Both the position numbers and the translations under genes were made by a program. From Peristeroidobacter agariperforans (GTDB lineage Bacteria > Pseudomonadota > Gammaproteobacteria > Steroidobacterales > Steroidobacteraceae), in NCBI RefSeq assembly GCF_004138335.1, contig NZ_RYFW01000002.1, forward strand, positions 229,501 through 293,500: a DNA stretch of 64,000 nt, written 5' to 3'. This document shows positions 1-64,000 of the stretch, piece by piece. The notes below the pieces were generated by a model. That model had not been told where the DNA came from, searched no databases, and was given only the letters and a program-made list of their open reading frames with translations. Numbering within the stretch: the stretch's first letter is position 1; every line of letters begins with the position of its first letter.

Positions 1-700
1 GGTGCTCGCGTTCCTCCTTCAAGGCTTGTTCAAAACGGCGGGCCATGTTTTCCTGACCCATGTCGCGGGCCAGGACGATCAGTCCATCCCAACCCTCATT
101 GTCGATGAGCTCCGCCGCCAGCGCCGCGTGCAGTGATTGAGCGAGCGTGGTGCGTGGATCGCTCGCGGCCTGTAATAAGCCCATGGATTCGACGCCAGCC
201 AGATCGGCACAAGGCGTCTGCGCTGTCGGATCCGCCCCCAATGTTTCCATACACTCCTTGACCATCAGCGCGTGGCGCGCCTCCGCATCACGGATCTCCA
301 ACAATTCATCCACGTTGATCTTGTTCAGATCTCCGCTCGGTGCAATGGCTTTCGCGCAGACCGCATCGTAAAGACGTGCGCCGCCGCGCTCGAATGCGAG
401 GCGTTCTGCGAGCTTGTCGATGAATACCTGCGATCGTCGTCCTGTAAGCATTTTTGCGGCGGTCTTCGCCGCCCCTTTGAGTGTTGCCGGCGCAGGTATC
501 GATCCGAGTGGATCGGCAGCAGCGATGTATTCCTGCCGTGCGAGCGCCAGCGCCTGCTCGTCTCCGGGCGAGGATTGGGCGCCCGAGGACTCGTCGTCGA
601 GTAGATCCTCCGTTTGCAGCATTTCCTTGGCGTGCTGGGGTGACATTTGCAGGCCGGTCCGATTGATTCCGAGCCGGGTGGCGTCAGTAGATTGTGGCAT
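1..700 (-). CDS. Ferritin-like domain protein (C-terminus cut by window edge)
   Basis: An open frame on the minus strand begins with ATG at 700 and is still open at base 1, so 233 residues are visible and the stop lies outside the window. GGAG sits seven bases before the ATG. The visible part has spaced acidic/His motifs typical of ferritin-like four-helix proteins: EIRDAEARH near residues 134-142, AAELIDNEGW near 198-207, and EEREH at the cut end. Family knowledge suggests a di-iron or iron-handling cytoplasmic protein; the substrate is unknown. It lies 41 bases downstream of a second ferritin-like gene on the same strand, so the two are probably cotranscribed. The first 60 residues are acidic and low in complexity. 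The fold call is good, the exact role open. Confidence 0.8.
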   Translation of the reverse strand, partial: MPQSTDATRLGINRTGLQMSPQHAKEMLQTEDLLDDESSGAQSSPGDEQALALARQEYIAAADPLGSIPAPATLKGAAKTAAKMLTGRRSQVFIDKLAERLAFERGGARLYDAVCAKAIAPSGDLNKINVDELLEIRDAEARHALMVKECMETLGADPTAQTPCADLAGVESMGLLQAASDPRTTLAQSLHAALAAELIDNEGWDGLIVLARDMGQENMARRFEQALKEEREH

Positions 701-741
701 GGCGGTCTCCAGGTTCTTTGGCGGACAAGGCGCGATGGACG

Positions 742-1917
742 TCACGCGGCGCGAATGTGAGCTCGAGAGAGCACCTCGGTGCCGGGGCGCCAGACATAGC
801 CGGCAGCAACCGTTTCCGAGGGCGAGCCCTGCGAGTTCATATGATTACGATAGTCGATGGATTCCTGCGGCTCTTCCTCGAGGCCGACGATGTCGGCGCC
901 CTTGGCGCGCAGATCGACTTCGCTGGCAAGCGTCGCGCGCACGAACTCACGCTGGCTTTCGAACTTGATTGGCTCGGGTAGGCGCTCACCGACGATTTCC
1001 TGCGGGTCGCGGCGCTCGTGTTTCTGGAACAACCCGCTCACCAAGTGAAAATGTCCCAGCTCGTAATTGAGCATGCGCTCCCAGAGGGACTTCAGGCGCG
1101 GATTGGCTTCCTGTTGCAGGCAACTGTAGTAGGTGTACGCCTCCATCGCCTCGTGCATCAGCCAGTTCTCCAGCAGTGACTGGGAGGGATCGAGCAGCGA
1201 TTCGTACTGGGTTACGTGCTGTTCCTCGATCGATGCGATCTCCGCATAGAGTTGCCGCGCGACCGGGTCAGCGAACAGCGGACCGATGTTCATGTAGTAG
1301 TCGTGCGTCTGATGTTCGGCGGCGGTGAGCGTCAGCGCATTCAATTTCGTCAGGGGCGCCGCGGTGTTGCGATCGAACGGGCGGCGCAGGTCGTTTTCCG
1401 GGGAGCGATGCTCCACGACGGTCGGGCGGCCCGGCAGCACGTCGGTATAGCTCTGCAGGATGTTGTTCGAATCCTTGCCTTCGAGCCGATCGAGCAACGC
1501 GGAGTAACGGTACATATGATCGAAGTCTTCGAGCAGGCCGAATCGATAAACCTGCGCGAGATACGGATCGGGCTCGTTCTGCGCCAGTGCTGCCGTGACT
1601 TCGATGGCCACCTGCTCATAGCCGATGGTTGTTTCCAACGGCGAATGATCGGCGCCGAGCAGCCAGTTCACCATGGTTGCCTGGTGCTGTTCGACGCGCC
1701 GGATTTCCGCGAGCGGTCTGCGCAGCTCCAGGTTAAAGCGCGCCGCCGCGTGCGAGAAACGTAGCGCCTCGCTTTCGATGCCGTTCATCAGGATGACCCG
1801 GACGCGAGAAAATGCGTCGTCGTCGAGCTTACTGATCGGCTTGCCGGCGAGCTCGCGCCAGGTGAAGCGTTGCTGATTCAGCGGTGTACCGCGATCCTCG
1901 AACAGTGACAGGGTCAT
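742..1917 (-). CDS. Ferritin-like / DUF-type di-iron protein
   Basis: This 391-residue protein is rich in helices with repeated E..H pairs, including EIASIEEQHVTQYESLL near residue 246, MHEAMEAYTYYSCLQQE near 272, and ERMLNYELGHFHLVSGLF near 300. Such Glu/His spacing is the signature of ferritin-like proteins that bind two metals between helices. The ATG at 1917 is preceded by GGAGGAG at ideal spacing, so I prefer it over an in-frame ATG at 1980. There is no signal peptide, so it is probably cytoplasmic. It is the first gene of a probable two-gene unit with the shorter ferritin-like gene downstream. Family members often occur in stress or desiccation gene sets, but no substrate can be read from the sequence. 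Confidence 0.8.
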   Translation of the reverse strand: MTLSLFEDRGTPLNQQRFTWRELAGKPISKLDDDAFSRVRVILMNGIESEALRFSHAAARFNLELRRPLAEIRRVEQHQATMVNWLLGADHSPLETTIGYEQVAIEVTAALAQNEPDPYLAQVYRFGLLEDFDHMYRYSALLDRLEGKDSNNILQSYTDVLPGRPTVVEHRSPENDLRRPFDRNTAAPLTKLNALTLTAAEHQTHDYYMNIGPLFADPVARQLYAEIASIEEQHVTQYESLLDPSQSLLENWLMHEAMEAYTYYSCLQQEANPRLKSLWERMLNYELGHFHLVSGLFQKHERRDPQEIVGERLPEPIKFESQREFVRATLASEVDLRAKGADIVGLEEEPQESIDYRNHMNSQGSPSETVAAGYVWRPGTEVLSRAHIRAA

Positions 1918-1989
1918 GATGGCTCCTCCGGCTAATGAGAATACGGAACCGCTGGCTGGCGGCCGGGTTCCAAGCAACATTCACTGAGC

Positions 1990-2856
1990 TCACGCGCGCA
2001 CTGGACGGGCGGGCAATGCGCCGCTGGCGCGATGCACCGTGCCTTCGAACTCAACCACGTCGTGCGAGCTGACAATCCGTACGGCCTTCGCATGCTTGCG
2101 CTTCAAATCGCGCAGCCGTTGCTGATTGTGCAAACGGGCCGGACGATCCTGTTCCATCATCCATTGATAGAAACGCAGGCCCGGCGTGCAGCGGGGGCGC
2201 TCGACATCCATCTCCGCGTGATAGAAATAGGCGTCGCCGGCCTGCAGAACCCAGCTGCCTCCGGTTCGTTCGACGGCGACGCCGGCGTGGCCCAGCGTAT
2301 GACCCACGAGCGGCACCAGCAATATTTCCGGAGGCACGCCCTGCAGTTCACGCACGCACTCGAAGTCATACCATCGCTCGCCGCTCAGCGCCGGATAGAT
2401 CACCCATTGATCTCGCCTCGACCACTGCTGGGGTCGATAGCGCATCCGATCGAGCATCGTGCGCTGTGCCTCCGCAACTTCGCGTTCTTTGCTCATCATG
2501 TGCACGCGTGCGTGAGGAAAATCATCCAGCCCGCCCGCATGATCGAAATCCAGGTGGGTGAGCACGATGTGCCGGACGTCGCGCGGGTCGTAGCCAAGTG
2601 CCGCGATTTGCCGGATGGCGGTGAACTCCTCGCGAAAGTCCGGTGAGAGCAGCGTCAGGAAAAAGCGGCTGAGCCGTGAGCGCGGATCTGCGACGTCCCG
2701 GAGGCCGAAGCCAGTGTCGATGAGAACCAGCGTGTTGTTTGCTTCCACGAGCAGGCAGTGACACGCCAGCCGACCGCGCAGGCTGGTCGAATGCCCATCC
2801 ATGAGCGCGCCGCCTAGAGGACAGGTTGAGATGCAATTCAGATGATGGATGCGCAT
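1990..2856 (-). CDS. Metallo-beta-lactamase-fold hydrolase, N-acylhomoserine-lactonase type
   Basis: The 288-residue product carries the metal motif THLDFDHAGG (HxDxDH form), a later GHTLGHAGV segment with metal-ligand His, and a QAGDAYFYH segment that supplies the bridging Asp. This arrangement and length match the AiiA-like lactonase branch of the MBL superfamily, which opens homoserine-lactone rings or related esters. No signal peptide is seen, so the enzyme is probably cytoplasmic. The ATG at 2856 has GGAAGG about eight bases upstream and is preferred over a TTG at 2892. It lies 72 bases upstream of the ferritin-like pair on the same strand. The lactonase substrate is an inference; other MBL hydrolases share the motif. 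Confidence 0.85.
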   Translation of the reverse strand: MRIHHLNCISTCPLGGALMDGHSTSLRGRLACHCLLVEANNTLVLIDTGFGLRDVADPRSRLSRFFLTLLSPDFREEFTAIRQIAALGYDPRDVRHIVLTHLDFDHAGGLDDFPHARVHMMSKEREVAEAQRTMLDRMRYRPQQWSRRDQWVIYPALSGERWYDFECVRELQGVPPEILLVPLVGHTLGHAGVAVERTGGSWVLQAGDAYFYHAEMDVERPRCTPGLRFYQWMMEQDRPARLHNQQRLRDLKRKHAKAVRIVSSHDVVEFEGTVHRASGALPARPVRA

Positions 2857-3013
2857 GGCTGTGCCTTCCGGGACCCGTGCCCGCATGTGCAATGCCGAGC
2901 GCAGACAAACGTTCCGTCGCTTGTGAAACGCTCGATCGAAACTAACAAAGGTTAATGCGGCTCGCTTCGCCTTGCTGGCATCTGAAGATTGCCTCGCACG
3001 CGAGTAGAAATGA

Positions 3014-3175
3014 AATCTCGGCCCGAGCGCGAGCTTGCTCGCGGTCGCCGCGTTGATGATCGATTACGTGCTCAACGACGCGACCGAGTTCTCGCTGGGC
3101 GTCGGCGGGCTGGTGTCGGCGATTCCAGCGCTGCATCCGTACATGGTCTGCGCGATGGCTGGCGTAGGAATGTAG
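3014..3175 (+). pseudogene. Remnant of an APC-superfamily amino-acid permease
   Basis: Read from 3014 (just after a TGA) to TAG at 3175, this frame gives about 53 residues. They include ALMIDYVLND followed by GVGGLVSAIPALHPYMV, which closely resembles the third and fourth membrane segments of APC amino-acid permeases. Neither end continues as a permease in any frame I could follow, there is no start with a ribosome site, and the fragment is about a tenth of the usual 450-plus residues. I read it as a decayed insert or deletion scar between the lactonase gene and the sigma-54 activator. A chance 39-residue membrane peptide from the ATG at 3056 is the alternative. Confidence 0.6.
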
Positions 3176-3559
3176 CCGAACCCTGTCATGCTGCCGGCCG
3201 CGACGCGCTGCTGCTGTTTATCTTGCGAGCACAGTGCCGAGCGATTCACGCGCCCATCAGTGAAGTTGTCTCGCGAGTTACAGGCGGAACATCCCGGGCG
3301 GGCCATCTGCATTGATTCCGGAGTTGATCAAGCGGCGTTGATACCAGTGTTTGCTATACACGCAGGCGAGCGAAGCATCTGCGGCGCGACTCGCTGTCTG
3401 GCTGTCATCGATATTCCTTGGTCTGGACGAAGCGCCGGCACGGGAACCGGGCTTGAGTTGCGCATCTTATGTGAATGCAGAGCACGGCCATACAGGATAG
3501 TGTGTTTGTGCGCTCGCGTCAGCGAATCCCGCCGAAGCAAGATCCGAGATGGAGTCATT
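3176..3559. other. Intergenic stretch upstream of the sigma-54 activator, no gene seen
   Basis: This 384-base stretch has an open frame continuous with the downstream activator, but its translation is Cys/Arg-rich with no family resemblance, unlike the gene. I treat it as noncoding leader plus permease debris. No strong promoter or terminator was recognised by eye. Confidence 0.4.
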
Positions 3560-4591
3560 GTGAGCATCAATGTTCCCGCTGCCGATTGCTGGTCCGTGCC
3601 TCGAACGCTTCGAGCCGGTAATGCGCAGCGCGGGTCGCGGGCTGGAGGGTTGGGCCGTCTGCTCGGCGAATGCGCGCCGATGACGGAGTTGTTTCATCGC
3701 TTGCAGCGAGTGGCGCCTACCGGAGTCAGTGTGCTGCTCACCGGAGAGAGCGGCACTGGCAAAGAACTGGTCGCGGAGACCATACATTCCCTGAGTGCCG
3801 GTCGCGAAGAGCCGTTCGTAGCAGTGAACTGCGGGGCCATTCCTGCGACCCTGGTGGAAGCCGAGCTGTTCGGTTACGAGCGCGGCAGTTTCACCGGGGC
3901 GGTTCGCTCGCAAGCAGGTTATTTCGAGCGCGCCGGCCGTGGCACGTTGTTTCTGGATGAAGCAGGCGAGATGCCGCCCGAGATGCAAGTGAAGCTGCTG
4001 CGTGCGCTGGAGTCGCGACGTTTCTATCGAGTGGGCGGCGAGCGAGACATTCCATTGCAAGCCAGAGTGATCGCGGCGACCAATCGGCCGCTCTCCGATG
4101 CGTTGGCCGAGAACCGCTTCCGGGCCGATTTGTTATATCGGCTCGCGGTATTCCACTTGCACATCCCGCCGCTGCGCCGGCGCGGCGAGGACGTGTATCT
4201 GCTGGCGCAATGTTTTCTGGATCGTCTCAACGAAGCCGAAGACTCGAACAAGGGTTTCTCGGTCGACTCGATGCGATATCTGCAGGAGCACAGCTGGCCC
4301 GGCAATGTTCGTGAGTTGTACAACACCGTGCAACGCGCGTTCATTCTCGCCGATGACGACGTCGATCTGCGAGGCGCGTCGGAATACGGCGCCGATATCG
4401 CCGAGCCCAGTGTAGCGGCGGACTGCGCGGTGACTTTTCGGCAAGGCATGTCGCTCTCTGCCGTCGAGCGCGTGGTGATCGAGGAAACGCTGCGACGCTG
4501 CTCTGGAAACAAGACGCGGACCGCGGCCGTGCTCGGCATCAGCGTCAAGACACTTTATAACAAGCTCAACGAGTATCGCGCGCTCGCTTGA
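3560..4591 (+). CDS. Sigma-54-dependent transcriptional activator without sensory domain
   Basis: This 343-residue protein is an AAA+ enhancer-binding activator. It has Walker A GESGTGKE near residue 62, the sigma-54 contact loop as GSFTGA (normally GAFTGA) near 112, Walker B TLFLDE near 130, and a Fis-type helix-turn-helix at the C-terminus (NKTRTAAVLGISVKTLYNKL). The GTG start at 3560 follows GGAG by five bases. The N-terminus has only about 35 residues before the AAA+ domain, so there is no receiver, GAF or PAS input, as in PspF-like activators. It ends two bases from the convergent GT9-like gene that closes the glycan operon. Its targets are unknown; the frame stays open upstream, so a longer start cannot be excluded. 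Confidence 0.88.
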   Translation: MSINVPAADCWSVPRTLRAGNAQRGSRAGGLGRLLGECAPMTELFHRLQRVAPTGVSVLLTGESGTGKELVAETIHSLSAGREEPFVAVNCGAIPATLVEAELFGYERGSFTGAVRSQAGYFERAGRGTLFLDEAGEMPPEMQVKLLRALESRRFYRVGGERDIPLQARVIAATNRPLSDALAENRFRADLLYRLAVFHLHIPPLRRRGEDVYLLAQCFLDRLNEAEDSNKGFSVDSMRYLQEHSWPGNVRELYNTVQRAFILADDDVDLRGASEYGADIAEPSVAADCAVTFRQGMSLSAVERVVIEETLRRCSGNKTRTAAVLGISVKTLYNKLNEYRALA

Positions 4592-4593
4592 CC

Positions 4594-5481
4594 TCAATGC
4601 AGCTGCTCGGCCAGCTCGTGGTGCACCTGTTCGATGACAGTGGTCCAGTCGCCGGCGCTGGGCTGACGAAACAGCCGCATCGTGGGATACCACGGCGAGT
4701 CGTCGCGGCCGAGCATCCAACGCCAGTCGGGTGCGTAAGGTAGGAGCAGCCATACTGGCAGCCCGAGTGCGCCGGCCAGGTGCGCAGTCATCGTATCCAC
4801 TGTAATGATGAGATCGAGCAGTTGCATGCGGGCGGCCATTTCCACGATGTCGCGAGAAGCGATCGGCGCAGCCGGCAGCGCACAGGTGGCCGGTGGAAAT
4901 TGCAGGCTGAACCAGCGTACATCGCTCAGTTTCGTCCAGCGACGCAGCTCGGTCGCGCTCAGCGATCGTTTCGGATCCCATTCACCGGCCGACCAGCACA
5001 CACCGATGCGCCGGCGCAGCGATGCCCGTTTTGCCGCGGAACCCGGTACATATATATAAGGCATGGGGCCGGGCAGTTCGTCCACATCCAACCGCAATGC
5101 ATGCGGCAGTTCCATGATCTCGATATCCACATCGTAGTCGAGCCCCGGATCGCCTTCGTGCAGCGGCAGGATCCGATCGATGCCGCGCACGGTTTGTAGC
5201 AGCTTCACCAGCGAGGGTTGCACCCACAGCGTGACTTCGGCAGCGCGCAGTCGAGGATGCGCCAGCAGGCGCACGAACTGAAGCGTATCGCCGAGCCCGT
5301 GATAACAGCGGACGAAGACGCGTCGGCCGGCTAGCGGCTCGCCGTTCCAGACGAATTGCTCATGCCTGGGCAGATGGCTGCAGATCTCGCCACGTCGGAC
5401 GCGCTCTCGCAGGACGGCGTCGCTGATGGCCCAGGCCGAACCGAAATCGCCTCGGTTCATTGCTTCGATCCATGCATCCAC
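4594..5481 (-). CDS. GT9/heptosyltransferase-like glycosyltransferase
   Basis: The 295-residue product has an N-terminal phosphate-loop-like segment RCYHGLGDTLQFVRLL and the C-terminal segment IITVDTMTAHLAGALGLPVW. The latter is the donor-binding region seen in ADP-heptose:LPS heptosyltransferases and in the catalytic end of TPR-linked glycosyltransferases. It is shorter than typical GT9 enzymes (about 340) and lacks an obvious full first Rossmann domain. The GTG start lies seven bases past the deoB stop, making it the last gene of the leftward operon that starts with inositol-phosphate synthase. By context it probably adds a sugar to the product of this cluster. No membrane segment is present. 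Confidence 0.75.
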   Translation of the reverse strand: MDAWIEAMNRGDFGSAWAISDAVLRERVRRGEICSHLPRHEQFVWNGEPLAGRRVFVRCYHGLGDTLQFVRLLAHPRLRAAEVTLWVQPSLVKLLQTVRGIDRILPLHEGDPGLDYDVDIEIMELPHALRLDVDELPGPMPYIYVPGSAAKRASLRRRIGVCWSAGEWDPKRSLSATELRRWTKLSDVRWFSLQFPPATCALPAAPIASRDIVEMAARMQLLDLIITVDTMTAHLAGALGLPVWLLLPYAPDWRWMLGRDDSPWYPTMRLFRQPSAGDWTTVIEQVHHELAEQLH

Positions 5482-5487
5482 GGCCGC

Positions 5488-6723
5488 CTACCATAAGAAT
5501 GAATGGCCATGGTCGCCTGTGGCCAGGCCAAGGTGCCGCGCGACCGTGGCGCCCATGTCCGCAAAGCTGGCGAGCTGGCCCAATGCATGAGGCCTGGCGC
5601 CGCCGTGTTTGAAGTTCGGGCCAAACGCGAGCACCGGTACGCACTCGCGGGTGTGGTCGGAGCCGCTCCAGGTCGGATCGCAGCCGTGATCGCCGGTGAC
5701 GATGGCCAGGTCGCCGTTGCACAGCTGCTGCAGAAACTCGGGCAGGCGTGCATCGAATGCTTCCAATGCTGCTGCGTAACCCGGTACGTCGCGCCGGTGA
5801 CCGTACAAGGTGTCGAAGTCGACCAGGTTGACGAACATCAGTCCGCCGTCCGAAAAATGCCTCATCGCATCGAGTGCTTGATCGAGCACTGCGTCGTTGT
5901 CCTTGCCCTTCAGCTCGCGTCCGGTCGCCGTGTGACAGAACAGATCGCCGATCTTACCGACCGATATCACTTCGCGTTGGGCGTCCCGGGCGCGGCTCAG
6001 CAGAGTTGGGAAGGGCGGCGGCACGCCATAGTCGCGTCGATTCGCAGTTCGCTGATAGCCGGAATGGGTCGTCACGAACGGCCGCGCAATCACTCTGCCG
6101 ACGCGCATTTCGTCGAGCAGCTCGCGCGCAATCCTGCAGGTCTGGTGCAGACGCTCCAGTCCGAAGTGCTGCTCGTGAGCTGCGATTTGAAACACGCTGT
6201 CGGCAGAGGTGTAGCAGATCGGCCAGCCGGTGCGCACATGTTCGTCGCCGAGCTCGTCGATGATCTGGGTGCCGGACGCGTGTTTATTCCCCAGCACGCC
6301 GTCGAAGCCGCCGCGCTCACACAGTTTGTCCGTCAGCGATCGTGGGAAGCACGGCTCAGTGCGCGGGAAATAACCCCATTCGAAATCGACGGGACTGCCG
6401 GCGATCTCCCAATGGCCGGATTGCGAATCTTTGCCGGTCGACACTTCGGCCGCGGCGCCTGCATAGCCGTGCCGCCACGCGGATGTGTTCAGGCTTGGGG
6501 ATACGATGCCCGTCGCCGCTCGACAACATTCGCCGATACCGAGGGCAGCGAGATTGGGCAGGTACAAGGGGCCCGATCTGATGCCGCTGCGATCGGCATC
6601 GCCCTCGGCGCACCGTTGCGCGATGTGACCCAACGTATCAGAGCCGACATCGCCGTAACGATCGGCGTCCGGTGCTCCGCCCACACCGAGCGAGTCGAGC
6701 ACAATGATGAATGCACGGGTCAT
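5488..6723 (-). CDS. deoB: Phosphopentomutase
   Basis: This alkaline-phosphatase-superfamily enzyme interconverts pentose-1-phosphate and pentose-5-phosphate in the cytoplasm using two Mn ions. The 411-residue length is normal. The N-terminal metal/nucleophile region [15 protein letters not shown], the SGHWEIAG segment and the C-terminal metal site [19 protein letters not shown] are intact. The ATG at 6723 overlaps the stop of the upstream glycosidase gene as ATGA. In most bacteria deoB sits with nucleoside catabolism genes (deoA, deoC, deoD). Here it is embedded in a leftward operon with a sugar nucleotidyltransferase and inositol-phosphate synthase, which suggests it supplies or removes a sugar-1-phosphate for glycoside synthesis. 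Identity is near certain; the role in this operon is inferred. Confidence 0.96.
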
Positions 6724-7643
6724 GCGACGGCCACTCTGTTTGTTGAGCGTGCTTCGCTCGGTGCGTAACGCTCGATCATCGACGCGCAGAACTCGGCGAA
6801 TCGCTCCGGCTCGCGCGGCGCGCTGGTGTGATGGGGCAGGATGCCCAGGTGCTCGGGCGTGAAGCAGAATGTCACGGTGACGTCGAAGTCCTGCAGCGCG
6901 GCCATCTGCCGATCGAACCACGCGAGCGCGTTCGGCCGGAAGCTGTCGGCCCATGAGAGGCCGGTACGCAGATGACGCACGCCGAGACGTTTCAGCCAGG
7001 TCACTGCATCATCGAGCCGAGGGTCTTCGAAATGGAACCACTGACAGATACCCATCGCAGGCGTGTGCTGCCCGAATCTTTCCAACGCCTGCTTGGGAGT
7101 GCCGTCCTCACGCAGCAAGCCCATATAGAAATGTCGGTAATAGGACGAGCCTTCGGCTTCGCGATGCCGCGTCGTTGCGGGCCAGGCGCGTGGTAAGTCG
7201 TAAAGGCTGTACCACTGAATGCGCGGCGCTTTGCCCACGAGTAGCGCGGCGGTTCGATCCACGCCCCACGCTTGCACTTCTTCGGCGCCGAAGCTCGAAA
7301 CGCCGACCTCCGTGACCCAAACAGGCAGATGCGTTGCTGCCTGAACTTCCGCGATCTTCTGCGGCCATTCATCGATGCACCATAGATTCCAGTCGAGCGG
7401 AAAGCCGTGGACTGCGACTACATCGACATGCTCGAGCACACCGCGTCCGGCGAGGTTCTGCAGAAAGCCCGGATCGATCGGCGACATGCCGCCGAGCACC
7501 CGGGGCAGGCGAGAATTGGTCGAGCGAATGGCCCGACCTGCGAGGCAGGCCATCTGTGCGAACTGCGCCCAACCGGGATCGACCTCCGGATCCCAGTGCG
7601 ACTTGTTATTCGGCTCATTCCAGATCATCGCGGCTTCGATCAT
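6720..7643 (-). CDS. Clan-A-type glycoside hydrolase-like protein, apparently circularly permuted
   Basis: The 307-residue protein opens at once with [13 protein letters not shown]. This is the acid/base Glu motif (E10) found on strand 4 of clan-A TIM-barrel glycosidases such as GH39 beta-xylosidases. The nucleophile-like Glu is at 112 in [10 protein letters not shown]. Residues from about 198 on ([16 protein letters not shown], then [10 protein letters not shown] and [13 protein letters not shown]) look like strands 1-3 of the same barrel, so the domain order seems to be strands 4-8 followed by 1-3. No signal peptide is seen, so it would act in the cytoplasm. Start and stop overlap both neighbours by ATGA. 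It may be a trimming glycosidase, a transglycosidase, or a noncatalytic relative. Confidence 0.72.
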
Positions 7644-8437
7644 GTGCGCACCTCGATACGAGCGGCTTCACGCGCGACTGGGGTCGGCATGGCGGCCGAA
7701 CCTGGCGGCGTTTCGCCGAGCATCAGCATCGCGGCTCTATAGCCCTGCAACGTGCCGACATCGACGTAAGCCTCGCCGGCTTTGATGCCGAGTGCTTCAC
7801 CGCCGCCCGCCAGGTAGGCATTGATCAACGTTCCAAAGAACTCATCGCTTCGATTGCGCCGTTGCCAGAGCTCGTGCAGCTCGTGCAGGACCGCACCCGG
7901 CATCTTGAACGCGCCCCAGATCCAGTGCGTGCCGGGATCCGGCTGTTTGACGCGGATCTCGACCACGTGCAGCTGATCGTCCGCCAGCATGACCGCGTCG
8001 AATTGCTCCGGCCGTTCTACAGGAAACAGCAGGAACGACAGCTTGTCGTCAGGCAATGCGGCGAGGCCGTGATCTGGAAACCAGATGGTGTCCGGCAAGC
8101 CGATAGCGACAGTATCGGTCGGCGCCACGAGAGCGCGCGCACGGAACACGGCATCGCATAGCCCGGCAGGCTGCGGTTGCACGACGTAAGCAAGGTCGGC
8201 GCCGCCGAAGTGGCCACCGAAGTACTCCAGAATGTCGGACTTGCCCGCCCCGATGACGAAACAGATCTTGTCGGCGCCGCCTCGGATCATCCGCTCCAGC
8301 AGATATTCGCTGACCGCACAAGGCCGCTGCGTGTCGTTCAACATGCGCGAGCCGACTGGCAGCAGTTCCTTCGAGAAGGCCAGTGGTTGAATGCGACTGC
8401 CGCGCCCGGCTGCAGGAACGATGCCCCACATGGTCAT
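7640..8437 (-). CDS. Sugar-1-phosphate nucleotidyltransferase (RmlA/GalU-like)
   Basis: The 265-residue protein begins with the nucleotidyltransferase signature PAAGRGSRIQPLAFSKELLP, containing the GxGxR loop and catalytic Lys. It later has a GLPDTIWFPDHGL segment in the position of the metal-binding Asp and VDVGTLQGY near the C-terminus. It is expected to join a sugar-1-phosphate to an NTP, giving the activated donor for the glycosyltransferases in this cluster; the sugar and base cannot be read. ATGA overlaps link it to the CgeB gene upstream and the glycosidase downstream. The unusual NDTQRPCAVSEYLLERMI stretch is seen in a subgroup of uncharacterised relatives. Confidence 0.88.
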   Translation of the reverse strand: MTMWGIVPAAGRGSRIQPLAFSKELLPVGSRMLNDTQRPCAVSEYLLERMIRGGADKICFVIGAGKSDILEYFGGHFGGADLAYVVQPQPAGLCDAVFRARALVAPTDTVAIGLPDTIWFPDHGLAALPDDKLSFLLFPVERPEQFDAVMLADDQLHVVEIRVKQPDPGTHWIWGAFKMPGAVLHELHELWQRRNRSDEFFGTLINAYLAGGGEALGIKAGEAYVDVGTLQGYRAAMLMLGETPPGSAAMPTPVAREAARIEVRT

Positions 8438-9579
8438 GGCCTCGCGTCGAAGGTCTGGCCGTAGCTTTGTGCTGACCCCTGCATGGCTTGCGGATGAAAT
8501 GGCGAGCGAACCTCTTCCAGGTAGTGAATCAGCTGCTTCGCGCGATGCAGGCTGGTGTGCTCATCCAAAGTGCGCTCGCGTGCGGCGCCTCCGATCGCCT
8601 GTAGCTCCGCATCGCTCATATCCAGCGCCGCCAGCGTGTCGTCGGCGGTGCGCGCCACCAGCACCTGCTCGCCCGGGGTATAGAAGTCATCCAGGCCGCA
8701 CCATTCGTCCGAGAGCACCGCGGCTCCACAGGCCGCGGCCTCGAACAATCGGCCCGACGGACACCAGCCCATGCGAGCCATCGGCTCGCGCGTGACGTTC
8801 AATGTCAGGCGCGAGGACGAGAAGAACGCCGAATGTTCCTGCGGCGGCAGGTGGTAGACGAAATAGACGTTGTTGCTCCAGGGAAAGTGCTCTGGATACT
8901 GCGCGCCGCCGATCAGGAACTTGTCGCGGGGTCGCAGCCGCGCCGGGGCGACGAACAATTCTTCGAGCATGACCTGCCGGTCGGCCGAGTAGGTGCCCAG
9001 CCACGACAACATTGCCCGATAGCGCTCCACCGGAGCGACCGGATGATGGACGTCCGGATCGACATGACCGTACAACGCACGGACGTGCTGTGCGCACAGG
9101 TCGCTTCGCAATGCCTCCAGCGCGGCGCCGCCGGTGTAGCTCAGTACCAAATCGAAATCGCCGAGACCACGCCAGGGGAGGTAAGGGACTTGCTTGCCGG
9201 CGCGCAACGCGTCCAACGTGATCGGCGTGTCGAGGTCGTAGAACACTGCGAGCGGATGCTGGGCGTCGAGGATGGTGTCGGTCGCGGCCTGCGCGTCGAA
9301 GCAGTACGACGAGACGACCGCCGTGTCGCACTCAGCAAGCTCGCGACGGGCACGACCTTCGATGGTAGACCAGTCCGAGTACAGCACGAGCTTGCTATCG
9401 CCCAGGGCAGGCGGCAGCGAGGGCCAGTCGCGACTGGCGGCGTAGTAGGGCACGTCGCGCTCGAAGAACACGAATTCGTGTCCGAGATTTGCCAATGCCT
9501 TGCACAGGCCACGCCACAGCGTGGCATGGCCGTTGCCCCACGAGGAACTGATGGTCAGACCGAAGATCGCGATTTTCAT
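8434..9579 (-). CDS. CgeB-type glycosyltransferase 1
   Basis: The 381-residue GT-B-like protein starts FGLTISSSWGNGHATLWRGL and contains FYDLDTPITLDALR, LSWLGTYSADRQ, LIGGAQYPEHFPW and the donor-site segment SGRLFEAAACGAAVLSDEW. These match the CgeB family (first named from Bacillus spore maturation), whose substrates are mostly unknown. The ATG at 9579 overlaps the stop of the phosphatase gene; an in-frame start at 9621 is rejected because it would extend into that gene. It is clearly paralogous to the product of 19180-20319, sharing SSWGNGHA, DxDTP and GAQYPEH, which suggests successive additions of similar sugars by duplicated enzymes. Confidence 0.88.
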   Translation of the reverse strand: MKIAIFGLTISSSWGNGHATLWRGLCKALANLGHEFVFFERDVPYYAASRDWPSLPPALGDSKLVLYSDWSTIEGRARRELAECDTAVVSSYCFDAQAATDTILDAQHPLAVFYDLDTPITLDALRAGKQVPYLPWRGLGDFDLVLSYTGGAALEALRSDLCAQHVRALYGHVDPDVHHPVAPVERYRAMLSWLGTYSADRQVMLEELFVAPARLRPRDKFLIGGAQYPEHFPWSNNVYFVYHLPPQEHSAFFSSSRLTLNVTREPMARMGWCPSGRLFEAAACGAAVLSDEWCGLDDFYTPGEQVLVARTADDTLAALDMSDAELQAIGGAARERTLDEHTSLHRAKQLIHYLEEVRSPFHPQAMQGSAQSYGQTFDARP

Positions 9580-10175
9580 AAAGATGCCCGCTGGTTGATG
9601 GCATCGATGCGTGGGCCCCACTCGCTCAGGTGCACGCGGCTGATCGACGCAGGACTGATCGCCAATCGCTGATACGCACCGATTGGCGCTTGCAGCCAGT
9701 ACAGGAGCGCGGCACGAATCACTTCCGCGTGCGTCACCAGGATCATCGGCCGACCGGGAAAAGCCTCACTCAGTCGGTGCAGATGGCGCAGCACTCGTGC
9801 CTGCACGTCCCTGATCCGCTCGCCCGCCGGCGTGGCGGCGCTGTCGCGCTGCTCGTTCCATCGCCGCCAGGCGGGATCCCGGGCGAGCTCGTCGAATGTT
9901 TGTCCCGACCAGTGGCCAAAGTCCAGTTCGTCGATATCGCAAGCCGTCACGAGCTCGCACTGACTGCGCGCTGCAATCGCCGCCGCAGTTTGTTGAGCGC
10001 GACGTCGCGGGCTCACCACAAGCAATGTTTCCGAAGTTGGCGCGAGCACGCATGCCATTGCTTCTGCTTCCCGGACTCCGATGGCGGCGAGCGGCGCGTC
10101 GATCGTGCGTCCGAGCAACATCTCATCCATGCGCTCGCACGTGGCGTGGCGCACGAACACGAGATCGTTGGTCAT
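9576..10175 (-). CDS. Histidine phosphatase family protein
   Basis: This 199-residue member of the phosphoglycerate-mutase-like superfamily carries the phosphohistidine motif as VRHAT (residues 8-12; RHG is usual), [12 protein letters not shown] for the second Arg, and VTHAEVIRA for the second catalytic His. It would hydrolyse a phosphate ester in the cytoplasm. Its coding start lies inside the 3' end of the inositol-3-phosphate synthase gene (53-base overlap), so the two are tightly coupled. The simplest inference is that it dephosphorylates inositol phosphate or a sugar phosphate made by this operon; no SuhB-type inositol monophosphatase is present here. Its downstream neighbour overlaps by ATGA. 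Confidence 0.88.
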
Positions 10176-11262
10176 GAGCTTGATCCTGAGTGGCCTTGCC
10201 GGCGATGAAGTCGAGCGTCAGCTGGCGCGCAACATGATCGGTGAACTGCTGAGGCGGCGATTTCATGAAATAGCTCGACGGCCCCGTCAGTGCGCCGCCT
10301 ACGCGGCGATCCAGCGCAAGCTGCGCACAGCGCACGGCGTCGATCACCACGCCCGCGGAGTTCGGCGAGTCCCACACTTCGAGCTTCAACTCGATATTCA
10401 GCGGCGAGCCGCCGAATGCCGTGCCTTCCATACGAATGTAGGCCCACTTCCTATCGCTCAACCACTCGACATGGTCGCTCGGGCCGACATGGATGTTGTC
10501 CGGCGCCACGTCGATCTGACTGGTGACCGAGCGTGTCTTGGACAGCTTCTTCGACACCAGCCGCTCCCGCTCCAGCATGTTCTTGAAGTCGGCGTTGCCG
10601 CCGAAGTTGAGCTGATAGGTGTGATCCAGGCTCACGCCGCGCTCGCGGAACAAATTGGCCAGCGCACGGTGCACGATGGTCGCGCCGACCTGGCTCTTGA
10701 TGTCATCGCCGACCAGGGGCAGGCGCGCCACTTCGAAACGGCGCCGCCAGTCGGCGTCCGATGCGATGAACACTGGAATGCAATTGACGAACGCGCATCC
10801 GGCTTCGAGCGCGCGCAACGCATACCATTCGGTCGCACGCTGCGAGCCGACGGGAAGATAAGAGACCAGGATCTGCGTACCGCTGTCCCGCAGGATCTTT
10901 ACAACATCGGCTTCCGCTGCCTCCGACTCGATCAGCTCGTCTTCCAGATAGATGCCGATGCCGTCGAGTGTGCGGCCTCGCGCGACCTTGACGCCCAACG
11001 CAGGCAGCGGAGCGAATACGCGCGTGTTGTTGGGCGGGGCGAGCAACGCTTCGGAGAGGTCTTTGCCGACTTTGGGTGCGGTGATATCGAATGCCGAAGT
11101 AATTCGGATGTCACGCACGTGGTACGGGCCGACCCTTGCGTGCATCAAACCGGGAATGACCGCGTCATCGTCGGCATCGTGGTAGTAGTGCAAGCCTTGC
11201 ACGAAGGATGATGCGCAGTTGCCGGCGCCGACGATGCCAACATTCACTGTCTCAGCGTTCAA
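10123..11262 (-). CDS. ino1: Inositol-3-phosphate synthase (mycobacterial-type Ino1)
   Basis: The enzyme converts glucose-6-phosphate to 1L-myo-inositol-1(3)-phosphate with NAD. The protein is colinear with actinobacterial Ino1: [17 protein letters not shown] (NAD loop), [44 protein letters not shown] with a catalytic Lys, and [17 protein letters not shown] prefer a TTG start at 11262 (GGGAG five bases upstream; 379 residues) over a TTG at 11316. The last 53 bases overlap the phosphatase gene, giving an Arg/His-rich C-terminal tail (about 17 residues) not typical of the family. It is the first gene of the leftward glycan operon. Ino1 is uncommon in proteobacteria, so its presence is a strong hint that the cluster product contains inositol. 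Confidence 0.95.
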
Positions 11263-11524
11263 TGCCGTCTCCCGCGAAGTGAGCCTGTCGCGAACGCTGA
11301 TGCACGAATCATGCAAGGCTTCAGATCAATAAAAAAAGCGCCGGTCGATGGGTCCAGGCGTGTAGTCGCTCCGTAGCTATGTAACTTTTTTTCCCGGTCG
11401 GCGGTCTGCTGCCCGCTTTTTCGCCGCGTGTAACGCTGCCGCAGCGGCGGCACGCTTGTTGCTACTTACCTTCGGGGCGGCTCGCCATCGTGAGTCATCA
11501 CCGACAGCTTTCGAGGAACTCCCA
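11263..11524. promoter_or_regulatory. Divergent control region of the inositol-glycan cluster
   Basis: These 262 bases lie between the divergent first genes of two operons and must carry both promoters. They contain A- and T-runs (AAAAAAA near 11331, TTTTTTT near 11387, TTTTT near 11418) in otherwise GC-rich DNA. No convincing -35/-10 pair or known operator was identified by eye. The minus-strand reading between about 11380 and 11465 gives a Lys/Ala-rich peptide, which I take as chance. Confidence 0.6.
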
Positions 11525-12712
11525 GTGGGCAAGCTATGGACATCGGATGAAACCATCCAATTCTCCGGGCGCAGCGGCAATGGACGCTGGTCCAGCGACG
11601 CACTGGTGCTGGTGACTGGAGGCGCGGGTTTCATCGGTTCGCACGTGGCCAATCTGCTCGCCGAAAGCGGCTCGCGCGTGCGCGTGATCGATGCGCTCGA
11701 CGCCCAAGTTCACGGCGAGGAGCCCGGCTTTCCGGCTCATCTGCACGCCGACGTCGAGCGCGTCGAAGGCGATATTCGCGACCGCGATGCTTTGTGTGCA
11801 GCGCTGCAGGGCGCTACGCACGTTTGTCATCTGGCCGCCGCGGTCGGCGTCGGTCAAAGCATGTATGAGATCGAACGCTACGTCGATATCAACAATCGTG
11901 GCACCGCCTTGTTGCTGGAAACGTTGATGGATCGTCCGCTGCAACGATTGGTGGTGGCTTCGAGCATGAGCGTGTATGGCGAAGGGCTGTACCGGCAGCC
12001 GGGCGGTAACGGCTCACAGTATTGCGAGCCGCAGCTGCGATCGCGACAGCAGCTGAGCGAAGGCCGTTGGGAGATCGAAACTGTCGATGGCAAGCTCGAG
12101 CCGGTGGCGACTCCGGAAACCAAGCACGTGGCGCCGGCATCGGTGTACGCATTGTCGAAATACGATCAGGAGCAGATGTGCCTGATGTTCGGATCCGCTT
12201 ATGGCGTACCGACCGTGGCATTGCGCTTCTTCAACGCTTACGGCCCCCATCAGGCGCTGTCGAATCCTTACACCGGCGTGCTCGCGATCTTCGCGTCGCG
12301 CTGTATCAATGGCAATCCGCCGCTGATCTTCGAGGACGGCATGCAACGGCGCGACTTCGTCAGCGTGCGTGATGTCGCCCGTGCGTGTCAGTTGGCGCTC
12401 ACTACGCCGGCGCTCGGCGAGACTTTCAACATTGGTTCGGGCGAGCCGCGCACGGTGCTGGAAGTTGCCAATAGCGTCATCGACGCGGTGAATGCGCCGG
12501 TCGATCCGCGGGTCACGGGCAAATACCGTATCGGCGACATCAGGCACTGCTTTGCAGATATCTCGAAGGCGGAGCAACTGCTGGGTTACCAGCCGCAAGT
12601 GAAGTTCGAGGACGGCCTGGTGGAATTGGCCGAATGGCTGGCGAGCACTTCGGCGAACGACAACTTCATGCGCGCCAGCGCCGAGCTCGATCGCAGAGGG
12701 CTGACGCTGTGA
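11525..12712 (+). CDS. NAD-dependent sugar epimerase/dehydratase 1
   Basis: This extended short-chain dehydrogenase has a Rossmann motif TGGAGFIGSH, the active-site Ser in SSMSVYGEG, and YALSKYD as catalytic YxxxK. The RFFNAYGPHQALSNPYTGV segment is typical of UDP/GDP-sugar epimerases and dehydratases. The GTG at 11525 with AGGA seven bases upstream gives 395 residues; the frame upstream to 11456 lacks family resemblance. An insert of roughly 40 residues between the Ser motif and YxxxK is longer than in GalE. It starts the rightward operon and overlaps the next gene by GTGA. It probably modifies a nucleotide sugar made by the nucleotidyltransferase of this cluster; the substrate is not determinable. 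Confidence 0.88.
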   Translation: MGKLWTSDETIQFSGRSGNGRWSSDALVLVTGGAGFIGSHVANLLAESGSRVRVIDALDAQVHGEEPGFPAHLHADVERVEGDIRDRDALCAALQGATHVCHLAAAVGVGQSMYEIERYVDINNRGTALLLETLMDRPLQRLVVASSMSVYGEGLYRQPGGNGSQYCEPQLRSRQQLSEGRWEIETVDGKLEPVATPETKHVAPASVYALSKYDQEQMCLMFGSAYGVPTVALRFFNAYGPHQALSNPYTGVLAIFASRCINGNPPLIFEDGMQRRDFVSVRDVARACQLALTTPALGETFNIGSGEPRTVLEVANSVIDAVNAPVDPRVTGKYRIGDIRHCFADISKAEQLLGYQPQVKFEDGLVELAEWLASTSANDNFMRASAELDRRGLTL

Positions 12713-13815
12713 TCGCTGCAGCGAAGAGCCGGCAGCACTGCAGCGTCCTGATCACCGGCGGCGCCGGCTTCGTCGGCGTGAATCTCGCGGCGGATCTGCT
12801 GGCCAACGGCGAGCGCGTGCGCATCCTCGATTCGCTGGCGCGTGCCGGCAGCGAGCGAAACATCGCGTGGCTGCGGCACCACCACCCCGACCAGGTCGAC
12901 TTTATCGAAGCCGATGTGAGAAATCCCCAGGCAGTGGCTGCCGCGATGAGGGGAATCGAGCATGTCGTCCATCTGGCGGCCCAGGTGGCTGTCACCAGCA
13001 GCCTGGCCGATCCGCCATTCGATTTCGACGTGAATGCGTTCGGCACATTGAATGTTCTCGAGGCGGCAAGACGCGCCAGCCGCGCGCCATCCTTGATATT
13101 CACGTCGACCAACAAAGTGTACGGCGCACTCGATGACCTGAGAGTTCGAGCCGACGGGCAACGTTACATGCCGACGACTTTGCGCGTGCGCTCGCACGGC
13201 ATCGACGAATCGCGCGGGCTCGATTTTCACAGCCCCTATGGCTGTTCGAAGGGCGCGGCCGAGCAGTACGTGCTGGATTATTCACGCAGCTTCGGCCTGC
13301 GCACCACGGTGTTCCGCATGAGCTGCATCTACGGGCCCCATCAGCACGGCAACGAAGATCAGGGCTGGGTGGCCCACATGGTCCGCAGCGCTCTGGCGGG
13401 TACGCCGATCACGATCTATGGCAACGGCAAACAAGTTCGCGATGTGTTGTTCGTCGATGACCTCGTCAATGCCTTCCGGCGCGCGCGACACGAGATCGAT
13501 CGTCTGTCGGGGCGAGCGTTCAACATCGGCGGTGGGCCGGGCAACAGTGTGAGCTTGCTGGAGCTGATCCGGCAGTTGGAACAATCACTGAAACGACGCG
13601 TCGAGCTGCGTTTCGAGCGCTGGCGCGTCGGCGACCAGCGTTACTACGTCTCCGACACCGGGCGATTCCAGGCGGCGACCGGCTGGCGGGCGCGCACTGC
13701 GGTGACCGAAGGCGTCGAGGCTTTGTGCGATTGGCTCACTGCCTCCGAGCTGCTCCCTGCGCAGCGGCGTCGGACCGCGCAGACGAGCGTGCAGGAACTG
13801 GGCGCTCCCGGTTGA
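12709..13815 (+). CDS. NAD-dependent epimerase 2, CDP-paratose/tyvelose-2-epimerase-like
   Basis: This 368-residue extended SDR has TGGAGFVGVNLA, FTSTNKVYGALDDL, YGCSKGAAEQYVLDY (catalytic YxxxK) and FRMSCIYGPHQHGNEDQGW. The combination STNKVYG plus the EDQGW segment is characteristic of CDP-paratose 2-epimerase (RfbE) and close relatives, which invert C2 of a nucleotide hexose. The GTG start at 12709 overlaps the preceding stop (GTGA), with AGAGGG eight bases before it. No other CDP-paratose pathway genes (ddhA-D) are in the window, so the true substrate may differ. It is the second of two distinct epimerases in the rightward operon. Confidence 0.88.
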   Translation: MIAAAKSRQHCSVLITGGAGFVGVNLAADLLANGERVRILDSLARAGSERNIAWLRHHHPDQVDFIEADVRNPQAVAAAMRGIEHVVHLAAQVAVTSSLADPPFDFDVNAFGTLNVLEAARRASRAPSLIFTSTNKVYGALDDLRVRADGQRYMPTTLRVRSHGIDESRGLDFHSPYGCSKGAAEQYVLDYSRSFGLRTTVFRMSCIYGPHQHGNEDQGWVAHMVRSALAGTPITIYGNGKQVRDVLFVDDLVNAFRRARHEIDRLSGRAFNIGGGPGNSVSLLELIRQLEQSLKRRVELRFERWRVGDQRYYVSDTGRFQAATGWRARTAVTEGVEALCDWLTASELLPAQRRRTAQTSVQELGAPG

Positions 13816-13830
13816 TTTCAAGGTAATCGC

Positions 13831-14808
13831 ATGAGCGATGTGCAGCACGCAGCCAGGTTGATTCGGCCCATGACCACGCGGATCAGCGAGGTGAGGGTGC
13901 CCGAGCCCGGCGCGAACGAAGTGCGTGTCATGCTGGAGGGCTGCGGCATCTGTGCTTCCAACCTGCCGGTGTGGGAAGGACGTGAGTGGTTCAAATATCC
14001 GCTCGAAGCCGGATCGCCGGGACACGAGGGCTGGGGCATCGTCGATGCAGTCGGCGCAGGCGTCGAGGATCTCGAAGCAGGGCAGCGAGTGGCGTTGATG
14101 TCCGGCCACGCATATGCCGAGTACGACATCGCTTCGCGTAACTGTGTCGTGGCCTTGCCGGAGGAGCTGGACGACGAACCGTTCCCCGGCGAGCCGTTCG
14201 GCTGCGTGATGAATATTTTCGAGCGCAGCGACATTCACGCCGGGCAGACAGTCGCGGTCGTGGGCGGTGGTTTCATCGGCTTGCTGTTGACGCAGCTGGC
14301 GTCCGACGCCGGTGCGCACGTCGTGGTGCTGTCGCACCGTGAGTGGGCGCTGCAGCTCGCGTTGACGATGGAGGCGGAGGACATCATCGCCACCAAAGAC
14401 GACGGTCACGACGCCGAGCGGGCCATGCAGCTCACCAGCAACCGGGGCTTCGATCGAGTAATCGAGGTGTCGGGGGTGCAATCCGGTCTCGATCTCGCCA
14501 GCGATATTGCGGGCGAGCGCGCCCGTCTCATCATCGCCGGCTATCACCAGGACGGGCCTCGCCAGGTCAATATGCAGCAGTGGAACTGGCGCGGCCTGGA
14601 TGTCATCAACGCGCACGAGCGTTCGATGGACCGCTATGTCCTGGGTGTGCAGAAGGCGATCCAAGCTGCGTTGGAAGGCCGGCTCGATCCGTTCCCGTTA
14701 TTGACGCACACCGTATCGCTCGGCTCGCTCGACCTTGGCTTCAAGCTGATGCGGGAGCGGCCCGACGGATTCGTCAAAGCGCTGCTGCTCAACGAGGTCG
14801 ACTCGTGA
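13831..14808 (+). CDS. Medium-chain alcohol/polyol dehydrogenase
   Basis: This 325-residue MDR protein has EGCGICASNLPVWEG with the catalytic-zinc Cys, SPGHEGWGIVDAVG with His and Glu, and a VVGGGFIGLLL nucleotide-binding loop. The structural-zinc lobe with four Cys is absent, as in several sorbitol- or threonine-type relatives. It would oxidise a hydroxyl with NAD(P) in the cytoplasm. AAGG lies eight bases before the ATG, 15 bases past the previous stop, and its own stop overlaps the next gene by GTGA. Next to a Gfo/Idh/MocA enzyme and with Ino1 opposite, an inositol or sugar hydroxyl is a reasonable substrate guess. Confidence 0.87.
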   Translation: MSDVQHAARLIRPMTTRISEVRVPEPGANEVRVMLEGCGICASNLPVWEGREWFKYPLEAGSPGHEGWGIVDAVGAGVEDLEAGQRVALMSGHAYAEYDIASRNCVVALPEELDDEPFPGEPFGCVMNIFERSDIHAGQTVAVVGGGFIGLLLTQLASDAGAHVVVLSHREWALQLALTMEAEDIIATKDDGHDAERAMQLTSNRGFDRVIEVSGVQSGLDLASDIAGERARLIIAGYHQDGPRQVNMQQWNWRGLDVINAHERSMDRYVLGVQKAIQAALEGRLDPFPLLTHTVSLGSLDLGFKLMRERPDGFVKALLLNEVDS

Positions 14809-15851
14809 GCGCGCGATTGCAAGTGCCCGCCAAATCGCCGAGCTCGGCGCGACTTGCTCTTGCCCGGCCGCGGATTGGGTTCGTCGGCCTCGGATGGATC
14901 GGACGCAAGCGACTCGACGCGTTGACTGCCGACAGCCGTGCAGACTTCGAAGTCGCCGCTCTGGTCGATAGCGATGCCGATCGACTGCGCGCGGCCGCTG
15001 CGGCTCATCCAGAAGCGTCAGTTGGGTCTGCCATCGATGCGTTGCTCGACGAAGGTCTGGACGCGGTCGTGATTGCGACACCGAACGGTTTGCACGCCAA
15101 TCAAGCCGTCGCTTGCCTGGAGCGCGGCATGGCGGTGTTCTGTCAGAAACCGCTCGCAACCACATTGAGCGATGTGCAACGAGTGCTCTCGGCGGCTCGT
15201 GCTGCCGATCGTTTACTCGGCATCGACTTCTGCTATCGCCACATCACCGGCATGGAAGTGTTGCGGCGTCGGCTGTCGTCAGGCGCGCTCGGTGACGTCA
15301 TCGCGGTCAGTCTGGTTTTCCACAATGCCTACGGGCCCGATAAGTCCTGGTGCAGGAGTCCCGCGCTGGCCGGTGGCGGTTGTTTGCTGGACCTCGGCGT
15401 GCACTTGCTCGATCTGGCGCTATGGGTGCAAGGCATGCCGCCCACGGAGCGGGTGCGCAGCCGACTGTTTGCTCATGGGCAGCCAGTGCAAGGTCGTGCG
15501 GGGGAGCTGGAAGATCTTGCTTACGCCGAGTTCATCCAGGCGAACGGTGCGATCGTGCGGCTGTGCTGCTCCTGGTATGCGCACATCGGTCAGCCGGCCC
15601 AGATTCGGATGGAGATCGCCGGCACGCGCGGTGGTGCTTCATGGCGCAATATCGATGGCTCTTTCTATGACTTCGACGTTTGTTTGTTTCAAGGAACGCA
15701 GCGCGAGCAACTCGGGACGTCGAGGGACGATTGGGGGACTCGGGCGTTGCGTGCGTGGCTGCGGCAGTTGCAGGCGAGCAATCGCTTCGACGCCGAAGCC
15801 GAAAACATCGTTCGCAGTGCCGCCCTCATCGAGGAGGTCTATCGGGCATGA
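14805..15851 (+). CDS. Gfo/Idh/MocA-family oxidoreductase
   Basis: The 348-residue product has the N-terminal Rossmann loop IGFVGLGWIGRKRLDAL and ATPNGLHANQAVACLERG. The family EKP motif appears as CQKPLATT, with Gln for Glu, and a C-terminal domain includes GGGCLLDLGVHLLDLALW. The family includes inositol dehydrogenases, scyllo-inosose reductases and sugar-nucleotide oxidoreductases. The GTG start at 14805 overlaps the previous stop. Together with the dehydrogenase upstream it could perform an oxidation/reduction (epimerisation) of inositol or a sugar unit. Overlap with the following glycosyltransferase is ATGA. Confidence 0.9.
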   Translation: MSARLQVPAKSPSSARLALARPRIGFVGLGWIGRKRLDALTADSRADFEVAALVDSDADRLRAAAAAHPEASVGSAIDALLDEGLDAVVIATPNGLHANQAVACLERGMAVFCQKPLATTLSDVQRVLSAARAADRLLGIDFCYRHITGMEVLRRRLSSGALGDVIAVSLVFHNAYGPDKSWCRSPALAGGGCLLDLGVHLLDLALWVQGMPPTERVRSRLFAHGQPVQGRAGELEDLAYAEFIQANGAIVRLCCSWYAHIGQPAQIRMEIAGTRGGASWRNIDGSFYDFDVCLFQGTQREQLGTSRDDWGTRALRAWLRQLQASNRFDAEAENIVRSAALIEEVYRA

Positions 15852-16939
15852 AGCTCCTGATGACAGCCGATGCGGTGGGCGGAGTATGGACGTATGCGCT
15901 CGATCTGTGCTCGGCTTTGTCAGGAAGCGGCGTCGACGTCGTGCTGGCGACCATGGGGCCGCGTCCGAGCGGAGAGCAACGCGCGGCCGCCGCAGCGCTG
16001 TGCAACGTACAACTCGTGGAGTCGGACTATCGACTGGAATGGATGGGCGCTGCCTGGGCCGATGTCGATGCGGCGGGCAAATGGCTGCTCGATCTCGCTG
16101 CCTCGAATGCCGTGGATGTCATCCACATCAATGGATACTCGCACGCAGCGCTGCCATGGAGACAACCTGTCGTTTGCGTGGCGCACTCGTGCGTATGGAC
16201 CTGGTGGCAAGCCGTATATGGCAACTCGCCGCCGGAACGGTGGAACGAATATCGCGGCCGTGTCGCCACCGGGCTGAACAGCGCCGATATCGTTATTGCT
16301 CCGACCGCAGCGTTCCTCGAACAGCTCGGTGCGTGCTATGCGTTTACGCCGCCAACACGCGTGATCAGAAACGGACGAGCGCCGGCAGCTTCCAGTTGCA
16401 ACGTCCCACGTGAGCCCATTGTGTTGGCCTGCGGGCGGCCCTGGGATGCTTCGAAGAACATCCGCGTTCTCGACGATGCCTCACGAAACGCCCGTTGGAG
16501 CGCATATGTGATCGGCAGCGTTACAGGACCCGATGGTCAGACGTTTAAACCCTCGGCAGTCCGGGCTGTCGGTGCGCAACCAAGTCGCGAAGTTCACAAG
16601 TGGATGCATCGGGCGAGCATCTTCGTACATCCGGCACTTTACGAGCCGTTCGGCTTGGTCGTGGTCGAGGCGGCAAGCGCCGGGTGCGCGCTCGTGCTCG
16701 CTGACATCCCGACGCTGCGCGAGCTATGGAATGGCGCCGCCGAGTTCTTCAAACCGCGCAATGCTCGCAGTCTGCGCGGGAAGTTGGACGCGCTCCTTGC
16801 CGATTCAGAGCGCCGACAGGAACTGTCAACGGCGGCCAGGAGGCGAGCAAAGGACTACAGCATCGAGTCCACCGCGGCGGAATACATGGAAACGTATCGA
16901 GCGCTCCTTGGTAATCATGGGGAGCGAACCGCCGCATGA
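15848..16939 (+). CDS. Glycosyltransferase family 4 protein
   Basis: This 363-residue GT-B enzyme has the N-terminal GGVWTYALDLCSAL loop and a C-terminal donor site ASIFVHPALYEPFGLVVVEA followed by SAGCALVLADIPTLREL, carrying the family E-x7-E pattern. LACGRPWDASKN marks the start of the second domain. It should transfer a sugar from a nucleotide donor in the cytoplasm. The ATG at 15848 overlaps the oxidoreductase stop as ATGA, and its own end overlaps the next gene in the same way. It is the only classical GT4 among the cluster's transferases and is a plausible first-step enzyme on inositol, as MshA-type GT4 enzymes are; that step is inference. Confidence 0.9.
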   Translation: MKLLMTADAVGGVWTYALDLCSALSGSGVDVVLATMGPRPSGEQRAAAAALCNVQLVESDYRLEWMGAAWADVDAAGKWLLDLAASNAVDVIHINGYSHAALPWRQPVVCVAHSCVWTWWQAVYGNSPPERWNEYRGRVATGLNSADIVIAPTAAFLEQLGACYAFTPPTRVIRNGRAPAASSCNVPREPIVLACGRPWDASKNIRVLDDASRNARWSAYVIGSVTGPDGQTFKPSAVRAVGAQPSREVHKWMHRASIFVHPALYEPFGLVVVEAASAGCALVLADIPTLRELWNGAAEFFKPRNARSLRGKLDALLADSERRQELSTAARRRAKDYSIESTAAEYMETYRALLGNHGERTAA

Positions 16940-18060
16940 AGTTCGTCCTGTTCTACCACTCGCTGATCTCAGATTGGAATCACGGCAACGCGCACTTCCT
17001 GCGCGGCATCGTTAGCGAACTGCTCTACCGCGGACATGCCGTCGACGTCTACGAGCCGGAGTCGGGGTGGAGCTTGACGAATCTGCTCAACGAGCGGGGC
17101 GAGGCTGCGCTCGCCGATTTTTACGTGACCTTTCCCGAGCTGAGCAGCAAGTCGTTCGACGCTGCGAGTCTGGATGTGGATGCGGCGCTGGAGGGAGCCG
17201 ATGTGGTCATCGTTCACGAGTGGAACGAGCCTGCATTGATCCAGCGAATCGGAGCGAGCGCCAGACGGCAGGGCTGCACTGCCCTGTTCCACGACACCCA
17301 TCATCGCAGCGTCACCGACGCGTCGACGATGGCGGAGCTGGATCTGCGTCACTACGACGGCGTGCTCGCGTTTGGTCAGGCGGTCGCGGAGCAGTACACA
17401 CGTCACGGCTGGGCCGCACAGAGCTGGGTGTGGCACGAAGCCGCCGATCTGCGCCGTTTCGCTCCGTTGCCTGTTACCGATCAGCGGGCGGATCTGGTCT
17501 GGATCGGTAACTGGGGCGATGACGAGCGTAGCGCCGAGCTGCACGAGCATCTGATCGAGCCGACGCGACGGCTGCGCTTGAAAGCAGCAGTGCACGGCGT
17601 CCGCTATCCCGAGCATGCGCTGCAGACTCTGCGCGAGGCCGGCATCGCGTACCGAGGCTGGTTGCCGAACCATCGGGTGCCGGAAGTGTTCGCTCGTCAT
17701 CGGTGCACCGTGCACGTGCCTCGGCAGACATATGCCCGACAACTGCACGGCATTCCGACGATCCGCATGTTCGAAGCCTTGGCGTGTGGCATTCCGTTGG
17801 TCAGTGCGCCATGGCGCGACTCCGAGAATCTGTTCCGGCCGGGCGTCGATTATCTGGTGGCGGCCGATGGCAACGAGATGGAACGTCATCTGCGCGCCAT
17901 TCTCAATGACGCAGAACTCGCGGCAAGCCTGGCCCGCCATGGATTGGAAACGATTCTGGCTCGGCATTCCTGCGCGCATCGAGTCGATGAGCTGTTGAAT
18001 ATCTTGACGACGCGGCAGACAGCTGCCTTGCCGCGCTCGGTGGCAGGAGGACTGTCATGA
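16936..18060 (+). CDS. CgeB-type glycosyltransferase 2
   Basis: The 374-residue protein begins FVLFYHSLISDWNHGNAHFL, a divergent form of the GNGHA motif of the other CgeB proteins here. It has LVWIGNWGDDERS and VHGVRYPEHALQTL, and ends its second domain with IPTIRMFEALACGIPLVSAPW followed by LFRPGVDYLVA. This is the arrangement of the C-terminal glycosyl-transferase-1-like CgeB domain. It is cytoplasmic, without membrane segments. ATGA overlaps join it to both neighbours. It is the most divergent of the four CgeB-type paralogues of the cluster, so it may use a different acceptor. Confidence 0.85.
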   Translation: MKFVLFYHSLISDWNHGNAHFLRGIVSELLYRGHAVDVYEPESGWSLTNLLNERGEAALADFYVTFPELSSKSFDAASLDVDAALEGADVVIVHEWNEPALIQRIGASARRQGCTALFHDTHHRSVTDASTMAELDLRHYDGVLAFGQAVAEQYTRHGWAAQSWVWHEAADLRRFAPLPVTDQRADLVWIGNWGDDERSAELHEHLIEPTRRLRLKAAVHGVRYPEHALQTLREAGIAYRGWLPNHRVPEVFARHRCTVHVPRQTYARQLHGIPTIRMFEALACGIPLVSAPWRDSENLFRPGVDYLVAADGNEMERHLRAILNDAELAASLARHGLETILARHSCAHRVDELLNILTTRQTAALPRSVAGGLS

Positions 18061-19193
18061 CCGCGAAAGTAACATTGGCCATGTTCGGCTCGAGCTTGGT
18101 GTCGGCGTACTGGAACGGCGCGGCGACCTATTATCGCGGCATGATCCGCGCCCTGGATGGTTGCGGATTCGATATAACTTTCTACGAGCCGGACGCCTTC
18201 GATCGCCAGCAGCATCGAGACATGCCCGACCCGAGCTGGGCCAAGGTGGTGATTTATCCTGCCACGCCCGATGGTTTGCAGTCCGCGCTCGAACAGGCTC
18301 GAGACGCTGACATTATCGTGAAGGCCAGTGGCGTCGGTGTGTTCGATGAGGAATTGGAAGCCGAGGTGCCGCAACTACGGCGTGCTTCGAATCTGACAGT
18401 TTTCTGGGATGTCGATGCCCCGGCTACGTTGCAGCGCATGCGGGCGGATGGGTCGGATCCGTTTCGATCGCAAGTGCCCAGATATGATCTGGTGCTGACC
18501 TACGGCGGCGGACCGCCCGTGGTCGCAGAATATTCGAACTTTGGGGCGCGCCACTGCGTTCCTATTTACAACGCGCTTGATCCGATGACCCATCATCCAG
18601 TGCAGCCGGACCCGAGATTCAGCGGCGCGTTGGGATTTCTCGGCAACCGGTTGCCCGACCGCGAGGCCCGCGTGCGTGAGTTCTTTTTAAAGCCTGCCGC
18701 CTTGCTGCGTGATAAGAAATTCTTGCTGGGCGGTTCGGGTTGGGAACGCAACGTCGCGTTGACCGACAACGTCAGTTACGTGGGCCACGTCTATACACGC
18801 GACCACAACGCTTTCAATTGCTCCACGCTCGCCGTGCTCAACATCAATCGCGACAGTATGGCGCAGGTCGGCTACTCACCGCCGACCCGTGTATTCGAAG
18901 CGGCCGGCGCGGGCGCTTGTTTGATCTGCGATGCCTGGGAGGGACTGGAGCAGTTTCTCGAGCCGGGCAGGGAAGTCTTGCGTGTCGAAAGTGGCGAGGA
19001 AGTGGCGAGAGCTTTGCCTGCTCTGACGGCACGCAAAGCCAAGCGCATTGGAGAGCGTGCCAGGCAGCATCTGTTGAGTGAGCACACCTACGGGCATCGC
19101 GCGATTGAGGTCAAGAGATTGCTGGTGGAGCAGTTATCCCGTCGCGCCGTGCCGGCCAGATACGACGAGGAGGTGCACCGTGCGGCGCTCTGA
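18057..19193 (+). CDS. CgeB-type glycosyltransferase 3
   Basis: This 378-residue paralogue starts AMFGSSLVSAYWNGAATYYR and has FWDVDAPATLQRMR (corresponding to DxDTP in its relatives), GALGFLGNRLPDREARV, LLGGSGWERNV and the donor-site segment PTRVFEAAGAGACLICDAW. GGAGGA lies just before the ATG at 18057, which overlaps the previous stop by four bases. The next gene starts 14 bases inside its end. The same fold and order of motifs as the products of 8434-9579 and 19180-20319 argues for gene duplication within the cluster and for a product with several related sugar units. Confidence 0.87.
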   Translation: MTAKVTLAMFGSSLVSAYWNGAATYYRGMIRALDGCGFDITFYEPDAFDRQQHRDMPDPSWAKVVIYPATPDGLQSALEQARDADIIVKASGVGVFDEELEAEVPQLRRASNLTVFWDVDAPATLQRMRADGSDPFRSQVPRYDLVLTYGGGPPVVAEYSNFGARHCVPIYNALDPMTHHPVQPDPRFSGALGFLGNRLPDREARVREFFLKPAALLRDKKFLLGGSGWERNVALTDNVSYVGHVYTRDHNAFNCSTLAVLNINRDSMAQVGYSPPTRVFEAAGAGACLICDAWEGLEQFLEPGREVLRVESGEEVARALPALTARKAKRIGERARQHLLSEHTYGHRAIEVKRLLVEQLSRRAVPARYDEEVHRAAL

Positions 19194-20319
19194 CGAAATC
19201 ATATTCATCGGCCTGTCCATCACCTCATCGTGGGGCAACGGGCACGCCTCTACCTATCGTTCCTTGATTCGCGGCCTGCATCGGCTCGGTCACAAGGTCA
19301 TGTTCCTCGAGCGGGATCAGCCGTGGTACGCAAGCAATCGCGATGCGCCCATCCTGCCTTATTGTCAGTCGCGGCTGTATGTGGACGTGGATGAGTTGTG
19401 CGCCAGATACACTCCGCGGCTGCGTGCCGCTGCTGCAGTGATCGTCGGCTCTTATGTCGATGAGGGTCGGCAGGTTTGCGATTGGGTGCTCGATCACGCG
19501 ACCGGCGTCAAGGCGTTCTACGACATCGACACGCCCGTGACAGTGGCGCGACTGCAGGACGACAGCTGCGAGTATCTGCGCGCTTCGCAGGTTCCGGAGT
19601 TCGATGTGATGTTGAGCTTCACGGGCGGTCCCATCCTCGGGCGCCTGGAACGAGATTTCGGCGCGAGGTCGGCGCGACCGCTGTATTGCAGTGTGGACGT
19701 CGATCAGTATCAGCCCACCGGCTCGCATCGTGACATCGAGCTCGGCTACCTGGGCACCTACAGCGAGGACCGGCAGCCGGCGCTGGAAACATTGTTGAAC
19801 GAGCCGGCGCGTCGCTTGCCGAAGCGGCGCTTCGCCGTGGTCGGCGCCCAGTATCCGGAGCACCTGGTATGGCCGAAGAATGTACAGCGCGTGGATCACA
19901 TGGCTCCCGGCTCGCACGCACAGTTCTACGGCCGGCAGCGATTCACCTTGAATCTCACGCGAGCCGACATGCGCAAGGCGGGATACTCGCCGAGCGTGCG
20001 GTTGTTCGAAGCGGCGGCTTGCGGCACGCCCATCATTTCGGATGAGTGGGTCGGGATCGATGAATTGCTGGAACCAGGCAAGGAAGTCCTGCTGGCGGAT
20101 TCCACGCGGAACGTCACTGAAATCCTGGAGAACGTGAGCGATGCCGAGGCCGAGCAGATCGCCGCAGCCGCGCGCGAGCGCATCTGTGCCGAACACAGCA
20201 GCGTGCACCGTGCCGAGGAGCTGGAAAGTTATCTGAACGCTGCGCGTGAGTCTGCTGTTCGCAAGCCGCTGGCAGCGGTCGCCGGAGCATCTGCCGAGCG
20301 CGCTGTCGCTGCGCATTGA
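19180..20319 (+). CDS. CgeB-type glycosyltransferase 4
   Basis: The 379-residue product carries FIGLSITSSWGNGHASTYRS, FYDIDTPVTVARLQ, LGYLGTYSEDRQPALE, VVGAQYPEHLVWP and SVRLFEAAACGTPIISDEW, matching the CgeB-type enzyme at 8434-9579 motif for motif. I place the start at GTG 19180, with GGAGG about six bases before it; this overlaps the preceding gene by 14 bases. An upstream in-frame extension to 19078 has no family resemblance. It is the last transferase of the rightward operon and is followed ten bases later by the methyltransferase. Confidence 0.88.
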   Translation: MRRSDEIIFIGLSITSSWGNGHASTYRSLIRGLHRLGHKVMFLERDQPWYASNRDAPILPYCQSRLYVDVDELCARYTPRLRAAAAVIVGSYVDEGRQVCDWVLDHATGVKAFYDIDTPVTVARLQDDSCEYLRASQVPEFDVMLSFTGGPILGRLERDFGARSARPLYCSVDVDQYQPTGSHRDIELGYLGTYSEDRQPALETLLNEPARRLPKRRFAVVGAQYPEHLVWPKNVQRVDHMAPGSHAQFYGRQRFTLNLTRADMRKAGYSPSVRLFEAAACGTPIISDEWVGIDELLEPGKEVLLADSTRNVTEILENVSDAEAEQIAAAARERICAEHSSVHRAEELESYLNAARESAVRKPLAAVAGASAERAVAAH

Positions 20320-20329
20320 GGGCTAGGCT

Positions 20330-21112
20330 ATGGCGTTGCAAAGCTCGATGCGCGAGCAGATCGCAGGCCTGGGGCCGTGGTTCCACAATCTGCACTTGCC
20401 CGACGGCACACAGACTTCTCCCGATCATCCGTTCGGCGACTTTCCCAGTTTCAAATGGCAACACGTCGCGGCCGCAGTCCCGGAGGATCTGTCGGGATGG
20501 TCGGTGCTCGATATCGGCTGCAATGCCGGGTTCTACAGCTTCGAGCTGGCCAGGCGCGGTGCGCACGTGATGGGTGTCGATGTCGAACCGCTCTATGTAC
20601 GCCAGGCGTGTTGGGCCGCTCGTGAGTTCGATTTCAAAGACCAGGTCGAGTTCGTCGAGGGCGATGTTTATGGGCTGCTCGGCTCGGATCGTCGCTACGA
20701 CCTGGTGTGGTTCACCGGCGTGTTCTACCACTTGCGCTACCCGACGCTGGCGCTGGATCTGGTGCGGCGGGCTACGCAGCGACTCATGGTGTTTCAAAGC
20801 ATGACCATGCCCGGCCCGGCGCGGGACGTGGCGCCGCCGGATGTGCCGTTGCATCGGCGCGAGCTGATGCTCGAGGAAGGATGGCCCAAGATGGCGTTCG
20901 TCGAGCATCGCGTTGCCGACGACGACAGCAACTGGTGGGTGCCCAACGCCAGTTGCGTCGAGGCGCTGCTGCGTTCGGCCGGTTTCGAAGTGCTGGCCCG
21001 GCCCGAGCACGAGTTCTATGTTTGCAAGCCGGTGCGAGTGCCGGAGGGATCCAGTCGCGACCTGGCGCGGATTACAACGATTTCAACAGCCCATGGCTGT
21101 AACGGTCCTTGA
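20330..21112 (+). CDS. SAM-dependent methyltransferase (CmoB-like/TIGR04290-type)
   Basis: This 260-residue class I methyltransferase has motif I as VLDIGCNAGFYSFELARRG, then GVDVEPLYVRQA, a VWFTGVFYHLRYP post-motif, and an N-terminal GPWFHNLHLPDG region that resembles CmoB-like (Methyltransf_9) proteins. I recall NCBI naming such proteins TIGR04290; that should be checked. It probably methylates the glycan or inositol product as a late step. GAGG precedes the ATG, ten bases after the last CgeB gene. The final 41 bases overlap the 3' end of the convergent Crp/Fnr gene, so the two operons end tail-to-tail. Confidence 0.88.
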   Translation: MALQSSMREQIAGLGPWFHNLHLPDGTQTSPDHPFGDFPSFKWQHVAAAVPEDLSGWSVLDIGCNAGFYSFELARRGAHVMGVDVEPLYVRQACWAAREFDFKDQVEFVEGDVYGLLGSDRRYDLVWFTGVFYHLRYPTLALDLVRRATQRLMVFQSMTMPGPARDVAPPDVPLHRRELMLEEGWPKMAFVEHRVADDDSNWWVPNASCVEALLRSAGFEVLARPEHEFYVCKPVRVPEGSSRDLARITTISTAHGCNGP

Positions 21113-21860
21113 TCAGACCTTCGCCCTCCAGGTGCAGGTAACCCGGATCGAACATCGCCAGCGCGCGCAGGCCGGCCAAGTCATGGATGACCAGCGACTT
21201 GCTGCTCATCGACACCAGCCCGACCCGACGCAGCTCTTTCAACGTGCGATTGACGTGCACGGTCGAGAGCGCGACGGTATCCGCCAGCTCCGATTGCGTG
21301 ACCGGCAACTCGCAGCCTTCCGGCGTCGCAAGCCCGACCGCTTGCATCCGCACGTAGACTTCGCAGAACAAGTGAGCGACCCGCTCCAACGCCGTGCGTT
21401 GACCGATGCTGACCAGCCATTGGCGTCCGATCGCTTCTTCCACCAGCGTGTTCCACCAGAACGCTCGCGTCAGACGCGGATGGTGAGAAGTGATGTTCAG
21501 AACCGCCTCGCGCGGCAGCGTGGTCACCGAGGAAGGGGCCAGCGTGCTGATGGTATGGTCCATCTTCTTCAGAATGAACACACGCGCATCGCACATGTCG
21601 CCCGGCAGGAAGTAGCCGATGATCTGACGCCGTCCATCGGGCAGCATCTTGTGCCGGCAGGCAAAGCCCGAAACGATCACGGAAACGCCGTGGGCATGCT
21701 CGCCTTCACGGATCAGGTCTTCGTGCGAGCCGTAGCTGCGCACCGGCCCCGCCGCTTCGTGCAGGGCGACTTTCTCTTCCTCCGTCAGCTCCGCGAAGTT
21801 CTCGAGTTTGCGGATCAACAGGTGAATGAGAGTGGATTCAGGCATGAACGAAGCCACCAT
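21072..21860 (-). CDS. Crp/Fnr-family transcriptional regulator
   Basis: The 262-residue protein has an N-terminal cyclic-nucleotide-type beta-roll (VRSYGSHEDLIREGEHAHGV, then IIGYFLPGDMCDARVF) and a C-terminal winged helix with TQSELADTVALSTVHVNRTL. The Fnr four-cysteine cluster is absent, so an Fe-S oxygen sensor is unlikely. The ATG at 21860 overlaps the stop of the receiver gene (TGATG), which argues for this start; an ATG at 21845 with GGTGG upstream is an alternative. It forms an operon with the histidine kinase and response regulator, so it is probably the output arm of that system or coregulated with it. Its 3' end overlaps the glycan methyltransferase. Confidence 0.9.
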   Translation of the reverse strand: MVASFMPESTLIHLLIRKLENFAELTEEEKVALHEAAGPVRSYGSHEDLIREGEHAHGVSVIVSGFACRHKMLPDGRRQIIGYFLPGDMCDARVFILKKMDHTISTLAPSSVTTLPREAVLNITSHHPRLTRAFWWNTLVEEAIGRQWLVSIGQRTALERVAHLFCEVYVRMQAVGLATPEGCELPVTQSELADTVALSTVHVNRTLKELRRVGLVSMSSKSLVIHDLAGLRALAMFDPGYLHLEGEGLIKDRYSHGLLKSL

Positions 21861-22273
21861 CAACTTTCTTGCAGCGCTGGTTGTCGGCGCGCGCCAGCGG
21901 ACTGTACTGCTTGCAGCAACGCGCGCAGGTTCACCGGCTTTTCCAGCCGGATGTAGCCGCTGAATTCACCGGGCAATACCGAGACGTCGTAGCCGGTCGC
22001 AAAAATCGCCGGCGTGCCCCGCTGACGCAGCTCCTGCGCGAGACCGAACGCGAGATCGCCTTGCAGATTGATGTCCAGCACGGCGCAATCGATCTCGCGA
22101 CTCTTGACCAGTTGCAGGCCGTGCTCGACGTCGGGCGCCGGGCCAACGATCTGCGCACCGTGCTCGCGTAACGTGGAGCAGATCTCTTCGGCGATGAAAT
22201 AGTCATCCTCGACTACCAGCACGCGGAGTCCGGCGAGCGACAGCTGGTTGTCGCCTTTGGGGTTGGGCCTCAT
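21860..22273 (-). CDS. Single-domain response regulator (CheY-like receiver)
   Basis: This 137-residue protein consists of one receiver domain: LRVLVVEDDYFIAEEI supplies the acidic pocket, CAVLDINLQGD carries the phosphoryl-accepting Asp, and YIRLEKPVNLRALL carries the conserved Lys. There is no output domain, so it must act on a partner protein. The ATG at 22273 overlaps the kinase stop (ATGA). Such receivers beside HWE kinases are common phosphate carriers or sinks. The downstream Crp/Fnr gene starts within its stop codon. Confidence 0.92.
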   Translation of the reverse strand: MRPNPKGDNQLSLAGLRVLVVEDDYFIAEEICSTLREHGAQIVGPAPDVEHGLQLVKSREIDCAVLDINLQGDLAFGLAQELRQRGTPAIFATGYDVSVLPGEFSGYIRLEKPVNLRALLQAVQSAGARRQPALQES

Positions 22274-23397
22274 AGCGGTGTCCGGTCGGCGTGGACAGAG
22301 GTGCGCTCGTTGATCGGTAAATGAATCTCGCATTGCGCGCCGCCGTCGTTAAGTGTGTAGCGCGTGACCGCGCCGAGCTCATAGGGCAGCACGCGCTCGA
22401 TCAACTCACTGCCGAAACCGCGTCGACGCGATTGCGTCTGCGGGATGTGTACGTTCGATTCTACCCAGGACCAGCGCAACGTCGGCGCCGGAGCCGTGTC
22501 GATGTTCCAGCTCACTGCGAGCCGACCCTCGGGAACGGTGAATGCGCCGAACTTGAGCGCATTGGTGGTGAGCTCGTGCAGTGTCAAAGCGATCGTTTCG
22601 GCGGCGCGGCGCGCCAGGCGCCACGACGGCCCGGCGATGCTGAACTGATTGTCCCGAACGGCGTTTGCGCTCAGTTCGGCGCGGATCAAGTCTTCCAGCT
22701 CCGGACCGGAATGCCGATCGACGTTCATCGCGCCTTGGGTGCGGGCCAGCGCGCTGATGCGCGCCTCGAGGTGTGACGCGAGGTCCTCTGATGAGTCGGA
22801 GGTCTGCCCTGAACGGCGGATGATGGAGCGCACGGTGGCGAGCACATTACGCGCACGATGCTCGATCTCGGCAAGTTGCGATTGCTGTTCGAGCCGGCTC
22901 TCCCGTAGCTGACGTTCGTGTTGCTGAGCCCGTAGCGCGAGGCAACTGGTCCATGCCAGCCCCGGTAACAACGTCAGCTGCGCGGAGGTCGGCGTCAGGC
23001 CATCGCGCCAGAAGAACGCCAATCCGAGATAACCGGAGTCGGCGCCCACCGGCACAGTCAGCAAGGTTTCCGCCCGCAAGCGCTGGCCGGAGGGCAATTC
23101 CACTTCCATGGAAGGACGGTGCTGCATGATGGCTTCACCGGCCGCTACCGCGCCTGTGATCAAACGTTGCAGGGCGGAGCCGCCATTCAGCGTGCTCACG
23201 GTGCCGCGCTCAGGTATGGATATCACGCAATGAGTTTGATGGTTAGGCACGGCACAAAGTCCAGCGGCATTCGCCAGTTCCTGCGCGGCGGTCGCGGTCG
23301 CGTGTAAGACCGCATCGACGCCATGAGCGGAGGCAATGCGCTTGAGCCCGCTGTTCAGACGACGGGAGAGATCGAACTCCGGACTATCTGACGTCAT
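22270..23397 (-). CDS. HWE/HisKA_2-type sensor histidine kinase with GAF-like domain
   Basis: This 375-residue cytoplasmic kinase has an N-terminal GAF-like sensor of about 170 residues, a phosphoacceptor segment AEIEHRARNVLATVRSIIRR, the nucleotide-site motif LHELTTNALKFGAF, and WSWVES plus RRGFGSELIERVL. These are hallmarks of HWE/HisKA_2 kinases. No membrane segment is present, so the signal is intracellular or diffusible. The ATG at 23397 is preferred; the upstream in-frame extension to 23556 has no domain character. It leads a three-gene operon with a receiver and a Crp/Fnr regulator. Confidence 0.92.
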   Translation of the reverse strand: MTSDSPEFDLSRRLNSGLKRIASAHGVDAVLHATATAAQELANAAGLCAVPNHQTHCVISIPERGTVSTLNGGSALQRLITGAVAAGEAIMQHRPSMEVELPSGQRLRAETLLTVPVGADSGYLGLAFFWRDGLTPTSAQLTLLPGLAWTSCLALRAQQHERQLRESRLEQQSQLAEIEHRARNVLATVRSIIRRSGQTSDSSEDLASHLEARISALARTQGAMNVDRHSGPELEDLIRAELSANAVRDNQFSIAGPSWRLARRAAETIALTLHELTTNALKFGAFTVPEGRLAVSWNIDTAPAPTLRWSWVESNVHIPQTQSRRRGFGSELIERVLPYELGAVTRYTLNDGGAQCEIHLPINERTSVHADRTPL

Positions 23398-23502
23398 GAC
23401 AGGATCTCTGGCTGCGCATCCGCAAAAGAGGCAACACGGTGAGCGCGGCCGGGCAGGTTTGCCACTAAACGGCTCAGCCGCCGATTTGGTCCCATCGATG
23501 TT

Positions 23503-23518
23503 ATTAACCTGTGTTAAT
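23503..23518. promoter_or_regulatory. Palindrome ATTAAC-N4-GTTAAT in the divergent region 23398-23747
   Basis: A perfect 6-bp inverted repeat with a four-base spacer lies 106 bases upstream of the kinase start and 230 bases upstream of the sugar-dehydrogenase start. It is AT-rich in a GC-rich background, as expected for an operator of a dimeric regulator. The adjacent Crp/Fnr protein is an obvious candidate binder, although the half-site is not the classical TGTGA or TTGAT. The rest of the 350-base gap shows no gene. Confidence 0.4.
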
Positions 23519-23747
23519 GCTCGGAGGCTCTTGTGATTGCGACCGGAGCCGTGCATTGCGCGCGGCAGCGCACAGTATCCACGATCGCCGTGCTCTCAAT
23601 CACATAAGTAAATCGACCACGCGCGGGAGATCGCGTCCTTGTAAATGCGACCGTATTCGACGCCGCCTCGCATGCGGTAAGCGCAGCTGAGGAACTTTGT
23701 GGGTGCGTCGGACTTTGCGTCCTCGCAACAGGCGCACGGAGACGAGG

Positions 23748-25502
23748 ATGGGAAACAAAGCTGGCGTTGTTTGTTTGGGAATGTTCGCCAGCGTGTTGTC
23801 GCCGTCCCTGGGTGCTCAGCAGGGACAATTGACCGATGTTTCTATCCAGGGGTTCGTCTATGAGCCGCGACGTTTGCCTGCCACCGATGCACGCATCCAG
23901 TCGTTGACGGTGCCGCAAGGTTTTCATCTGCAGCGTTTCGCCGAAGGCCTCGACAATCCTCGCATGCTGGCGGTCGCCGATGACGGCGCCGTGTATGTAA
24001 CTCAGCGCACACCGGGGAATCTGGTGATGCTGCGTGATACGGACAACGATGGTATCGCCGATATTCAGAAGATCGTGCTCCGTCAGCGCGATCTGCACGG
24101 CATCGCGATCCGCGGCAGGGAAATTTTTCTAACGGACATCAAAACGATCTATGCGGCGGACATTCTTGCCGATGGTCGCATCGGCGAGCGCCGTATTGTC
24201 AGCGCCCGCCTGCCCGATGGTGGCCAGCATCCGAATCGCACGCTGGCGTTCAGTCCGCAGGGCGATCTCTTTGTCAGCGTCGGCTCGACATGTAACGAAT
24301 GCCGGGAGCCGAACCCTCAGCACGCAACTTTACAGCGAGTCACCGACGATGCAGCTCGGCGCTCACGGCCGGACCAACCTGCGCCGCGTGAGATATATGC
24401 CAGCGGACTGCGCAACTCGCTGGGCTTCGGCTGGCATCCGGACTCGGGTCGCTTGTACGCCTTCGACAACGGCATCGACTGGCTGGGCAACGATGAGCAG
24501 AGCGAGGAGCTGAATGAGCTGACCGAAGCCGGGCAACGCTTCGGCTGGCCGTATGTCTATGACGACGACCAGATCAATCCGCACACCGAGCCGCTCGAGA
24601 CATCGTCGGAGCAGTGGGCCGGGATGAGCGAAGAGCCCGTCGGCATGTATGCGGCGCACGCCGCACCGATGCAGATGACTTTTTACACGGGCTCGCAGTT
24701 TCCGACCGAATATCGCAACGATGCGTTCGTCGCGATGCGCGGCTCCTGGAATCGCAAGCCGCCGCATGGCTATGAAGTGGTGCGCGTGAGGTTCGACGCG
24801 AGTGGCGGCTTCACGGCGTTCGAGCCATTCGTCACCGGCTTCATTCAACCGGTCGCCGGCGGGCATGGCTTCTTCGGCCGACCGGTGGGCGTGACATCGG
24901 CCAAGGACGGCGCGCTGCTGTTTACCGATGACACGAACAACATGATCTACCGCGTGGCGGCGGCTGGCGCAGCTGCGAGCGCCGACCCGCAGGTGATTGC
25001 AAAGGACATCTTCGACGCACCGGCGACCATCGCCGTGTCCTCCTCGGCCATTCCGGCCGGCGGTGTGATCGATGTGAAATACACCGATTACGGGCGGGGC
25101 ATCTCGCCTCCGCTGCGATGGTCATCGCTGCCATCGGGCACGCAGTCGCTGGTGTTGATGATGGAAGATCCCGATGCGGTCGCGCCATTGCCGTTCGTGC
25201 ACTGGACGATGATCAACCTGCCGCCGTCGCTGAGCGCGTTGCCGGCAAATGTGTCAAAGGCGTTCGCGCCGCTGCGCGGGCAACCGGCGCGACAGGGCAG
25301 CAATTCGAAAAGCGAGCGCGGCTATTTCGGCCCGCGCCCGCCGGCAGGCGATCCGCCGCACCGCTATCACTTCCAGATCTTTGCGCTCGACACCAAGCTC
25401 GATCTGCCGGACGGATTCAATCGTCACGCGCTGTTGGACGCCATGCGCGGCCATGTGCTGGCCAACGGCGAGCTGATCGGAACGTTTCAAGCGCCGCAAT
25501 AA
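23748..25502 (+). CDS. PQQ-type sugar (sorbosone-like) dehydrogenase fused to a PEBP (YbhB/YbcL) domain
   Basis: The 584-residue secreted protein has a signal peptide (residues 1-25, ending SLGAQQ). A six-bladed propeller of the glucose/sorbosone dehydrogenase type spans about 30-415: GLDNPRMLAVADDGAVYVTQ, DLHGIAIRG, NRTLAFSPQGDLFVSVGST, ASGLRNSLGFGWHP, AFVAMRGSWNRKPPHGYEV. From about 421 a phosphatidylethanolamine-binding-protein-like domain follows, with ISPPLRWSSLP, MMEDPDAV..FVHW and GYFGPRPPAGDPPHRYHF. GGAG precedes the ATG at 23748. It acts in the periplasm; a haem c protein gene follows 51 bases after it and could accept electrons. Fusion of these two domains in one chain is unusual. 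Confidence 0.9.
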   Translation: MGNKAGVVCLGMFASVLSPSLGAQQGQLTDVSIQGFVYEPRRLPATDARIQSLTVPQGFHLQRFAEGLDNPRMLAVADDGAVYVTQRTPGNLVMLRDTDNDGIADIQKIVLRQRDLHGIAIRGREIFLTDIKTIYAADILADGRIGERRIVSARLPDGGQHPNRTLAFSPQGDLFVSVGSTCNECREPNPQHATLQRVTDDAARRSRPDQPAPREIYASGLRNSLGFGWHPDSGRLYAFDNGIDWLGNDEQSEELNELTEAGQRFGWPYVYDDDQINPHTEPLETSSEQWAGMSEEPVGMYAAHAAPMQMTFYTGSQFPTEYRNDAFVAMRGSWNRKPPHGYEVVRVRFDASGGFTAFEPFVTGFIQPVAGGHGFFGRPVGVTSAKDGALLFTDDTNNMIYRVAAAGAAASADPQVIAKDIFDAPATIAVSSSAIPAGGVIDVKYTDYGRGISPPLRWSSLPSGTQSLVLMMEDPDAVAPLPFVHWTMINLPPSLSALPANVSKAFAPLRGQPARQGSNSKSERGYFGPRPPAGDPPHRYHFQIFALDTKLDLPDGFNRHALLDAMRGHVLANGELIGTFQAPQ

Positions 25503-25553
25503 CCAGCGAGGAATCTAGTAATCATGCAAGCACCTGCTGCAGGGAGCCGGCCC

Positions 25554-26948
25554 ATGCGAAAATCCAAGATCCTGGTCTGCCTGGCGACGATGGGAGTCAT
25601 TGCAGGCGGGGGCACGCTCGCCGACCCGCTGCCGCCCGACGCCACCTATCGTCCTTTGCCAACGTTGCCGCTGGATGTAGTCCGGCGAAACGATGAGGGC
25701 GCCAAGCCCGCCGTGCAGCGACGTCAGCAGAGCCTGTTCAACGAACGCTACGACATGGCCGATCGGCCGATGCAGGGCGTGAAGATGTCTGGCGGGCGTA
25801 AAGGTGTGCAGGACGGCGTGCGCGTGAAGCTGCGCTCGGGCGCCACTTGGGATTCGCTCGCCAACATGACGCCCGACGATATCAAGGCGAAAGGTTTGTT
25901 TCCCGCCGGCTTCATGCCGCTGCCGCACGTCAAGCAACTGACCGGCGGGCAGGTGTTCCCGGAGAACCAGATCAAGGCGATCGGCGACGCCGAAGACCGT
26001 AATCTCAAACGCTTCGACGTCGATTTCGATCTACCCGATCACATGACGCCGGAATTTCCGGCGCCGATCTTCCTCATCAACCGGCCGGACCTGGGCGATA
26101 TCAGCGGCGGCCAGCTGCTGACCATTCGCAATTACTACGCGAAGGTGGTCGGCATTCTGACGCCGGTGCAGATCGAAGGTCTGCGTCTGCTGCTCACGCC
26201 ATTTCCGCAGGAGGAGTTCAACCAAACGGAGGATCGCAAGGTCGCCGAACAGAGCGACGGCGTGGCGTGCCTGGATTGTCACGCCAACTTTCACACCAAC
26301 GCCGCATTTCACCTGACGCCGGACGTGCGTCCGCAGGTCGCGCGCTTCCGTCTCGATACCACCAGCCTGCGTGGCATGTTCAATCAACAGATCCACGGCT
26401 CGAAGCGTTCGCTGCGCTCGGTGGAAGACTTCACCGAGTTCGAGCAGCGCACTGCCTACTTCAACGGCGATCACGTCAGCGCCACGCGCAAGGGCGTGCA
26501 CCTGCCGGATCGCCCCAATCAGGTCGCGATGATGGCGCAGATGCAGAACATGATCGACTTCCCGCCGGCGCCGAAACTCGACCCGCTGGGGCGGCTCGAT
26601 CCGAGCAAGGCCAGTGCGAAGGAGTTGGCTGGCGAGAAAATCTTCATGGAGAAAGGCAAGTGCGCCACTTGCCACATTCCTCAAGAGGCGTTCATGGATC
26701 ACCAGATGCACGACCTGAAGGCGGAGCGCTTCTACAAGCTCGGCCAGGTGTTCAACGATCAGGTCGCGATGCCGGACGGCGCCATCAAGACCTTCACCCT
26801 GCGCGGCATCAAGGACTCACCGCCGTATCTGCACGACGGTCGCCTCATGACGCTCGCGGATACGGTTGAGTATTTCAACCTGGTGCTGGGACTGAAGCTC
26901 ACGGCGGACGAGAAGGATTCGCTGGTCGCTTACATGCTGGCGCTTTAG
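25554..26948 (+). CDS. Secreted di-haem cytochrome c peroxidase-like protein
   Basis: The protein has a signal peptide (MRKSKILVCLATMGVIAGGG) and two CXXCH haem sites: CLDCH at about residue 239 and CATCH at about 370. The arrangement and the C-terminal IKDSPPYLHDGRLMTLADTVEYF segment match the di-haem peroxidase/MauG-like family. The N-terminal 200 residues lack close similarity I can name. GGGAG lies seven bases before the ATG at 25554 (464 residues); an ATG at 25524 with GAGGAA upstream is an alternative. It lies just behind the propeller-PEBP gene and ten bases before a DUF4142 gene, so it is probably in one periplasmic redox/stress operon. Confidence 0.88.
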   Translation: MRKSKILVCLATMGVIAGGGTLADPLPPDATYRPLPTLPLDVVRRNDEGAKPAVQRRQQSLFNERYDMADRPMQGVKMSGGRKGVQDGVRVKLRSGATWDSLANMTPDDIKAKGLFPAGFMPLPHVKQLTGGQVFPENQIKAIGDAEDRNLKRFDVDFDLPDHMTPEFPAPIFLINRPDLGDISGGQLLTIRNYYAKVVGILTPVQIEGLRLLLTPFPQEEFNQTEDRKVAEQSDGVACLDCHANFHTNAAFHLTPDVRPQVARFRLDTTSLRGMFNQQIHGSKRSLRSVEDFTEFEQRTAYFNGDHVSATRKGVHLPDRPNQVAMMAQMQNMIDFPPAPKLDPLGRLDPSKASAKELAGEKIFMEKGKCATCHIPQEAFMDHQMHDLKAERFYKLGQVFNDQVAMPDGAIKTFTLRGIKDSPPYLHDGRLMTLADTVEYFNLVLGLKLTADEKDSLVAYMLAL

Positions 26949-26957
26949 GAGGACGTC

Positions 26958-27557
26958 ATGTCACGACATCTATCGACTTTCGTATTGGCCAGCAGCTGCG
27001 CGCTGCTGGCGTCTGGCAGCTTTGCGCAAGAGGGCGCCAATCCCGCCGGCATGTCGCCCGATACCGAGGGCAAGGAGCTGGCGAAGCCGGCGCCCGAAGG
27101 CTCGAACACGCAGGACAAGTTGTTCGTTCGTCAGGCGGCGCTGGGCGGCCAGGCGGAAGTGGAGCTGAGCAAGCTCGCGCAGAAGAGGGCAACCGATCCG
27201 GCGGTGCGCGAATTCGCCGATCGCATGGTGGAAGTGCACTCCAAGTCGAACCAGCAGTTGATGAAGCTGGGCCGCGGCATGCAACCCGATCTGCCGAAGA
27301 ACCTGGATGCCGAGCACCAGGCCATTCGCAACGAGCTCAACAAGGCGCAGGGTCAGACCTTTGATCTTGCGTATATCTCCTCGCAGATCCAGGACCATCA
27401 ACGCACCGCCAACCTGCTGCAGTGGCACCTGAGCTACGGCCAGAACGAGGCATTGAGGAAATATTCCATGGAGACGCTGCCCGAGGTGATGGCTCATCTC
27501 GAGCACGCCAAGGAGCGTTACGCGATGCTGACGCAGGGCGCAGGTTCGCAGCGATAG
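26958..27557 (+). CDS. Secreted DUF4142 protein 1
   Basis: The 199-residue product has a clear signal peptide (cleavage after GSFA) and a helical DUF4142 domain from about residue 52: KLFVRQAALGGQAEVELSKL, DRMVEVHSKSNQQLMKL and METLPEVMAHLEHAKERY. DUF4142 resembles ferritin-like helical bundles and its function is unknown. A strong GGAGG precedes the ATG, ten bases after the cytochrome gene. A hairpin follows its stop. A second DUF4142 gene is at 29947-30456 on the other strand, sharing the domain but little exact sequence. Confidence 0.9.
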   Translation: MSRHLSTFVLASSCALLASGSFAQEGANPAGMSPDTEGKELAKPAPEGSNTQDKLFVRQAALGGQAEVELSKLAQKRATDPAVREFADRMVEVHSKSNQQLMKLGRGMQPDLPKNLDAEHQAIRNELNKAQGQTFDLAYISSQIQDHQRTANLLQWHLSYGQNEALRKYSMETLPEVMAHLEHAKERYAMLTQGAGSQR

Positions 27558-27572
27558 ACCGTTGCTGCGCAA

Positions 27573-27599
27573 GGGGCTCTCTGGCGAGCAGAGAGCCCC
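27573..27599 (+). terminator. Hairpin after DUF4142 gene 1
   Basis: GGGGCTCTCTG and CAGAGAGCCCC form a perfect 11-bp stem with a five-base loop, 16 bases past the stop. No T-run follows, so termination strength is uncertain. It lies between convergent genes. Confidence 0.6.
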
Positions 27600-27618
27600 G
27601 AATCGCTCTTGAATCGTT

Positions 27619-27930
27619 CTAGCCTGTAATCTGATTCTCGGGCGCCGCCTGCCTCTGCTGGTCGGCCACGTCTATTTCTTTCTCTGCCCGCAACCAGTCG
27701 CTGAGCTCCGCGCCTGGCGCGAAGCCGCGTTGTTGCGCCAACTCATAGGCGCGACGCGCGATGCGCTGCCAGCGCGTCTGGGGAGTATCCGGCGCGCTTC
27801 TTTGCACGTTAGTGTGGATGACATCCGGTACTAAAGCTTCCGGCACGCTCTCATCGGCATTGGCGGGCCGGTTCAGTGCGGGATCGATTTTGACGACATG
27901 TTCCGAGGACGATTTTCTTGCCGGACGCAT
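27619..27930 (-). CDS. DUF2934 protein
   Basis: This 103-residue hydrophilic protein ends with RIARRAYELAQQRGFAPGAE followed by a DWLRAEKEI helix, the short DUF2934 domain found in many proteobacterial stress-associated proteins of unknown function. The ATG at 27930 is preceded by GGGGGAG at good spacing. The frame stays open upstream into the degraded ctaG region, but the strong ribosome site makes a separate gene likely. It is convergent with the DUF4142 gene. Confidence 0.8.
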   Translation of the reverse strand: MRPARKSSSEHVVKIDPALNRPANADESVPEALVPDVIHTNVQRSAPDTPQTRWQRIARRAYELAQQRGFAPGAELSDWLRAEKEIDVADQQRQAAPENQITG

Positions 27931-28039
27931 GGTGACTCCCCCGAGAAACACGGTGCTGGACGGGAACAACCTGGCAGTGAGCCTATATTCTTCCGCTTCG
28001 GATCGGATCCGTGGGTGGGAAACGCGGCGGAATCGAATC

Positions 28040-28669
28040 GGATCCCTCCGTAAACGATGTTTCAGCATTGCGCCGGCCGAGTCCCGCGACAGCGCAGCAA
28101 GTAGTCTCAGGGCCGCCACTGCGTGCACCAGCCGGCGCGGAGTCCACATCAACAAACCTGCGAGCTGTTGATCCTCCACCGGCGTCAGGCCGAACGGTGC
28201 GAGCCTCAACGCGGCATGGCGCGGGTACCAGGGACTCTCCGAAAACGCCATCAAGGCGCCGCGCGCCGCCGACGATCACTGTCGCGAACAGGCATAACAC
28301 GGCTAGCCCACGCCCCCCGACGGTATGTTTGTTGTAGAGCATCGCCGACCAGAACAGCAGTGCCGAGATCAGAAACGACAGGTGCTGTGCGATATGCCAG
28401 CCATCCTGAGCCAACGCCAGCTCGAATAATATTGGCCCATGCCACAGCCACCGGGCGGCCGCCTGCAAGACCGTGGCGAACACTGCGCCGCTCAGCAAGC
28501 TCCATCCCCCTTGCACCAGGAAGCTGAGTGTCAGGCGGCCTATGACTTTGCGCGCCTTGCCGGGCCAGGCCCAGAGCATCGTTTCCAGCGGACGCGACAG
28601 CACCAGCAGCGGTGCGGCCACGAGCATGATGAGTTCGTGCTCGCCCATGTGGCGTAGATCCGCAGCCAG
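28040..28669 (-). pseudogene. ctaG: Frameshifted, N-terminally truncated ctaG (cytochrome c oxidase assembly, caa3_CtaG type)
   Basis: One minus-strand frame reads HMGEHELIMLVAAPLLVLSR and WHIAQHLSFLISALLFWSAM, typical of the caa3-type CtaG membrane protein. At about 28257-28272, in a run of only G and C, the reading must shift by one base to continue as GALMAFSESPWYPRHAA and GLTPVEDQQLAGLLMW, the conserved CtaG end. The N-terminal membrane segments are missing and an oxidase subunit III-like tail is joined there instead. Without the shift neither frame makes a whole protein. A sequencing error could explain the shift but not the lost N-terminus. Confidence 0.7.
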
Positions 28670-28760
28670 GCGCTGGCGACGAAGTGCCAGTACAGGCAGT
28701 TGTCCGCCACATCGGAGAAGCGCGTGTGCTCCAGGTCGTGCACGAAAGCGAACTCCGTCC
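28660..28760 (-). pseudogene. Fragment resembling the C-terminus of cytochrome oxidase subunit III
   Basis: A short minus-strand stretch reads HTRFSDVADNCLYWHFVASA, with the YWHF motif found in the last helices of haem-copper oxidase subunit III. It abuts the truncated ctaG fragment, in a different frame. The rest of subunit III is absent, because the plus strand upstream carries the DUF1264 gene. I read this as the scar of a deleted coxIII-ctaG operon. The match is short. Confidence 0.45.
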
Positions 28761-28843
28761 GAGGAACTTTGCAGAAGGGTCGGCATTGGACTCGCACCTA
28801 CGGAATGCATCGCCGCGCTGCGAGCGACGCGTGGAGGCTCCCA

Positions 28844-29593
28844 ATGAATAGGCGGTTCTGGGCGTGCACGTCGATTGCGAGCGTGCTGCTCGCGGGATGC
28901 GGTGGCGAGAACACCAGCTCGAACGTCACGCCGCCGGGCAGCGAGCCGGCCGGCAAAACCAAGGTGCTCGAGTCCGGCGCCAATCTGCTGCAAAACAAGG
29001 CGCCGCTCGGCGAGTTGAATGCCTACCTGGATGGCTTTCATTTCTATAACGGCAATATGCAGGCGCAGATGGAGGCTCATCACTACTGCGGGCACGTCAA
29101 CGAAGATCTGATTCAGTGCGTGATCTTCGATGGCAACGCCGACGATGCGAAGCTCATGGGCGTCGAATACATCGTCACCGCGAAGTTGTTCGCCGCACTG
29201 CCGCCGGAGGAGAAACATTTGTGGCATAGCCACGTGCACGAGGTGCGGTCGGGGTCGCTTGTGGCGCCGGGCATTCCGGAAGTCGTAGAGCGCGAGCTCA
29301 TGACAAAAATTGCGGGAACCTATGGCAAGACCTGGCACACGTGGCATACGGATCAGCAGAACGAACTGCCGCTGGGCACACCTATGTTGATGATGGGCTT
29401 CACTGCCGACGGGCAGGCGAATGAGCAAATGATCGCCGATCGCGACCGGCGTTTGGATGTGTCGAGCGCCGAGTTGCGCAAGCGGCGCGCCGACATTCCC
29501 TATCCACCGATCGATGCAGAGGCCGACGCATGGAGCAAGGGCATTGTGATGCAATTGCGGATCGAGCAGCGTGCGGAGGGAACTCCGCACTGA
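28844..29593 (+). CDS. OBAP/DUF1264 lipoprotein (plant oil-body-associated protein homologue)
   Basis: This 249-residue protein has a lipoprotein signal with lipobox LLAGC (residue 19). Its DUF1264 domain contains YLDGFHFYNGNMQAQMEAHH, EDLIQCVIFDG, HLWHSHVHEVRSG, and YGKTWHTWHTD followed by LPLGTPMLMMGFT. The eukaryotic members associate with seed oil bodies; bacterial members are uncharacterised. Many His residues (HH, HSHVHE, WHTWH) suggest metal binding. GGAGG lies seven bases before the ATG at 28844. It should sit in the envelope, lipid-anchored. It begins within the ctaG-remnant area, on the opposite strand. Confidence 0.9.
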   Translation: MNRRFWACTSIASVLLAGCGGENTSSNVTPPGSEPAGKTKVLESGANLLQNKAPLGELNAYLDGFHFYNGNMQAQMEAHHYCGHVNEDLIQCVIFDGNADDAKLMGVEYIVTAKLFAALPPEEKHLWHSHVHEVRSGSLVAPGIPEVVERELMTKIAGTYGKTWHTWHTDQQNELPLGTPMLMMGFTADGQANEQMIADRDRRLDVSSAELRKRRADIPYPPIDAEADAWSKGIVMQLRIEQRAEGTPH

Positions 29594-29643
29594 GTGCCGG
29601 GTTCAATTCAAGGATGACAGGGGACTAACGACAGGAGGCCAGC

Positions 29644-29886
29644 ATGGCAACTCGGAAACGTGCAAAAAAGAAACAGTCGGCTCGAAGTAAGTCCACCAAG
29701 AAGAAGACCACGCGCAAGGCAGCGAAGCGTACGCTGATCGCGCCGCGCGGCGATAAGCGCTATGTGCGCCGGTCGAAGAAGGGCCGCTTCAAGGAAAGCG
29801 ATGATGTGAGCGCGTCGTTGTCGCGCGATCGTCGGAAGAAGGCGAAGCGCAAGGCCAAATCAGGCCAGGGCGACAAGGGCGATTGA
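29644..29886 (+). CDS. Small lysine/arginine-rich protein
   Basis: This 80-residue, strongly basic protein has a Lys-rich histone-like first third (KRAKKKQ, KKKTTRKAAKR), then KRYVRRSKKGRFKESDDVS and a basic tail. GGAGG precedes the ATG. The middle segment is shared by uncharacterised small proteobacterial proteins, and nucleic-acid binding is plausible from charge alone. It lies 50 bases behind the DUF1264 gene and ends at a strong hairpin. Confidence 0.75.
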   Translation: MATRKRAKKKQSARSKSTKKKTTRKAAKRTLIAPRGDKRYVRRSKKGRFKESDDVSASLSRDRRKKAKRKAKSGQGDKGD

Positions 29887-29909
29887 TTCGACGTTCAGTT
29901 CGAGTCGCG

Positions 29910-29939
29910 GTGGAAGCTAACCCGTCGGTTAGCTTCCAC
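29910..29939. terminator. Bidirectional terminator hairpin
   Basis: GTGGAAGCTAACC pairs perfectly with GGTTAGCTTCCAC (13-bp stem, four-base loop) exactly between the convergent stops at 29886 and 29947. No long T-run follows on either strand. Confidence 0.75.
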
Positions 29940-29946
29940 GCTGATC

Positions 29947-30456
29947 TCACTCTTTATCGAACTTCGCTTCCAGCTTCTTCGCATCGGCCAGATGTTGCTG
30001 CAGCGTGGGCAGCGTCTTCTTGGCCAGTGCGCGCAGTTCAGGATCCAGTGTCGTATCGTTCGCCGCCGTCTGGAACAGCTCCACCGCCGCTTCGTGATCC
30101 TTCACCATCTGTTCCATGAAGTCTTCGTTGAAGTCGTTGTCCGCGGCTTGATGCTCGAACTTCTCTTTCATGCCCTTGTGCATCAATCCCGGCTCGGTCG
30201 GCACTTCCAGGCCTTTTGCCTTGGCCGCGGCCATCAGCTCCTTGTTCGCCTTGGTGTGATCGGCCACCATTTTCTGCGCGAACGCCTTCACGTCAGCATC
30301 CGTCGCCTTTTGCGCGCCGAGTTTGCCCATGATGACTTCGGCGGAGCCGGACTCGCCGGCCTTGGTCACGAAATCCTTCGCTGAAATCGCATCCGCGCCG
30401 AACGCGGCCGTACTGGTGCCCAGTGCACCTATCAAAAGCAGGGTTGAAATCTTCAT
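29947..30456 (-). CDS. Secreted DUF4142 protein 2
   Basis: The 169-residue product has a signal peptide (ending TAAFGADA) and a DUF4142 domain across the rest: DFVTKAGESGSAEVIMGKL, FAQKMVADHTKANKEL, FMEQMVKDHEAAVELFQ and LPTLQQHLADAKKLE. GAGGTGG precedes the ATG. It is periplasmic and helical, of unknown function. It is the second DUF4142 gene in 3.5 kb, on the opposite strand from the first and too divergent for a recent duplicate. Confidence 0.92.
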   Translation of the reverse strand: MKISTLLLIGALGTSTAAFGADAISAKDFVTKAGESGSAEVIMGKLGAQKATDADVKAFAQKMVADHTKANKELMAAAKAKGLEVPTEPGLMHKGMKEKFEHQAADNDFNEDFMEQMVKDHEAAVELFQTAANDTTLDPELRALAKKTLPTLQQHLADAKKLEAKFDKE

Positions 30457-30528
30457 GGCCCACCTCGTTTATAACTTTTTCCTAACAAGTGATATTCGGA
30501 AGCCGTTGCTTCGGTATCTAGCGAACGC

Positions 30529-30565
30529 GCCGTGCACGAGTCGGTTCCCGGACGACGTGCACGGC
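30529..30565 (-). terminator. Hairpin downstream of the SRPBCC gene
   Basis: GCCGTGCAC and GTGCACGGC form a 9-bp inverted repeat around a 19-base loop, 22 bases past the SRPBCC stop on the minus strand. No T-run is evident, so the call is tentative. Confidence 0.4.
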
Positions 30566-30586
30566 GGCGGGCCACGCAGAGATGGA

Positions 30587-31051
30587 TCAAACGGGCCGGC
30601 TCTTGTCGATTTCGCCGCGCCAGGCGCCGGTTTCCCGGCCGCGCGATTCGATGAACTTCTTGAAGTCCTGCACGGTGTTTTCCACACGTGAACCGAATAT
30701 TCCGACGGCGTCGCCGATGTTCTCAATGGCGCCTTCGGGCTCGTAAGCCATCACCAGGCGCACGCGAGTGCGATCGGCGTCCAGCGGCTCGAAGCGCACG
30801 GTGCCTGCGTTCGGCGCTCCTGAAATGCTCTTCCAGGAAATGCGCTTGTCCGGCTCCTGTTCGGTGATTTCCGCATCCCATTCCTTGTCCTTGCCCCAGA
30901 TCTCTGCACGCCAATGCACGTGCGTGTCGTCGATCTGACGCACTTCCTTCACACCCGCCATGAATTGTGGGAACTCCTCGAATTGGGTCCACTGGTTGTA
31001 AACCGTGTGGATCGGGCAATTCACGTCAACAATTTTTTCCACGTGTTCCAC
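30587..31051 (-). CDS. SRPBCC-fold protein (polyketide cyclase/START-like)
   Basis: This roughly 154-residue protein begins with EKIVDVNCPIHTVYNQWTQF and EEFPQFMAGVKEVRQ, the START-like pattern of the polyketide_cyc2 family, and continues through RISWKSISGAPNAGTVRFEPL to the C-terminal helix. Bacterial relatives are small cytoplasmic ligand-binding proteins of unknown ligand, often stress-induced. The GTG at 31051 has GAGGAG six bases upstream and is preferred over a GTG at 31075. It lies 50 bases downstream of a small hypothetical gene on the same strand. Confidence 0.88.
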   Translation of the reverse strand: MEHVEKIVDVNCPIHTVYNQWTQFEEFPQFMAGVKEVRQIDDTHVHWRAEIWGKDKEWDAEITEQEPDKRISWKSISGAPNAGTVRFEPLDADRTRVRLVMAYEPEGAIENIGDAVGIFGSRVENTVQDFKKFIESRGRETGAWRGEIDKSRPV

Positions 31052-31100
31052 AGCGCTCTCCTCGTGTGTGCTCACTCGCTGCGAACGCGATGCACGACGC

Positions 31101-31436
31101 TCAAGTTCCTGGCGGCGGTCGGTTCCCGGGCGGGTGCAGCAGCCGTCGAAACTGGATCCGACTGCGCTCGACGAATTCGTCCATCGCGCGATCGCGCGAA
31201 TAACCTTTCGCGTCGGGAAGAGCAGGACTGCTTTCGTAATTGGAGCGGACGATGCGCAGGCGCGGCAGCAGCGCTCGAGTCGCGCGCAACGCTGAAAGCG
31301 TCTTGGCGTCGTCTCGAGTCAGCAGCTCGAACTCGCGAGCCACTGGCAGCTCCAGATCTTCCAACCACCATTCAACGAGATAGACCAGATTGTCGATGGT
31401 CTCGTCGATGACGAGGACGGGGTCACGGTAGTCCAT
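31101..31436 (-). CDS. Hypothetical protein
   Basis: This 111-residue protein begins MDYRDPVLVIDETIDNLVYL and is acidic at its N-terminus, basic and Pro-rich at its end. No signal peptide, membrane segment or family was recognised. The ATG lacks a clear ribosome site. Position upstream of the SRPBCC gene and codon use like its neighbours favour a real gene, but an overlapping plus-strand frame keeps this uncertain. Confidence 0.5.
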   Translation of the reverse strand: MDYRDPVLVIDETIDNLVYLVEWWLEDLELPVAREFELLTRDDAKTLSALRATRALLPRLRIVRSNYESSPALPDAKGYSRDRAMDEFVERSRIQFRRLLHPPGNRPPPGT

Positions 31437-31604
31437 GGCGTGGGGTAGAGGCAGCAGGGACCTGTTGTTATATACAGGTGACCAGGACAGTTCAATAGGG
31501 GAGCCGGTGGCCGCAGACGTCGCTCGCCACCGACGCGTTAGCGCGCCTCCAGATCGGGTGAAATCGCGAATACACGGGCGGGAAGACCGAGCACGGAGAC
31601 AGCA

Positions 31605-31997
31605 ATGAAGACATTCGGCAACACACTGGCAGTGCTACTGGGCGCAGCGTTTTTAGGGGTGGCAACGGCCGGCGCGACGGAAGTATTTCGTGCCCATTAC
31701 GAAATTCGCGTCGCTACCCAAGGCACCGACAACAAGGTGCGCTCCACCTTCGAAACGCGCCCGGGCGAGCGCTTTACCTTGAACCTCCCGCCCAACGTGG
31801 TGGCCATGGCGGTGCGCCGGCTGAGCGCGGAAAATTACGAGCTGGAAGTGACGGTGACGCCAGCCAAGGCTGAGAAGGCCGCCGCTTCGTTCAGCCACAC
31901 CTACCAGGGCATCCTCGGACGGCCTTTGGAGCTGAAAAACACCGCCGACGGCGTCAACCTGGACGGCGCCATCTCAGTGGTGGTGCTGAACCGCTGA
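31605..31997 (+). CDS. Small secreted protein of unknown function
   Basis: The 130-residue product has a signal peptide (LAVLLGAAFLGVATAGA) and a mature part predicted from its sequence to be largely beta-strand (YEIRVATQGTDNKVRSTFET, RFTLNLPPNVVAMAVRRL, ENYELEVTVTP, GVNLDGAISVVVL). No family was recognised. GGAG precedes the ATG. It lies just upstream of the palindrome region and TonB receptor but is probably a separate unit, since more than 200 bases and strong hairpins intervene. Confidence 0.8.
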   Translation: MKTFGNTLAVLLGAAFLGVATAGATEVFRAHYEIRVATQGTDNKVRSTFETRPGERFTLNLPPNVVAMAVRRLSAENYELEVTVTPAKAEKAAASFSHTYQGILGRPLELKNTADGVNLDGAISVVVLNR

Positions 31998-32036
31998 GGG
32001 CCTCTGTCGTCCGGGCCTTGCATCCCGGATGCGAAC

Positions 32037-32043
32037 CATTATC
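32037..32043 (+). promoter_or_regulatory. Possible Fur half-site CATTATC
   Basis: CATTATC is the terminal third of the Fur consensus and lies 167 bases upstream of the siderophore-type receptor. The other two repeats of a full Fur box are not present, so this is weak. Confidence 0.2.
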
Positions 32044-32052
32044 ATCTCGGCC

Positions 32053-32137
32053 ACCGCGCCCCTCTTATATAAGTAGGGGTGCGGTCAGCAGCCCGCCCCT
32101 GACCGCGCCACCTCCTATATAAGAGGGCGCTCCGGTC
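32053..32137. repeat. Two tandem palindromes with a CTTATATAAG-type core
   Basis: The first element (32053-32085) is a near-perfect palindrome: ACCGC and CCCCT on the left, the 10-bp palindrome CTTATATAAG in the middle, AGGGG and GCGGT on the right. The second (32101-32137) is flanked by GACCG and CGGTC with a related CTATATAAG core. GCGGTCA at 32081-32087 also pairs with TGACCGC at 32100-32106, so the two can fold against each other. They fill the 5' region of the TonB receptor gene and could be operators, a transcription terminator of the preceding gene, or RNA structure. Confidence 0.7.
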
Positions 32138-32209
32138 GAGCCAGCCAGTTCTCGAGAATCAAACAACGTGTGCCCGTGAATTTCGTGGGTTGGCACGTCA
32201 GGGACAGTT

Positions 32210-34477
32210 ATGGCCGGCTCACGGGTTCGTTCATTGAAGGGCGCCCTGCTCGGTGCGGGCATCGCGTCTGTTGCAGCCAATGGCGCTATCGCCGAAACAA
32301 ACGCGGACGTTGCCGAGCGCAACACCATCGTTGTCACGGGCGTTCGCGAAAAGGGACAGGCGGCGGGCACGAAGACCGACACGCCGCTGATCGAAACCCC
32401 GCAGACCATCACCGTCATCGAGGCCGAAGAGCTGGCGCGTCGTAACGCCCGTTCCATCAACCAGGCGCTGAACTATGTCGCCGGCGTTTCCGCCAATCAG
32501 CGCGGCGGCATGGTGACTCGTTACGATCAAATGTATCTGCGCGGCTTCAGTCCGGCGTTCTACCTGGACGGTATGCGTTTGATCGCCGGTCCGTACTCGA
32601 CGCCGCAGGTCGATTTCAATCGCGTCGATCATCTCGACGTTGTCAAAGGTCCGGCTTCGGTGCTGTATGGCAACTCGTCGCCGGGCGGCTTGGTGAATCT
32701 CACCAGCAAGACGCCCGAGCCGATCGCGTTTCAGCGGCTCGAGGTCGCCGCGGGCAACTACGATACGCAGCTCGCGAGCGTCGATATCAACCGGCCGCTG
32801 GATGAAGCTGGCCATTGGTTGTTCCGTGTGGTCAGCGGCGCGCAGCGCTTCGACGGCTTCACAGACATGACCGAGAGCGAGCGCACGCACATCAGCCCGA
32901 TGCTCACGTTTGCGCCCTCGGAGCACACCAGCTTGACGTTGATCGGGGCCTATCAGCACGACCCCAAAGGCGGCGGATATTCGGGCGTGCCGGCGTTCGG
33001 CTCGGTGCTGCCGAATCCATTCGGCGAGCTGCCCGAGGACATCAACACCGGCGATCCGGATTACGAGGTGTTCGATCGTTACCAGCGCACGTTCTCGGCG
33101 CTGTTCCGGCACGACTTCAACGAGCATGTGTCGTTGCGAACCAATGCCCGCTTTCACAACACCGAGTTGAGCTACCGCCAGATCTATGTCGCGGGCTTCC
33201 CGACGACGGGCGCGGGGGCGAGTCGCAACACGGACTTCTCGAGGATCATTCGCGGCGGCGGCGGCGCCGACGAAGACTTCGATACGATGACCGCCGACAC
33301 CAGCCTGGCAATCAAGTTCTCGACCGGGCCGCTGGCTCATAGCGTGCTCGTAGGCGTGGACTATCAAAACATCGACGGCGAGAATGTCCAGCACTTCAAC
33401 ACCGGCGAGACCGACAACCCGACGACCAGCATTCCCAATCTGAGTTTGTATGCGCCCACTTATCGCGGCGTGATGCCCGCTCTCGACTTGACGCTACTGT
33501 CACCGGGTTACACCAACACCAGGAGCGAGCGTGAGCAGATCGGCTTTTATGCGCAGGATCAGATCGAGATCGACCGGCTGCAGCTGATCGCGAGCGGCCG
33601 CTACGACGATTACCAGCAGGATTCGCTCAACAAGAAGAACGACGTGACGACGCCGCTGTCCCAGCACGCCTTCACCGGGCGGCTGGGCGCGTTGTACGAG
33701 CTGTCGATGGGGCTCGCGCCGTTCGTGAGTTATTCCGAATCGTTCGAGCCGCAGGCCGGCACGACGTCTCAAGGCGATCCGTTCGACCCGGTGACCGGCC
33801 GTCAGTATGAAGTGGGCTTGAAATATCAGCCGCGGGCCCTGAACGCGTTGTTCACGCTCGCGGCTTATGACTTGCGCCGGCAAAAAGTGCCGGTGGGACA
33901 TCCGAACGCCGGCGCCAATGGCATTCCCAACAACGCGCAGGTTCAGATCGGCGAAGTGAAAGTGCAGGGTGTCGAGCTGGAAGGTCGCGGCGAAGTACTG
34001 CCGGGATTCGAAGTCGTGCTCACCGGCACGTACACCGATTCCGAAATCACTCGAGGTGCGCCGGCAAGTGGCGTAACGCCGTCAACGACGGGTACGCGTC
34101 TGCTCGGCGCGCCGGTGTGGATGGCGTCGACTTTCCTGAGCTATGACTTCGGCGTGGCGCGTCCTGAAGGATGGCTCGGTGGCCTGACGCTCGGCCTCGG
34201 CTCTCGCTATGTTGGCGGTTCCGAGGGCACGACGACATACGCGGTCATCAACAACGTGCAGCAGTTCAGCCATTTCACGACCGACAGCTTTGTGCTGGTC
34301 GACGCGTTGGCTTCTTACGATCTGGGCCGCCTGTCGTCTGCTCTGGGCGGTGCACAGCTGGCCTTGAACGTGGCCAACCTGTTCGACGAAAAGCACGTCA
34401 CCGCGTGCCCATTCTCCAACAGCTGCTACTTCGGCGCGTCGCGCACCGTCGTCGGCACTTTGCGTTACGAGTGGTGA
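32210..34477 (+). CDS. TonB-dependent siderophore-type outer-membrane receptor
   Basis: This 755-residue protein has a signal peptide, a plug domain (TDTPLIETPQTITVIEAEEL, ALNYVAGVSANQRGG, YLRGFSPAFYLDG, DVVKGPASVLYGNSSPGGLV), and a long barrel ending with LRYEW, an aromatic C-terminus for outer-membrane insertion. Segment order and length match FhuE/FoxA-like ferric-siderophore receptors. It imports a ligand with energy from TonB-ExbBD. The upstream palindromes may control it. The gene ends four bases from the convergent aminopeptidase stop. Ligand identity cannot be read from the sequence. Confidence 0.93.
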   Translation: MAGSRVRSLKGALLGAGIASVAANGAIAETNADVAERNTIVVTGVREKGQAAGTKTDTPLIETPQTITVIEAEELARRNARSINQALNYVAGVSANQRGGMVTRYDQMYLRGFSPAFYLDGMRLIAGPYSTPQVDFNRVDHLDVVKGPASVLYGNSSPGGLVNLTSKTPEPIAFQRLEVAAGNYDTQLASVDINRPLDEAGHWLFRVVSGAQRFDGFTDMTESERTHISPMLTFAPSEHTSLTLIGAYQHDPKGGGYSGVPAFGSVLPNPFGELPEDINTGDPDYEVFDRYQRTFSALFRHDFNEHVSLRTNARFHNTELSYRQIYVAGFPTTGAGASRNTDFSRIIRGGGGADEDFDTMTADTSLAIKFSTGPLAHSVLVGVDYQNIDGENVQHFNTGETDNPTTSIPNLSLYAPTYRGVMPALDLTLLSPGYTNTRSEREQIGFYAQDQIEIDRLQLIASGRYDDYQQDSLNKKNDVTTPLSQHAFTGRLGALYELSMGLAPFVSYSESFEPQAGTTSQGDPFDPVTGRQYEVGLKYQPRALNALFTLAAYDLRRQKVPVGHPNAGANGIPNNAQVQIGEVKVQGVELEGRGEVLPGFEVVLTGTYTDSEITRGAPASGVTPSTTGTRLLGAPVWMASTFLSYDFGVARPEGWLGGLTLGLGSRYVGGSEGTTTYAVINNVQQFSHFTTDSFVLVDALASYDLGRLSSALGGAQLALNVANLFDEKHVTACPFSNSCYFGASRTVVGTLRYEW

Positions 34478-34480
34478 CGA

Positions 34481-35221
34481 TCAAGTCACGACGATCGGAC
34501 GATCGCGCGTGATGATCATTGTATGTTCGAACTGCGCGCCTCGGCTGCCGTCCGGGGTGCGCAGAGTCCAGCCGTCCGGGGCGGTCACTGCCGTGGTCGC
34601 GCGCGTCGTCAGGAACGGCTCGATGGTGATGACCCAGCCTTCCTTCAACAGCATCCGATTGCGCGGCTCAAACGTGTTCGGAACTTGCGGGTCTTCGTGG
34701 ATGTAACGGCCCACGCCGTGGCCACACAGATTGCGCACGACTCTGAATCCACAGCGCTTCGCTCGGCGCTCCACGGCGCGACCGATGTTGTGCATCGGGA
34801 CGCCAGCCGTCGCCTGTTCCATCGCATCTTGTAACGCTTGCCGGGTCGCTTTCAGAAGCTGAGCCGACTGAACGGACACGGTGCCGACCGCAAAGCTCGC
34901 GCCAGTGTCGGCCCAGTAGCCGTCGAGCTCGGCGGAGACGTCGATGTTCACCAAGTCGCCCTCGCGCAGGACTCGCTGCGAGGACGGGATGCCGTGAGCG
35001 ATGTCGTCGTTGACGCTGATGCAGGTGGTCCCCGGGAATCCGTACGCCAGTTGCGGCGCCGAGCGGGCGCCCTGACGATCGAGAATTTCCCTGCCGATCG
35101 CGTCCAGTTCCGCGGTGGTCACGCCCGGCGCCACACGAGCGCCCATGGCATCGCGCGCTTCAGCCACGATGGCGCCGATGCGCTGTAAACCTTCGATGTC
35201 GTGCCGGCCGTCGATGGACAT
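34481..35221 (-). CDS. map: Type I methionine aminopeptidase
   Basis: This 246-residue enzyme removes N-terminal Met from nascent proteins. Metal ligands are visible in LVNIDVSAELDGYWADTGAS (two Asp), LCGHGVGRYIHEDP (His), TIEPFLTT (Glu) and QFEHTMIIT (Glu). The ATG at 35221 has AGGTG six bases before it, better than a GTG at 35230. It sits alone between a TonB receptor and a small membrane protein, not in the usual rpsB neighbourhood, so it may be an accessory paralogue. A resistance-type function against Met-aminopeptidase inhibitors would be one possibility. Confidence 0.94.
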   Translation of the reverse strand: MSIDGRHDIEGLQRIGAIVAEARDAMGARVAPGVTTAELDAIGREILDRQGARSAPQLAYGFPGTTCISVNDDIAHGIPSSQRVLREGDLVNIDVSAELDGYWADTGASFAVGTVSVQSAQLLKATRQALQDAMEQATAGVPMHNIGRAVERRAKRCGFRVVRNLCGHGVGRYIHEDPQVPNTFEPRNRMLLKEGWVITIEPFLTTRATTAVTAPDGWTLRTPDGSRGAQFEHTMIITRDRPIVVT

Positions 35222-35260
35222 GTCATTCACCTGAAATTCGACAGCGTAAAGGGTACCCCA

Positions 35261-35674
35261 CTACCGAATGATTTGCCCGCGCCGGCGCAGCGCCTGTCCA
35301 AAAAAGCGCCGCGCGACTTCCAGCAACACCAACGCCGCTGCGCCGACTTCGAGCAGGATCGTCGTGTTCATCGTCGAGCTGTGAGCTGACAGCGGCGCGA
35401 CGACGTAGTGGCCGAGACTGTCCAATCCAAGCACGGCGTACACCGCCAACAACATCAACCCGATCGACTCGCGCCCTCGGTATACCAACAGCGCGCCGAT
35501 GCTGCCGAGCGCGGTCATTCCGATCCACGCCAAGTAGACGCCGCCGCGAGACCACGAGGCCGGCAGGCCCGGATAGTCGCGGAGAAACTCGGCGTTGTGT
35601 ACAAAGTGCACGAGGCTCGCCACGGCATAGCAGGCGAGCAAGAGGAACAGCAGCCGTTGGTTCGGGCGAGTCAC
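35261..35674 (-). CDS. Small four-helix membrane protein
   Basis: The 137-residue product has four hydrophobic segments: LLFLLLACYAVASLVHFV, VYLAWIGMTALGSIGALLV, IGLMLLAVYAVLGLDSLG and ILLEVGAAALVLLEVA. HFVHNAEFLRDYPGLP lies between the first two. No characterised family was recognised. GTG at 35674 with GGAA upstream is my start. It lies 39 bases upstream of the aminopeptidase start and may be cotranscribed with it. Confidence 0.75.
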   Translation of the reverse strand: MTRPNQRLLFLLLACYAVASLVHFVHNAEFLRDYPGLPASWSRGGVYLAWIGMTALGSIGALLVYRGRESIGLMLLAVYAVLGLDSLGHYVVAPLSAHSSTMNTTILLEVGAAALVLLEVARRFFGQALRRRGQIIR

Positions 35675-35883
35675 AAATGTTTCCGTCGACGACGTGACTG
35701 CTATGTAACAAACGTTCGCGCACTGCGTAAAGCATCTATCTTGAATCGCAACCGTCGTCGGCGTAGCGTCGAGTGCGAACGTGATCATTCACGTAGGAAG
35801 ATCCGATGTGTTTCGGGCGCATCGTCGCCCCGAAAACAACAACGATCTGGCTCCCGTCGGAATACAAACACGGAGTATGTTTC

Positions 35884-38667
35884 ATGAATAGGCATGAGGG
35901 ATTGCTTTGGCTGCGATCCGGCGCATCGCGCCTGACCGCGCCCGCCCTGGTTCTAACAGCTGCCGCGCTGGGATTCTCGCCCTTGACCGTCGATGCCAAG
36001 CCTGCCGCGAAAAACCTGGGCGGTGGCCTCGAGCAGATCGCACAGCCAGCGGCTGCTGCACGTCGGGCCGCAGTCAGCGAAGTTCAGTTGACTCATCCCA
36101 TTCAGTTCGACGCCGCCGGCCGCGCGCTGGTGCGTATCTCGCTGGATGGCAAAGTGCCGGCCGCGACGGTGATAGAAAGTTTGAAAAGCACCACAGGCGT
36201 GGAAGTCACGGCCACCGACCTGAGTTATCGCGCCGGTGTGGTCGAGGCGTATGTGCCCGGTGGTTCGCTGTTGAGTATCGCCGGCAAAAAAGGCGTGCTC
36301 GCTGTCGTGCCGTCGAGCCCGATGGTCACCAACGTCGGGGCGACCGACAGCCAGGGCATCGTTCAACATCGCGTTGACAAGATTCCCGGCATCGATGGCT
36401 CGGGCATTACTGTCGGTGTGATGTCGGACAGTTACGATACCAACGTCGCACCGAACAGCGCCGCCGCCGACATCGCGACCGGTGACTTGCCCGGCGCCGG
36501 CAATCCGCTAGGCAACACCGAACCGGTGGTCGTGCTGCAAGATTGGCCGTTGGCCTCGGATGAAGGCCGCGCGATGTTACAGATCGTCCACGATATGGCG
36601 CCGAAGGCGCGGCTCGGCTTCGCAACGGCGAATGGCGGCGAAGTCAATTTCGCCAATAACATTCGTGCACTCGCCGGCTTCCCGGGCGCGCCGAACGCGG
36701 TGCCAGGCTTCAAGGCCGATGTCATCGTCGACGACATCATCTATCTGGCCGAGCCCTTCTTCCAGGACGGCATCGTCGCGCAGGCGGTCGATGAAGTCGC
36801 GGCGGCGGGCGTGTCGTATTTCTCCTCCGCCGGCAATCGTCCCGCCACTCAGGCGTACGACTCGAAGGTGCACCTCGTGCCGGGCGAGTCCGCTTCGTGG
36901 GCGGGTACGAATCTCGACTTCAGCGCGGTCGATCCGGCCCTGTATGCGGGCGGCTTCCACGATTTCGCCGGTGGCAGCGCCGTCGATATCGCGCAGACCA
37001 TCGCATTCAACAGCGGCAGCACCATCGTGTTCCAGTGGAACGAGCCGTACGATCCGATCCCGCCGACACCGGTGGGAGCGCCGATCGTTGCCGGCGTGAA
37101 CACGGTGCCCCCGAATGGAACCTCGACGTTTACGTTCCCCGGTACGGCCGGACAGTTGGTGGAAATATTCGTCGATGCCGACGACACCACGACCGGGACG
37201 CCGAATCCGGATCTGACCTTCGCTTTGTTCGATCCGAACGGCCAGCAGATCCAGTTCGTGGATTCGACCACGAATCCGGAGTCGCTGATCCTGGAGCTGC
37301 CGCTCGCCGGCACGTACACCGTGCTGGTCGACAGCTTCACGGCGGAGCAGTTCGGTGACTATTCCTATCGCGTGCAACAGGTGGAAGTCGTCGAGCAGGT
37401 GCTTTCCGATTACAACCTGCTGTTCTTCCTGCCGGATGGAACATTCATCGGCTCGTTCGCGGAACAGAATCGTTTCACCAATCGACCGGTGGAGATCGGC
37501 CAGCTGCCGGGCGCGACGTTGCAGATGGTGATCGCACGGGCCAACACGCCCAGCAAGAACCGGAACGTGGCGGATCGCATTCGCTATGTCGGCTTCAGCG
37601 GCGTGAATCCGCAGGAGTACTTCAGCTATCTGGGGCCGGTGACATACGGTCACAACTCGGCCGCGGGCGCGATGGGGGTCGCGGCCTATGCATTCTATGC
37701 GCCGTTCGTTCCGGAGGCGTTCACGTCGCCCGGCCCGTCGACGATCTACTTCGACAAGAACAACAAACGTTATCGTTCGCCGCTGATCCGGCAGAAGCCG
37801 GATATGGCTGCGATGGATGGCGCCAATACGACGTTCTTCACGTCGGATTCGATCGTCGATCCGGATACCTTCCCGAACTTCTTCGGCACGAGCGCGGCGG
37901 CTCCGCATGCGGCGTCGATCGCGGCGCTGGTGCTCGACGCAGCGGGCGGGCCGGGCTCGGTGAAGCCGGAGCGTATGCGCAAGATCCTTCAAGACAGCGC
38001 GTTCAGGCATGACCTCGATCCGTTCTTCTCATCCGGCTTCGCCTTGTCGGGCGGCAGTCTGGTTGCGATCAACGCGTCGGCGGATCAGAACTCCATCAGT
38101 CAGTTCGATCCCAACGTGTTCACGATCACCCAGCTCGGTTTGAGAAAGCTGGCCAGCCTCTCGATCAACGGCAGCGGCGGCAATGTGACACAGGCGACCC
38201 AGGGCATCGTGTTCGACGAGCGGACCACGCCGGCTCCGGCGCCGGGTCAGTCGTTCGTCGTCGGTCGTACGGTGGGGCTGGATGCATCCGACGTGACGGC
38301 CGCGCTGTCGACTCCGGCGGATCCGCCGGGTGTCGCCGGTCAATACAAACAACTCGATCTCGCGTTCCGTTCAGGATCGTTCCGCAGCGGCGACTTGTTG
38401 TCGTTCGGCATCGATCGCGACGAAGCCGATGCCGCCGGGCCGAATGTCGCCGCGGGCGGCAACTCCGCCGACTTGTTGGGCGGCGGCGTGCTGATTCCCT
38501 CTGGCAACGTGGTTCCGGGCGGCGCCGGCTTCTTCGGCACCTATGAAGGCGGCGGCGGCTTCCGCGGCGAGTTCTTCAACCTGATCGGCAAGGGCTACAG
38601 CCAGCTCGACGGCTACGGCTTCGTGAATGCCGAAGCGGCGGTGAAGGCCGTGCAGAAGAAAAAGTAA
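35884..38667 (+). CDS. Secreted S8-type peptidase with PPC-like domain and Glu in the His position
   Basis: This 927-residue protein has a signal peptide (ending near TVDAKP). The catalytic Asp is D182 in GVMSDSYD, the oxyanion Asn is N318 in SSAGN, and the nucleophile is S670 in GTSAAAPHAASIAALVL. Where subtilases have HGT, this protein has DEGRAMLQIVHD, placing Glu 227 in the His position, as in the Ser-Glu-Asp triad of sedolisins. A pre-peptidase C-terminal-like beta domain (TFTFPGTAGQLVEIFVD, then LPLAGTYTVLVDS) is inserted between Asn and Ser. GGAG precedes the ATG at 35884. A textbook terminator follows. Confidence 0.85.
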   Translation: MNRHEGLLWLRSGASRLTAPALVLTAAALGFSPLTVDAKPAAKNLGGGLEQIAQPAAAARRAAVSEVQLTHPIQFDAAGRALVRISLDGKVPAATVIESLKSTTGVEVTATDLSYRAGVVEAYVPGGSLLSIAGKKGVLAVVPSSPMVTNVGATDSQGIVQHRVDKIPGIDGSGITVGVMSDSYDTNVAPNSAAADIATGDLPGAGNPLGNTEPVVVLQDWPLASDEGRAMLQIVHDMAPKARLGFATANGGEVNFANNIRALAGFPGAPNAVPGFKADVIVDDIIYLAEPFFQDGIVAQAVDEVAAAGVSYFSSAGNRPATQAYDSKVHLVPGESASWAGTNLDFSAVDPALYAGGFHDFAGGSAVDIAQTIAFNSGSTIVFQWNEPYDPIPPTPVGAPIVAGVNTVPPNGTSTFTFPGTAGQLVEIFVDADDTTTGTPNPDLTFALFDPNGQQIQFVDSTTNPESLILELPLAGTYTVLVDSFTAEQFGDYSYRVQQVEVVEQVLSDYNLLFFLPDGTFIGSFAEQNRFTNRPVEIGQLPGATLQMVIARANTPSKNRNVADRIRYVGFSGVNPQEYFSYLGPVTYGHNSAAGAMGVAAYAFYAPFVPEAFTSPGPSTIYFDKNNKRYRSPLIRQKPDMAAMDGANTTFFTSDSIVDPDTFPNFFGTSAAAPHAASIAALVLDAAGGPGSVKPERMRKILQDSAFRHDLDPFFSSGFALSGGSLVAINASADQNSISQFDPNVFTITQLGLRKLASLSINGSGGNVTQATQGIVFDERTTPAPAPGQSFVVGRTVGLDASDVTAALSTPADPPGVAGQYKQLDLAFRSGSFRSGDLLSFGIDRDEADAAGPNVAAGGNSADLLGGGVLIPSGNVVPGGAGFFGTYEGGGGFRGEFFNLIGKGYSQLDGYGFVNAEAAVKAVQKKK

Positions 38668-38697
38668 CCAGATCTCTCGCGCTATCGTGAGATCGAG

Positions 38698-38728
38698 GGC
38701 CCGCGGCGTGAGTCGCGGGCCTTTTTTT
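38698..38728 (+). terminator. Rho-independent terminator of the S8 peptidase gene
   Basis: GGCCCGCG pairs with CGCGGGCC across an eight-base loop, followed at once by seven T. It starts 30 bases after the peptidase stop. Confidence 0.93.
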
Positions 38729-38739
38729 GTCAGCTGACG

Positions 38740-39573
38740 TTACTCTGCGCCCGCCGGAAAGGCGGGCAGCTTGCCGATGTCGGCCTGCTCATGCTGAATG
38801 ACGACGGTGGCGCGCAGGTTCTTCGCAAGGTTTTTGAATCGATCCAGCGAGGCGAGCGACTGCGCGCGATCGGAGTTGAAGATGGGTACGCCGTTCGTGG
38901 CGTAGTTCTCTTCGAAGTGCGCCACGTCGCCGGACAATAGAACGTAACCTTGCTTCGCCAGCTTCACGAGCAATCCGTGATGGCCCGGCGTGTGTCCCGG
39001 CAAATCGAGCATGACGACGCTACGATCGCCGAACACGTCTTTGTCGCCGGTGACTTCTTCCAGCTTGCCTGCGCCGTTGAGCCAGTGCGTAAGAGGTTTA
39101 GCCCGTGCGCTGCCTGGCGTTCGTAGCGCATCGATATCGCCTTTGCCCATCAATAGCCGCGCCTGCGGAAACAGCGCCGCCTGGCCGGTGTGGTCGTAGT
39201 GATAGTGACTGATGCCGATGATTGCGATCTGCTTCGGATCGACACCGAGTGTCTGCAGCTGATCGGGCAGCGACTTGCTCAGGCTCTCGCCGGTCGCGCC
39301 CGCACCTTGCAACGGTTTGCCGAGCGCTTCGATCGACAAGCCTGTGTCCCACAACATGTATGTCTCGCCGTGCTTGATGAGGTAGCACGCCGCTGTCAGC
39401 TGCTTCGACTTGCCGAGGTACGCATAGGTGTCGGAGAACAGGTTCAGGTCGTCTTCCTGAATTGCCCCGCAGTCGAGGCGCCAAAGCTTCACCGGCGCGG
39501 GGGAGGCGGCCGGCGTTCCGGTAGCAACTAGAAAGACGGCGATGGCGAGCAACGTCAAGGATCGCGGGTTCAT
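38740..39573 (-). CDS. Secreted MBL-fold hydrolase, lactonase-like
   Basis: This 277-residue protein has a signal peptide (LTLLAIAVFLVATGTPAAS) and an MBL metal site ISHYHYDHTGQ (HxHxDH), LPGHTPGHHGL and LLSGDVAHFEENY. It resembles N-acylhomoserine-lactonase-family proteins but is exported to the periplasm, unlike the cytoplasmic relative at 1990-2856. No good ribosome site precedes the ATG at 39573, but the frame upstream lacks family sequence and the signal peptide supports it. It stands alone, divergent from the hscC operon. Confidence 0.88.
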   Translation of the reverse strand: MNPRSLTLLAIAVFLVATGTPAASPAPVKLWRLDCGAIQEDDLNLFSDTYAYLGKSKQLTAACYLIKHGETYMLWDTGLSIEALGKPLQGAGATGESLSKSLPDQLQTLGVDPKQIAIIGISHYHYDHTGQAALFPQARLLMGKGDIDALRTPGSARAKPLTHWLNGAGKLEEVTGDKDVFGDRSVVMLDLPGHTPGHHGLLVKLAKQGYVLLSGDVAHFEENYATNGVPIFNSDRAQSLASLDRFKNLAKNLRATVVIQHEQADIGKLPAFPAGAE

Positions 39574-39714
39574 GAGGGAAGCCAGTAGTTTTACAAACGT
39601 ATGGCAAATGTTAGCCGGAAATGGGCAGCCCTGGTGTTTTTGTGACGGCGGCCCGGTCGCGCGGGGTCTCCGGCATTTGTAATATCCCATCGGCAGCGGG
39701 AGGACGGAATAACA

Positions 39715-41418
39715 ATGCTGGTGGGGATCGACCTGGGCACGACTAACAGCCTGATCGGCGCGTGGGTCGAAGACAAGCCGCACCTGATCAAGAACGCGTT
39801 TGGAGACGTCCTGACGCCTTCGGTCGTCGGCGTGGACGACGGCGGCGGCTTGCTGGTCGGCGCCGCCGCCAAGGACCGATTGATCTCCCATCCCCACCTG
39901 ACCGCCGCCGGTTTCAAGCGCTACATGGGCACCCAGTACGAGGTGCAGCTAGGCACTCGACGCTTTCGCGCGGAGGAGCTGTCGGCGCTCGTTCTGCGGT
40001 CGTTGAAAGAAGATGCCGAGGCGTTCCTTGGCGCGCCGGTGACTGAAGCTGTCATTACGGTGCCCGCGTACTTCAACGACACTCAGCGTAAGGCGACGCT
40101 CGCAGCAGGCAAGCTCGCGGGCTTGCACGTCGAACGCCTGCTCAACGAGCCGACGGCGGCGGCGCTCGCTCATGGCCTTGCCAACAAGAACGCGGAAACG
40201 AAATATCTGGTGTTCGATCTGGGCGGCGGCACCTTCGACGTCTCCATCGTCGAGCTGTTCGACGGCGTCATCGAAGTGCACGCGAGCTCCGGCGACAATT
40301 TTCTGGGTGGCGACGATTTCCGCGATCAGCTGGTCAAGCTGTTTCTGGCGCAGCATGGCGCGGCGCTGAAGATCGATCCGTTGAAACCGCCGCAGGCGTT
40401 GCTCGAGCGCACCTCTCGCCAGGCGGAGCTGGCCAAGCGCAAGCTCACCAATGCGCCGACCGCGCAAATGTGTGTGACGTGGGAGGAGCAGGAGCTGCGT
40501 TGGGACATCACGGCGGTCGACTTCGAGCGCCATTGCGAGGCGTTGCTGAACCGGCTCTCGCGTCCCATTCAACAAGCGTTGCGCGATGCCCGGCTGCGTA
40601 CCGGTCAGCTCGATGAGGTCGTGCTCGTCGGCGGCGCGACTCGCATGCCGATGATTCGCAAGCTGGTGACCAAGCTGTTCGGCCGTTTCCCCGTGGTCGA
40701 CATCAATCCCGACGAGGCCATCGCGCAAGGCGCGGCGATTCAAGCGGCTTTGAAAGCACGCAATTCGGCGCTCAACGATGTGGTGATGACCGACGTGAGC
40801 CCATACTCGATGGGCGTGGAGGTCGCGCGTGAGGTGAGCGAGCAGCAGTTCGAGCAGGGCTTGTACGCGCCGATTCTCGAACGTAACAGTCACATTCCGA
40901 TCAGCCGCGAGGAGCGCTTCAACACGCTGCAGGACAACCAGACGCAGATCAATCTGCGAGTGTTCCAGGGCGAGAACCCGCTGGTGAAGAACAACATCCT
41001 GCTCGGCGAGATCAACGTGAAAGTGCCGAAGGGGCCGGCGCGGCAGCAGTGCGTGGACGTGCGGTTCACCTACGACCTCGACGGCCTGCTCGAGGTGGAA
41101 GTGACGGTGGTTGCGACCGGTGAGAAGCAACGCCTGGTCATCGAAGGCAATCCTGGCGTGCTCAGCAAAGAAGAAATCGACCGGCGTTTCGGCGAGTTGT
41201 CCAAGCTGAAGCTGCATCCGCGCAACGACCTGGTCAACAAGCAACTGCTGGCGCGCGCCGAGCGTGCTTATGAAGAATCGCTTGGCGCGGCTCGCGAGGC
41301 GATCTCACATCGATTGGTGAGTTTCCAGAGTGTGATCTCGCGGCAGGAGCGGCGGGAGATCGCTCGTGCGCGCGAAGAGTTCGAATCGTTCCTGAATGAA
41401 CTAGAAGCGGATCGCTAG
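39715..41418 (+). CDS. hscC: Hsp70-family chaperone HscC
   Basis: The 567-residue Hsp70 shows [14 protein letters not shown] (phosphate 1), [43 protein letters not shown] (phosphate 2), [12 protein letters not shown] (adenosine) and a substrate domain from about residue 370 ([17 protein letters not shown]). It is shorter than DnaK (about 640) and lacks the long disordered C-terminal tail, as in HscC. HscC works with dedicated J-proteins (DjlB/DjlC in E. coli); such a gene starts five bases after its stop. GGGAGG precedes the ATG. It is cytoplasmic; natural clients are poorly known. Confidence 0.93.
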
Positions 41419-41423
41419 CCTCT

Positions 41424-42776
41424 ATGCGCGAGACTCCCTGGACGGTGCTCGGCATCGAACCGACGACGGACGAGCGGGCGATCAAACGGGCGTACGCTTC
41501 GCTGCTCAAGGTAACTTCTCCGGAGAAGGATCCGGCTGGTTACATGAAGCTGCGCGAGGCCTATGAGAGAGCCAAGCAACACGCGGAATATCTCGCCTTA
41601 CGGGAACGGAGCGAGACGGAGGAGGAACCGGACGAATCGCACGAAGCTGATGCTGTGCCGACGCCGGAGCCCGAGCCCGTCATCGAATCGCCGCAGCGGC
41701 GTGCTTTTGCCGAGTTGCATGCGCTGCTGGACCAAGGACAGGGCGATGCGTTCCTGGAGAAACTTGCAGCGATCAAGGCCGAGAACCTGTTCGCGACACT
41801 CGACGAGCAATATTTCTTTACCGGTGAAGTTGCGCGCCTGATCCAGGAATTCAAGATCGACGACGTCGAGTGGTGCGGTCGGGCGGCCGAGTTGCTCGGC
41901 GCTCGCGAGCACGAAAACATTTTCGACGGCGATCCGCGTTACTGGTACGCATATCAGGAGGTCCTGCGCTGTTACAGCGCATTGTTGGCGAACCGCGCCC
42001 AGGCACACCTGGATCAGCGATCCGGCGAGGAGCTTGCGCCAGGATATTTGCACGTCTATCACGTGCTCACAGCGCCATTCGATGCCGAGCGACTGAGCGC
42101 GCTCACGCGCTCCCAGACGTACTCGCGACTGGCAGAGCGCATCCTGGAGCGCGCCAGAAGCGATATGAGCATCGCCATTCCCGCGGAAAACAGAGAATGG
42201 TGGGAACGCACCGCCATGGCCGGACAGCACCAACCTGTCGCGGAGCCGGCATCGTTCACGGTAACCGGGCCGATCCCGGTGCAAAACGAGCGCAGGTTTC
42301 CGTTCTGGGCGATATGGGTGCTCTTTGTCGTTCTCGCCCAATTCGCTCGTGCCTGCTCCGATACGCACACCAACGAGTCAGCCACCCGGGATTGGAAGTC
42401 TCGCGAGACCAACGAACGCTTCATGGCGCCACAGGTGAGGAAGTGGCGTGAGGACCTGGAGCGCCAGGAGCGTGAGAGCGCAGCGGCCAAAGAACGATTG
42501 GATGCTCGTTTGACGAGCTGCGACGAAGAGACGCGCGAGGCCATCCTGACGCAAATGTACATCGCCGCAGCGAACAAGCGCTTCGAAGCAAGCTCGGACA
42601 CCACCAAGTGGCAGACGCCATCGGGGCTGAGTCCTCCGGGCCGCCCGTTCACGATTGCAGACGCTGCAGCCCAGCTGCCGTTGGACGAAAGCGACCCGGT
42701 AATCGCGGCACTTCTCGACAAGTGCCGGACCGTCAGCCTGTACGCAGACCCGGGGAAACTGATCGAGAAGCCCTGA
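41424..42776 (+). CDS. DjlB/DjlC-like J-domain membrane protein, partner of HscC
   Basis: This 450-residue protein starts with a J-like domain (WTVLGIEPTTDERAIKRAYA, YMKLREAYERAKQHAEYL). The expected HPD tripeptide is replaced by a stretch reading TSPEKDPAG, as in the atypical J-domains of HscC partners. An acidic linker follows, then a helical region, one membrane segment near residues 293-310 (FPFWAIWVLFVVLAQFA), and a charged C-terminal part with a coiled-coil-like RKWREDLERQERE segment. The five-base spacing after hscC shows an operon. It should tether HscC activity to the inner membrane; that is inferred from the partner family. Confidence 0.88.
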   Translation: MRETPWTVLGIEPTTDERAIKRAYASLLKVTSPEKDPAGYMKLREAYERAKQHAEYLALRERSETEEEPDESHEADAVPTPEPEPVIESPQRRAFAELHALLDQGQGDAFLEKLAAIKAENLFATLDEQYFFTGEVARLIQEFKIDDVEWCGRAAELLGAREHENIFDGDPRYWYAYQEVLRCYSALLANRAQAHLDQRSGEELAPGYLHVYHVLTAPFDAERLSALTRSQTYSRLAERILERARSDMSIAIPAENREWWERTAMAGQHQPVAEPASFTVTGPIPVQNERRFPFWAIWVLFVVLAQFARACSDTHTNESATRDWKSRETNERFMAPQVRKWREDLERQERESAAAKERLDARLTSCDEETREAILTQMYIAAANKRFEASSDTTKWQTPSGLSPPGRPFTIADAAAQLPLDESDPVIAALLDKCRTVSLYADPGKLIEKP

Positions 42777-42900
42777 GAAGAGCGCCGTTGTCGCGTGTGA
42801 AAAGTTGTTGGACCAAGGCCGCATAGACCCATCGCCACGGTTCGCTCACTTTCGCTCGTCATCTCAGGCAAGCAGTCGGTCCTGCCGCAGGAGCTTTGTC

Positions 42901-43368
42901 ATGTACAGACGAATCCTGGTTCCAGTCGATGGCAGCGCGGCAGCGTCGCAAGGCTTGAATGAGGCCATCGAGCTCGCCAGCAGTTTGAAAGCGCGCATCC
43001 GCCTGCTGCACGTCGTGGAGCCCATCGTCATGATGCCCGCCGAAGCGATGGCAGGCGCCATCGTCGACCTCGCCGATGGTCTTCGCAAGGCCGGCGCCGA
43101 ACTGTTGGAAGAGTGCGAGAAGAAAGTTGCGAAAGCCGGCGTCGAGGTCGAGCACGCCTTGATCGAAGCGATCGGACGCTCAGCAGGCGAGTGCGCCGTG
43201 AAGGAGGCCGAAGAGACAAAGGCCGACCTCATCGTTTGCGGCACTCACGGCCGCCGCGGCGTTCGCAGATTGTTGATGGGAAGCGATGCGGAGTACATCG
43301 TACGCCGCGCGCCCGTGCCGGTGCTGTTGGTGCGGCACCAGGAGTCGGCAGCCAAGGCGGCGGCGTAA
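42901..43368 (+). CDS. Universal stress protein (UspA family)
   Basis: This 155-residue protein starts YRRILVPVDGSAAASQGLNE and has the ATP-binding end CGTHGRRGVRRLLMGSDAEY (G-2x-G-9x-G pattern) followed by VPVLLVRH. Length and motifs match single-domain ATP-binding UspA proteins, cytoplasmic dimers induced by stress. AGGAG lies seven bases before the ATG. It is 124 bases behind the HscC/J operon and ahead of tRNA-Thr. Confidence 0.94.
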   Translation: MYRRILVPVDGSAAASQGLNEAIELASSLKARIRLLHVVEPIVMMPAEAMAGAIVDLADGLRKAGAELLEECEKKVAKAGVEVEHALIEAIGRSAGECAVKEAEETKADLIVCGTHGRRGVRRLLMGSDAEYIVRRAPVPVLLVRHQESAAKAAA

Positions 43369-43522
43369 GTCTGTTACTCGATCAGATGTGATCGATACTA
43401 CAGCTGTCTATGGTGCCCGCCGGCTCCACAAAGAAGTAGAACGGTGTCAGCCACACCTATCGGGCTGTATTGCCAAGCAACGAGCTGACCGTGGCAGCCT
43501 GACACCGGCGGCAACCTGGAGG

Positions 43523-43551
43523 TTCCCGCCGGCGCGGATCTGGCTTACAAT
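43523..43551 (+). promoter_or_regulatory. Candidate promoter of tRNA-Thr
   Basis: TTCCCG and TACAAT are spaced 17 bases apart and end 16 bases before the tRNA. The -10 is good, the -35 weak. The preceding 150 bases contain no gene; a 9-bp inverted repeat (CGGTGTCAG at 43442, CTGACACCG at 43499) is present. Confidence 0.5.
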
Positions 43552-43567
43552 GCCCGACCTTCTCCGG

Positions 43568-43643
43568 GCTGGCTTAGCTCAGTTGGTAGAGCTACTGATT
43601 TGTAATCAGTGGGTCGGGGGTTCGAGTCCCTCAGCCAGCACCA
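43568..43643 (+). tRNA. tRNA-Thr (anticodon UGU)
   Basis: A full cloverleaf is visible: acceptor arms GCTGGCT and AGCCAGC, D-arm with AGCTCAGTTGGTAGAGCT, anticodon stem ACTGA/TCAGT around loop TTTGTAA (anticodon TGT at 43601-43603), T-arm with GGTTCGAGTCC, and an encoded CCA end. It reads ACA (and other ACN) threonine codons. Confidence 0.98.
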
Positions 43644-43666
43644 CCTTACGCGCGTTAGAGCCTGAT

Positions 43667-44722
43667 TCACGCCTTCCGAGTCAGCTCGCTGATCCAGTTC
43701 GTTTCCCACGTCGCGCCATTGTCTGCGGACCACGCTTGTTCCCAATGCGCAGAGGACGGCGTGATACGCGACCACTGCGCTCGCACCTTGACCGGCTTGC
43801 CATCGTGCACGTCATCGCCCAGGAACGTGCCGACGCCATCCCTGAAGCTGCCGCGCTCCGGCGTCGAGATCTGCGAGGGATTGCGGCTGTCCATCCACCA
43901 GCTCAGCCATTGTTTGCTATCGCGATCGTAGGCTCGCAGGCTGACGCCGTGGAATGCCCCGCCAGGTGCGTTGAACGTATTGTCGGCAACATTGCCGAAG
44001 CCGCCGAGCACGGGCCAGTTGGTAAGCGTGTTGTCGAACTCTTCCCACTGCGTGCTGCCGGCCAGTCGCTGTTTGAGTCGACGGTTGTTGGCGTGCCAAC
44101 TGCCGACCAGAAAATCGAAGTCGCGAGGCGCGTCGTCGAGCCGAGGCAGAGACGTGGGTTTCGCGCTGGTGCGAGTGAAGTAATTGCGCCAGTTCACTTC
44201 CCACGTCTTGCCGTCGTCGGGCGAGAACGCTTGCTCCCAGTTCGGACGTTTGCTGTGAATGTCGAGCCAGCGGAAGCGCACGATGACCGGCCGGCCTCTC
44301 AAGGTGTCCTTGCCGATGAACGTGCCGGTGTCGGCTTCGATGCGACCGAGCACGGGCGGATCGAGCCGCGTCGGATAGCGGCCGTCCATCCACCAGATCG
44401 CCCACTGCTGCGTGGCCGGATCGAAGGAGCGGATCGACAGTCCGCGATAGATGCCGTCGGGCAGCTCGACCACGTTGTCATCGACGTTGCCGAGCCCGTT
44501 CAGCGTCGTCCACAGCACGCTCTTGCCGTTGAACTCCTGCCAGTCGTTGTTGTTGGTGAGGCGCTCTTTCAGTCGTCGGTGCCAGACATCCCAATTGCCG
44601 ATCAGCCAATCCCAGTCGTGCGCGTGGGCCGAAACGTCCTTGCCGTTCGCCAACAAGGACGGGCTGGCGGCGGCCGCCCCCGCCATGGCCATCGCGATCA
44701 TCACGTCTCGGCGATTCATCAT
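43667..44722 (-). CDS. Tat-exported duplicated DUF1579-like protein
   Basis: This roughly 351-residue protein has a twin-arginine-type signal (NRRDVMIAMAMAGAAAA). It contains two similar halves of about 150 residues. Each begins with WxxNNRRL or W(D)VWHRRLK-like text, includes FGNVADN or LGNVDDN, then SLRAYDRDSKQWLSWWMDSR or SIRSFDPATQQWAIWWMDGR, and ends WEQAWSADNGATWETNWI or WEQAFSPDDGKTWEVNW. The repeat resembles DUF1579-type beta-rich domains of unknown function. It is periplasmic. It is divergent from a LysR gene that may regulate it. ATG at 44722 is preferred because GAGG lies at good spacing. Confidence 0.82.
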   Translation of the reverse strand: MMNRRDVMIAMAMAGAAAASPSLLANGKDVSAHAHDWDWLIGNWDVWHRRLKERLTNNNDWQEFNGKSVLWTTLNGLGNVDDNVVELPDGIYRGLSIRSFDPATQQWAIWWMDGRYPTRLDPPVLGRIEADTGTFIGKDTLRGRPVIVRFRWLDIHSKRPNWEQAFSPDDGKTWEVNWRNYFTRTSAKPTSLPRLDDAPRDFDFLVGSWHANNRRLKQRLAGSTQWEEFDNTLTNWPVLGGFGNVADNTFNAPGGAFHGVSLRAYDRDSKQWLSWWMDSRNPSQISTPERGSFRDGVGTFLGDDVHDGKPVKVRAQWSRITPSSAHWEQAWSADNGATWETNWISELTRKA

Positions 44723-44819
44723 CGGGGACATCCTCAGTTGTTGTTCCTTACGAGGATGGTGGCAACACGCGGGTGAAGTTGACCACGCGAAGATCGGGCC
44801 TATACCCTAAGGCAAACTT

Positions 44820-45752
44820 ATGGTGTGGGATCACCGCTTTCCGTCGCTGGCTTCGATTCGTGCCTTCGAGGCCGCGGCACGCCTGCGCAGTTTTGCCAAG
44901 GCCGCCCAGGAGTTGGATACAACCGCGGCGTCGGTGAGCTATCACGTGCGTCAGCTCGAGCGGCAGATCGGCGTGATCCTGTTCCGGCGTCATCCGCACA
45001 AGGTCGAGCTCACCGAGCCCGGCGAGCTGATAGCAACCGAAGCGATGAGTGCATTTGCAGGCCTGCGCGCCAGTTTCATTCGCGCGGTCGATCTGGATCA
45101 GTCGCGCCTTGCGATCACGACCTTGCCGACGATCGGCACGAGCTGGCTGACACCTCGGCTCGGGCGGTATCGCGCGAAGCATCCGGACATCCAGTTCGAA
45201 CTGGATTTATCGGCCGATGCGCAGGACCTCACGACCGGCCGCTTCGATGCCGCCATTCGCAACGGTCACGGGCGATGGCCCGGCCTGCGCGCGACCAGGC
45301 TTTTCCCGAGCATCTTCATGCCTCTGTGTATTCCTTCGATGAAGGCTGCGGCGGCGAAGCTCGCGGATCCGAAGCGGGCGAGGGAAGTGCCGCTGCTCGG
45401 ACGAACTGATTGGTGGACGCTGTGGTATCAGGCGCTGGGCTTCGATGAGGTGCCCGCGCTCAAGAGCATTGGCGCGAACCTGTCGATCGAATATCTGGAC
45501 ATCACCCAGGCGCTCGCGGGCGACGGGGTTGCGATCGGCTCGCCGATTCTGTTCAAAGCCGAGCTCGACGCGGGGCGGCTGGTGCCGGCGCACGACCTGG
45601 TGGCGACCGATGGCCGGGCGTTCTGGTTCACGGTGCCGGTCGCGCGCCAGGACAGTCGCAAAATCAGTCAGTTTCGCGACTGGATCCAGGGTGAAGCGGC
45701 GGCTGCGCGCGATTCGGCGGCTGCTTTCATCCGGCGGGCGAAAGCAGGCTAG
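44820..45752 (+). CDS. LysR-family transcriptional regulator (GcvA-like)
   Basis: The 310-residue protein has an N-terminal helix-turn-helix (SLASIRAFEAAARLRSFAKA, then LDTTAASVSYHVRQLERQIG) with the HPHKVELTEPGE wing, and a substrate-binding effector domain with GRFDAAIRNGHGRWPGL. The SVSYHVRQLE pattern is typical of GcvA-like LysR members. It is divergent from the DUF1579-like gene with a 97-base gap, so it probably controls that gene and itself. The effector is unknown. Confidence 0.93.
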   Translation: MVWDHRFPSLASIRAFEAAARLRSFAKAAQELDTTAASVSYHVRQLERQIGVILFRRHPHKVELTEPGELIATEAMSAFAGLRASFIRAVDLDQSRLAITTLPTIGTSWLTPRLGRYRAKHPDIQFELDLSADAQDLTTGRFDAAIRNGHGRWPGLRATRLFPSIFMPLCIPSMKAAAAKLADPKRAREVPLLGRTDWWTLWYQALGFDEVPALKSIGANLSIEYLDITQALAGDGVAIGSPILFKAELDAGRLVPAHDLVATDGRAFWFTVPVARQDSRKISQFRDWIQGEAAAARDSAAAFIRRAKAG

Positions 45753-45796
45753 CTCGTACAGAATTGCCAGAAGTCTGCGGACGCCGCGAGCCGCTG

Positions 45797-45827
45797 TTGC
45801 TGGCCGGCCCGTGACCTGAGCTATACT
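45797..45827 (+). promoter_or_regulatory. Candidate promoter of the sugar transporter gene
   Basis: TTGCTG and TATACT are separated by 19 bases and end 30 bases before the transporter ATG. The -10 box is good; spacing is two bases long. Confidence 0.45.
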
Positions 45828-45857
45828 CAGACAATTCGCCCGCCCTCGGAGCAGTTC

Positions 45858-47177
45858 ATGGCGTCACCGGTGTCGTCTCTCCCTGCCAGCAACAGTGCCG
45901 GCATCACCAGCACACAGAAGTCGGCGCTCACGCTGCTCGCCAGTCTGTTCTTCATGTGGGGCTTCATCACGGTCATCAACAACACGTTGCTGCCCCACCT
46001 GCGCTCCGTGTTCGATCTGACCTATACGCAGACCACCTGGATCGAGTCGGTGTGGTTCATCGCTTACTTCGTGGCCTCGATTCCCTCGGCCAAGCTGATC
46101 GAGCGCATCGGCTACAAGCATTCGATGGTGGTGGGACTGCTGATCATGGCGGTCGGCGCGCTGATCATGATTCCGGCGGCGAGGATTCCTTCTTATGGCG
46201 TCGTGCTGACGGCGTTGTTCACCATTGCTGCGGGCATCACGCTGCTGCAGGTCGCAGCGAATCCCTACGTCGCAGTCATCGGGCCGGCAGAGAGTGCATC
46301 CTCGCGCCTGAACCTCGTGCAGGCGTTCAATTCCATGGGCACGACGTTCGCACCGTTGTTCGGCGGCTATTTGATTTTGAGCCGCAGCGCCTCGGGTAAT
46401 GTCGAAGGCGGGGCAGCCGTGTTGACCATGGAGCAGCGCCTGGCCGACGCGCAGTCGGTGCAGCTGCCTTATTTCATCGTCGCGATGGTGCTGGTCGTGC
46501 TGGCCGTCGTGATCGCGCGTTACAAGCTGCCGGACCTCGACGCTGCCACACGCCGCCTCGACGCTGCCGATCGCAAGAACCATTCGCTGTGGAAGCACCG
46601 CAATCTGCTGCTGGGCATTCCCGCGATCTTCATTTATCTGATCGCCGAGATCGGCGTCAGCAACCTGTTCATCAACTTCGTCTCGGCGCCGGAGATCGGC
46701 AACCTGACGCACACGCAGGCGTCGAACTATTTGTTCCTGCTCTGGGGCGGCATGATGGTGGGCCGTTTCGTCGGCAGCCAGCTGATGCGCAAGTACCAGG
46801 CGGAGAACGTGCTGGCGTGGGCCGCGACGGGCGCGTTCATCGTCATGATGGTGACGGTGTTCGCGAGCGGCAAGCTCGCGATGTGGAGCCTGATCTCGGT
46901 CGGCCTGTTCCACTCCATCATGTTCCCGACGATCTTCACGCTCGGCATTCGCGGCCTGGGCCCGCTCACCGAAGAAGGCTCCGGCCTGTTGATCATGGCG
47001 ATTGCCGGCGGCGCGCTGGTGGTCGTGCAGGGACGGCTCGCCGATATGTTCGGTCTGCAGGCGTCGTTCCTGCTGACCGCGGTGTGCGAGCTGTACGTGC
47101 TGTTCTACGCGATCTGGGGCTGCAAGGTCACTGCAGCCGAGCCGGAGCAGCATTTGACCGCGCCGACCAACAAGTAA
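45858..47177 (+). CDS. FucP-type sugar:proton symporter (MFS)
   Basis: This 439-residue inner-membrane protein has about 12 hydrophobic segments. It shows the FHS-family patterns FFMWGFITVINNTLLPHLR near residue 32, AYFVASIPSAKLIERIGYKH, LLQVAANPYVAVIGP and FNSMGTTFAPLFGGYLI. The family includes L-fucose and glucose/galactose permeases using a proton or sodium gradient. No sugar catabolic genes are adjacent, so the substrate is open. The ATG at 45858 follows GGAG. A hairpin follows the stop. Confidence 0.93.
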   Translation: MASPVSSLPASNSAGITSTQKSALTLLASLFFMWGFITVINNTLLPHLRSVFDLTYTQTTWIESVWFIAYFVASIPSAKLIERIGYKHSMVVGLLIMAVGALIMIPAARIPSYGVVLTALFTIAAGITLLQVAANPYVAVIGPAESASSRLNLVQAFNSMGTTFAPLFGGYLILSRSASGNVEGGAAVLTMEQRLADAQSVQLPYFIVAMVLVVLAVVIARYKLPDLDAATRRLDAADRKNHSLWKHRNLLLGIPAIFIYLIAEIGVSNLFINFVSAPEIGNLTHTQASNYLFLLWGGMMVGRFVGSQLMRKYQAENVLAWAATGAFIVMMVTVFASGKLAMWSLISVGLFHSIMFPTIFTLGIRGLGPLTEEGSGLLIMAIAGGALVVVQGRLADMFGLQASFLLTAVCELYVLFYAIWGCKVTAAEPEQHLTAPTNK

Positions 47178-47197
47178 GCTCGATTCTGTCGCCAGCG

Positions 47198-47225
47198 CTC
47201 GAAGACCGACTGCGAGGTCTTCGAG
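47198..47225 (+). terminator. Hairpin after the sugar transporter
   Basis: CTCGAAGACC and GGTCTTCGAG form a perfect 10-bp stem with an eight-base loop, 20 bases past the stop. There is no T-run. Confidence 0.5.
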
Positions 47226-47366
47226 TCCTCGGCCGCGCCCATCCTCGATTGCTCGCGGCCAGGCGAGCCTCTCGCGAGACAGGGCGCAATTACAGCGGTT
47301 GAACCCCTCATCGCGCCGATGCCATCCTTGGCGTCCACTCATCGAGGTTGTCGCAGGGGGACCGCC

Positions 47367-47753
47367 ATGATCGATCATCTCGGCATTGCCGTGCCGGATT
47401 TCGCTGCGTCCAAGAAATTCTATCTCGAGGCCCTGGCGCCGCTCGGCATCGGCGTGGTCATGAACGTGCCCAAGGAAGAGAGCGGCGCGGCGAACGATTT
47501 CACCGGCTTTGGCGCCGACGGCAAGCCCTTTTTCTGGATTGGCCAAGGCGTGGCGCCGCAAGGCATGCACCTGTGCTTCACCGCGCAGACTCGCGCGGCG
47601 GTTGACGCGTTCTACAAAGCAGCACTCGCTGCCGGCGCGCGTGACAATGGCCCACCGGGCATTCGCGCGCATTATCATCCGAGCTACTACGGGGCCTTCG
47701 TCATCGACCTCAACGGTGTGAACCTCGAAGCGGTCTGCCACGGGCCGGCCTGA
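47367..47753 (+). CDS. VOC-family (glyoxalase/bleomycin-resistance fold) protein
   Basis: This 128-residue protein begins MIDHLGIAVPDFAASKKFYL and has HLCFTAQTRAAVDAFYKAAL and YYGAFVIDLNGVNLEAVCH, the paired beta-alpha-beta modules of VOC metalloproteins, with metal-ligand His4 and Glu near the end. GGGGGA precedes the ATG at 47367. The reaction is unknown. It is 25 bases ahead of the lipoprotein methyltransferase-like gene, so the two are likely cotranscribed. Confidence 0.92.
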   Translation: MIDHLGIAVPDFAASKKFYLEALAPLGIGVVMNVPKEESGAANDFTGFGADGKPFFWIGQGVAPQGMHLCFTAQTRAAVDAFYKAALAAGARDNGPPGIRAHYHPSYYGAFVIDLNGVNLEAVCHGPA

Positions 47754-47778
47754 AAATCATCAACGCAGGAGAAAAGAA

Positions 47779-48681
47779 ATGAGGAATGTATTGCTCACGT
47801 CCGCGCTCGCCATGCTTACAGCGCTGTCAGGTTGCTCGAAGCAGGAGCCGGCGACGCAGGCGCCGCCCGTTGCGGAAGCGACTCAGCCGGCGGCAGAGGA
47901 TCCCTTGGTTGCGAGCATCGACGGCGAGTGGCGCAGCGCTGACGACAAGTCGCGCGATGTATACCGTCACCCGAAGGAAGCGCTGGAGTTCTGGGGACTC
48001 GCGCCAGGCATGACGGTGCTGGAAGTGCAGCCCGGTGGCGGCTGGTGGAGCGACATTCTCGCGCCGTACGCGAACAAGACGGGCGGCCAGTATTACGCAA
48101 CCGCGGCTGACCTCGGAAACCCCGAGCTGCCCGAAGCGGCCAAGCAGGCGCGCAAGGATTTCGAAGCGCGCTTTGCCGCGAAGCCTGATGTGTATGGCAC
48201 CGTGCAGTTCGTGAACTTCGGCGCCAAGTCGGCTCCGCTGCCGGAGAACACTTTTGACTTCGCGCTCTCGGCGCGCTCGTTCCATGGCTGGATGGGCAGC
48301 GGCGTCACCGACAAATTCCTCAAGGATTTGTACGGCGCGCTCAAGCCCGGCGGCATTCTCGCGATCGAGCAGCATCGCGCCAATCCGGGCGAGCAGGATC
48401 CCAAGGCGGCAAGCGGCTACGTCACCGAAGAGTACGTGATCGAGCAGGCGCAGAAGGCCGGCTTCGAGTTGGTGGAGAAGTCCGAGATCAACGCCAACGC
48501 GAAGGACACCAAGGATCATCCGTTCGGCGTGTGGACGCTGCCGCCCACCAAGCGCACGCGGCCCTACAGCGAAGGTCCCGATGCGAACGACCCGAACTTC
48601 GATCGCGCCAAGTACGACGCGATCGGCGAGTCGGATCGCATGACGCTGAAGTTCCGCAAGCCGGCGGCCGCAACCGCCTGA
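47779..48681 (+). CDS. Lipoprotein with SAM-methyltransferase-like fold
   Basis: The 300-residue protein has a lipoprotein signal with lipobox LSGC (residue 19). A class I methyltransferase-like domain follows: GMTVLEVQPGGGWWSDILAP (motif I altered to EVQPGGG), LPENTFDFALSARSFHGWM, and LYGALKPGGILAIEQHRANP (motif III). The C-terminal part (KSEINANAKDTKDHPFGVW) is family-specific. GGAG precedes the ATG. Export of a SAM-type fold is odd because SAM is cytoplasmic; it may bind another ligand or act on SAM reaching the periplasm. Similar exported proteins exist but are uncharacterised to my knowledge. Confidence 0.88.
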   Translation: MRNVLLTSALAMLTALSGCSKQEPATQAPPVAEATQPAAEDPLVASIDGEWRSADDKSRDVYRHPKEALEFWGLAPGMTVLEVQPGGGWWSDILAPYANKTGGQYYATAADLGNPELPEAAKQARKDFEARFAAKPDVYGTVQFVNFGAKSAPLPENTFDFALSARSFHGWMGSGVTDKFLKDLYGALKPGGILAIEQHRANPGEQDPKAASGYVTEEYVIEQAQKAGFELVEKSEINANAKDTKDHPFGVWTLPPTKRTRPYSEGPDANDPNFDRAKYDAIGESDRMTLKFRKPAAATA

Positions 48682-48704
48682 AACAAGCCGACATGACACT
48701 CGGG

Positions 48705-48732
48705 CGGCTGGTGCCCACCGGGCACCGAGCCG
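48705..48732 (+). terminator. Hairpin after the lipoprotein gene
   Basis: CGGCT and GGTGCCC pair with GGGCACC and AGCCG (12 bp, one bulged G, three-base loop), 24 bases past the stop. No T-run follows. Confidence 0.55.
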
Positions 48733-48805
48733 CACCGAGAACGCGCCGGTTCGTCAGATATCCGGTCTATAAGATGGCCCGACAACGATTCAACAGGGGT
48801 CATCG

Positions 48806-51800
48806 ATGAGTGGACGAAGCAACGCCCGCCCGGCGCTCGTATTCTGTGCGGCGCTGGGCGCCGTGCTTGCGGCTCAGGCAAGCGGCGCTGCCGGTAGCGA
48901 GCCCGCATATCGCGACATCAGCTTCACCGCGTCGGAAGGAACGTGGATGAGCCTGGATGTGAGCCCCGACGGCAAAACCATCGCGTTCGATCTGCTCAAC
49001 GATATTTATGTGATGCCATCCGAAGGCGGCGCGGCCAAGGTCATTCACTCCGGCCCGGCCGTTCAACGCAGCCCGCAATTCAGCCCCGACGGCAAGTCGC
49101 TGGTGTATCTCAGCGACCAGACCGGCGCCGACAATATCTGGATCTCGGCGCCCGATGGCGCAGGTGCGCGCCAGATCAGCAAAGAAACTTTGGCGATGAT
49201 CACCGGGCCGGCGTGGGCGCACGACGGTCGCTCCATCGTCGCAATCAAGACCAACGCCAGCACGTACGAAATGAAGATGTCGGAGGTTCGCCGCTTCTTC
49301 CTCGACGGCGCGCCCGAGCAGGTTGTCGTGCCGGCACCCGAGAGCGGCAAGGATGTGCAGGAGCCGCGGCTTGCCTCCGATGGTCGTTATCTCTATTACA
49401 CCGAGCGCAAGGGCGGCGAGCACTACGTGTACTTGAACACGGGGCTCAGCAACTTCGTCATCCGCCGGCTCGATATGCAAAGCGGCGAGAGCCTCGATCT
49501 CATTGCTGGATTCGGCAGCGCGACGACGCCGCAGGTTTCGCCGGATGCCAAGAGCGTTGCGTTCATTCGCCGTGTCGGCGCGAAGACGGTGTTGTTTCGC
49601 TATGACGTAACCGCGGGCACGCAGCATCCGGTGTATCAAGAGCTCGATCGCGACCTGCAGGGCGACTACATCCCGCAAGAGCATTACTACCCTTCGTTCG
49701 GCTGGTTTCCAGACAATCGATCCGTCGCGATCTGGGGCAAGGGTCAGCTGTTGAAGGTGGACATGCAGACGGGCGAGGCGACACAGATTCCGTTCCAGGC
49801 GCCCGCGCATCATCGGATTCACAAGTCGTTGCGCACTCGGCTCGAGTCCGCGCCCGGTCAGTTTGACGTTCGTATCTTCAGACAGCTCGCTGTATCGCCG
49901 AGCGGCGAACTGGTGTTCCGCGCGCTCGGCAAACTCTGGCGGCAGGATCTCGCCGGTCAGCGCGCTCCGCAACGTTTGACGAAGTCAGTGCAGGCGGAGA
50001 GCGAGCCGGCCTGGTCGCCGGACGGTCGACAGCTTGCGTTGGTCGAATGGAATGACGAGACGGGCTCGTCGCTCAAGCTGCGTGCTGCCAACGGCAAAGA
50101 GAAAGTGATCGCGCGCAGCCGCGGCGCCATCAGGCAGCCGCAGTTCTCACACGATGGCCGTCGTGTTGCCTATCGCATCATGGAGCCGGATGGCGCCATG
50201 GGCGGCGCGGCCGATCGCGCTGGCATCTATCTCGTCAACGTGGACGGCACCGGCGCGAAATTCCTGACGGAAGGCAGCGGTCTTGCGCCGTTCTCAGCCG
50301 ACGACAAGCGCATCTATTTCTTCGGCGAGCCGGACTTCTACGGCCGCAAGGCAGTGCTGCTGCGGAGTATCGGTGTCGATGGCAAGGACGCGCGCGATCA
50401 GGCGTATGCCGAGACGGCGGACACAGGCGACTTCGTGCTCAGTCCTGACGCGAAGTGGCTAGCGTTCAAGGAATACAACCAGCTCTATGTGATGCCCTAC
50501 AAGGAGAGTGACAAGGCGCTGGCGGTTACAGCTGTTGGCAACAAGGCAGCCCGGCGCCTGACGGCGACCGATGGCTTCGAGCTGGTCTGGACGCCTGATT
50601 CCTCGAAGATGCTCTGGATGCTTGGCCGCGATCTCTACGTGAGCTCGCCGAGTGACACTGGGATCGTCGAAAGGGCTCAGCGCGCAATCAATTTGAGCGC
50701 GAAGGGCGACGTGCCCGAAGGCGTCCTCGCTTTTGTGAATGCACGCATTCTGCCGATGACCGATGAGAACGTGATCGAACGCGGCGCGGTCGTCGTCGAG
50801 GGCAATCGAATCAAAGCCGTCGGTCCGATGGGCAGCGTCACTATTCCACGCGACGCGAAGGTCATGGACCTCGGCGGCAAGACGCTCATGCCCGGAATGT
50901 TCGACGCGCACGGTCACATCGACTGCTGCTACATGACCGGTGTGACGCCGGTGAAGCGCCCGACTCATTACGCGGCGTTGGCCTATGGCGTGACCACGAA
51001 CTTCGATCCGTATTCGAACGAGCTGACCAGCTACGAAGCGACCGAGATGACGCAGGCGGGCGAGTTGGTCGGGCCACGCTGGCTGAGCTCGGGCTTTGTG
51101 ATTTACGGGCGCTCCGGCAAGCCGGATCGCGTGTTCAATCAGATCCGGAGCCTGGACGACGCACGCAGCATCGTGCGGCGGAAGCAGGCGATCGGCGGCC
51201 ACATTCTCAAGAGCTATAAGCTCACGACGCGCGAACAGAAGCAGTGGCTGCTGCAAGCGGCCGCGGAAGGCGACTTGATGGTGGACGCCGAAGGCGCCGG
51301 TCATTTCTACGACAACGTCAGCATGATTCTCGACGGCCACACCAATCTCGAGCACAACCTGCCGGTGGCGACGTATTACGACGATCTGTTGCAACTGTTC
51401 AGGAATTCGTCGATGTCGAGCACGCCGACCTTGATTGTCACGTTCGGCGAGTTGTTCGGCGAGAACTATATCTACCAGCACCAGCAGCCTTGGAAAGAGA
51501 GCAAGGTGCTCACTTACATCCCTGGAGTGAACAACGCGTACAACCCGATCGCTGGTGCCGGCGAGGCGCCGTTGCATGTGCGTGGCATGCAGTCCATCCA
51601 TTTCGCGGATGAGCTGTATGACATCGGCTTCCGCTCGGTGGGCCGGTCGGTGAAGCGTCTCGACGACGCCGGTGTGACGATCAACGTCGGCTCGCACGGC
51701 CAGGCGTCCGGCATCGCCATTCATTGGGAGATGCAGCTGCTGGCTGAAGGCGGCATGGCGCCGATGCGAATCCTGCGCGCCGCGACCATCAATGGCGCGC

Positions 51801-52060
51801 ACACGTACGGACTGGATCATCAGCTCGGCTCGATCGAGCCCGGCAAGCTCGCCGATCTGATCGTGCTGGATCGCGATCCGCTCACGGATATTCGCAACAC
51901 CAACAGCGTTCGTTACACGATGGTGAACGGCCGGCTATACGACTCGCAGAGCATGAACGAGATCGGCAACTACGATCGGCCGCGCACCAGGTTCTATTGG
52001 GAGCTCGGCGAGCGTCACGGCATCGATTGGAGCCCGGCGTGGACAGGTCACAGTCACTGA
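48806..52060 (+). CDS. Secreted TolB-propeller/amidohydrolase fusion protein
   Basis: This 1084-residue exported protein has a signal peptide. Residues 30-630 carry TolB/WD40-like blades, each with SPDGK-type strands (LDVSPDGKTIAFDLLNDIYV, FSPDGKSLVYLSDQTGADNI, WSPDGRQLALVEWND). Residues from about 640 form a metal-dependent amidohydrolase: KTLMPGMFDAHGHIDCCYM (HxH at 702/704), GGHILKSYKLTTRE (candidate bridging Lys), LEHNLPVATYYDD (His), and GSIEPGKLADLIVLDRDPL near the end. This architecture is known in Xanthomonadales-type and related genomes; the substrate (often a peptide or amide) is unknown. A hairpin separates it from the upstream gene. Confidence 0.92.
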   Translation: MSGRSNARPALVFCAALGAVLAAQASGAAGSEPAYRDISFTASEGTWMSLDVSPDGKTIAFDLLNDIYVMPSEGGAAKVIHSGPAVQRSPQFSPDGKSLVYLSDQTGADNIWISAPDGAGARQISKETLAMITGPAWAHDGRSIVAIKTNASTYEMKMSEVRRFFLDGAPEQVVVPAPESGKDVQEPRLASDGRYLYYTERKGGEHYVYLNTGLSNFVIRRLDMQSGESLDLIAGFGSATTPQVSPDAKSVAFIRRVGAKTVLFRYDVTAGTQHPVYQELDRDLQGDYIPQEHYYPSFGWFPDNRSVAIWGKGQLLKVDMQTGEATQIPFQAPAHHRIHKSLRTRLESAPGQFDVRIFRQLAVSPSGELVFRALGKLWRQDLAGQRAPQRLTKSVQAESEPAWSPDGRQLALVEWNDETGSSLKLRAANGKEKVIARSRGAIRQPQFSHDGRRVAYRIMEPDGAMGGAADRAGIYLVNVDGTGAKFLTEGSGLAPFSADDKRIYFFGEPDFYGRKAVLLRSIGVDGKDARDQAYAETADTGDFVLSPDAKWLAFKEYNQLYVMPYKESDKALAVTAVGNKAARRLTATDGFELVWTPDSSKMLWMLGRDLYVSSPSDTGIVERAQRAINLSAKGDVPEGVLAFVNARILPMTDENVIERGAVVVEGNRIKAVGPMGSVTIPRDAKVMDLGGKTLMPGMFDAHGHIDCCYMTGVTPVKRPTHYAALAYGVTTNFDPYSNELTSYEATEMTQAGELVGPRWLSSGFVIYGRSGKPDRVFNQIRSLDDARSIVRRKQAIGGHILKSYKLTTREQKQWLLQAAAEGDLMVDAEGAGHFYDNVSMILDGHTNLEHNLPVATYYDDLLQLFRNSSMSSTPTLIVTFGELFGENYIYQHQQPWKESKVLTYIPGVNNAYNPIAGAGEAPLHVRGMQSIHFADELYDIGFRSVGRSVKRLDDAGVTINVGSHGQASGIAIHWEMQLLAEGGMAPMRILRAATINGAHTYGLDHQLGSIEPGKLADLIVLDRDPLTDIRNTNSVRYTMVNGRLYDSQSMNEIGNYDRPRTRFYWELGERHGIDWSPAWTGHSH

Positions 52061-52285
52061 GCTCAATCGTGGTTTGTTCGCACAACCTGACGTGTATCGC
52101 ACTACAGTTATGGCCTACGTCAGCTCGGTTATTTCTTGCGGCCTGCGCACATTTCCGCATGCAACTCCACGAGCGGCCACGCGTTTAACACCGCGATGTC
52201 GGGCGCAGCATCGATGAGGGCGATTTCACCTCCGTGATTTGCACGGCGGGCCTCATAGAAGTTCCACGCGCCGAGGAGACTTTCA
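52061..52285. other. Gap with a possible minus-strand protein remnant
   Basis: The minus strand from about 52270 to 52129 reads AWNFYEARRANHGGEIALID and then AAPDIAVLNAWPLVELHAEM, ending at a stop. It looks protein-like but has no start and no recognised family. It may be the tail of a lost gene or chance. Confidence 0.25.
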
Positions 52286-52543
52286 ATGGCGAACGAGCGT
52301 AACAATCCTGAGGAACGGAACCGCACTCAGCAGGGCAGCAACGACCCCAACCGGAATCAGCAGCAGCAACAGCAGCAGCAAGGCAACCGGCAGCAGCAGG
52401 GCGGTGGTCAGCGGTCGGGTCAGCAGGAGCAGCAGAGCGGACAGCGTAATCAGCCCGGCCAACAGTCGGGTCAGGGTCAGGTCCGTTCACCGCAGCAGAG
52501 TGGTGGCAATCAGCAGCAGGAAGACAAGGATCGTAACCGCTGA
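52286..52543 (+). CDS. Gln-rich, hydrophilic low-complexity protein
   Basis: This 85-residue protein is built almost entirely of Gln, Gly, Asn, Arg and Ser (runs of eight Gln, then QQQ and GQ repeats) with no hydrophobic core, so it must be disordered. GGAG lies eight bases before the ATG. A strong terminator hairpin follows. Such proteins resemble hydrophilin- or stress-type disordered proteins, but no family is claimed. The CAG-rich DNA could expand or contract by slippage. Confidence 0.65.
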   Translation: MANERNNPEERNRTQQGSNDPNRNQQQQQQQQGNRQQQGGGQRSGQQEQQSGQRNQPGQQSGQGQVRSPQQSGGNQQQEDKDRNR

Positions 52544-52555
52544 GTGAGTGCAACT

Positions 52556-52594
52556 CGCCATCGGACGGGCGCACTCGCGCCCGCTCCGATGGCG
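52556..52594. terminator. Strong bidirectional hairpin
   Basis: CGCCATCGGA pairs with TCCGATGGCG and, inside it, CGGGCG pairs with CGCCCG around a six-base loop, giving about 16 bp with one bulge between the convergent stops at 52543 and 52600. Confidence 0.8.
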
Positions 52595-52599
52595 GTCGA

Positions 52600-52878
52600 T
52601 CAGGCTTCGTAGTCCAACACCCACCGATCCTGAATCAAACCGCCCACCACCTGCTTCACCGGCACGTGCACTGGATGGTCGGAATACGCGTTCAGCGCGG
52701 CCCGATCCGAGAATTCGGTGTAAAGACCCAGATCGACCGGTGAGCTCTCCGCAAAATTGACCCCGACTTCCAGGCTGAGCAGGCCGGGAATCTTGCCGCG
52801 CATGCTCTCCAGCTCCTGCTTCACTCGCGCCACATCCGCTTTGTTCTTCAGACGCCACAGGACGATGTGCTTGATCAT
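52600..52878 (-). CDS. Dabb-family (stress-responsive A/B barrel) protein
   Basis: This 92-residue protein begins IKHIVLWRLKNKADVARVKQ and includes VDLGLYTEFSDRAALNAYSD and HPVHVPVKQVV, the ferredoxin-like dimeric alpha-beta barrel of the Dabb family. The function is unknown in bacteria; eukaryotic members include stress proteins and olivetolic-acid cyclase. Its start lies downstream of the MFS gene on the same strand with a 36-base gap. Confidence 0.93.
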   Translation of the reverse strand: MIKHIVLWRLKNKADVARVKQELESMRGKIPGLLSLEVGVNFAESSPVDLGLYTEFSDRAALNAYSDHPVHVPVKQVVGGLIQDRWVLDYEA

Positions 52879-52914
52879 TGCTGGTTTCCACCGATCGAAT
52901 CGAGGTGCGCGATA

Positions 52915-54084
52915 TTACATCGCGGCGGCAAATTGAGTGCGACGTAGTGCGAGATAGGCCGCGAGCAGCACCGCCCAACCGACGGTCAGCACGATGGGAA
53001 TCAGCTCCAGGCCCCACTGCTGAGCGATCAAGCCGCACAACGCAGGCAGTGCAGCCAGGCCCACTGCACCCATCGACACCTGCAAGCCGACGGTGTTCGC
53101 GGTATGCCGCGGACCGACGCGTCCGGGCGTGGTTGCAATCAGCGAAGGAAAGATCGGACCGGCGGCGAAGCCCATCAACGCGATCGCGGCGGTGTCGACG
53201 ATGGGGTGCAGATTGAAGATCAGCGTCACGACGCCGACCAGCGCGGCGATCATGCAGAGTTTGATGATGGAATCCGGGTTGGCATTCGCAGGCAGGAATG
53301 CATAGCCGAGCCGGCTCGCGAACAAGCCGCCCCAATAAAGCGTCACGGCCGTGCCGGCCGAGGCAGTGGCAATATCACGGGCTTCATACAACAACGAGAA
53401 CACCCACGCGCCTGCGGCTGCTTCACAGCCGGTGTAAACCAGGAATACCAGCAGCGACAGCTGCACTTTGCCGAGCTGCAATGTTTCCAACAGTTTCGCC
53501 GGTCGCTGATGTTCTTCGTGCGATGTGACCGGTGGCGGCCACTGACGACGCGACAGGATAAAGGCCGCGGCCAGCACGATCTCGACGACCACGATGATTC
53601 GATAACCGAGCTGCCAGGGCCGCCCCGTTGTCAGCACCGTGGTCATCAACGCCGGCCCGGCAGCGGCGCCGACGCCATAGAACGCGTGCAGCACATTGAC
53701 GAGCCGTGCCGAATAGCGGGTTGCGGCGTGAGTGTTGATCGCCGCATCGATGGCGCCGCCGCCGAAGCCCGTCAGCAAGCCCAGTGACACGATAACGATC
53801 CACGAAGGTGCGATGCTGTAGCCGAACAGGCTGATGGCCGTCAGCGCGCACGAGAACGCGAGCAGCTCGCCGATGCCCATCCGGCTCAGGATGACGCCGG
53901 TGGCCGTGCTCGCGATCACCGAACCCACGGTCAAAGTAATAAACAATGGGCCGAGCGCATCTTGCGGCAATTCGAAATGCGTGCGCAGCGCGGGCCATGC
54001 GACGCCGATGACCGCATCTGGCAATCCAAGAGCGATGAATCCGACGAAGCTCAGGATGAGCAGCAGCTTGTTCGGTCGTGACAT
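52915..54084 (-). CDS. MFS transporter
   Basis: This 389-residue protein with about 12 membrane segments starts NKLLLILSFVGFIALGLPDA and has TATGVILSRMGIGELLAF (loop 2-3 region), LGLLTGFGGGAIDAAINTH and a C-terminal GFAAGPIFPSLIATTPGRVG. It resembles FucP/YfmO-like or drug/sugar permeases of the MFS. The ATG at 54084 has no good ribosome site, but a start further upstream would overlap the GlxA gene. It follows that regulator gene after 11 bases and is probably controlled by it. Confidence 0.9.
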   Translation of the reverse strand: MSRPNKLLLILSFVGFIALGLPDAVIGVAWPALRTHFELPQDALGPLFITLTVGSVIASTATGVILSRMGIGELLAFSCALTAISLFGYSIAPSWIVIVSLGLLTGFGGGAIDAAINTHAATRYSARLVNVLHAFYGVGAAAGPALMTTVLTTGRPWQLGYRIIVVVEIVLAAAFILSRRQWPPPVTSHEEHQRPAKLLETLQLGKVQLSLLVFLVYTGCEAAAGAWVFSLLYEARDIATASAGTAVTLYWGGLFASRLGYAFLPANANPDSIIKLCMIAALVGVVTLIFNLHPIVDTAAIALMGFAAGPIFPSLIATTPGRVGPRHTANTVGLQVSMGAVGLAALPALCGLIAQQWGLELIPIVLTVGWAVLLAAYLALRRTQFAAAM

Positions 54085-54095
54085 GAAGCGGCCGG

Positions 54096-55082
54096 TCAGT
54101 TGCTGGCGAACTGGCGGCGGTACGTTGCCGGACTGGTGCCGGCAACGCGACGGAAATGGCGCCGGAATGTTTCCTGCGACTTGAAGCCCACCGCCTCGGC
54201 GACCCGGGGCAATGAATGACGCCCGGTTTGCAGCATGTCCTTGGCCAGCGCGACGCGCTCCCGAATCAGCCATTCATACGGTCCGAAGCCGACCGTTTCC
54301 TGAAACTGACGTTGCAGCGTGCGAGGGCTCATGGACGCGCGACGCGCCAGCGTTCGTAGCGTGTGAACTTGTGACGGATGCGCGCGCACCCAATCGATGA
54401 GTTTCGAAAGTCGGTTGCGATCGTCTTGCGGCATGGGACGCGGCAGATATTGAGCTTGTCCGCCTTCACGATGCGGCGGGATCACCAGGCGCTGCGCGAC
54501 TTGATTCGCGATGCCGGCGCCATAGTCCCGCCGCACCAGGTGCAACAGCATGTCCAATCCGGCAGCGGAGCCGGCCGAGGTCAGCACCTGTCCCGAATCG
54601 ATATAGAGCGAGTTGGGTTCCACGGTCACGCTCGGGTAACGTTTGCTCAATCGTTCGGCGTAGCGCCAGTGCGTCGTGACCGTCCGGCCATCGAGCACGC
54701 CAGCTGCGGCGAGCACAAACACGCCCGAGCATATGGTGCAAAGACGTGCGCCTCGCTCATATGCGGCCCGAATCCGGCGCAGTAACGCAGGCGGCGGTAT
54801 TTCGTCCGCATTCCGCCAACCCGGAATCACGATGGTGTCTGCCTGATCCAGCAACGACAGCGAGTTGGGCACCTTGACCTCGATACCGCCCGCCGCACGC
54901 AACGGGCCGCGCTCGGCGGAGCAGACGGCAAAGTCGTACCACTCCACGCCCAGCTCGGGTCGTTCCAGGGCGAACAGCTCGACCACACAGCCGAATTCGA
55001 AGGTGCACAGTCCGTCATAGGCGAGGGCGACGACGCGGTGGCGGCGCTGGACGCGGCGGCTGTTGCGGGCTGTTTTGCTCAT
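54096..55082 (-). CDS. GlxA-family transcriptional regulator (DJ-1/PfpI + AraC HTH)
   Basis: The 328-residue protein has an N-terminal DJ-1/PfpI-like domain (VALAYDGLCTFEFGCVVELF, the cysteine segment ARLCTICSGVFVLAAAGVLD) and a C-terminal AraC-type DNA-binding domain with ARRASMSPRTLQRQFQETVG and AEAVGFKSQETFRRHFRRV. Family members sense small metabolites and activate nearby genes. It is upstream of and nearly touching the MFS transporter gene and divergent from the rhodanese gene. Confidence 0.93.
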   Translation of the reverse strand: MSKTARNSRRVQRRHRVVALAYDGLCTFEFGCVVELFALERPELGVEWYDFAVCSAERGPLRAAGGIEVKVPNSLSLLDQADTIVIPGWRNADEIPPPALLRRIRAAYERGARLCTICSGVFVLAAAGVLDGRTVTTHWRYAERLSKRYPSVTVEPNSLYIDSGQVLTSAGSAAGLDMLLHLVRRDYGAGIANQVAQRLVIPPHREGGQAQYLPRPMPQDDRNRLSKLIDWVRAHPSQVHTLRTLARRASMSPRTLQRQFQETVGFGPYEWLIRERVALAKDMLQTGRHSLPRVAEAVGFKSQETFRRHFRRVAGTSPATYRRQFASN

Positions 55083-55174
55083 GGCGCGATGTTACCGATC
55101 TATGGCGTCAGCGCCAGTGGGGGGCGGGGCCAGTTTTGCGCAGAATGCTGACACCTTCCAAGCCGGAGACAGTT

Positions 55175-55576
55175 ATGACAACCGCCGTGACCGCCGTCGC
55201 CCCCGCTGCCAGTGACCGAGCACTGAAGCACTTCGAGACGGCGCTCGAGTTCGAAACCGATTGCTGGGACGTGCACGACTCCATGTCCGGCGGCAAGCAG
55301 GATTTCGTGCTGCTCGACGTGCGCAGTCATGCGCTCTATGAACAGGGCCACGTGCCTGGCGCGGTGAGCTTGCCGCACGGAAAGATCGTCGAAGGAACGA
55401 TGAAGGACTATCCGGCCAGCACGGTGTTCGTCGTATATTGCGCGGGGCCTCACTGCAATGGCGCACATCGTGGCGCGATCCGACTGGCGCGGCTGGGCCG
55501 CCCGGTGAAGTTGATGATCGGTGGCGTCACCGGCTGGCTGGACGAAGGGTTCACTTTGGAGACAGGCAAGAAATGA
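55175..55576 (+). CDS. Single-domain rhodanese-like protein
   Basis: This 133-residue protein has the rhodanese pattern DFVLLDVRSHALYEQGHVPG, AVSLPHGKI and VFVVYCAGPHCNGAHRGAI with the active-site Cys in YCAGPHCN. It may transfer sulfane sulfur; the CAGPHCN loop length differs from the six-residue loop of classic sulfurtransferases only slightly. GGAG precedes the ATG at 55175. Its stop overlaps the start of the acetyltransferase gene (ATGA). Confidence 0.92.
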   Translation: MTTAVTAVAPAASDRALKHFETALEFETDCWDVHDSMSGGKQDFVLLDVRSHALYEQGHVPGAVSLPHGKIVEGTMKDYPASTVFVVYCAGPHCNGAHRGAIRLARLGRPVKLMIGGVTGWLDEGFTLETGKK

Positions 55577-56034
55577 TTCGTCGTGCCCAGGCTTCGGACG
55601 CGCGCCAGTTGTTGTCGCTGATGCAAGGGCTGGCGCGTTTCGAGGGCTATGACGACCGGTTTGCGGTGACCGTCGACGCGCTGATCGAGCGCGGCTTCTC
55701 ACCGCACCGTCCGCCGGAGTTCACGGCCTGGGTTGCCGAGCTCGATGCGTCGCTGGTGGGCTACGCGTTGATCTATGTGATTCCGTACACGTTCGATTTG
55801 CGGCCGACCGTGGTGTTGAAAGAGTTGTTCATCGGCGAGGCCGCGCGTGGGCGCAATTTCGGCCGCGGCCTGATGGATGCGGTAATCGGGCACGCGCGCT
55901 CGCTGAACGCGAGGCTGATCCGTTGGCAGGTGCTGCCCGACAACGAGCCGGCGAAGCGCTTCTATCGCCAGCACGGCGCTGCCCAGGATGCGGACTGGGA
56001 GAACTGGTTCATCGATCTGTCGACGATGGGGTAG
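55573..56034 (+). CDS. GNAT-family N-acetyltransferase
   Basis: This 153-residue protein has the acetyl-CoA site VLKELFIGEAARGRNFGRGL (R/Q-x-x-G-x-G/A region) and an N-terminal MIRRAQASDARQLLSLMQGL. The C-terminal LPDNEPAKRFYRQHGA completes the GNAT fold. It resembles diamine/polyamine acetyltransferase-like members; the substrate is unknown. It overlaps the rhodanese gene by four bases, so the pair is cotranslated. Confidence 0.92.
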   Translation: MIRRAQASDARQLLSLMQGLARFEGYDDRFAVTVDALIERGFSPHRPPEFTAWVAELDASLVGYALIYVIPYTFDLRPTVVLKELFIGEAARGRNFGRGLMDAVIGHARSLNARLIRWQVLPDNEPAKRFYRQHGAAQDADWENWFIDLSTMG

Positions 56035-56076
56035 AGGGCGCTGGCGAAAGCGCCCGCAGGCTCCTACTCTTGCGGT

Positions 56077-56496
56077 ATGCAAAACATCAGCATCCGCGCG
56101 GTCATTCTTGCAACTCTTGCCGTCCTGGGCATCGACATCGTTTCCGGCATGTTGTTGACGCAGATGTTCGGCGGCCCGGGCTGGGATACGGAGCTGTCGA
56201 GGGAGGAAATCCGCCGCGCCTATCAGGTGTTGATGCAGGATGTCCGCTATCTGGCGCTCGGTCTGCTCCTCGGCACTGCTTCCACGGTGCTGGGCGGCTA
56301 TCTGGCGGCTCGCCTGGCGCGCAACATGCCGTATTACAACGCGCTGGCATTTGGCGTGCTCGGCATCCTGATCAGCATGATCGGCGCGGGCGATCTGCCC
56401 ACCTGGGTCAAGATCGTCGGGCTGGGGCTGAGCCTGCCGGCTGCCGTGCTCGGCGGTCATATCGCCAAGCTGCAAGCGAGCAAGCCCGCCTCATGA
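56077..56496 (+). CDS. Four-segment membrane protein, unknown function
   Basis: The 139-residue product has hydrophobic segments at about residues 7-28, 56-79, 87-103 and 108-128 (AVILATLAVLGIDIVSGMLL, LALGLLLGTASTVLGGYLAA, NALAFGVLGILISMIGAG, IVGLGLSLPAAVLGGHIA). No characterised family was recognised. Its 3' end overlaps the convergent VOC gene by six bases. Confidence 0.82.
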   Translation: MQNISIRAVILATLAVLGIDIVSGMLLTQMFGGPGWDTELSREEIRRAYQVLMQDVRYLALGLLLGTASTVLGGYLAARLARNMPYYNALAFGVLGILISMIGAGDLPTWVKIVGLGLSLPAAVLGGHIAKLQASKPAS

Positions 56497-56874
56497 ACCG
56501 CTGCCGTACGGGCGCGTGATGATTTCCAGGTAGTGGCCGTTCGGATCGTTCCAATACACGCCGCGGCCGCCATCGTGATGGTTGATCTCGGACGGCCGCG
56601 AGTGCATCGGATCCGCCCAATATTCCAGCTTGCGCTGCTGGATGCGCCCGAAGATCGCATCGAACTCGTACTCGCTCACCAGAAACGCATAGTGTTCGAT
56701 GATGAAAGGCTCATCGGTCTGGATGTAGTCGAGCGTCACGCCGTTGTCGAGCTGCACGGTCCAGAACGGCCCGAACCGCCCCGGGTCGGCCAGCCCGAGC
56801 AACTCGGTGAGAAAGTTCGCCGAAGCCTTCGCATCCTTCGCGTGCACGATGGTGTGGTTGAGCTGAATGGCCAT
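56491..56874 (-). CDS. VOC-family protein
   Basis: This 127-residue protein has LNHTIVHAKDAKASANFLTE (metal His), IIEHYAFLVSEYEFDAIF and GRGVYWNDPNGHYLEIITRP (metal Glu), the two-module VOC fold. The GGAGG before ATG 56874 fixes the start; the frame open to 57147 upstream is noncoding in character. The reaction is unknown. It is divergent from the DUF4242 gene. Confidence 0.93.
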   Translation of the reverse strand: MAIQLNHTIVHAKDAKASANFLTELLGLADPGRFGPFWTVQLDNGVTLDYIQTDEPFIIEHYAFLVSEYEFDAIFGRIQQRKLEYWADPMHSRPSEINHHDGGRGVYWNDPNGHYLEIITRPYGSGS

Positions 56875-57021
56875 GAGTTTCCCTCCGCGCCAGCCAATGT
56901 TTCTTTGCCCACCGCCCAAGCATAACCAAAGACGACTTCCAATATAGGCAATCCCGCCGTATCGGCCTGGCCGGCAGATTCGTATCTTGGCGGGGCGTCG
57001 CAACTCCTTCAGGAGAAGACC

Positions 57022-57294
57022 ATGCCCCGCTATCTGATCGAACGTACTTTTCCCGACGGTCTGGGCCTGCCGGCGAATGCGGAAGGCGCCAAGGCGGCCA
57101 CCAATGTGATCGCGACCAATGCCCAGGAAGGCGTGACCTGGGTGCACTCCTATGTGACCCCGGATCGCAAAAAGACCTACTGCATTTACGACGGGCCATC
57201 TCCCGAGGCCATCCGGTCGGTGGCCGAACGCAATGGGCTGCCGGTCGATCGCATTTCCGAAGTCCGGGTCCTGGATCCTTATTTCCTGTACTGA
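57022..57294 (+). CDS. DUF4242 protein
   Basis: This 90-residue protein begins PRYLIERTFPDGLGLP and contains TWVHSYVTPDRKKTYCIYDG and a C-terminal EVRVLDPYFLY, the pattern of DUF4242, a small ferredoxin-like protein family described as nickel-responsive or of unknown function. GGAG precedes the ATG. It sits alone ahead of the LuxR-type regulator. Confidence 0.9.
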   Translation: MPRYLIERTFPDGLGLPANAEGAKAATNVIATNAQEGVTWVHSYVTPDRKKTYCIYDGPSPEAIRSVAERNGLPVDRISEVRVLDPYFLY

Positions 57295-57367
57295 CGCAGG
57301 TCTTCAGCTCGCGCCCGGGCGCCACTGCCGCGCTATGATTCCATGACATTGGCGGATCGGCGTGGGC

Positions 57368-59983
57368 ATGGCGGGCCCGGGCATGAAGCTGCTGGAGCGG
57401 GATGAGCTGCTGACCTCGTTACAGGTGCTGCTGCGCGATGCCGCTGCGGGCCAGGGCAGCTTGTTGTTTCTCGAAGGCGAGGCGGGCATCGGCAAGACTT
57501 CGCTATTGCGCGCGTTCGCCAACTCGCAGCAAGGGCAGGTGCCGGTGTACTGGGGCGCCTGCGATGCCCTGCACACCCCTCGACCGCTCGGCCCGTTGTT
57601 CGATATCGCCGCTCAGATCAAAGGTGAGCTGCAGGCTGCCCTCCATGGCAATGTCGAACGCGTGCGCGTGTTCAGCAGTTTTCTTGCCGAAATCACCCGG
57701 CCGCCGGCCTTGATCGTGTTGGAGGACTTGCACTGGGCGGACGAGGCGACGCTCGATTGCCTTCGCTATGTGGGCCGGCGTATCGGCCGCACGCATGCGC
57801 TGCTGGTCGTGAGCTTTCGTAACGACGAAGTCGGACCGTCGCACGCGCTGCGCCTGGTGCTCGGAGACCTGGCCACCAGCGGTGCAAAGCGGTTGTCGCC
57901 GCAGCCGCTGTCGCTGGCCGCCATCCGAGAATTGGTCGGCGATTGCGACGTCGATCCTGCCGAGCTGCAAACAAAGACCAGCGGCAATCCGTTCTTCGTT
58001 ACCGAAGTCGTCGCAGCCGGCGGAGTGAGAATGCCGGCGACCGTACGAGATGCAGTGCTGGCGCGCGCTGGCCGGTTGCGCCCATCGGCTCGCGCAATTC
58101 TCGACGCTGCAGCTGTTGCCGGCCCGCGAATCGAGCCGTGGTTGTTACAAGAGCTGACCGCGGCAGAGAGCGGCTGGATCGATGAATGCCTCGCGACCGG
58201 AGTGCTGTGCGCACAGAGCGGCGTGTTCACCTTTCGTCACGAGCTGGCGCGTGAAGCCATCCTCGACGCGTTGACTCCGACCAAAGCCATGAGCCTGCAC
58301 CGCATGGTGCTACAGGCGCTGCAATCGCATTCTTCGGCTGATCTCGCGCGACTCGCACATCATGCCGAAGGCGCATCACTCGAAGAGGCTGTATTGGAAC
58401 TGGCGCCCGCGGCTGCGCGAGAAGCAGCAGCGAAGGGCGCGCATCGTCAGGCTGCTCAGCAATTCGCACGGGCGCTGAAGTTTGCAGCGACACCGACGGC
58501 TCGGCGCGCTGCCTTGCTCGATGACTATGCGTCCGAATGTCAGCTCAGCGGCATGGTGAGCGACGCCATCGAGGCGCGACGCAACGCTGTACGACTATGG
58601 CAAGACCTCGGTGAACGAAGCAGGCAGGCGATCTCACTAGCGCGACTTGCGCACGCGTTGGTCGTTTCTGGCAAGAACGCCGAGAGTGAGGCGACGATGC
58701 GTGAGGCGGCGTCGCTGGTCGCCGCCGATCTGTCGGGAGCTGCGGCAGTAGTCGTGCGTCGCTGGGCCGCGCACCTGCGAATGCTCGATCGCGACGTCGA
58801 GGAAGCAATCAACGAAGGGGAGCAGGCCAAGGCTGTCGCCGAGGCGCTCGACGATCGTGAGTCCATCGTTCACTGCCTCAATACCATCGGGTCGTCGCTG
58901 ATTATTTCTGGCCGCGTGGCAGAGGGGTGCGATCATCTGGAGCGCAGCCGTGCGCTGGCCGAAGAGATTCGATCGGATTCCTGGATCGCGAGCGCTTTCG
59001 TCAATCTGGGGTCGGCGTGCGGTGAGGTCTATCGTTTCGATCTCGCGGACAACTATCTTCGGCAAGGCGTCGAGTTCTGCAACGATCGCGACATCGACTT
59101 CGCGCGGCTCTATCAGTTGTCCTGGCAGGCGTTGGTGTGGATGTATCGGGGGCGCTATACGGAAGCGTCCGGTACAGCGCATGTCGTGCTCGCCGATCGG
59201 CGCTCGCCGGTGATCGCTCGCATCACGGCGTTGATCGCGTTAGGACGCGTGCGTGCTCGTCGCGGCGATCCGGCGGTGTGGGAGGCTTTGCACGAAGCGC
59301 AGGAACTTGCTGGCAATACGGGCACATTGCAGCGAGTCGCGTTGATGCAAGCTGCGCGAGCTGAGGCGGCGTGGCTCGAAGGCAGAGCAGCCGAAGCGGC
59401 GAGCGAGGCGTCGGCTGGGGTCGAGCTGGCGGTTCGCAAGCGCCATTCCTGGTTTGCGTCGGAGTTGTTGTTCTGGTGCTGGCAAGGCGACGGCTCGCTG
59501 CCTGGCGGCATGCCGGATTTCTGTGCGCAGGCGCCGTTCGCGATGGAGATTTCCGGTCGCTGGCAGGAAGCGGCGGCGAGCTGGAGTGCTTTGCAATGTC
59601 CGTTCGAGGCCGCGCGCGCGATGATGGAAGGCGACGAAGCGGCACAGCGCCAGGCTCTCACGGTGTTCGAAGCGTTCGGCGCCCGCCCGATGATCGAACG
59701 GATGCGTTACAAGCTGCGCTCGGCGGGCGTTCGCGGATTACAACGCGGCCCGAGAGAGAGCACGCAGACCAATCTGGCGGGACTTACGACCAAGGAAGTG
59801 GAAGTGCTCGGCCTGCTTTCACAGGGGCTGCGGAACAAAGAGATCGGCCAGCGACTGCATCGCTCGGCTCGCACCGTCGATCATCACCTGGCCGCAATAT
59901 TCACCAAGCTCGATGTGTCGACGCGCGCCGAGGCGGTCAGCGCAGCGTACCGCCTCGGGATCATTGCAGCGAAGGCTCCGTAG
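57368..59983 (+). CDS. LuxR-family regulator with AAA ATPase domain (LAL/STAND type)
   Basis: This 871-residue protein has an N-terminal P-loop GEAGIGKTSLLRAFANS, Walker B LIVLEDLHWADEATL, a long TPR-like helical middle, and a C-terminal LuxR helix-turn-helix (LTTKEVEVLGLLSQGLRNKE, RSARTVDHHLAAIFTKLDV). It is of the large ATP-binding LuxR type related to MalT. ATP and a ligand or protein partner likely gate DNA binding. Possible starts are GTG 57362, ATG 57368 and ATG 57383; none has a decisive ribosome site. It ends seven bases from a convergent secreted-protein gene. Targets are unknown. Confidence 0.92.
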   Translation: MAGPGMKLLERDELLTSLQVLLRDAAAGQGSLLFLEGEAGIGKTSLLRAFANSQQGQVPVYWGACDALHTPRPLGPLFDIAAQIKGELQAALHGNVERVRVFSSFLAEITRPPALIVLEDLHWADEATLDCLRYVGRRIGRTHALLVVSFRNDEVGPSHALRLVLGDLATSGAKRLSPQPLSLAAIRELVGDCDVDPAELQTKTSGNPFFVTEVVAAGGVRMPATVRDAVLARAGRLRPSARAILDAAAVAGPRIEPWLLQELTAAESGWIDECLATGVLCAQSGVFTFRHELAREAILDALTPTKAMSLHRMVLQALQSHSSADLARLAHHAEGASLEEAVLELAPAAAREAAAKGAHRQAAQQFARALKFAATPTARRAALLDDYASECQLSGMVSDAIEARRNAVRLWQDLGERSRQAISLARLAHALVVSGKNAESEATMREAASLVAADLSGAAAVVVRRWAAHLRMLDRDVEEAINEGEQAKAVAEALDDRESIVHCLNTIGSSLIISGRVAEGCDHLERSRALAEEIRSDSWIASAFVNLGSACGEVYRFDLADNYLRQGVEFCNDRDIDFARLYQLSWQALVWMYRGRYTEASGTAHVVLADRRSPVIARITALIALGRVRARRGDPAVWEALHEAQELAGNTGTLQRVALMQAARAEAAWLEGRAAEAASEASAGVELAVRKRHSWFASELLFWCWQGDGSLPGGMPDFCAQAPFAMEISGRWQEAAASWSALQCPFEAARAMMEGDEAAQRQALTVFEAFGARPMIERMRYKLRSAGVRGLQRGPRESTQTNLAGLTTKEVEVLGLLSQGLRNKEIGQRLHRSARTVDHHLAAIFTKLDVSTRAEAVSAAYRLGIIAAKAP

Positions 59984-59989
59984 GCGCAG

Positions 59990-60457
59990 TCACTTCTCCG
60001 GCTGCTTCGTCGTCACGCCTGCCGGCAAATCATCGCGCGTCGTGTCGCGACGTTCGCACTCTGACTTCTCGATGCCACGCAGTTTGGAGCAGTCGGGCTT
60101 GCCCGATGTGCCTATGCCGCGCGAAGTGGGCGGAACTCGTTCCTGGTTGTTCGCAGGGTTGAGCCGGTTGTCATTCTGCTCTCTCGTGCGGCGTGAATCC
60201 GGCGGCCGCACGGTCTCCTGTCTCGCGGCTGGCGAGTTCGGCGTCATCTGCTCTGTCCGGTTCGGCTGCGTTGGCTGCGCCGGCGTCGGCGAAGTTTGCG
60301 GCGATGGCATGGGTGTCGCGGCAGGAGGCGACGTCGTTGGCTGACGAACCGGTGTTTCCGTGCGCGACGGCGTTGCTCGATTGCCGGTGTTCTGCGCGTC
60401 CGCAGTCGCAAAGCCTGCCATGGCGACGGCGGCCACTATGTAAATCGATGTGCGCAT
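59990..60457 (-). CDS. Secreted Pro/Thr-rich protein
   Basis: This 155-residue protein has a signal peptide (IYIVAAVAMAGFATADA), then a Pro/Thr/Ser/Gln-rich disordered region and a small Cys-pair tail (KPDCSKLRGIEKSECERRD) that could form a disulfide. That tail resembles a motif in other small exported proteobacterial proteins. No function is known. It is convergent with the LuxR-type gene. Confidence 0.75.
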   Translation of the reverse strand: MRTSIYIVAAVAMAGFATADAQNTGNRATPSRTETPVRQPTTSPPAATPMPSPQTSPTPAQPTQPNRTEQMTPNSPAARQETVRPPDSRRTREQNDNRLNPANNQERVPPTSRGIGTSGKPDCSKLRGIEKSECERRDTTRDDLPAGVTTKQPEK

Positions 60458-60617
60458 TGGACTTTCTCCTCAGCCTCGGATGCAGGAGTAACGGGCCGGC
60501 CAAGGCGCGGTTCCACCCGGGCCGGGCGGTTGCCTGTGCCACTTTTTTTGCCTCGATCTGCATCTGTTATGCAGCACAGAGCGTCCCTACGATGCGTCCG
60601 TACCAAGGAGAAAAGCG

Positions 60618-60839
60618 ATGCGGATTGCCAAACCCCTGCTGCTGGTGACGACGCCCATCGGCGTAGCAGGCGCCATCTACGAGGCGTACCGGCAGGCTGG
60701 CGGCCTGGTGATCCTGATGGTGGCGCTCATGTCATTGATCGCCGTTGCCTTCGGCTCGCTGGTCTACACCATCCGTCGCGAGGCGGCGCAAGAGAAGCTG
60801 CGCACAGCGGCTAAAGTCAATGCAGCGGAGCAATCATGA
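60618..60839 (+). CDS. Small two-segment membrane protein
   Basis: The 73-residue product has hydrophobic segments at about residues 6-22 and 29-50 (LLLVTTPIGVAGAIYEAY, GLVILMVALMSLIAVAFGSL), then a basic tail. GGAG lies seven bases before the ATG. Its stop overlaps the DUF2909 start (ATGA), so the two are made together. No family was recognised. Confidence 0.8.
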   Translation: MRIAKPLLLVTTPIGVAGAIYEAYRQAGGLVILMVALMSLIAVAFGSLVYTIRREAAQEKLRTAAKVNAAEQS

Positions 60840-61027
60840 AAGAGCTCATCGTTCTGACGATCCTCGGCATCGTCATCAGTCTCGGCCACGCCATGTTCAG
60901 CATGGTCTCCGGGCCCACCGACTCCAAGGCCATGGTCAAGGCGCTGACCGTTCGCGTGGCTCTGTCCGTGGCGTTGTTCGCCTTCCTGATGATCGGCTGG
61001 TACATGGGAGCGCTGCAGCCGCACTGA
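60836..61027 (+). CDS. DUF2909-like twin-transmembrane protein
   Basis: This 63-residue protein has two membrane segments (IVLTILGIVISLGHAMFSM and ALSVALFAFLMIGWYMGAL) joined by DSKAMVKALTVRV, the pattern of DUF2909. Members commonly lie next to cytochrome oxidase assembly genes; here there is none, although oxidase remnants exist at 28 kb. It overlaps the upstream gene by four bases. Confidence 0.88.
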   Translation: MKELIVLTILGIVISLGHAMFSMVSGPTDSKAMVKALTVRVALSVALFAFLMIGWYMGALQPH

Positions 61028-61049
61028 ACTTATCGATAAACTGGCGCGC

Positions 61050-62462
61050 ATGAAGCTGTATCAGGAGCTGGCCGCCGATCTCACATCGCTCATCCGCCAA
61101 GGCACGCTGCAGGCGGGCGAGCGGATTCCATCGGTGCGCGAGCTGTGCCGTGAGCGGGGAGTGAGTCCAGCCACCGCCATGCGCGCATATGATGTGCTCG
61201 AAGCGAATGGCCTGGTCGAGAGCCGGCATCGTTCGGGCTACTACGTCAGCAATCGTTGGCAGCAAGGTCCGGGCGAGCCGCGCGCGTCGCGCCCGTCATC
61301 GCGATCGACGCAAGTCGATGTCAGCGATCTGGTCTTCAACATTCTCGAAGCGTCCCGCGACCGCGATGTGGTCCCGCTCGGATCGGCGTTTCCCAGTCCG
61401 ACGCTGTTTCCTTGGGCAAAGCTCGCGAGACACCTCGGCAGCAGCGCCAGAAACATGGACCCGTGGAGCACCGTCGAGAGCCTGCCACCCGGCAGTCCGG
61501 AGCTGCGCCGTCAGATTGCGCGTCGATATTTGCAGTTTGGCTCGCGGGTGCCGTCCGACGAGATCGTCGTCACTTCCGGCGCGCTCGAAGCGCTGACGCT
61601 CTGCCTGCAAACAGTCACACGCCCTGGCGACACGGTTGCGATCGAAGCGCCCGCGTTCTACGCCTGCTTGCAGGCCATCGAGACGTGGGGTTTGCGTGCG
61701 GTGGAGATTCCGACGCATCCACGCGAAGGCGTCGACCTCGGCGCACTCGAACAGGCCATCGCCAAACACAATGTACGCGCCTGCTGGTTCATGACGACGT
61801 TTCAGAATCCGCTCGGCGCCTCGCTGCCGGAAGAAAAGAAGCGCGACCTGGTCGAGTTGCTGGCCGGGCACGAGATCCCGTTGATCGAAGACGACGTGTA
61901 CGCCGAGCTGCATTTCGACCGGCACCGGCCGAAGCCGGCGAAGGCGTTCGACCGCAAAGGGCTGGTGCTCAATTGCGGCTCGTTCTCGAAGTGCCTGGCG
62001 CCGGGCTATCGATTGGGCTGGGCCGCGGCGGGCCGGTTCGCGTCCGCTGTCCAACGGCGCAAGGTAACCACGTCGCTTGCCACCAGCGTGCCCATTCAGA
62101 ACGGCATCGCGCAGATGCTTCGCAACGAAGGTTACGATCGTCACCTGGATAAATTGCGCCAGTCGCTGCGATCTCAGCAGGGCGCCGCACTCGCTGCCCT
62201 CAAACAACACTTTCCGTCGGGCTTCCGGGTGGCGACGCCCGAGGGCGGTTACTTCTTGTGGATCGAGTTGCCCGAGAAGGTCGATGCGCTGGAGGTCCAT
62301 CGCCGCGCCATTGAGGCCCACATCAGCATCGCGCCGGGCCCGATGTTTTCGGCGCGTCGGCAGTTCCGCAACTGCCTGCGCTTGAACTATGGCCACCCCT
62401 GGACCGCCCAGGTCGAAGATGCCGTGGCCGAGCTCGGGCGCATCATCCGCTCGCTGGCCTGA
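61050..62462 (+). CDS. MocR-type regulator (GntR HTH + aminotransferase domain)
   Basis: The 470-residue protein has an N-terminal GntR winged helix (IPSVRELCRERGVSPATAMR, then YDVLEANGLVESRHRSGYYV) and a fold-type-I aminotransferase domain with WFMTTFQNPLGASLPEEKK and the PLP-binding Lys in NCGSFSKCLAPGYRLGWAA. MocR proteins use PLP as a cofactor or signal to control vitamin B6, GABA or amine genes. It starts 23 bases after the DUF2909 gene; the target may be nearby but is not clear. Confidence 0.94.
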   Translation: MKLYQELAADLTSLIRQGTLQAGERIPSVRELCRERGVSPATAMRAYDVLEANGLVESRHRSGYYVSNRWQQGPGEPRASRPSSRSTQVDVSDLVFNILEASRDRDVVPLGSAFPSPTLFPWAKLARHLGSSARNMDPWSTVESLPPGSPELRRQIARRYLQFGSRVPSDEIVVTSGALEALTLCLQTVTRPGDTVAIEAPAFYACLQAIETWGLRAVEIPTHPREGVDLGALEQAIAKHNVRACWFMTTFQNPLGASLPEEKKRDLVELLAGHEIPLIEDDVYAELHFDRHRPKPAKAFDRKGLVLNCGSFSKCLAPGYRLGWAAAGRFASAVQRRKVTTSLATSVPIQNGIAQMLRNEGYDRHLDKLRQSLRSQQGAALAALKQHFPSGFRVATPEGGYFLWIELPEKVDALEVHRRAIEAHISIAPGPMFSARRQFRNCLRLNYGHPWTAQVEDAVAELGRIIRSLA

Positions 62463-62566
62463 AAAAAATTCGCCGGCCGTGTCGAAATCGGCGGCCCGGC
62501 TTCGACTTGCTCCTGAAAGCACGCCGCAGCGGCGCGCTAGAATGCCCTCACACAGGAGCTAACCAC

Positions 62567-62953
62567 ATGAAATACATGCTGATGATGAACACCCCCGCGG
62601 CTGGCGAGTACCAGATCATGAGCTGGCCGAAGCAGGACATCGAGGCGCACATCGCGTTCATGATGGACTTCCACAAGCAGCTCACCGCGTCGGGCGAACT
62701 GGTGGATGCGCAGGGCCTGACCGGCCCGTCGCAGGCCAGGCTGGTCCGTGCCGGCAAGGATGGCAAGCCGGTCACCGATGGCGTGTTTCCGGAATCCAAG
62801 GAATTCCTCGCCGGCTACTGGATCATCGATGTGCCGAGCACGGCCCGCGCTTACGAGATCGCGGCACAGGCATCGCTCGCGCCGGGCGTCGGCGGTGCTC
62901 CGCTGTATCTGCCGATCGAAGTGCGTGAGATCGGCGTGGCGCCGAAAACCTAG
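62567..62953 (+). CDS. YCII/DGPF-domain protein
   Basis: This 128-residue protein begins MKYMLMMNTPAAGEYQIMSW and has DFHKQLTASGELVDAQGLTG and FLAGYWIIDVPSTARAYEIA, the ferredoxin-like YCII (DGPF) fold. AGGAG precedes the ATG at 62567. Its stop codon shares a base with the GTG start of the sigma-factor gene, the arrangement known for ECF42-type sigma factors with DGPF partners. The biochemical role is unknown. Confidence 0.93.
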   Translation: MKYMLMMNTPAAGEYQIMSWPKQDIEAHIAFMMDFHKQLTASGELVDAQGLTGPSQARLVRAGKDGKPVTDGVFPESKEFLAGYWIIDVPSTARAYEIAAQASLAPGVGGAPLYLPIEVREIGVAPKT

Positions 62954-64000
62954 TGACTGCCGGGAAGCTCGACGCAAGCACCGAGCACCTGCTGCGCGAA
63001 CTGGCGCCGCAGGTACTCGGCGCCGTGATGCGCCGTTATCGCAACCTCAACAGCTGCGAAGATGCCGTACAGGAAGCGCTGATCGCCGCGGCCACGCAAT
63101 GGCCCGCTGAGGGCGTGCCCCACAATCCTCGCGGCTGGCTCTTGCAGGTCGCGCTTCGGCGCATGACTGACACCGTTCGCAGCGAGATCGCACGTCGCAA
63201 TCGCGAGGCCGTGGCGATGGAAGATTCATCCTTGGTGGTTGCGCCTGCAATCTATAGCGAGCCGGAGATCGATCCGGACGACGCGCTCGTGCTGCTGTTC
63301 ATGTGCTGCCATCCGTTGCTGTCGCCGCCTTCGGCAATCGCGCTGACCTTGCGAGCGGTCGGTGGGCTCACGACGGGTGAGATTGCGAGGGCCTTTCTCG
63401 TGCCCGAGGCGACCATGGCGCAGCGGATCAGTCGCGCCAAGCAGAGCGTGAAAACATCGGACGTGGCGTTTCAGATGCCGGAAGCGTCGGAGCGGGCAGA
63501 ACGGCTCGGCTCGGTGCTGCAGGTTTTGTATCTGATGTTCAACGAAGGCTACACGACCAGCTCGGGCACTGAACTGCAACGCACGGATTTGTCGAACGAG
63601 GCGATTCGTCTCACGCGATTGTTGGTCAGGCTCGTGCCCGGCGATGGCGAAGCTCGCGGTCTGCTTGCGCTGATGCTGCTGACCGATGCTCGTCGTCTTG
63701 CGCGGAGTGGGCCGATCGGCGAGCTGATTCCACTTGACGAGCAGGAGCGCGCGTTGTGGGACAAGGAAATGATTGCCGAAGGCGTGGCGCTCGTTACCAC
63801 GGCCTTCTCGCGCGGGGCGGTCGGCGAATATCAATTGCAGGCCGCTGTTGCAGCCTTGCATGACGAAGCGGCCCGTGTGGAGGACACCGATTGGGCGCAG
63901 ATCCAGGCGCTGTATGGCGTACTGATGCGAATGTCAGATAACCCCATGGCGGTGATGAATCACGCTATAGCGGCGGCCATGGTGCATGGGCCGACGAAAG
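62953..64000 (+). CDS. ECF42-type RNA polymerase sigma factor (3' end outside window)
   Basis: A GTG at 62953 opens a frame that continues to the window edge (349 residues visible). It has region 2 (NLNSCEDAVQEALIAAATQW, PRGWLLQVALRRMTDTV), a region 4-like HTH (TTGEIARAFLVPEATMAQRI) and a long C-terminal extension with LQVLYLMFNEGYTTSSG and LTRLLVRLVPGDGEARGLLA, TPR-like, as in ECF42 (DUF6596) factors. These lack a classic anti-sigma factor and pair with DGPF proteins such as the one just upstream. The C-terminal extension is thought to control activity. Identity is good; the regulon is unknown. Confidence 0.93.
   Translation, partial: MTAGKLDASTEHLLRELAPQVLGAVMRRYRNLNSCEDAVQEALIAAATQWPAEGVPHNPRGWLLQVALRRMTDTVRSEIARRNREAVAMEDSSLVVAPAIYSEPEIDPDDALVLLFMCCHPLLSPPSAIALTLRAVGGLTTGEIARAFLVPEATMAQRISRAKQSVKTSDVAFQMPEASERAERLGSVLQVLYLMFNEGYTTSSGTELQRTDLSNEAIRLTRLLVRLVPGDGEARGLLALMLLTDARRLARSGPIGELIPLDEQERALWDKEMIAEGVALVTTAFSRGAVGEYQLQAAVAALHDEAARVEDTDWAQIQALYGVLMRMSDNPMAVMNHAIAAAMVHGPTK

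Follow-up and report, generated by a model that had tools for sequence, protein, structure and literature searches.

The sixteen genes described here lie in a 64,000-nucleotide stretch of DNA from Peristeroidobacter agariperforans, the whole of which is called the window. They can be read, with about even confidence, as one stress-inducible pathway for a soluble methylated oligosaccharide that is built on or joined to inositol and is probably a protectant. Conservation of the set exceeds what chance would give: at least two of its genes were found at 50 of the 80 Ino1 loci fetched. These 50 syntenic loci come from Alpha- and Gammaproteobacteria, root-nodule bacteria and several further groups being among the carriers, and in some species the pathway is plasmid-borne. 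As had been expected, literature searches gave no match to a characterised pathway, and no published product or mutant was found in them.

The original prediction of sixteen genes in two arms was borne out, with seven genes leftward and nine rightward at 4594-21112, the arms diverging from a gap that spans roughly 11.32-11.53 kb (Table 1). Pfam and NCBIfam profile scores agree with the family labels first proposed, with two exceptions. Gene A gave no match in Pfam, NCBIfam or PDB sequences at the thresholds used, so that the GT9-like label belongs to that prediction alone, and the CgeB-type proteins number four rather than three (PF13524, 125.2-133.7 bits), because E in the leftward arm is also of this type. 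Near-universal ATGA or GTGA overlaps had also been claimed; these are exact in 9 of 14 junctions, and of the remaining five, two are longer overlaps (53 and 14 bases) and three are gaps (6, 15 and 10 bases), some starts having been picked among several possible start codons. The start of H is uncertain, the called ORF beginning with GTG. It was observed that the motif PAAGxGSR...SKELLPVG is conserved in D (32 aligned rows), as are the RH motif and a later H in the phosphatase F at the 95% level (46 rows). In phmmer searches, I matched 9rl0 (3.2e-83) and 1orr (4.3e-78), followed by 2p5u (2.4e-36). K scored 100 bits against TIGR04380, below the cut-off of 355. DeoB is present in 9 of the 50 cluster loci and also inside the Bradyrhizobium operon.

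Table 1. Features of the cluster region, with positions in the window and supporting matches
Feature	Assignment	Position	Strand	Evidence
Activator	Sigma-54-dependent activator, GSFTGA motif read from sequence	3188..4591	+	PF00158 215 bits
A	Protein of no recognised family	4594..5481	-	Relative in 14/50 cluster loci
B	Phosphopentomutase DeoB	5488..6723	-	TIGR01696 443.1 bits, cut-off 341.2
C	Glycosidase-like, circularly permuted TIM barrel by sequence	6720..7643	-	Glyco_hydro_cc 21.3 bits, cut-off 21
D	Sugar-1-phosphate nucleotidyltransferase	7640..8437	-	NTP_transferase PF00483 29.4 bits, cut-off 21.2
E	CgeB-type glycosyltransferase, overlooked in the original prediction	8434..9579	-	PF13524 126.9 bits
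F	Histidine phosphatase	9576..10175	-	His_Phos_1 PF00300 145.2 bits
G	Inositol-3-phosphate synthase Ino1, start codon uncertain	10123..11316	-	PF01658 113.9 bits
Promoter-like site	Sigma-54 -24/-12 type site before H	11448..11463	+	Sole match in window
H	Extended SDR, NDP-sugar epimerase-like	11525..12712	+	Epimerase PF01370 171.5 bits
I	CDP-tyvelose 2-epimerase-like NDP-sugar epimerase, Epimerase family	12709..13815	+	phmmer vs PDB
J	MDR dehydrogenase	13831..14808	+	PF00107/PF08240
K	Gfo/Idh/MocA oxidoreductase, IolG/DgpA-like	14805..15851	+	7xr9 3.3e-36
L	GT4 glycosyltransferase	15848..16939	+	PF00534, PF13439
M	CgeB-type glycosyltransferase	16936..18060	+	PF13524 125.2 bits
N	CgeB-type glycosyltransferase	18057..19193	+	PF13524 127 bits
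O	CgeB-type glycosyltransferase	19180..20319	+	PF13524 133.7 bits
P	TIGR04290 methyltransferase	20330..21112	+	317.1 bits, cut-off 300

Two modules make up the cluster. Module 1 consists of Ino1, the phosphatase, a CgeB transferase, the nucleotidyltransferase, the glycosidase-like protein and the TIGR04290 methyltransferase, and module 2 of the two NDP-sugar epimerases, the redox pair J/K, the GT4 enzyme and three CgeB transferases. The two halves had been predicted to belong together, and indeed Ino1 and module 2 genes occur within the fetched flanks in 29 of the 50 loci, with at least three genes from each half in 27. A conjugative plasmid of Bradyrhizobium sp. 195 carries fifteen genes as one run, all in the same orientation. 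The laboratory strain Sinorhizobium meliloti 1021 has an intact copy of the cluster on pSymB (242,469-257,899). The gene treZ was seen near the plasmid copy in Bradyrhizobium.

It is nevertheless conceivable that two separable pathways share one locus, with module 2 making an oligosaccharide alone and the inositol derivative of the Ino1 module joining it sometimes. Cluster loci are split in Chelativorans, and on a plasmid of Rhizobium esperanzae module 2 is present, J/K included, but the annotation of the 25 kb shown lists neither Ino1 nor a TIGR04290 methyltransferase or glycosidase. Among Rhizobium plasmid records J matches 48 and C matches 5; together with the R. esperanzae plasmid, these counts speak against a strict one-pathway reading. 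Since module 2 occurs there without a nearby module 1, inositol may be absent from some products, and the argument that all versions contain it is the weaker for this. The 29 loci with Ino1 and module 2 genes inside the flanks and the single colinear Bradyrhizobium run, with a stress-sigma box 75 bases upstream, oppose such a division, as does the finding that the J-or-radical-SAM rule described below holds in genomes selected via module 1 genes. Two separable pathways are thus rather unlikely.

The rule concerns the pair J/K and the radical SAM family TIGR04295. In 98 distinct genomes, picked by Ino1 or by glycosidase C, J was found in 42, TIGR04295 in 55, both in none and neither in one. The first set of 49 genomes contains J in 27 and TIGR04295 in 21 with no overlap, where TIGR04295 is matched in part by G242 (407.6 bits) and G219 has its J in two pieces at contig ends. 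The second set of 50 (48 C-positive genomes plus G005 and G008, chosen by Ino1) contains J in 16 and TIGR04295 in 34, again with no overlap, one of the latter matches (G746) being partial and below the family cut-off (240.7 bits, profile 1-171); by coordinates G005 is identical to G225 and is a single entry in the total of 98. All 20 J genomes tested for K contain it, as against none of the 55 TIGR04295 genomes at the same level. On the Ino1 and C trees at least five switches between J/K and TIGR04295 were counted. The slot between I and L holds J-K in the window and in one further locus (L097) and the radical SAM gene in three (L039, L045, L080); Microvirga and Brevundimonas instead have J and K at the edge of the cluster.

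Hence J/K and TIGR04295 probably perform the same step, epimerisation being the simplest option, and it is on this co-occurrence of genes that the epimerase step rests. J would oxidise one hydroxyl and K would reduce the ketone from the other face; in other species TIGR04295 would achieve the same epimerisation by radical chemistry. TIGR04295 carries a B12-binding domain. Against an epimerase, the majority of known B12-radical-SAM enzymes are methylases, and the solved structure nearest to TIGR04295 is 6fd2 (AprD4, a dehydratase). The strict either-or narrows the reactions possible for TIGR04295, making C-methylation less likely and favouring a redox-neutral change at a carbinol carbon. Alternatively, the two could catalyse distinct steps and be markers of two sub-pathways whose end products differ; exclusivity alone fits equal function and alternative branches alike, and the accessory genes around them differ. 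However, clusters that are otherwise alike can have either of them between I and L, and the label changed repeatedly on the trees, so that different steps appear rather improbable.

The glycosidase-like protein C matches most of the barrel of PslG, a GH39-type endoglycosidase, in two pieces. Profile positions 200-296 align to PslG 25-131 (7.3 bits) and positions 3-185 to PslG 132-320 (21.6 bits). As the order of the pieces is swapped, C is, judged by sequence, a circularly permuted barrel, and it departs from the canonical strand order of GH39-like clan A glycosidases. In clan A, each residue of the catalytic Glu pair ends a strand, and the two strands are three apart. In keeping with that rule, the putative catalytic residues E10 and E112 of C sit at, or immediately after, the first and fourth model strands (4-7 and 108-113), and both are invariant in 41 of 41 aligned rows. 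This alignment (A2) holds 40 of 48 homologues and the window; the truncated L018, L049 and L066, L025 (its given frame has a stop), L021 (a near-copy of L020), L019, L072 and L077 were left out. The J alignment (A1) was made without the truncated L018 and the K alignment (A3) without L077 and L108. Unlike PslG, C has no hydrophobic signal-like segment (none of hydropathy 1.6 or more). Plasmid genes of this type that carry the label 'beta-xylosidase' prove, by sequence, to be permuted barrels in a biosynthetic cluster.

Boxes of the general-stress sigma factor EcfG, searched as GGAAC-N15-18-YGTT, accompany Ino1 at 23 of the 45 cluster loci outside the window's group, with at most 2 in shuffles; in S. 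meliloti 1021 a box precedes H, the promoter region lying at 251,032. No strict box by Ino1 or H was found in 20 of the 45 loci outside the Steroidobacter group, none ahead of the cluster in Azospirillum L124, and none by Ino1 or H in the window, L016-L018 and L024. A sigma-54 promoter-like site and an activator occupy, in the window's group, the position that EcfG boxes hold elsewhere. The window's sequence thus contains both parts of a candidate sigma-54 regulon, a -24/-12 site and a GAFTGA-type activator. Across 51 sequences totalling about 1.02 Mb the site is matched 5 times, always ahead of H or UXS. The true start of the activator is probably within its ORF, and relatives occur in L016, L017 and L024. 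For the gene set as a whole, the analysis offers a role open to testing, as part of what the general stress response switches on in bacteria like S. meliloti 1021.

From the gene set, its synteny, the exclusivity, the promoter-like boxes and the permutation of C, all of them computed, we infer every reaction, the product and its role. Ino1 would make inositol phosphate, and either this compound or its glycoside would be dephosphorylated by the histidine phosphatase. D would activate a sugar, and H and I would shape NDP-sugars, in relatives together with UDP-glucose dehydrogenase and UDP-glucuronate decarboxylase. The GT4 and CgeB enzymes would add residues, P would methylate, and C, as a cytoplasmic glycosidase, may trim or recycle the chain. 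A wider reading is more tentative, possible rather than probable: soil and nodule bacteria would share a widespread stress pathway, often carried on plasmids, that makes an undescribed class of inositol-linked protectant oligosaccharide. Its TIGR04295 enzymes would be B12-radical-SAM epimerases, not methylases, that repeatedly took the place of J/K or gave way to this pair, and a permuted clan-A barrel would recycle the product within the cell.

A glycolipid product had also been considered. No acyltransferase family was found among the sixteen genes, and none of their proteins has more than one hydrophobic segment (hydropathy 1.6 or more), which tells against it. The same results bear on a cell-surface glycan or glycolipid whose export proteins are encoded elsewhere, an idea favoured by the many glycosyltransferases and NDP-sugar enzymes and by a pyruvyl transferase gene that follows the S. 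meliloti copy. As the sixteen genes also include no flippase, polymerase, ABC exporter or phosphoglycosyl transferase family, of the Wzx/Wzy or ABC polysaccharide kind, a surface product is improbable. An aminocyclitol-type secondary metabolite would suit Ino1, the IolG-like and MDR dehydrogenases and a radical SAM family nearest an apramycin enzyme, but is very improbable given the lack of aminotransferase, resistance or efflux families in the sixteen genes and the stress-sigma boxes in relatives.

Among known systems, the proposed soluble oligosaccharide pathway resembles, by description, the mycobacterial methylmannose polysaccharide cluster, whose four genes include a dedicated transferase, methyltransferases and a product-recycling hydrolase; the hydrolase has an (alpha/alpha)6 fold and the cluster has no inositol enzyme (PMC9883506). 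Mycothiol biosynthesis shares Ino1 and a GT4 enzyme with the window's cluster, yet, in line with the original prediction, a mycothiol route is unsupported. MshB, MshC and MshD-like families are missing from the sixteen genes, the MshA family TIGR03449 gave 40.4 bits (cut-off 462.5) with the C-terminal part of the GT4 enzyme matching, and Ino1 scored 502.8 bits against the mycothiol equivalog TIGR03450, below the cut-off of 638. PIG-L genes were seen in cluster variants at 8 of 50 loci. In NCBIfam both TIGR04290, whose cut-off P exceeds, and TIGR04295 (B12_rSAM_oligo) are of the hypoth_equivalog kind and carry no assigned reaction; the latter sits in equivalent clusters of other bacteria, whereas the window's own genome has no match to it (E 0.001) and has J and K in its place. 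In 2-deoxystreptamine synthesis, NAD-dependent dehydrogenases are the counterparts of BtrN. BtrN is described as a radical SAM enzyme oxidising a cyclitol (PMC9012708). BtrN stands in for one dehydrogenase, whereas TIGR04295, with its B12-binding domain, would stand in for two.

Sixteen genes, assigned to families with Pfam and NCBIfam, fill the cluster of this 7.65 Mb genome: leftward A, DeoB (B), a glycosidase-like protein (C), a nucleotidyltransferase (D), a CgeB-type protein (E), a histidine phosphatase (F) and Ino1 (G), and rightward two NDP-sugar epimerases (H, I), an MDR dehydrogenase (J), a Gfo/Idh/MocA oxidoreductase (K), a GT4 (L), three CgeB-type proteins (M, N, O) and a methyltransferase (P). 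The original prediction, which proposed an inositol-containing glycoside or glycolipid, was largely right in its observations, and its idea of a single pathway is supported. Its gene list was correct, except that the CgeB-type transferases number four, E having been overlooked; four-base overlaps occur at 9 of 14 junctions rather than at nearly every one; and A, described as GT9-like, had no match in Pfam, NCBIfam or PDB sequences at the thresholds used. The nearest named relatives in an Ino1 scan were Steroidobacter agaridevorans and S. gossypii, whose Ino1 proteins are 98% and 92% identical, respectively. In the window P is followed by a Crp/Fnr-type regulator, with an HWE histidine kinase further on; in loci L016 and L017 too the regulator stands beside P, at the edge of the fetched stretch.

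Coordinates of the cluster and of associated features
Feature	Sequence	Coordinates	Remark
Sixteen-gene cluster	window	4594-21112	genes A to P
Palindrome ATGCACGAA[T/G]CATGCAA and GTAAC[T/G]TTTT element	window	11300-11316 and 11381-11392	conserved across five loci of the Steroidobacter group, between Ino1 and H
Crp/Fnr-type regulator and HWE histidine kinase	window	21072-23556	
General stress module	own genome, C9 (locus L116)	~1,506,900-1,510,500 (L116 3874-7543)	PhyR, NepR, ECF sigma, HisKA_2 kinase
Intact cluster copy	S. meliloti 1021 pSymB	242,469-257,899	
treZ (trehalose synthesis)	Bradyrhizobium sp. 195 plasmid (L122)	19171-20988	other strand, one small gene past the cluster

Named species genomes were scanned with Ino1, the best 80 of 530 places were taken, and profiles of the cluster genes were applied to them. 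At least two cluster genes were found in 50 of these 80 loci, from the Steroidobacter group, Methylobacterium, Microvirga, Bradyrhizobium, Rhodoplanes, Chelativorans, Roseomonas, Brevundimonas and others. The remaining 30, mostly from Chloroflexota with some Actinomycetota and others, had Ino1 without other cluster genes in the fetched flanks; these Ino1 proteins (between L051 and L095) are 60-66% identical to that of the window, which suggests that Ino1 has moved between phyla. The genes fall into two modules: C, P, D, E, F and G, optionally with A, B, a PIG-L deacetylase and a second GT4 (module 1), and H, I, in some a radical SAM enzyme, L, M, N and O, optionally with a UDP-glucuronate decarboxylase (4gll, 1.7e-103) (module 2). 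Ino1 was accompanied by module 2 genes in 29 of the 50 loci, and 27 had at least three genes of each module. The marker C is rare overall, being present in 8 of the 385 genomes drawn from a Bradyrhizobium's class, the Bradyrhizobium itself included, but it was found in 50 of 258 from the family of a Microvirga. Of 72,556 plasmid records, 97 carry it, 66 of them from Sinorhizobium. On a conjugative plasmid of Bradyrhizobium sp. 195, 15 genes, with Ino1 and the decarboxylase at the two ends, all point the same way. An intact copy, new for a model organism, lies on pSymB of S. meliloti 1021 in the order P, decarboxylase, O, N, M, L, I, H, then J, K and G, F, C; each gene matches nearly the whole of its profile, K minus a non-coding lead present in the K profile.

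A strict exchange, also new, concerns J and K, which lie between I and L in the window. The B12-binding radical SAM family TIGR04295 was encoded inside the cluster in 15 of 50 loci (726.7 bits in Bradyrhizobium, cut-off 400), and neither J nor K was in view in any of these 15. In the whole genomes behind the loci (n=49), TIGR04295 was found in 21, J in 27, both in none and neither in one (Methylobacterium sp. Leaf117); in a second set (n=50), TIGR04295 was found in 34 (33 above the cut-off, one partial), J in 16 at no less than 474 bits, and both or neither in none. Pooled over 98 genomes, one being common to both sets, the counts were 55, 42, 0 and 1 (Fisher p 4.6e-27, kinship not corrected for). 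Twenty genomes without C had neither, bar one 146-bit J paralogue. All 20 of the J genomes tested had K at no less than 401 bits, against none of the 55 with TIGR04295 (best 117 bits), and K adjoined J in all 19 regions fetched. When the J/TIGR04295 label is mapped onto the Ino1 (46 rows) and C (45 rows) trees, at least five changes have to be assumed. Among plasmid records, TIGR04295 (E up to 1e-80) occurred in Azospirillum (5), Bradyrhizobium (2), Tistrella (1) and Geminicoccaceae (1), and J (E up to 1e-70) in ten other genera, with no genus in common. Given this exclusivity in whole genomes, for K and on plasmids, the two oxidoreductases and the single radical enzyme probably replace each other functionally. 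Two serial dehydrogenases, one oxidising and one reducing, would be redox-neutral, so the J/K step would be an epimerisation, a change that TIGR04295 could perform in a single step. K is similar to DgpA, a glycoside dehydrogenase, and to inositol 2-dehydrogenase, although its 100 bits fall short of the latter's cut-off of 355; J is similar to ketose reductase and to threonine dehydrogenase. Either a cyclitol or a sugar residue is conceivable as the substrate. A precedent is described for BtrN, a radical SAM enzyme oxidising a cyclitol (PMC9012708).

The protein C is 68-95% identical to that of the window over 40 relatives. Its N-terminus carries an NEP motif, which normally lies mid-barrel, and its last 100 residues resemble the first strands of a barrel. 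In a profile search of PDB sequences, profile positions 3-185 matched PslG 132-320 (21.6 bits) and positions 200-296 matched PslG 25-131 (7.3 bits, weak on its own), with E 2.4e-6 for the whole chain. The AlphaFold model (pLDDT 83.6, pTM 0.85) places E10 after strand 1 and E112 in strand 4, a separation equal to that between strands 4 and 7 in clan A. By sequence, C is thus a circularly permuted barrel, another new point.

The alphaproteobacterial stress sigma factor EcfG has a consensus given as GGAAC-N16-CGTT with the -10 variant TGTT (PMC7083833), and elsewhere as GGAAC-N17-20-GTT (PMC6599016). Between 250 bases upstream and 60 bases downstream of the predicted Ino1 start, 23 of the 45 cluster loci that lie outside the Steroidobacter group contained GGAAC-N15-18-YGTT, against a mean of 0.3 and a maximum of 2 in 200 dinucleotide shuffles; among the 30 possible orders of the letters in GGAAC, the true order ranked first, the next best giving 8. 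The box lay by H in 9 of 23 loci and by Ino1 or H in 25 of 45; it was absent by C (0/45) and in the Ino1 loci lacking the cluster (0/30). Boxes lie 65 bases ahead of the H-match start in S. meliloti 1021, 75 bases upstream of Ino1 in Bradyrhizobium sp. 195, and 53 bases upstream of J on a Rhizobium plasmid, with another upstream of its nucleotidyltransferase gene; none precedes the cluster in Azospirillum (L124). The Steroidobacter group, including the window, has no such box at the cluster and carries a sigma-54 type site before H or the decarboxylase (CGGCACGCTTGTTGCT in the window). This pattern occurred five times in ~1.02 Mb (51 sequences), always at the cluster (window, L016, L017, L018, L024), and a sigma-54 activator gene lies nearby in all of these except L018, whose contig is too short to judge. 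Thus one gene set appears to answer to either of two alternative sigma factors, which is new. The palindrome and the GTAAC[T/G]TTTT element may be activator sites or a leftward promoter. Elsewhere in the window's own genome is a complete stress module of alphaproteobacterial type with EcfG boxes, although the host, Steroidobacter, is a gammaproteobacterium and EcfG has been called exclusive to Alphaproteobacteria (PMC3892343).

No export, polymerisation or acylation family was found among the cluster genes, and each cluster protein has at most one hydrophobic segment; therefore, a soluble cytoplasmic product would be the likeliest. Five glycosyltransferases, the C2-epimerase of CDP-tyvelose type (I), the decarboxylase of relatives and the methyltransferase speak for a short hetero-oligosaccharide that is methylated, and Ino1 with the phosphatase suggests an inositol end. 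Against a necessary role for inositol counts a conjugative plasmid of Rhizobium esperanzae (L123), which bears module 2, J/K, a nucleotidyltransferase and a metallophosphoesterase, with no module 1 annotated within 25 kb, as do the Rhizobium plasmid records, 48 with J and 5 with C. The stress boxes, like the proximity of treZ, hint at a protectant. Variant clusters with the PIG-L deacetylase and second GT4 beside C (L035, L040, L050, L052, L053, L060, L068, L081) are reminiscent of MshA/MshB-type chemistry. The nearest known working analogue, by analogy and without implied relatedness, is the mycobacterial methylmannose polysaccharide system, in which a hydrolase is described as recycling the product (PMC9883506).
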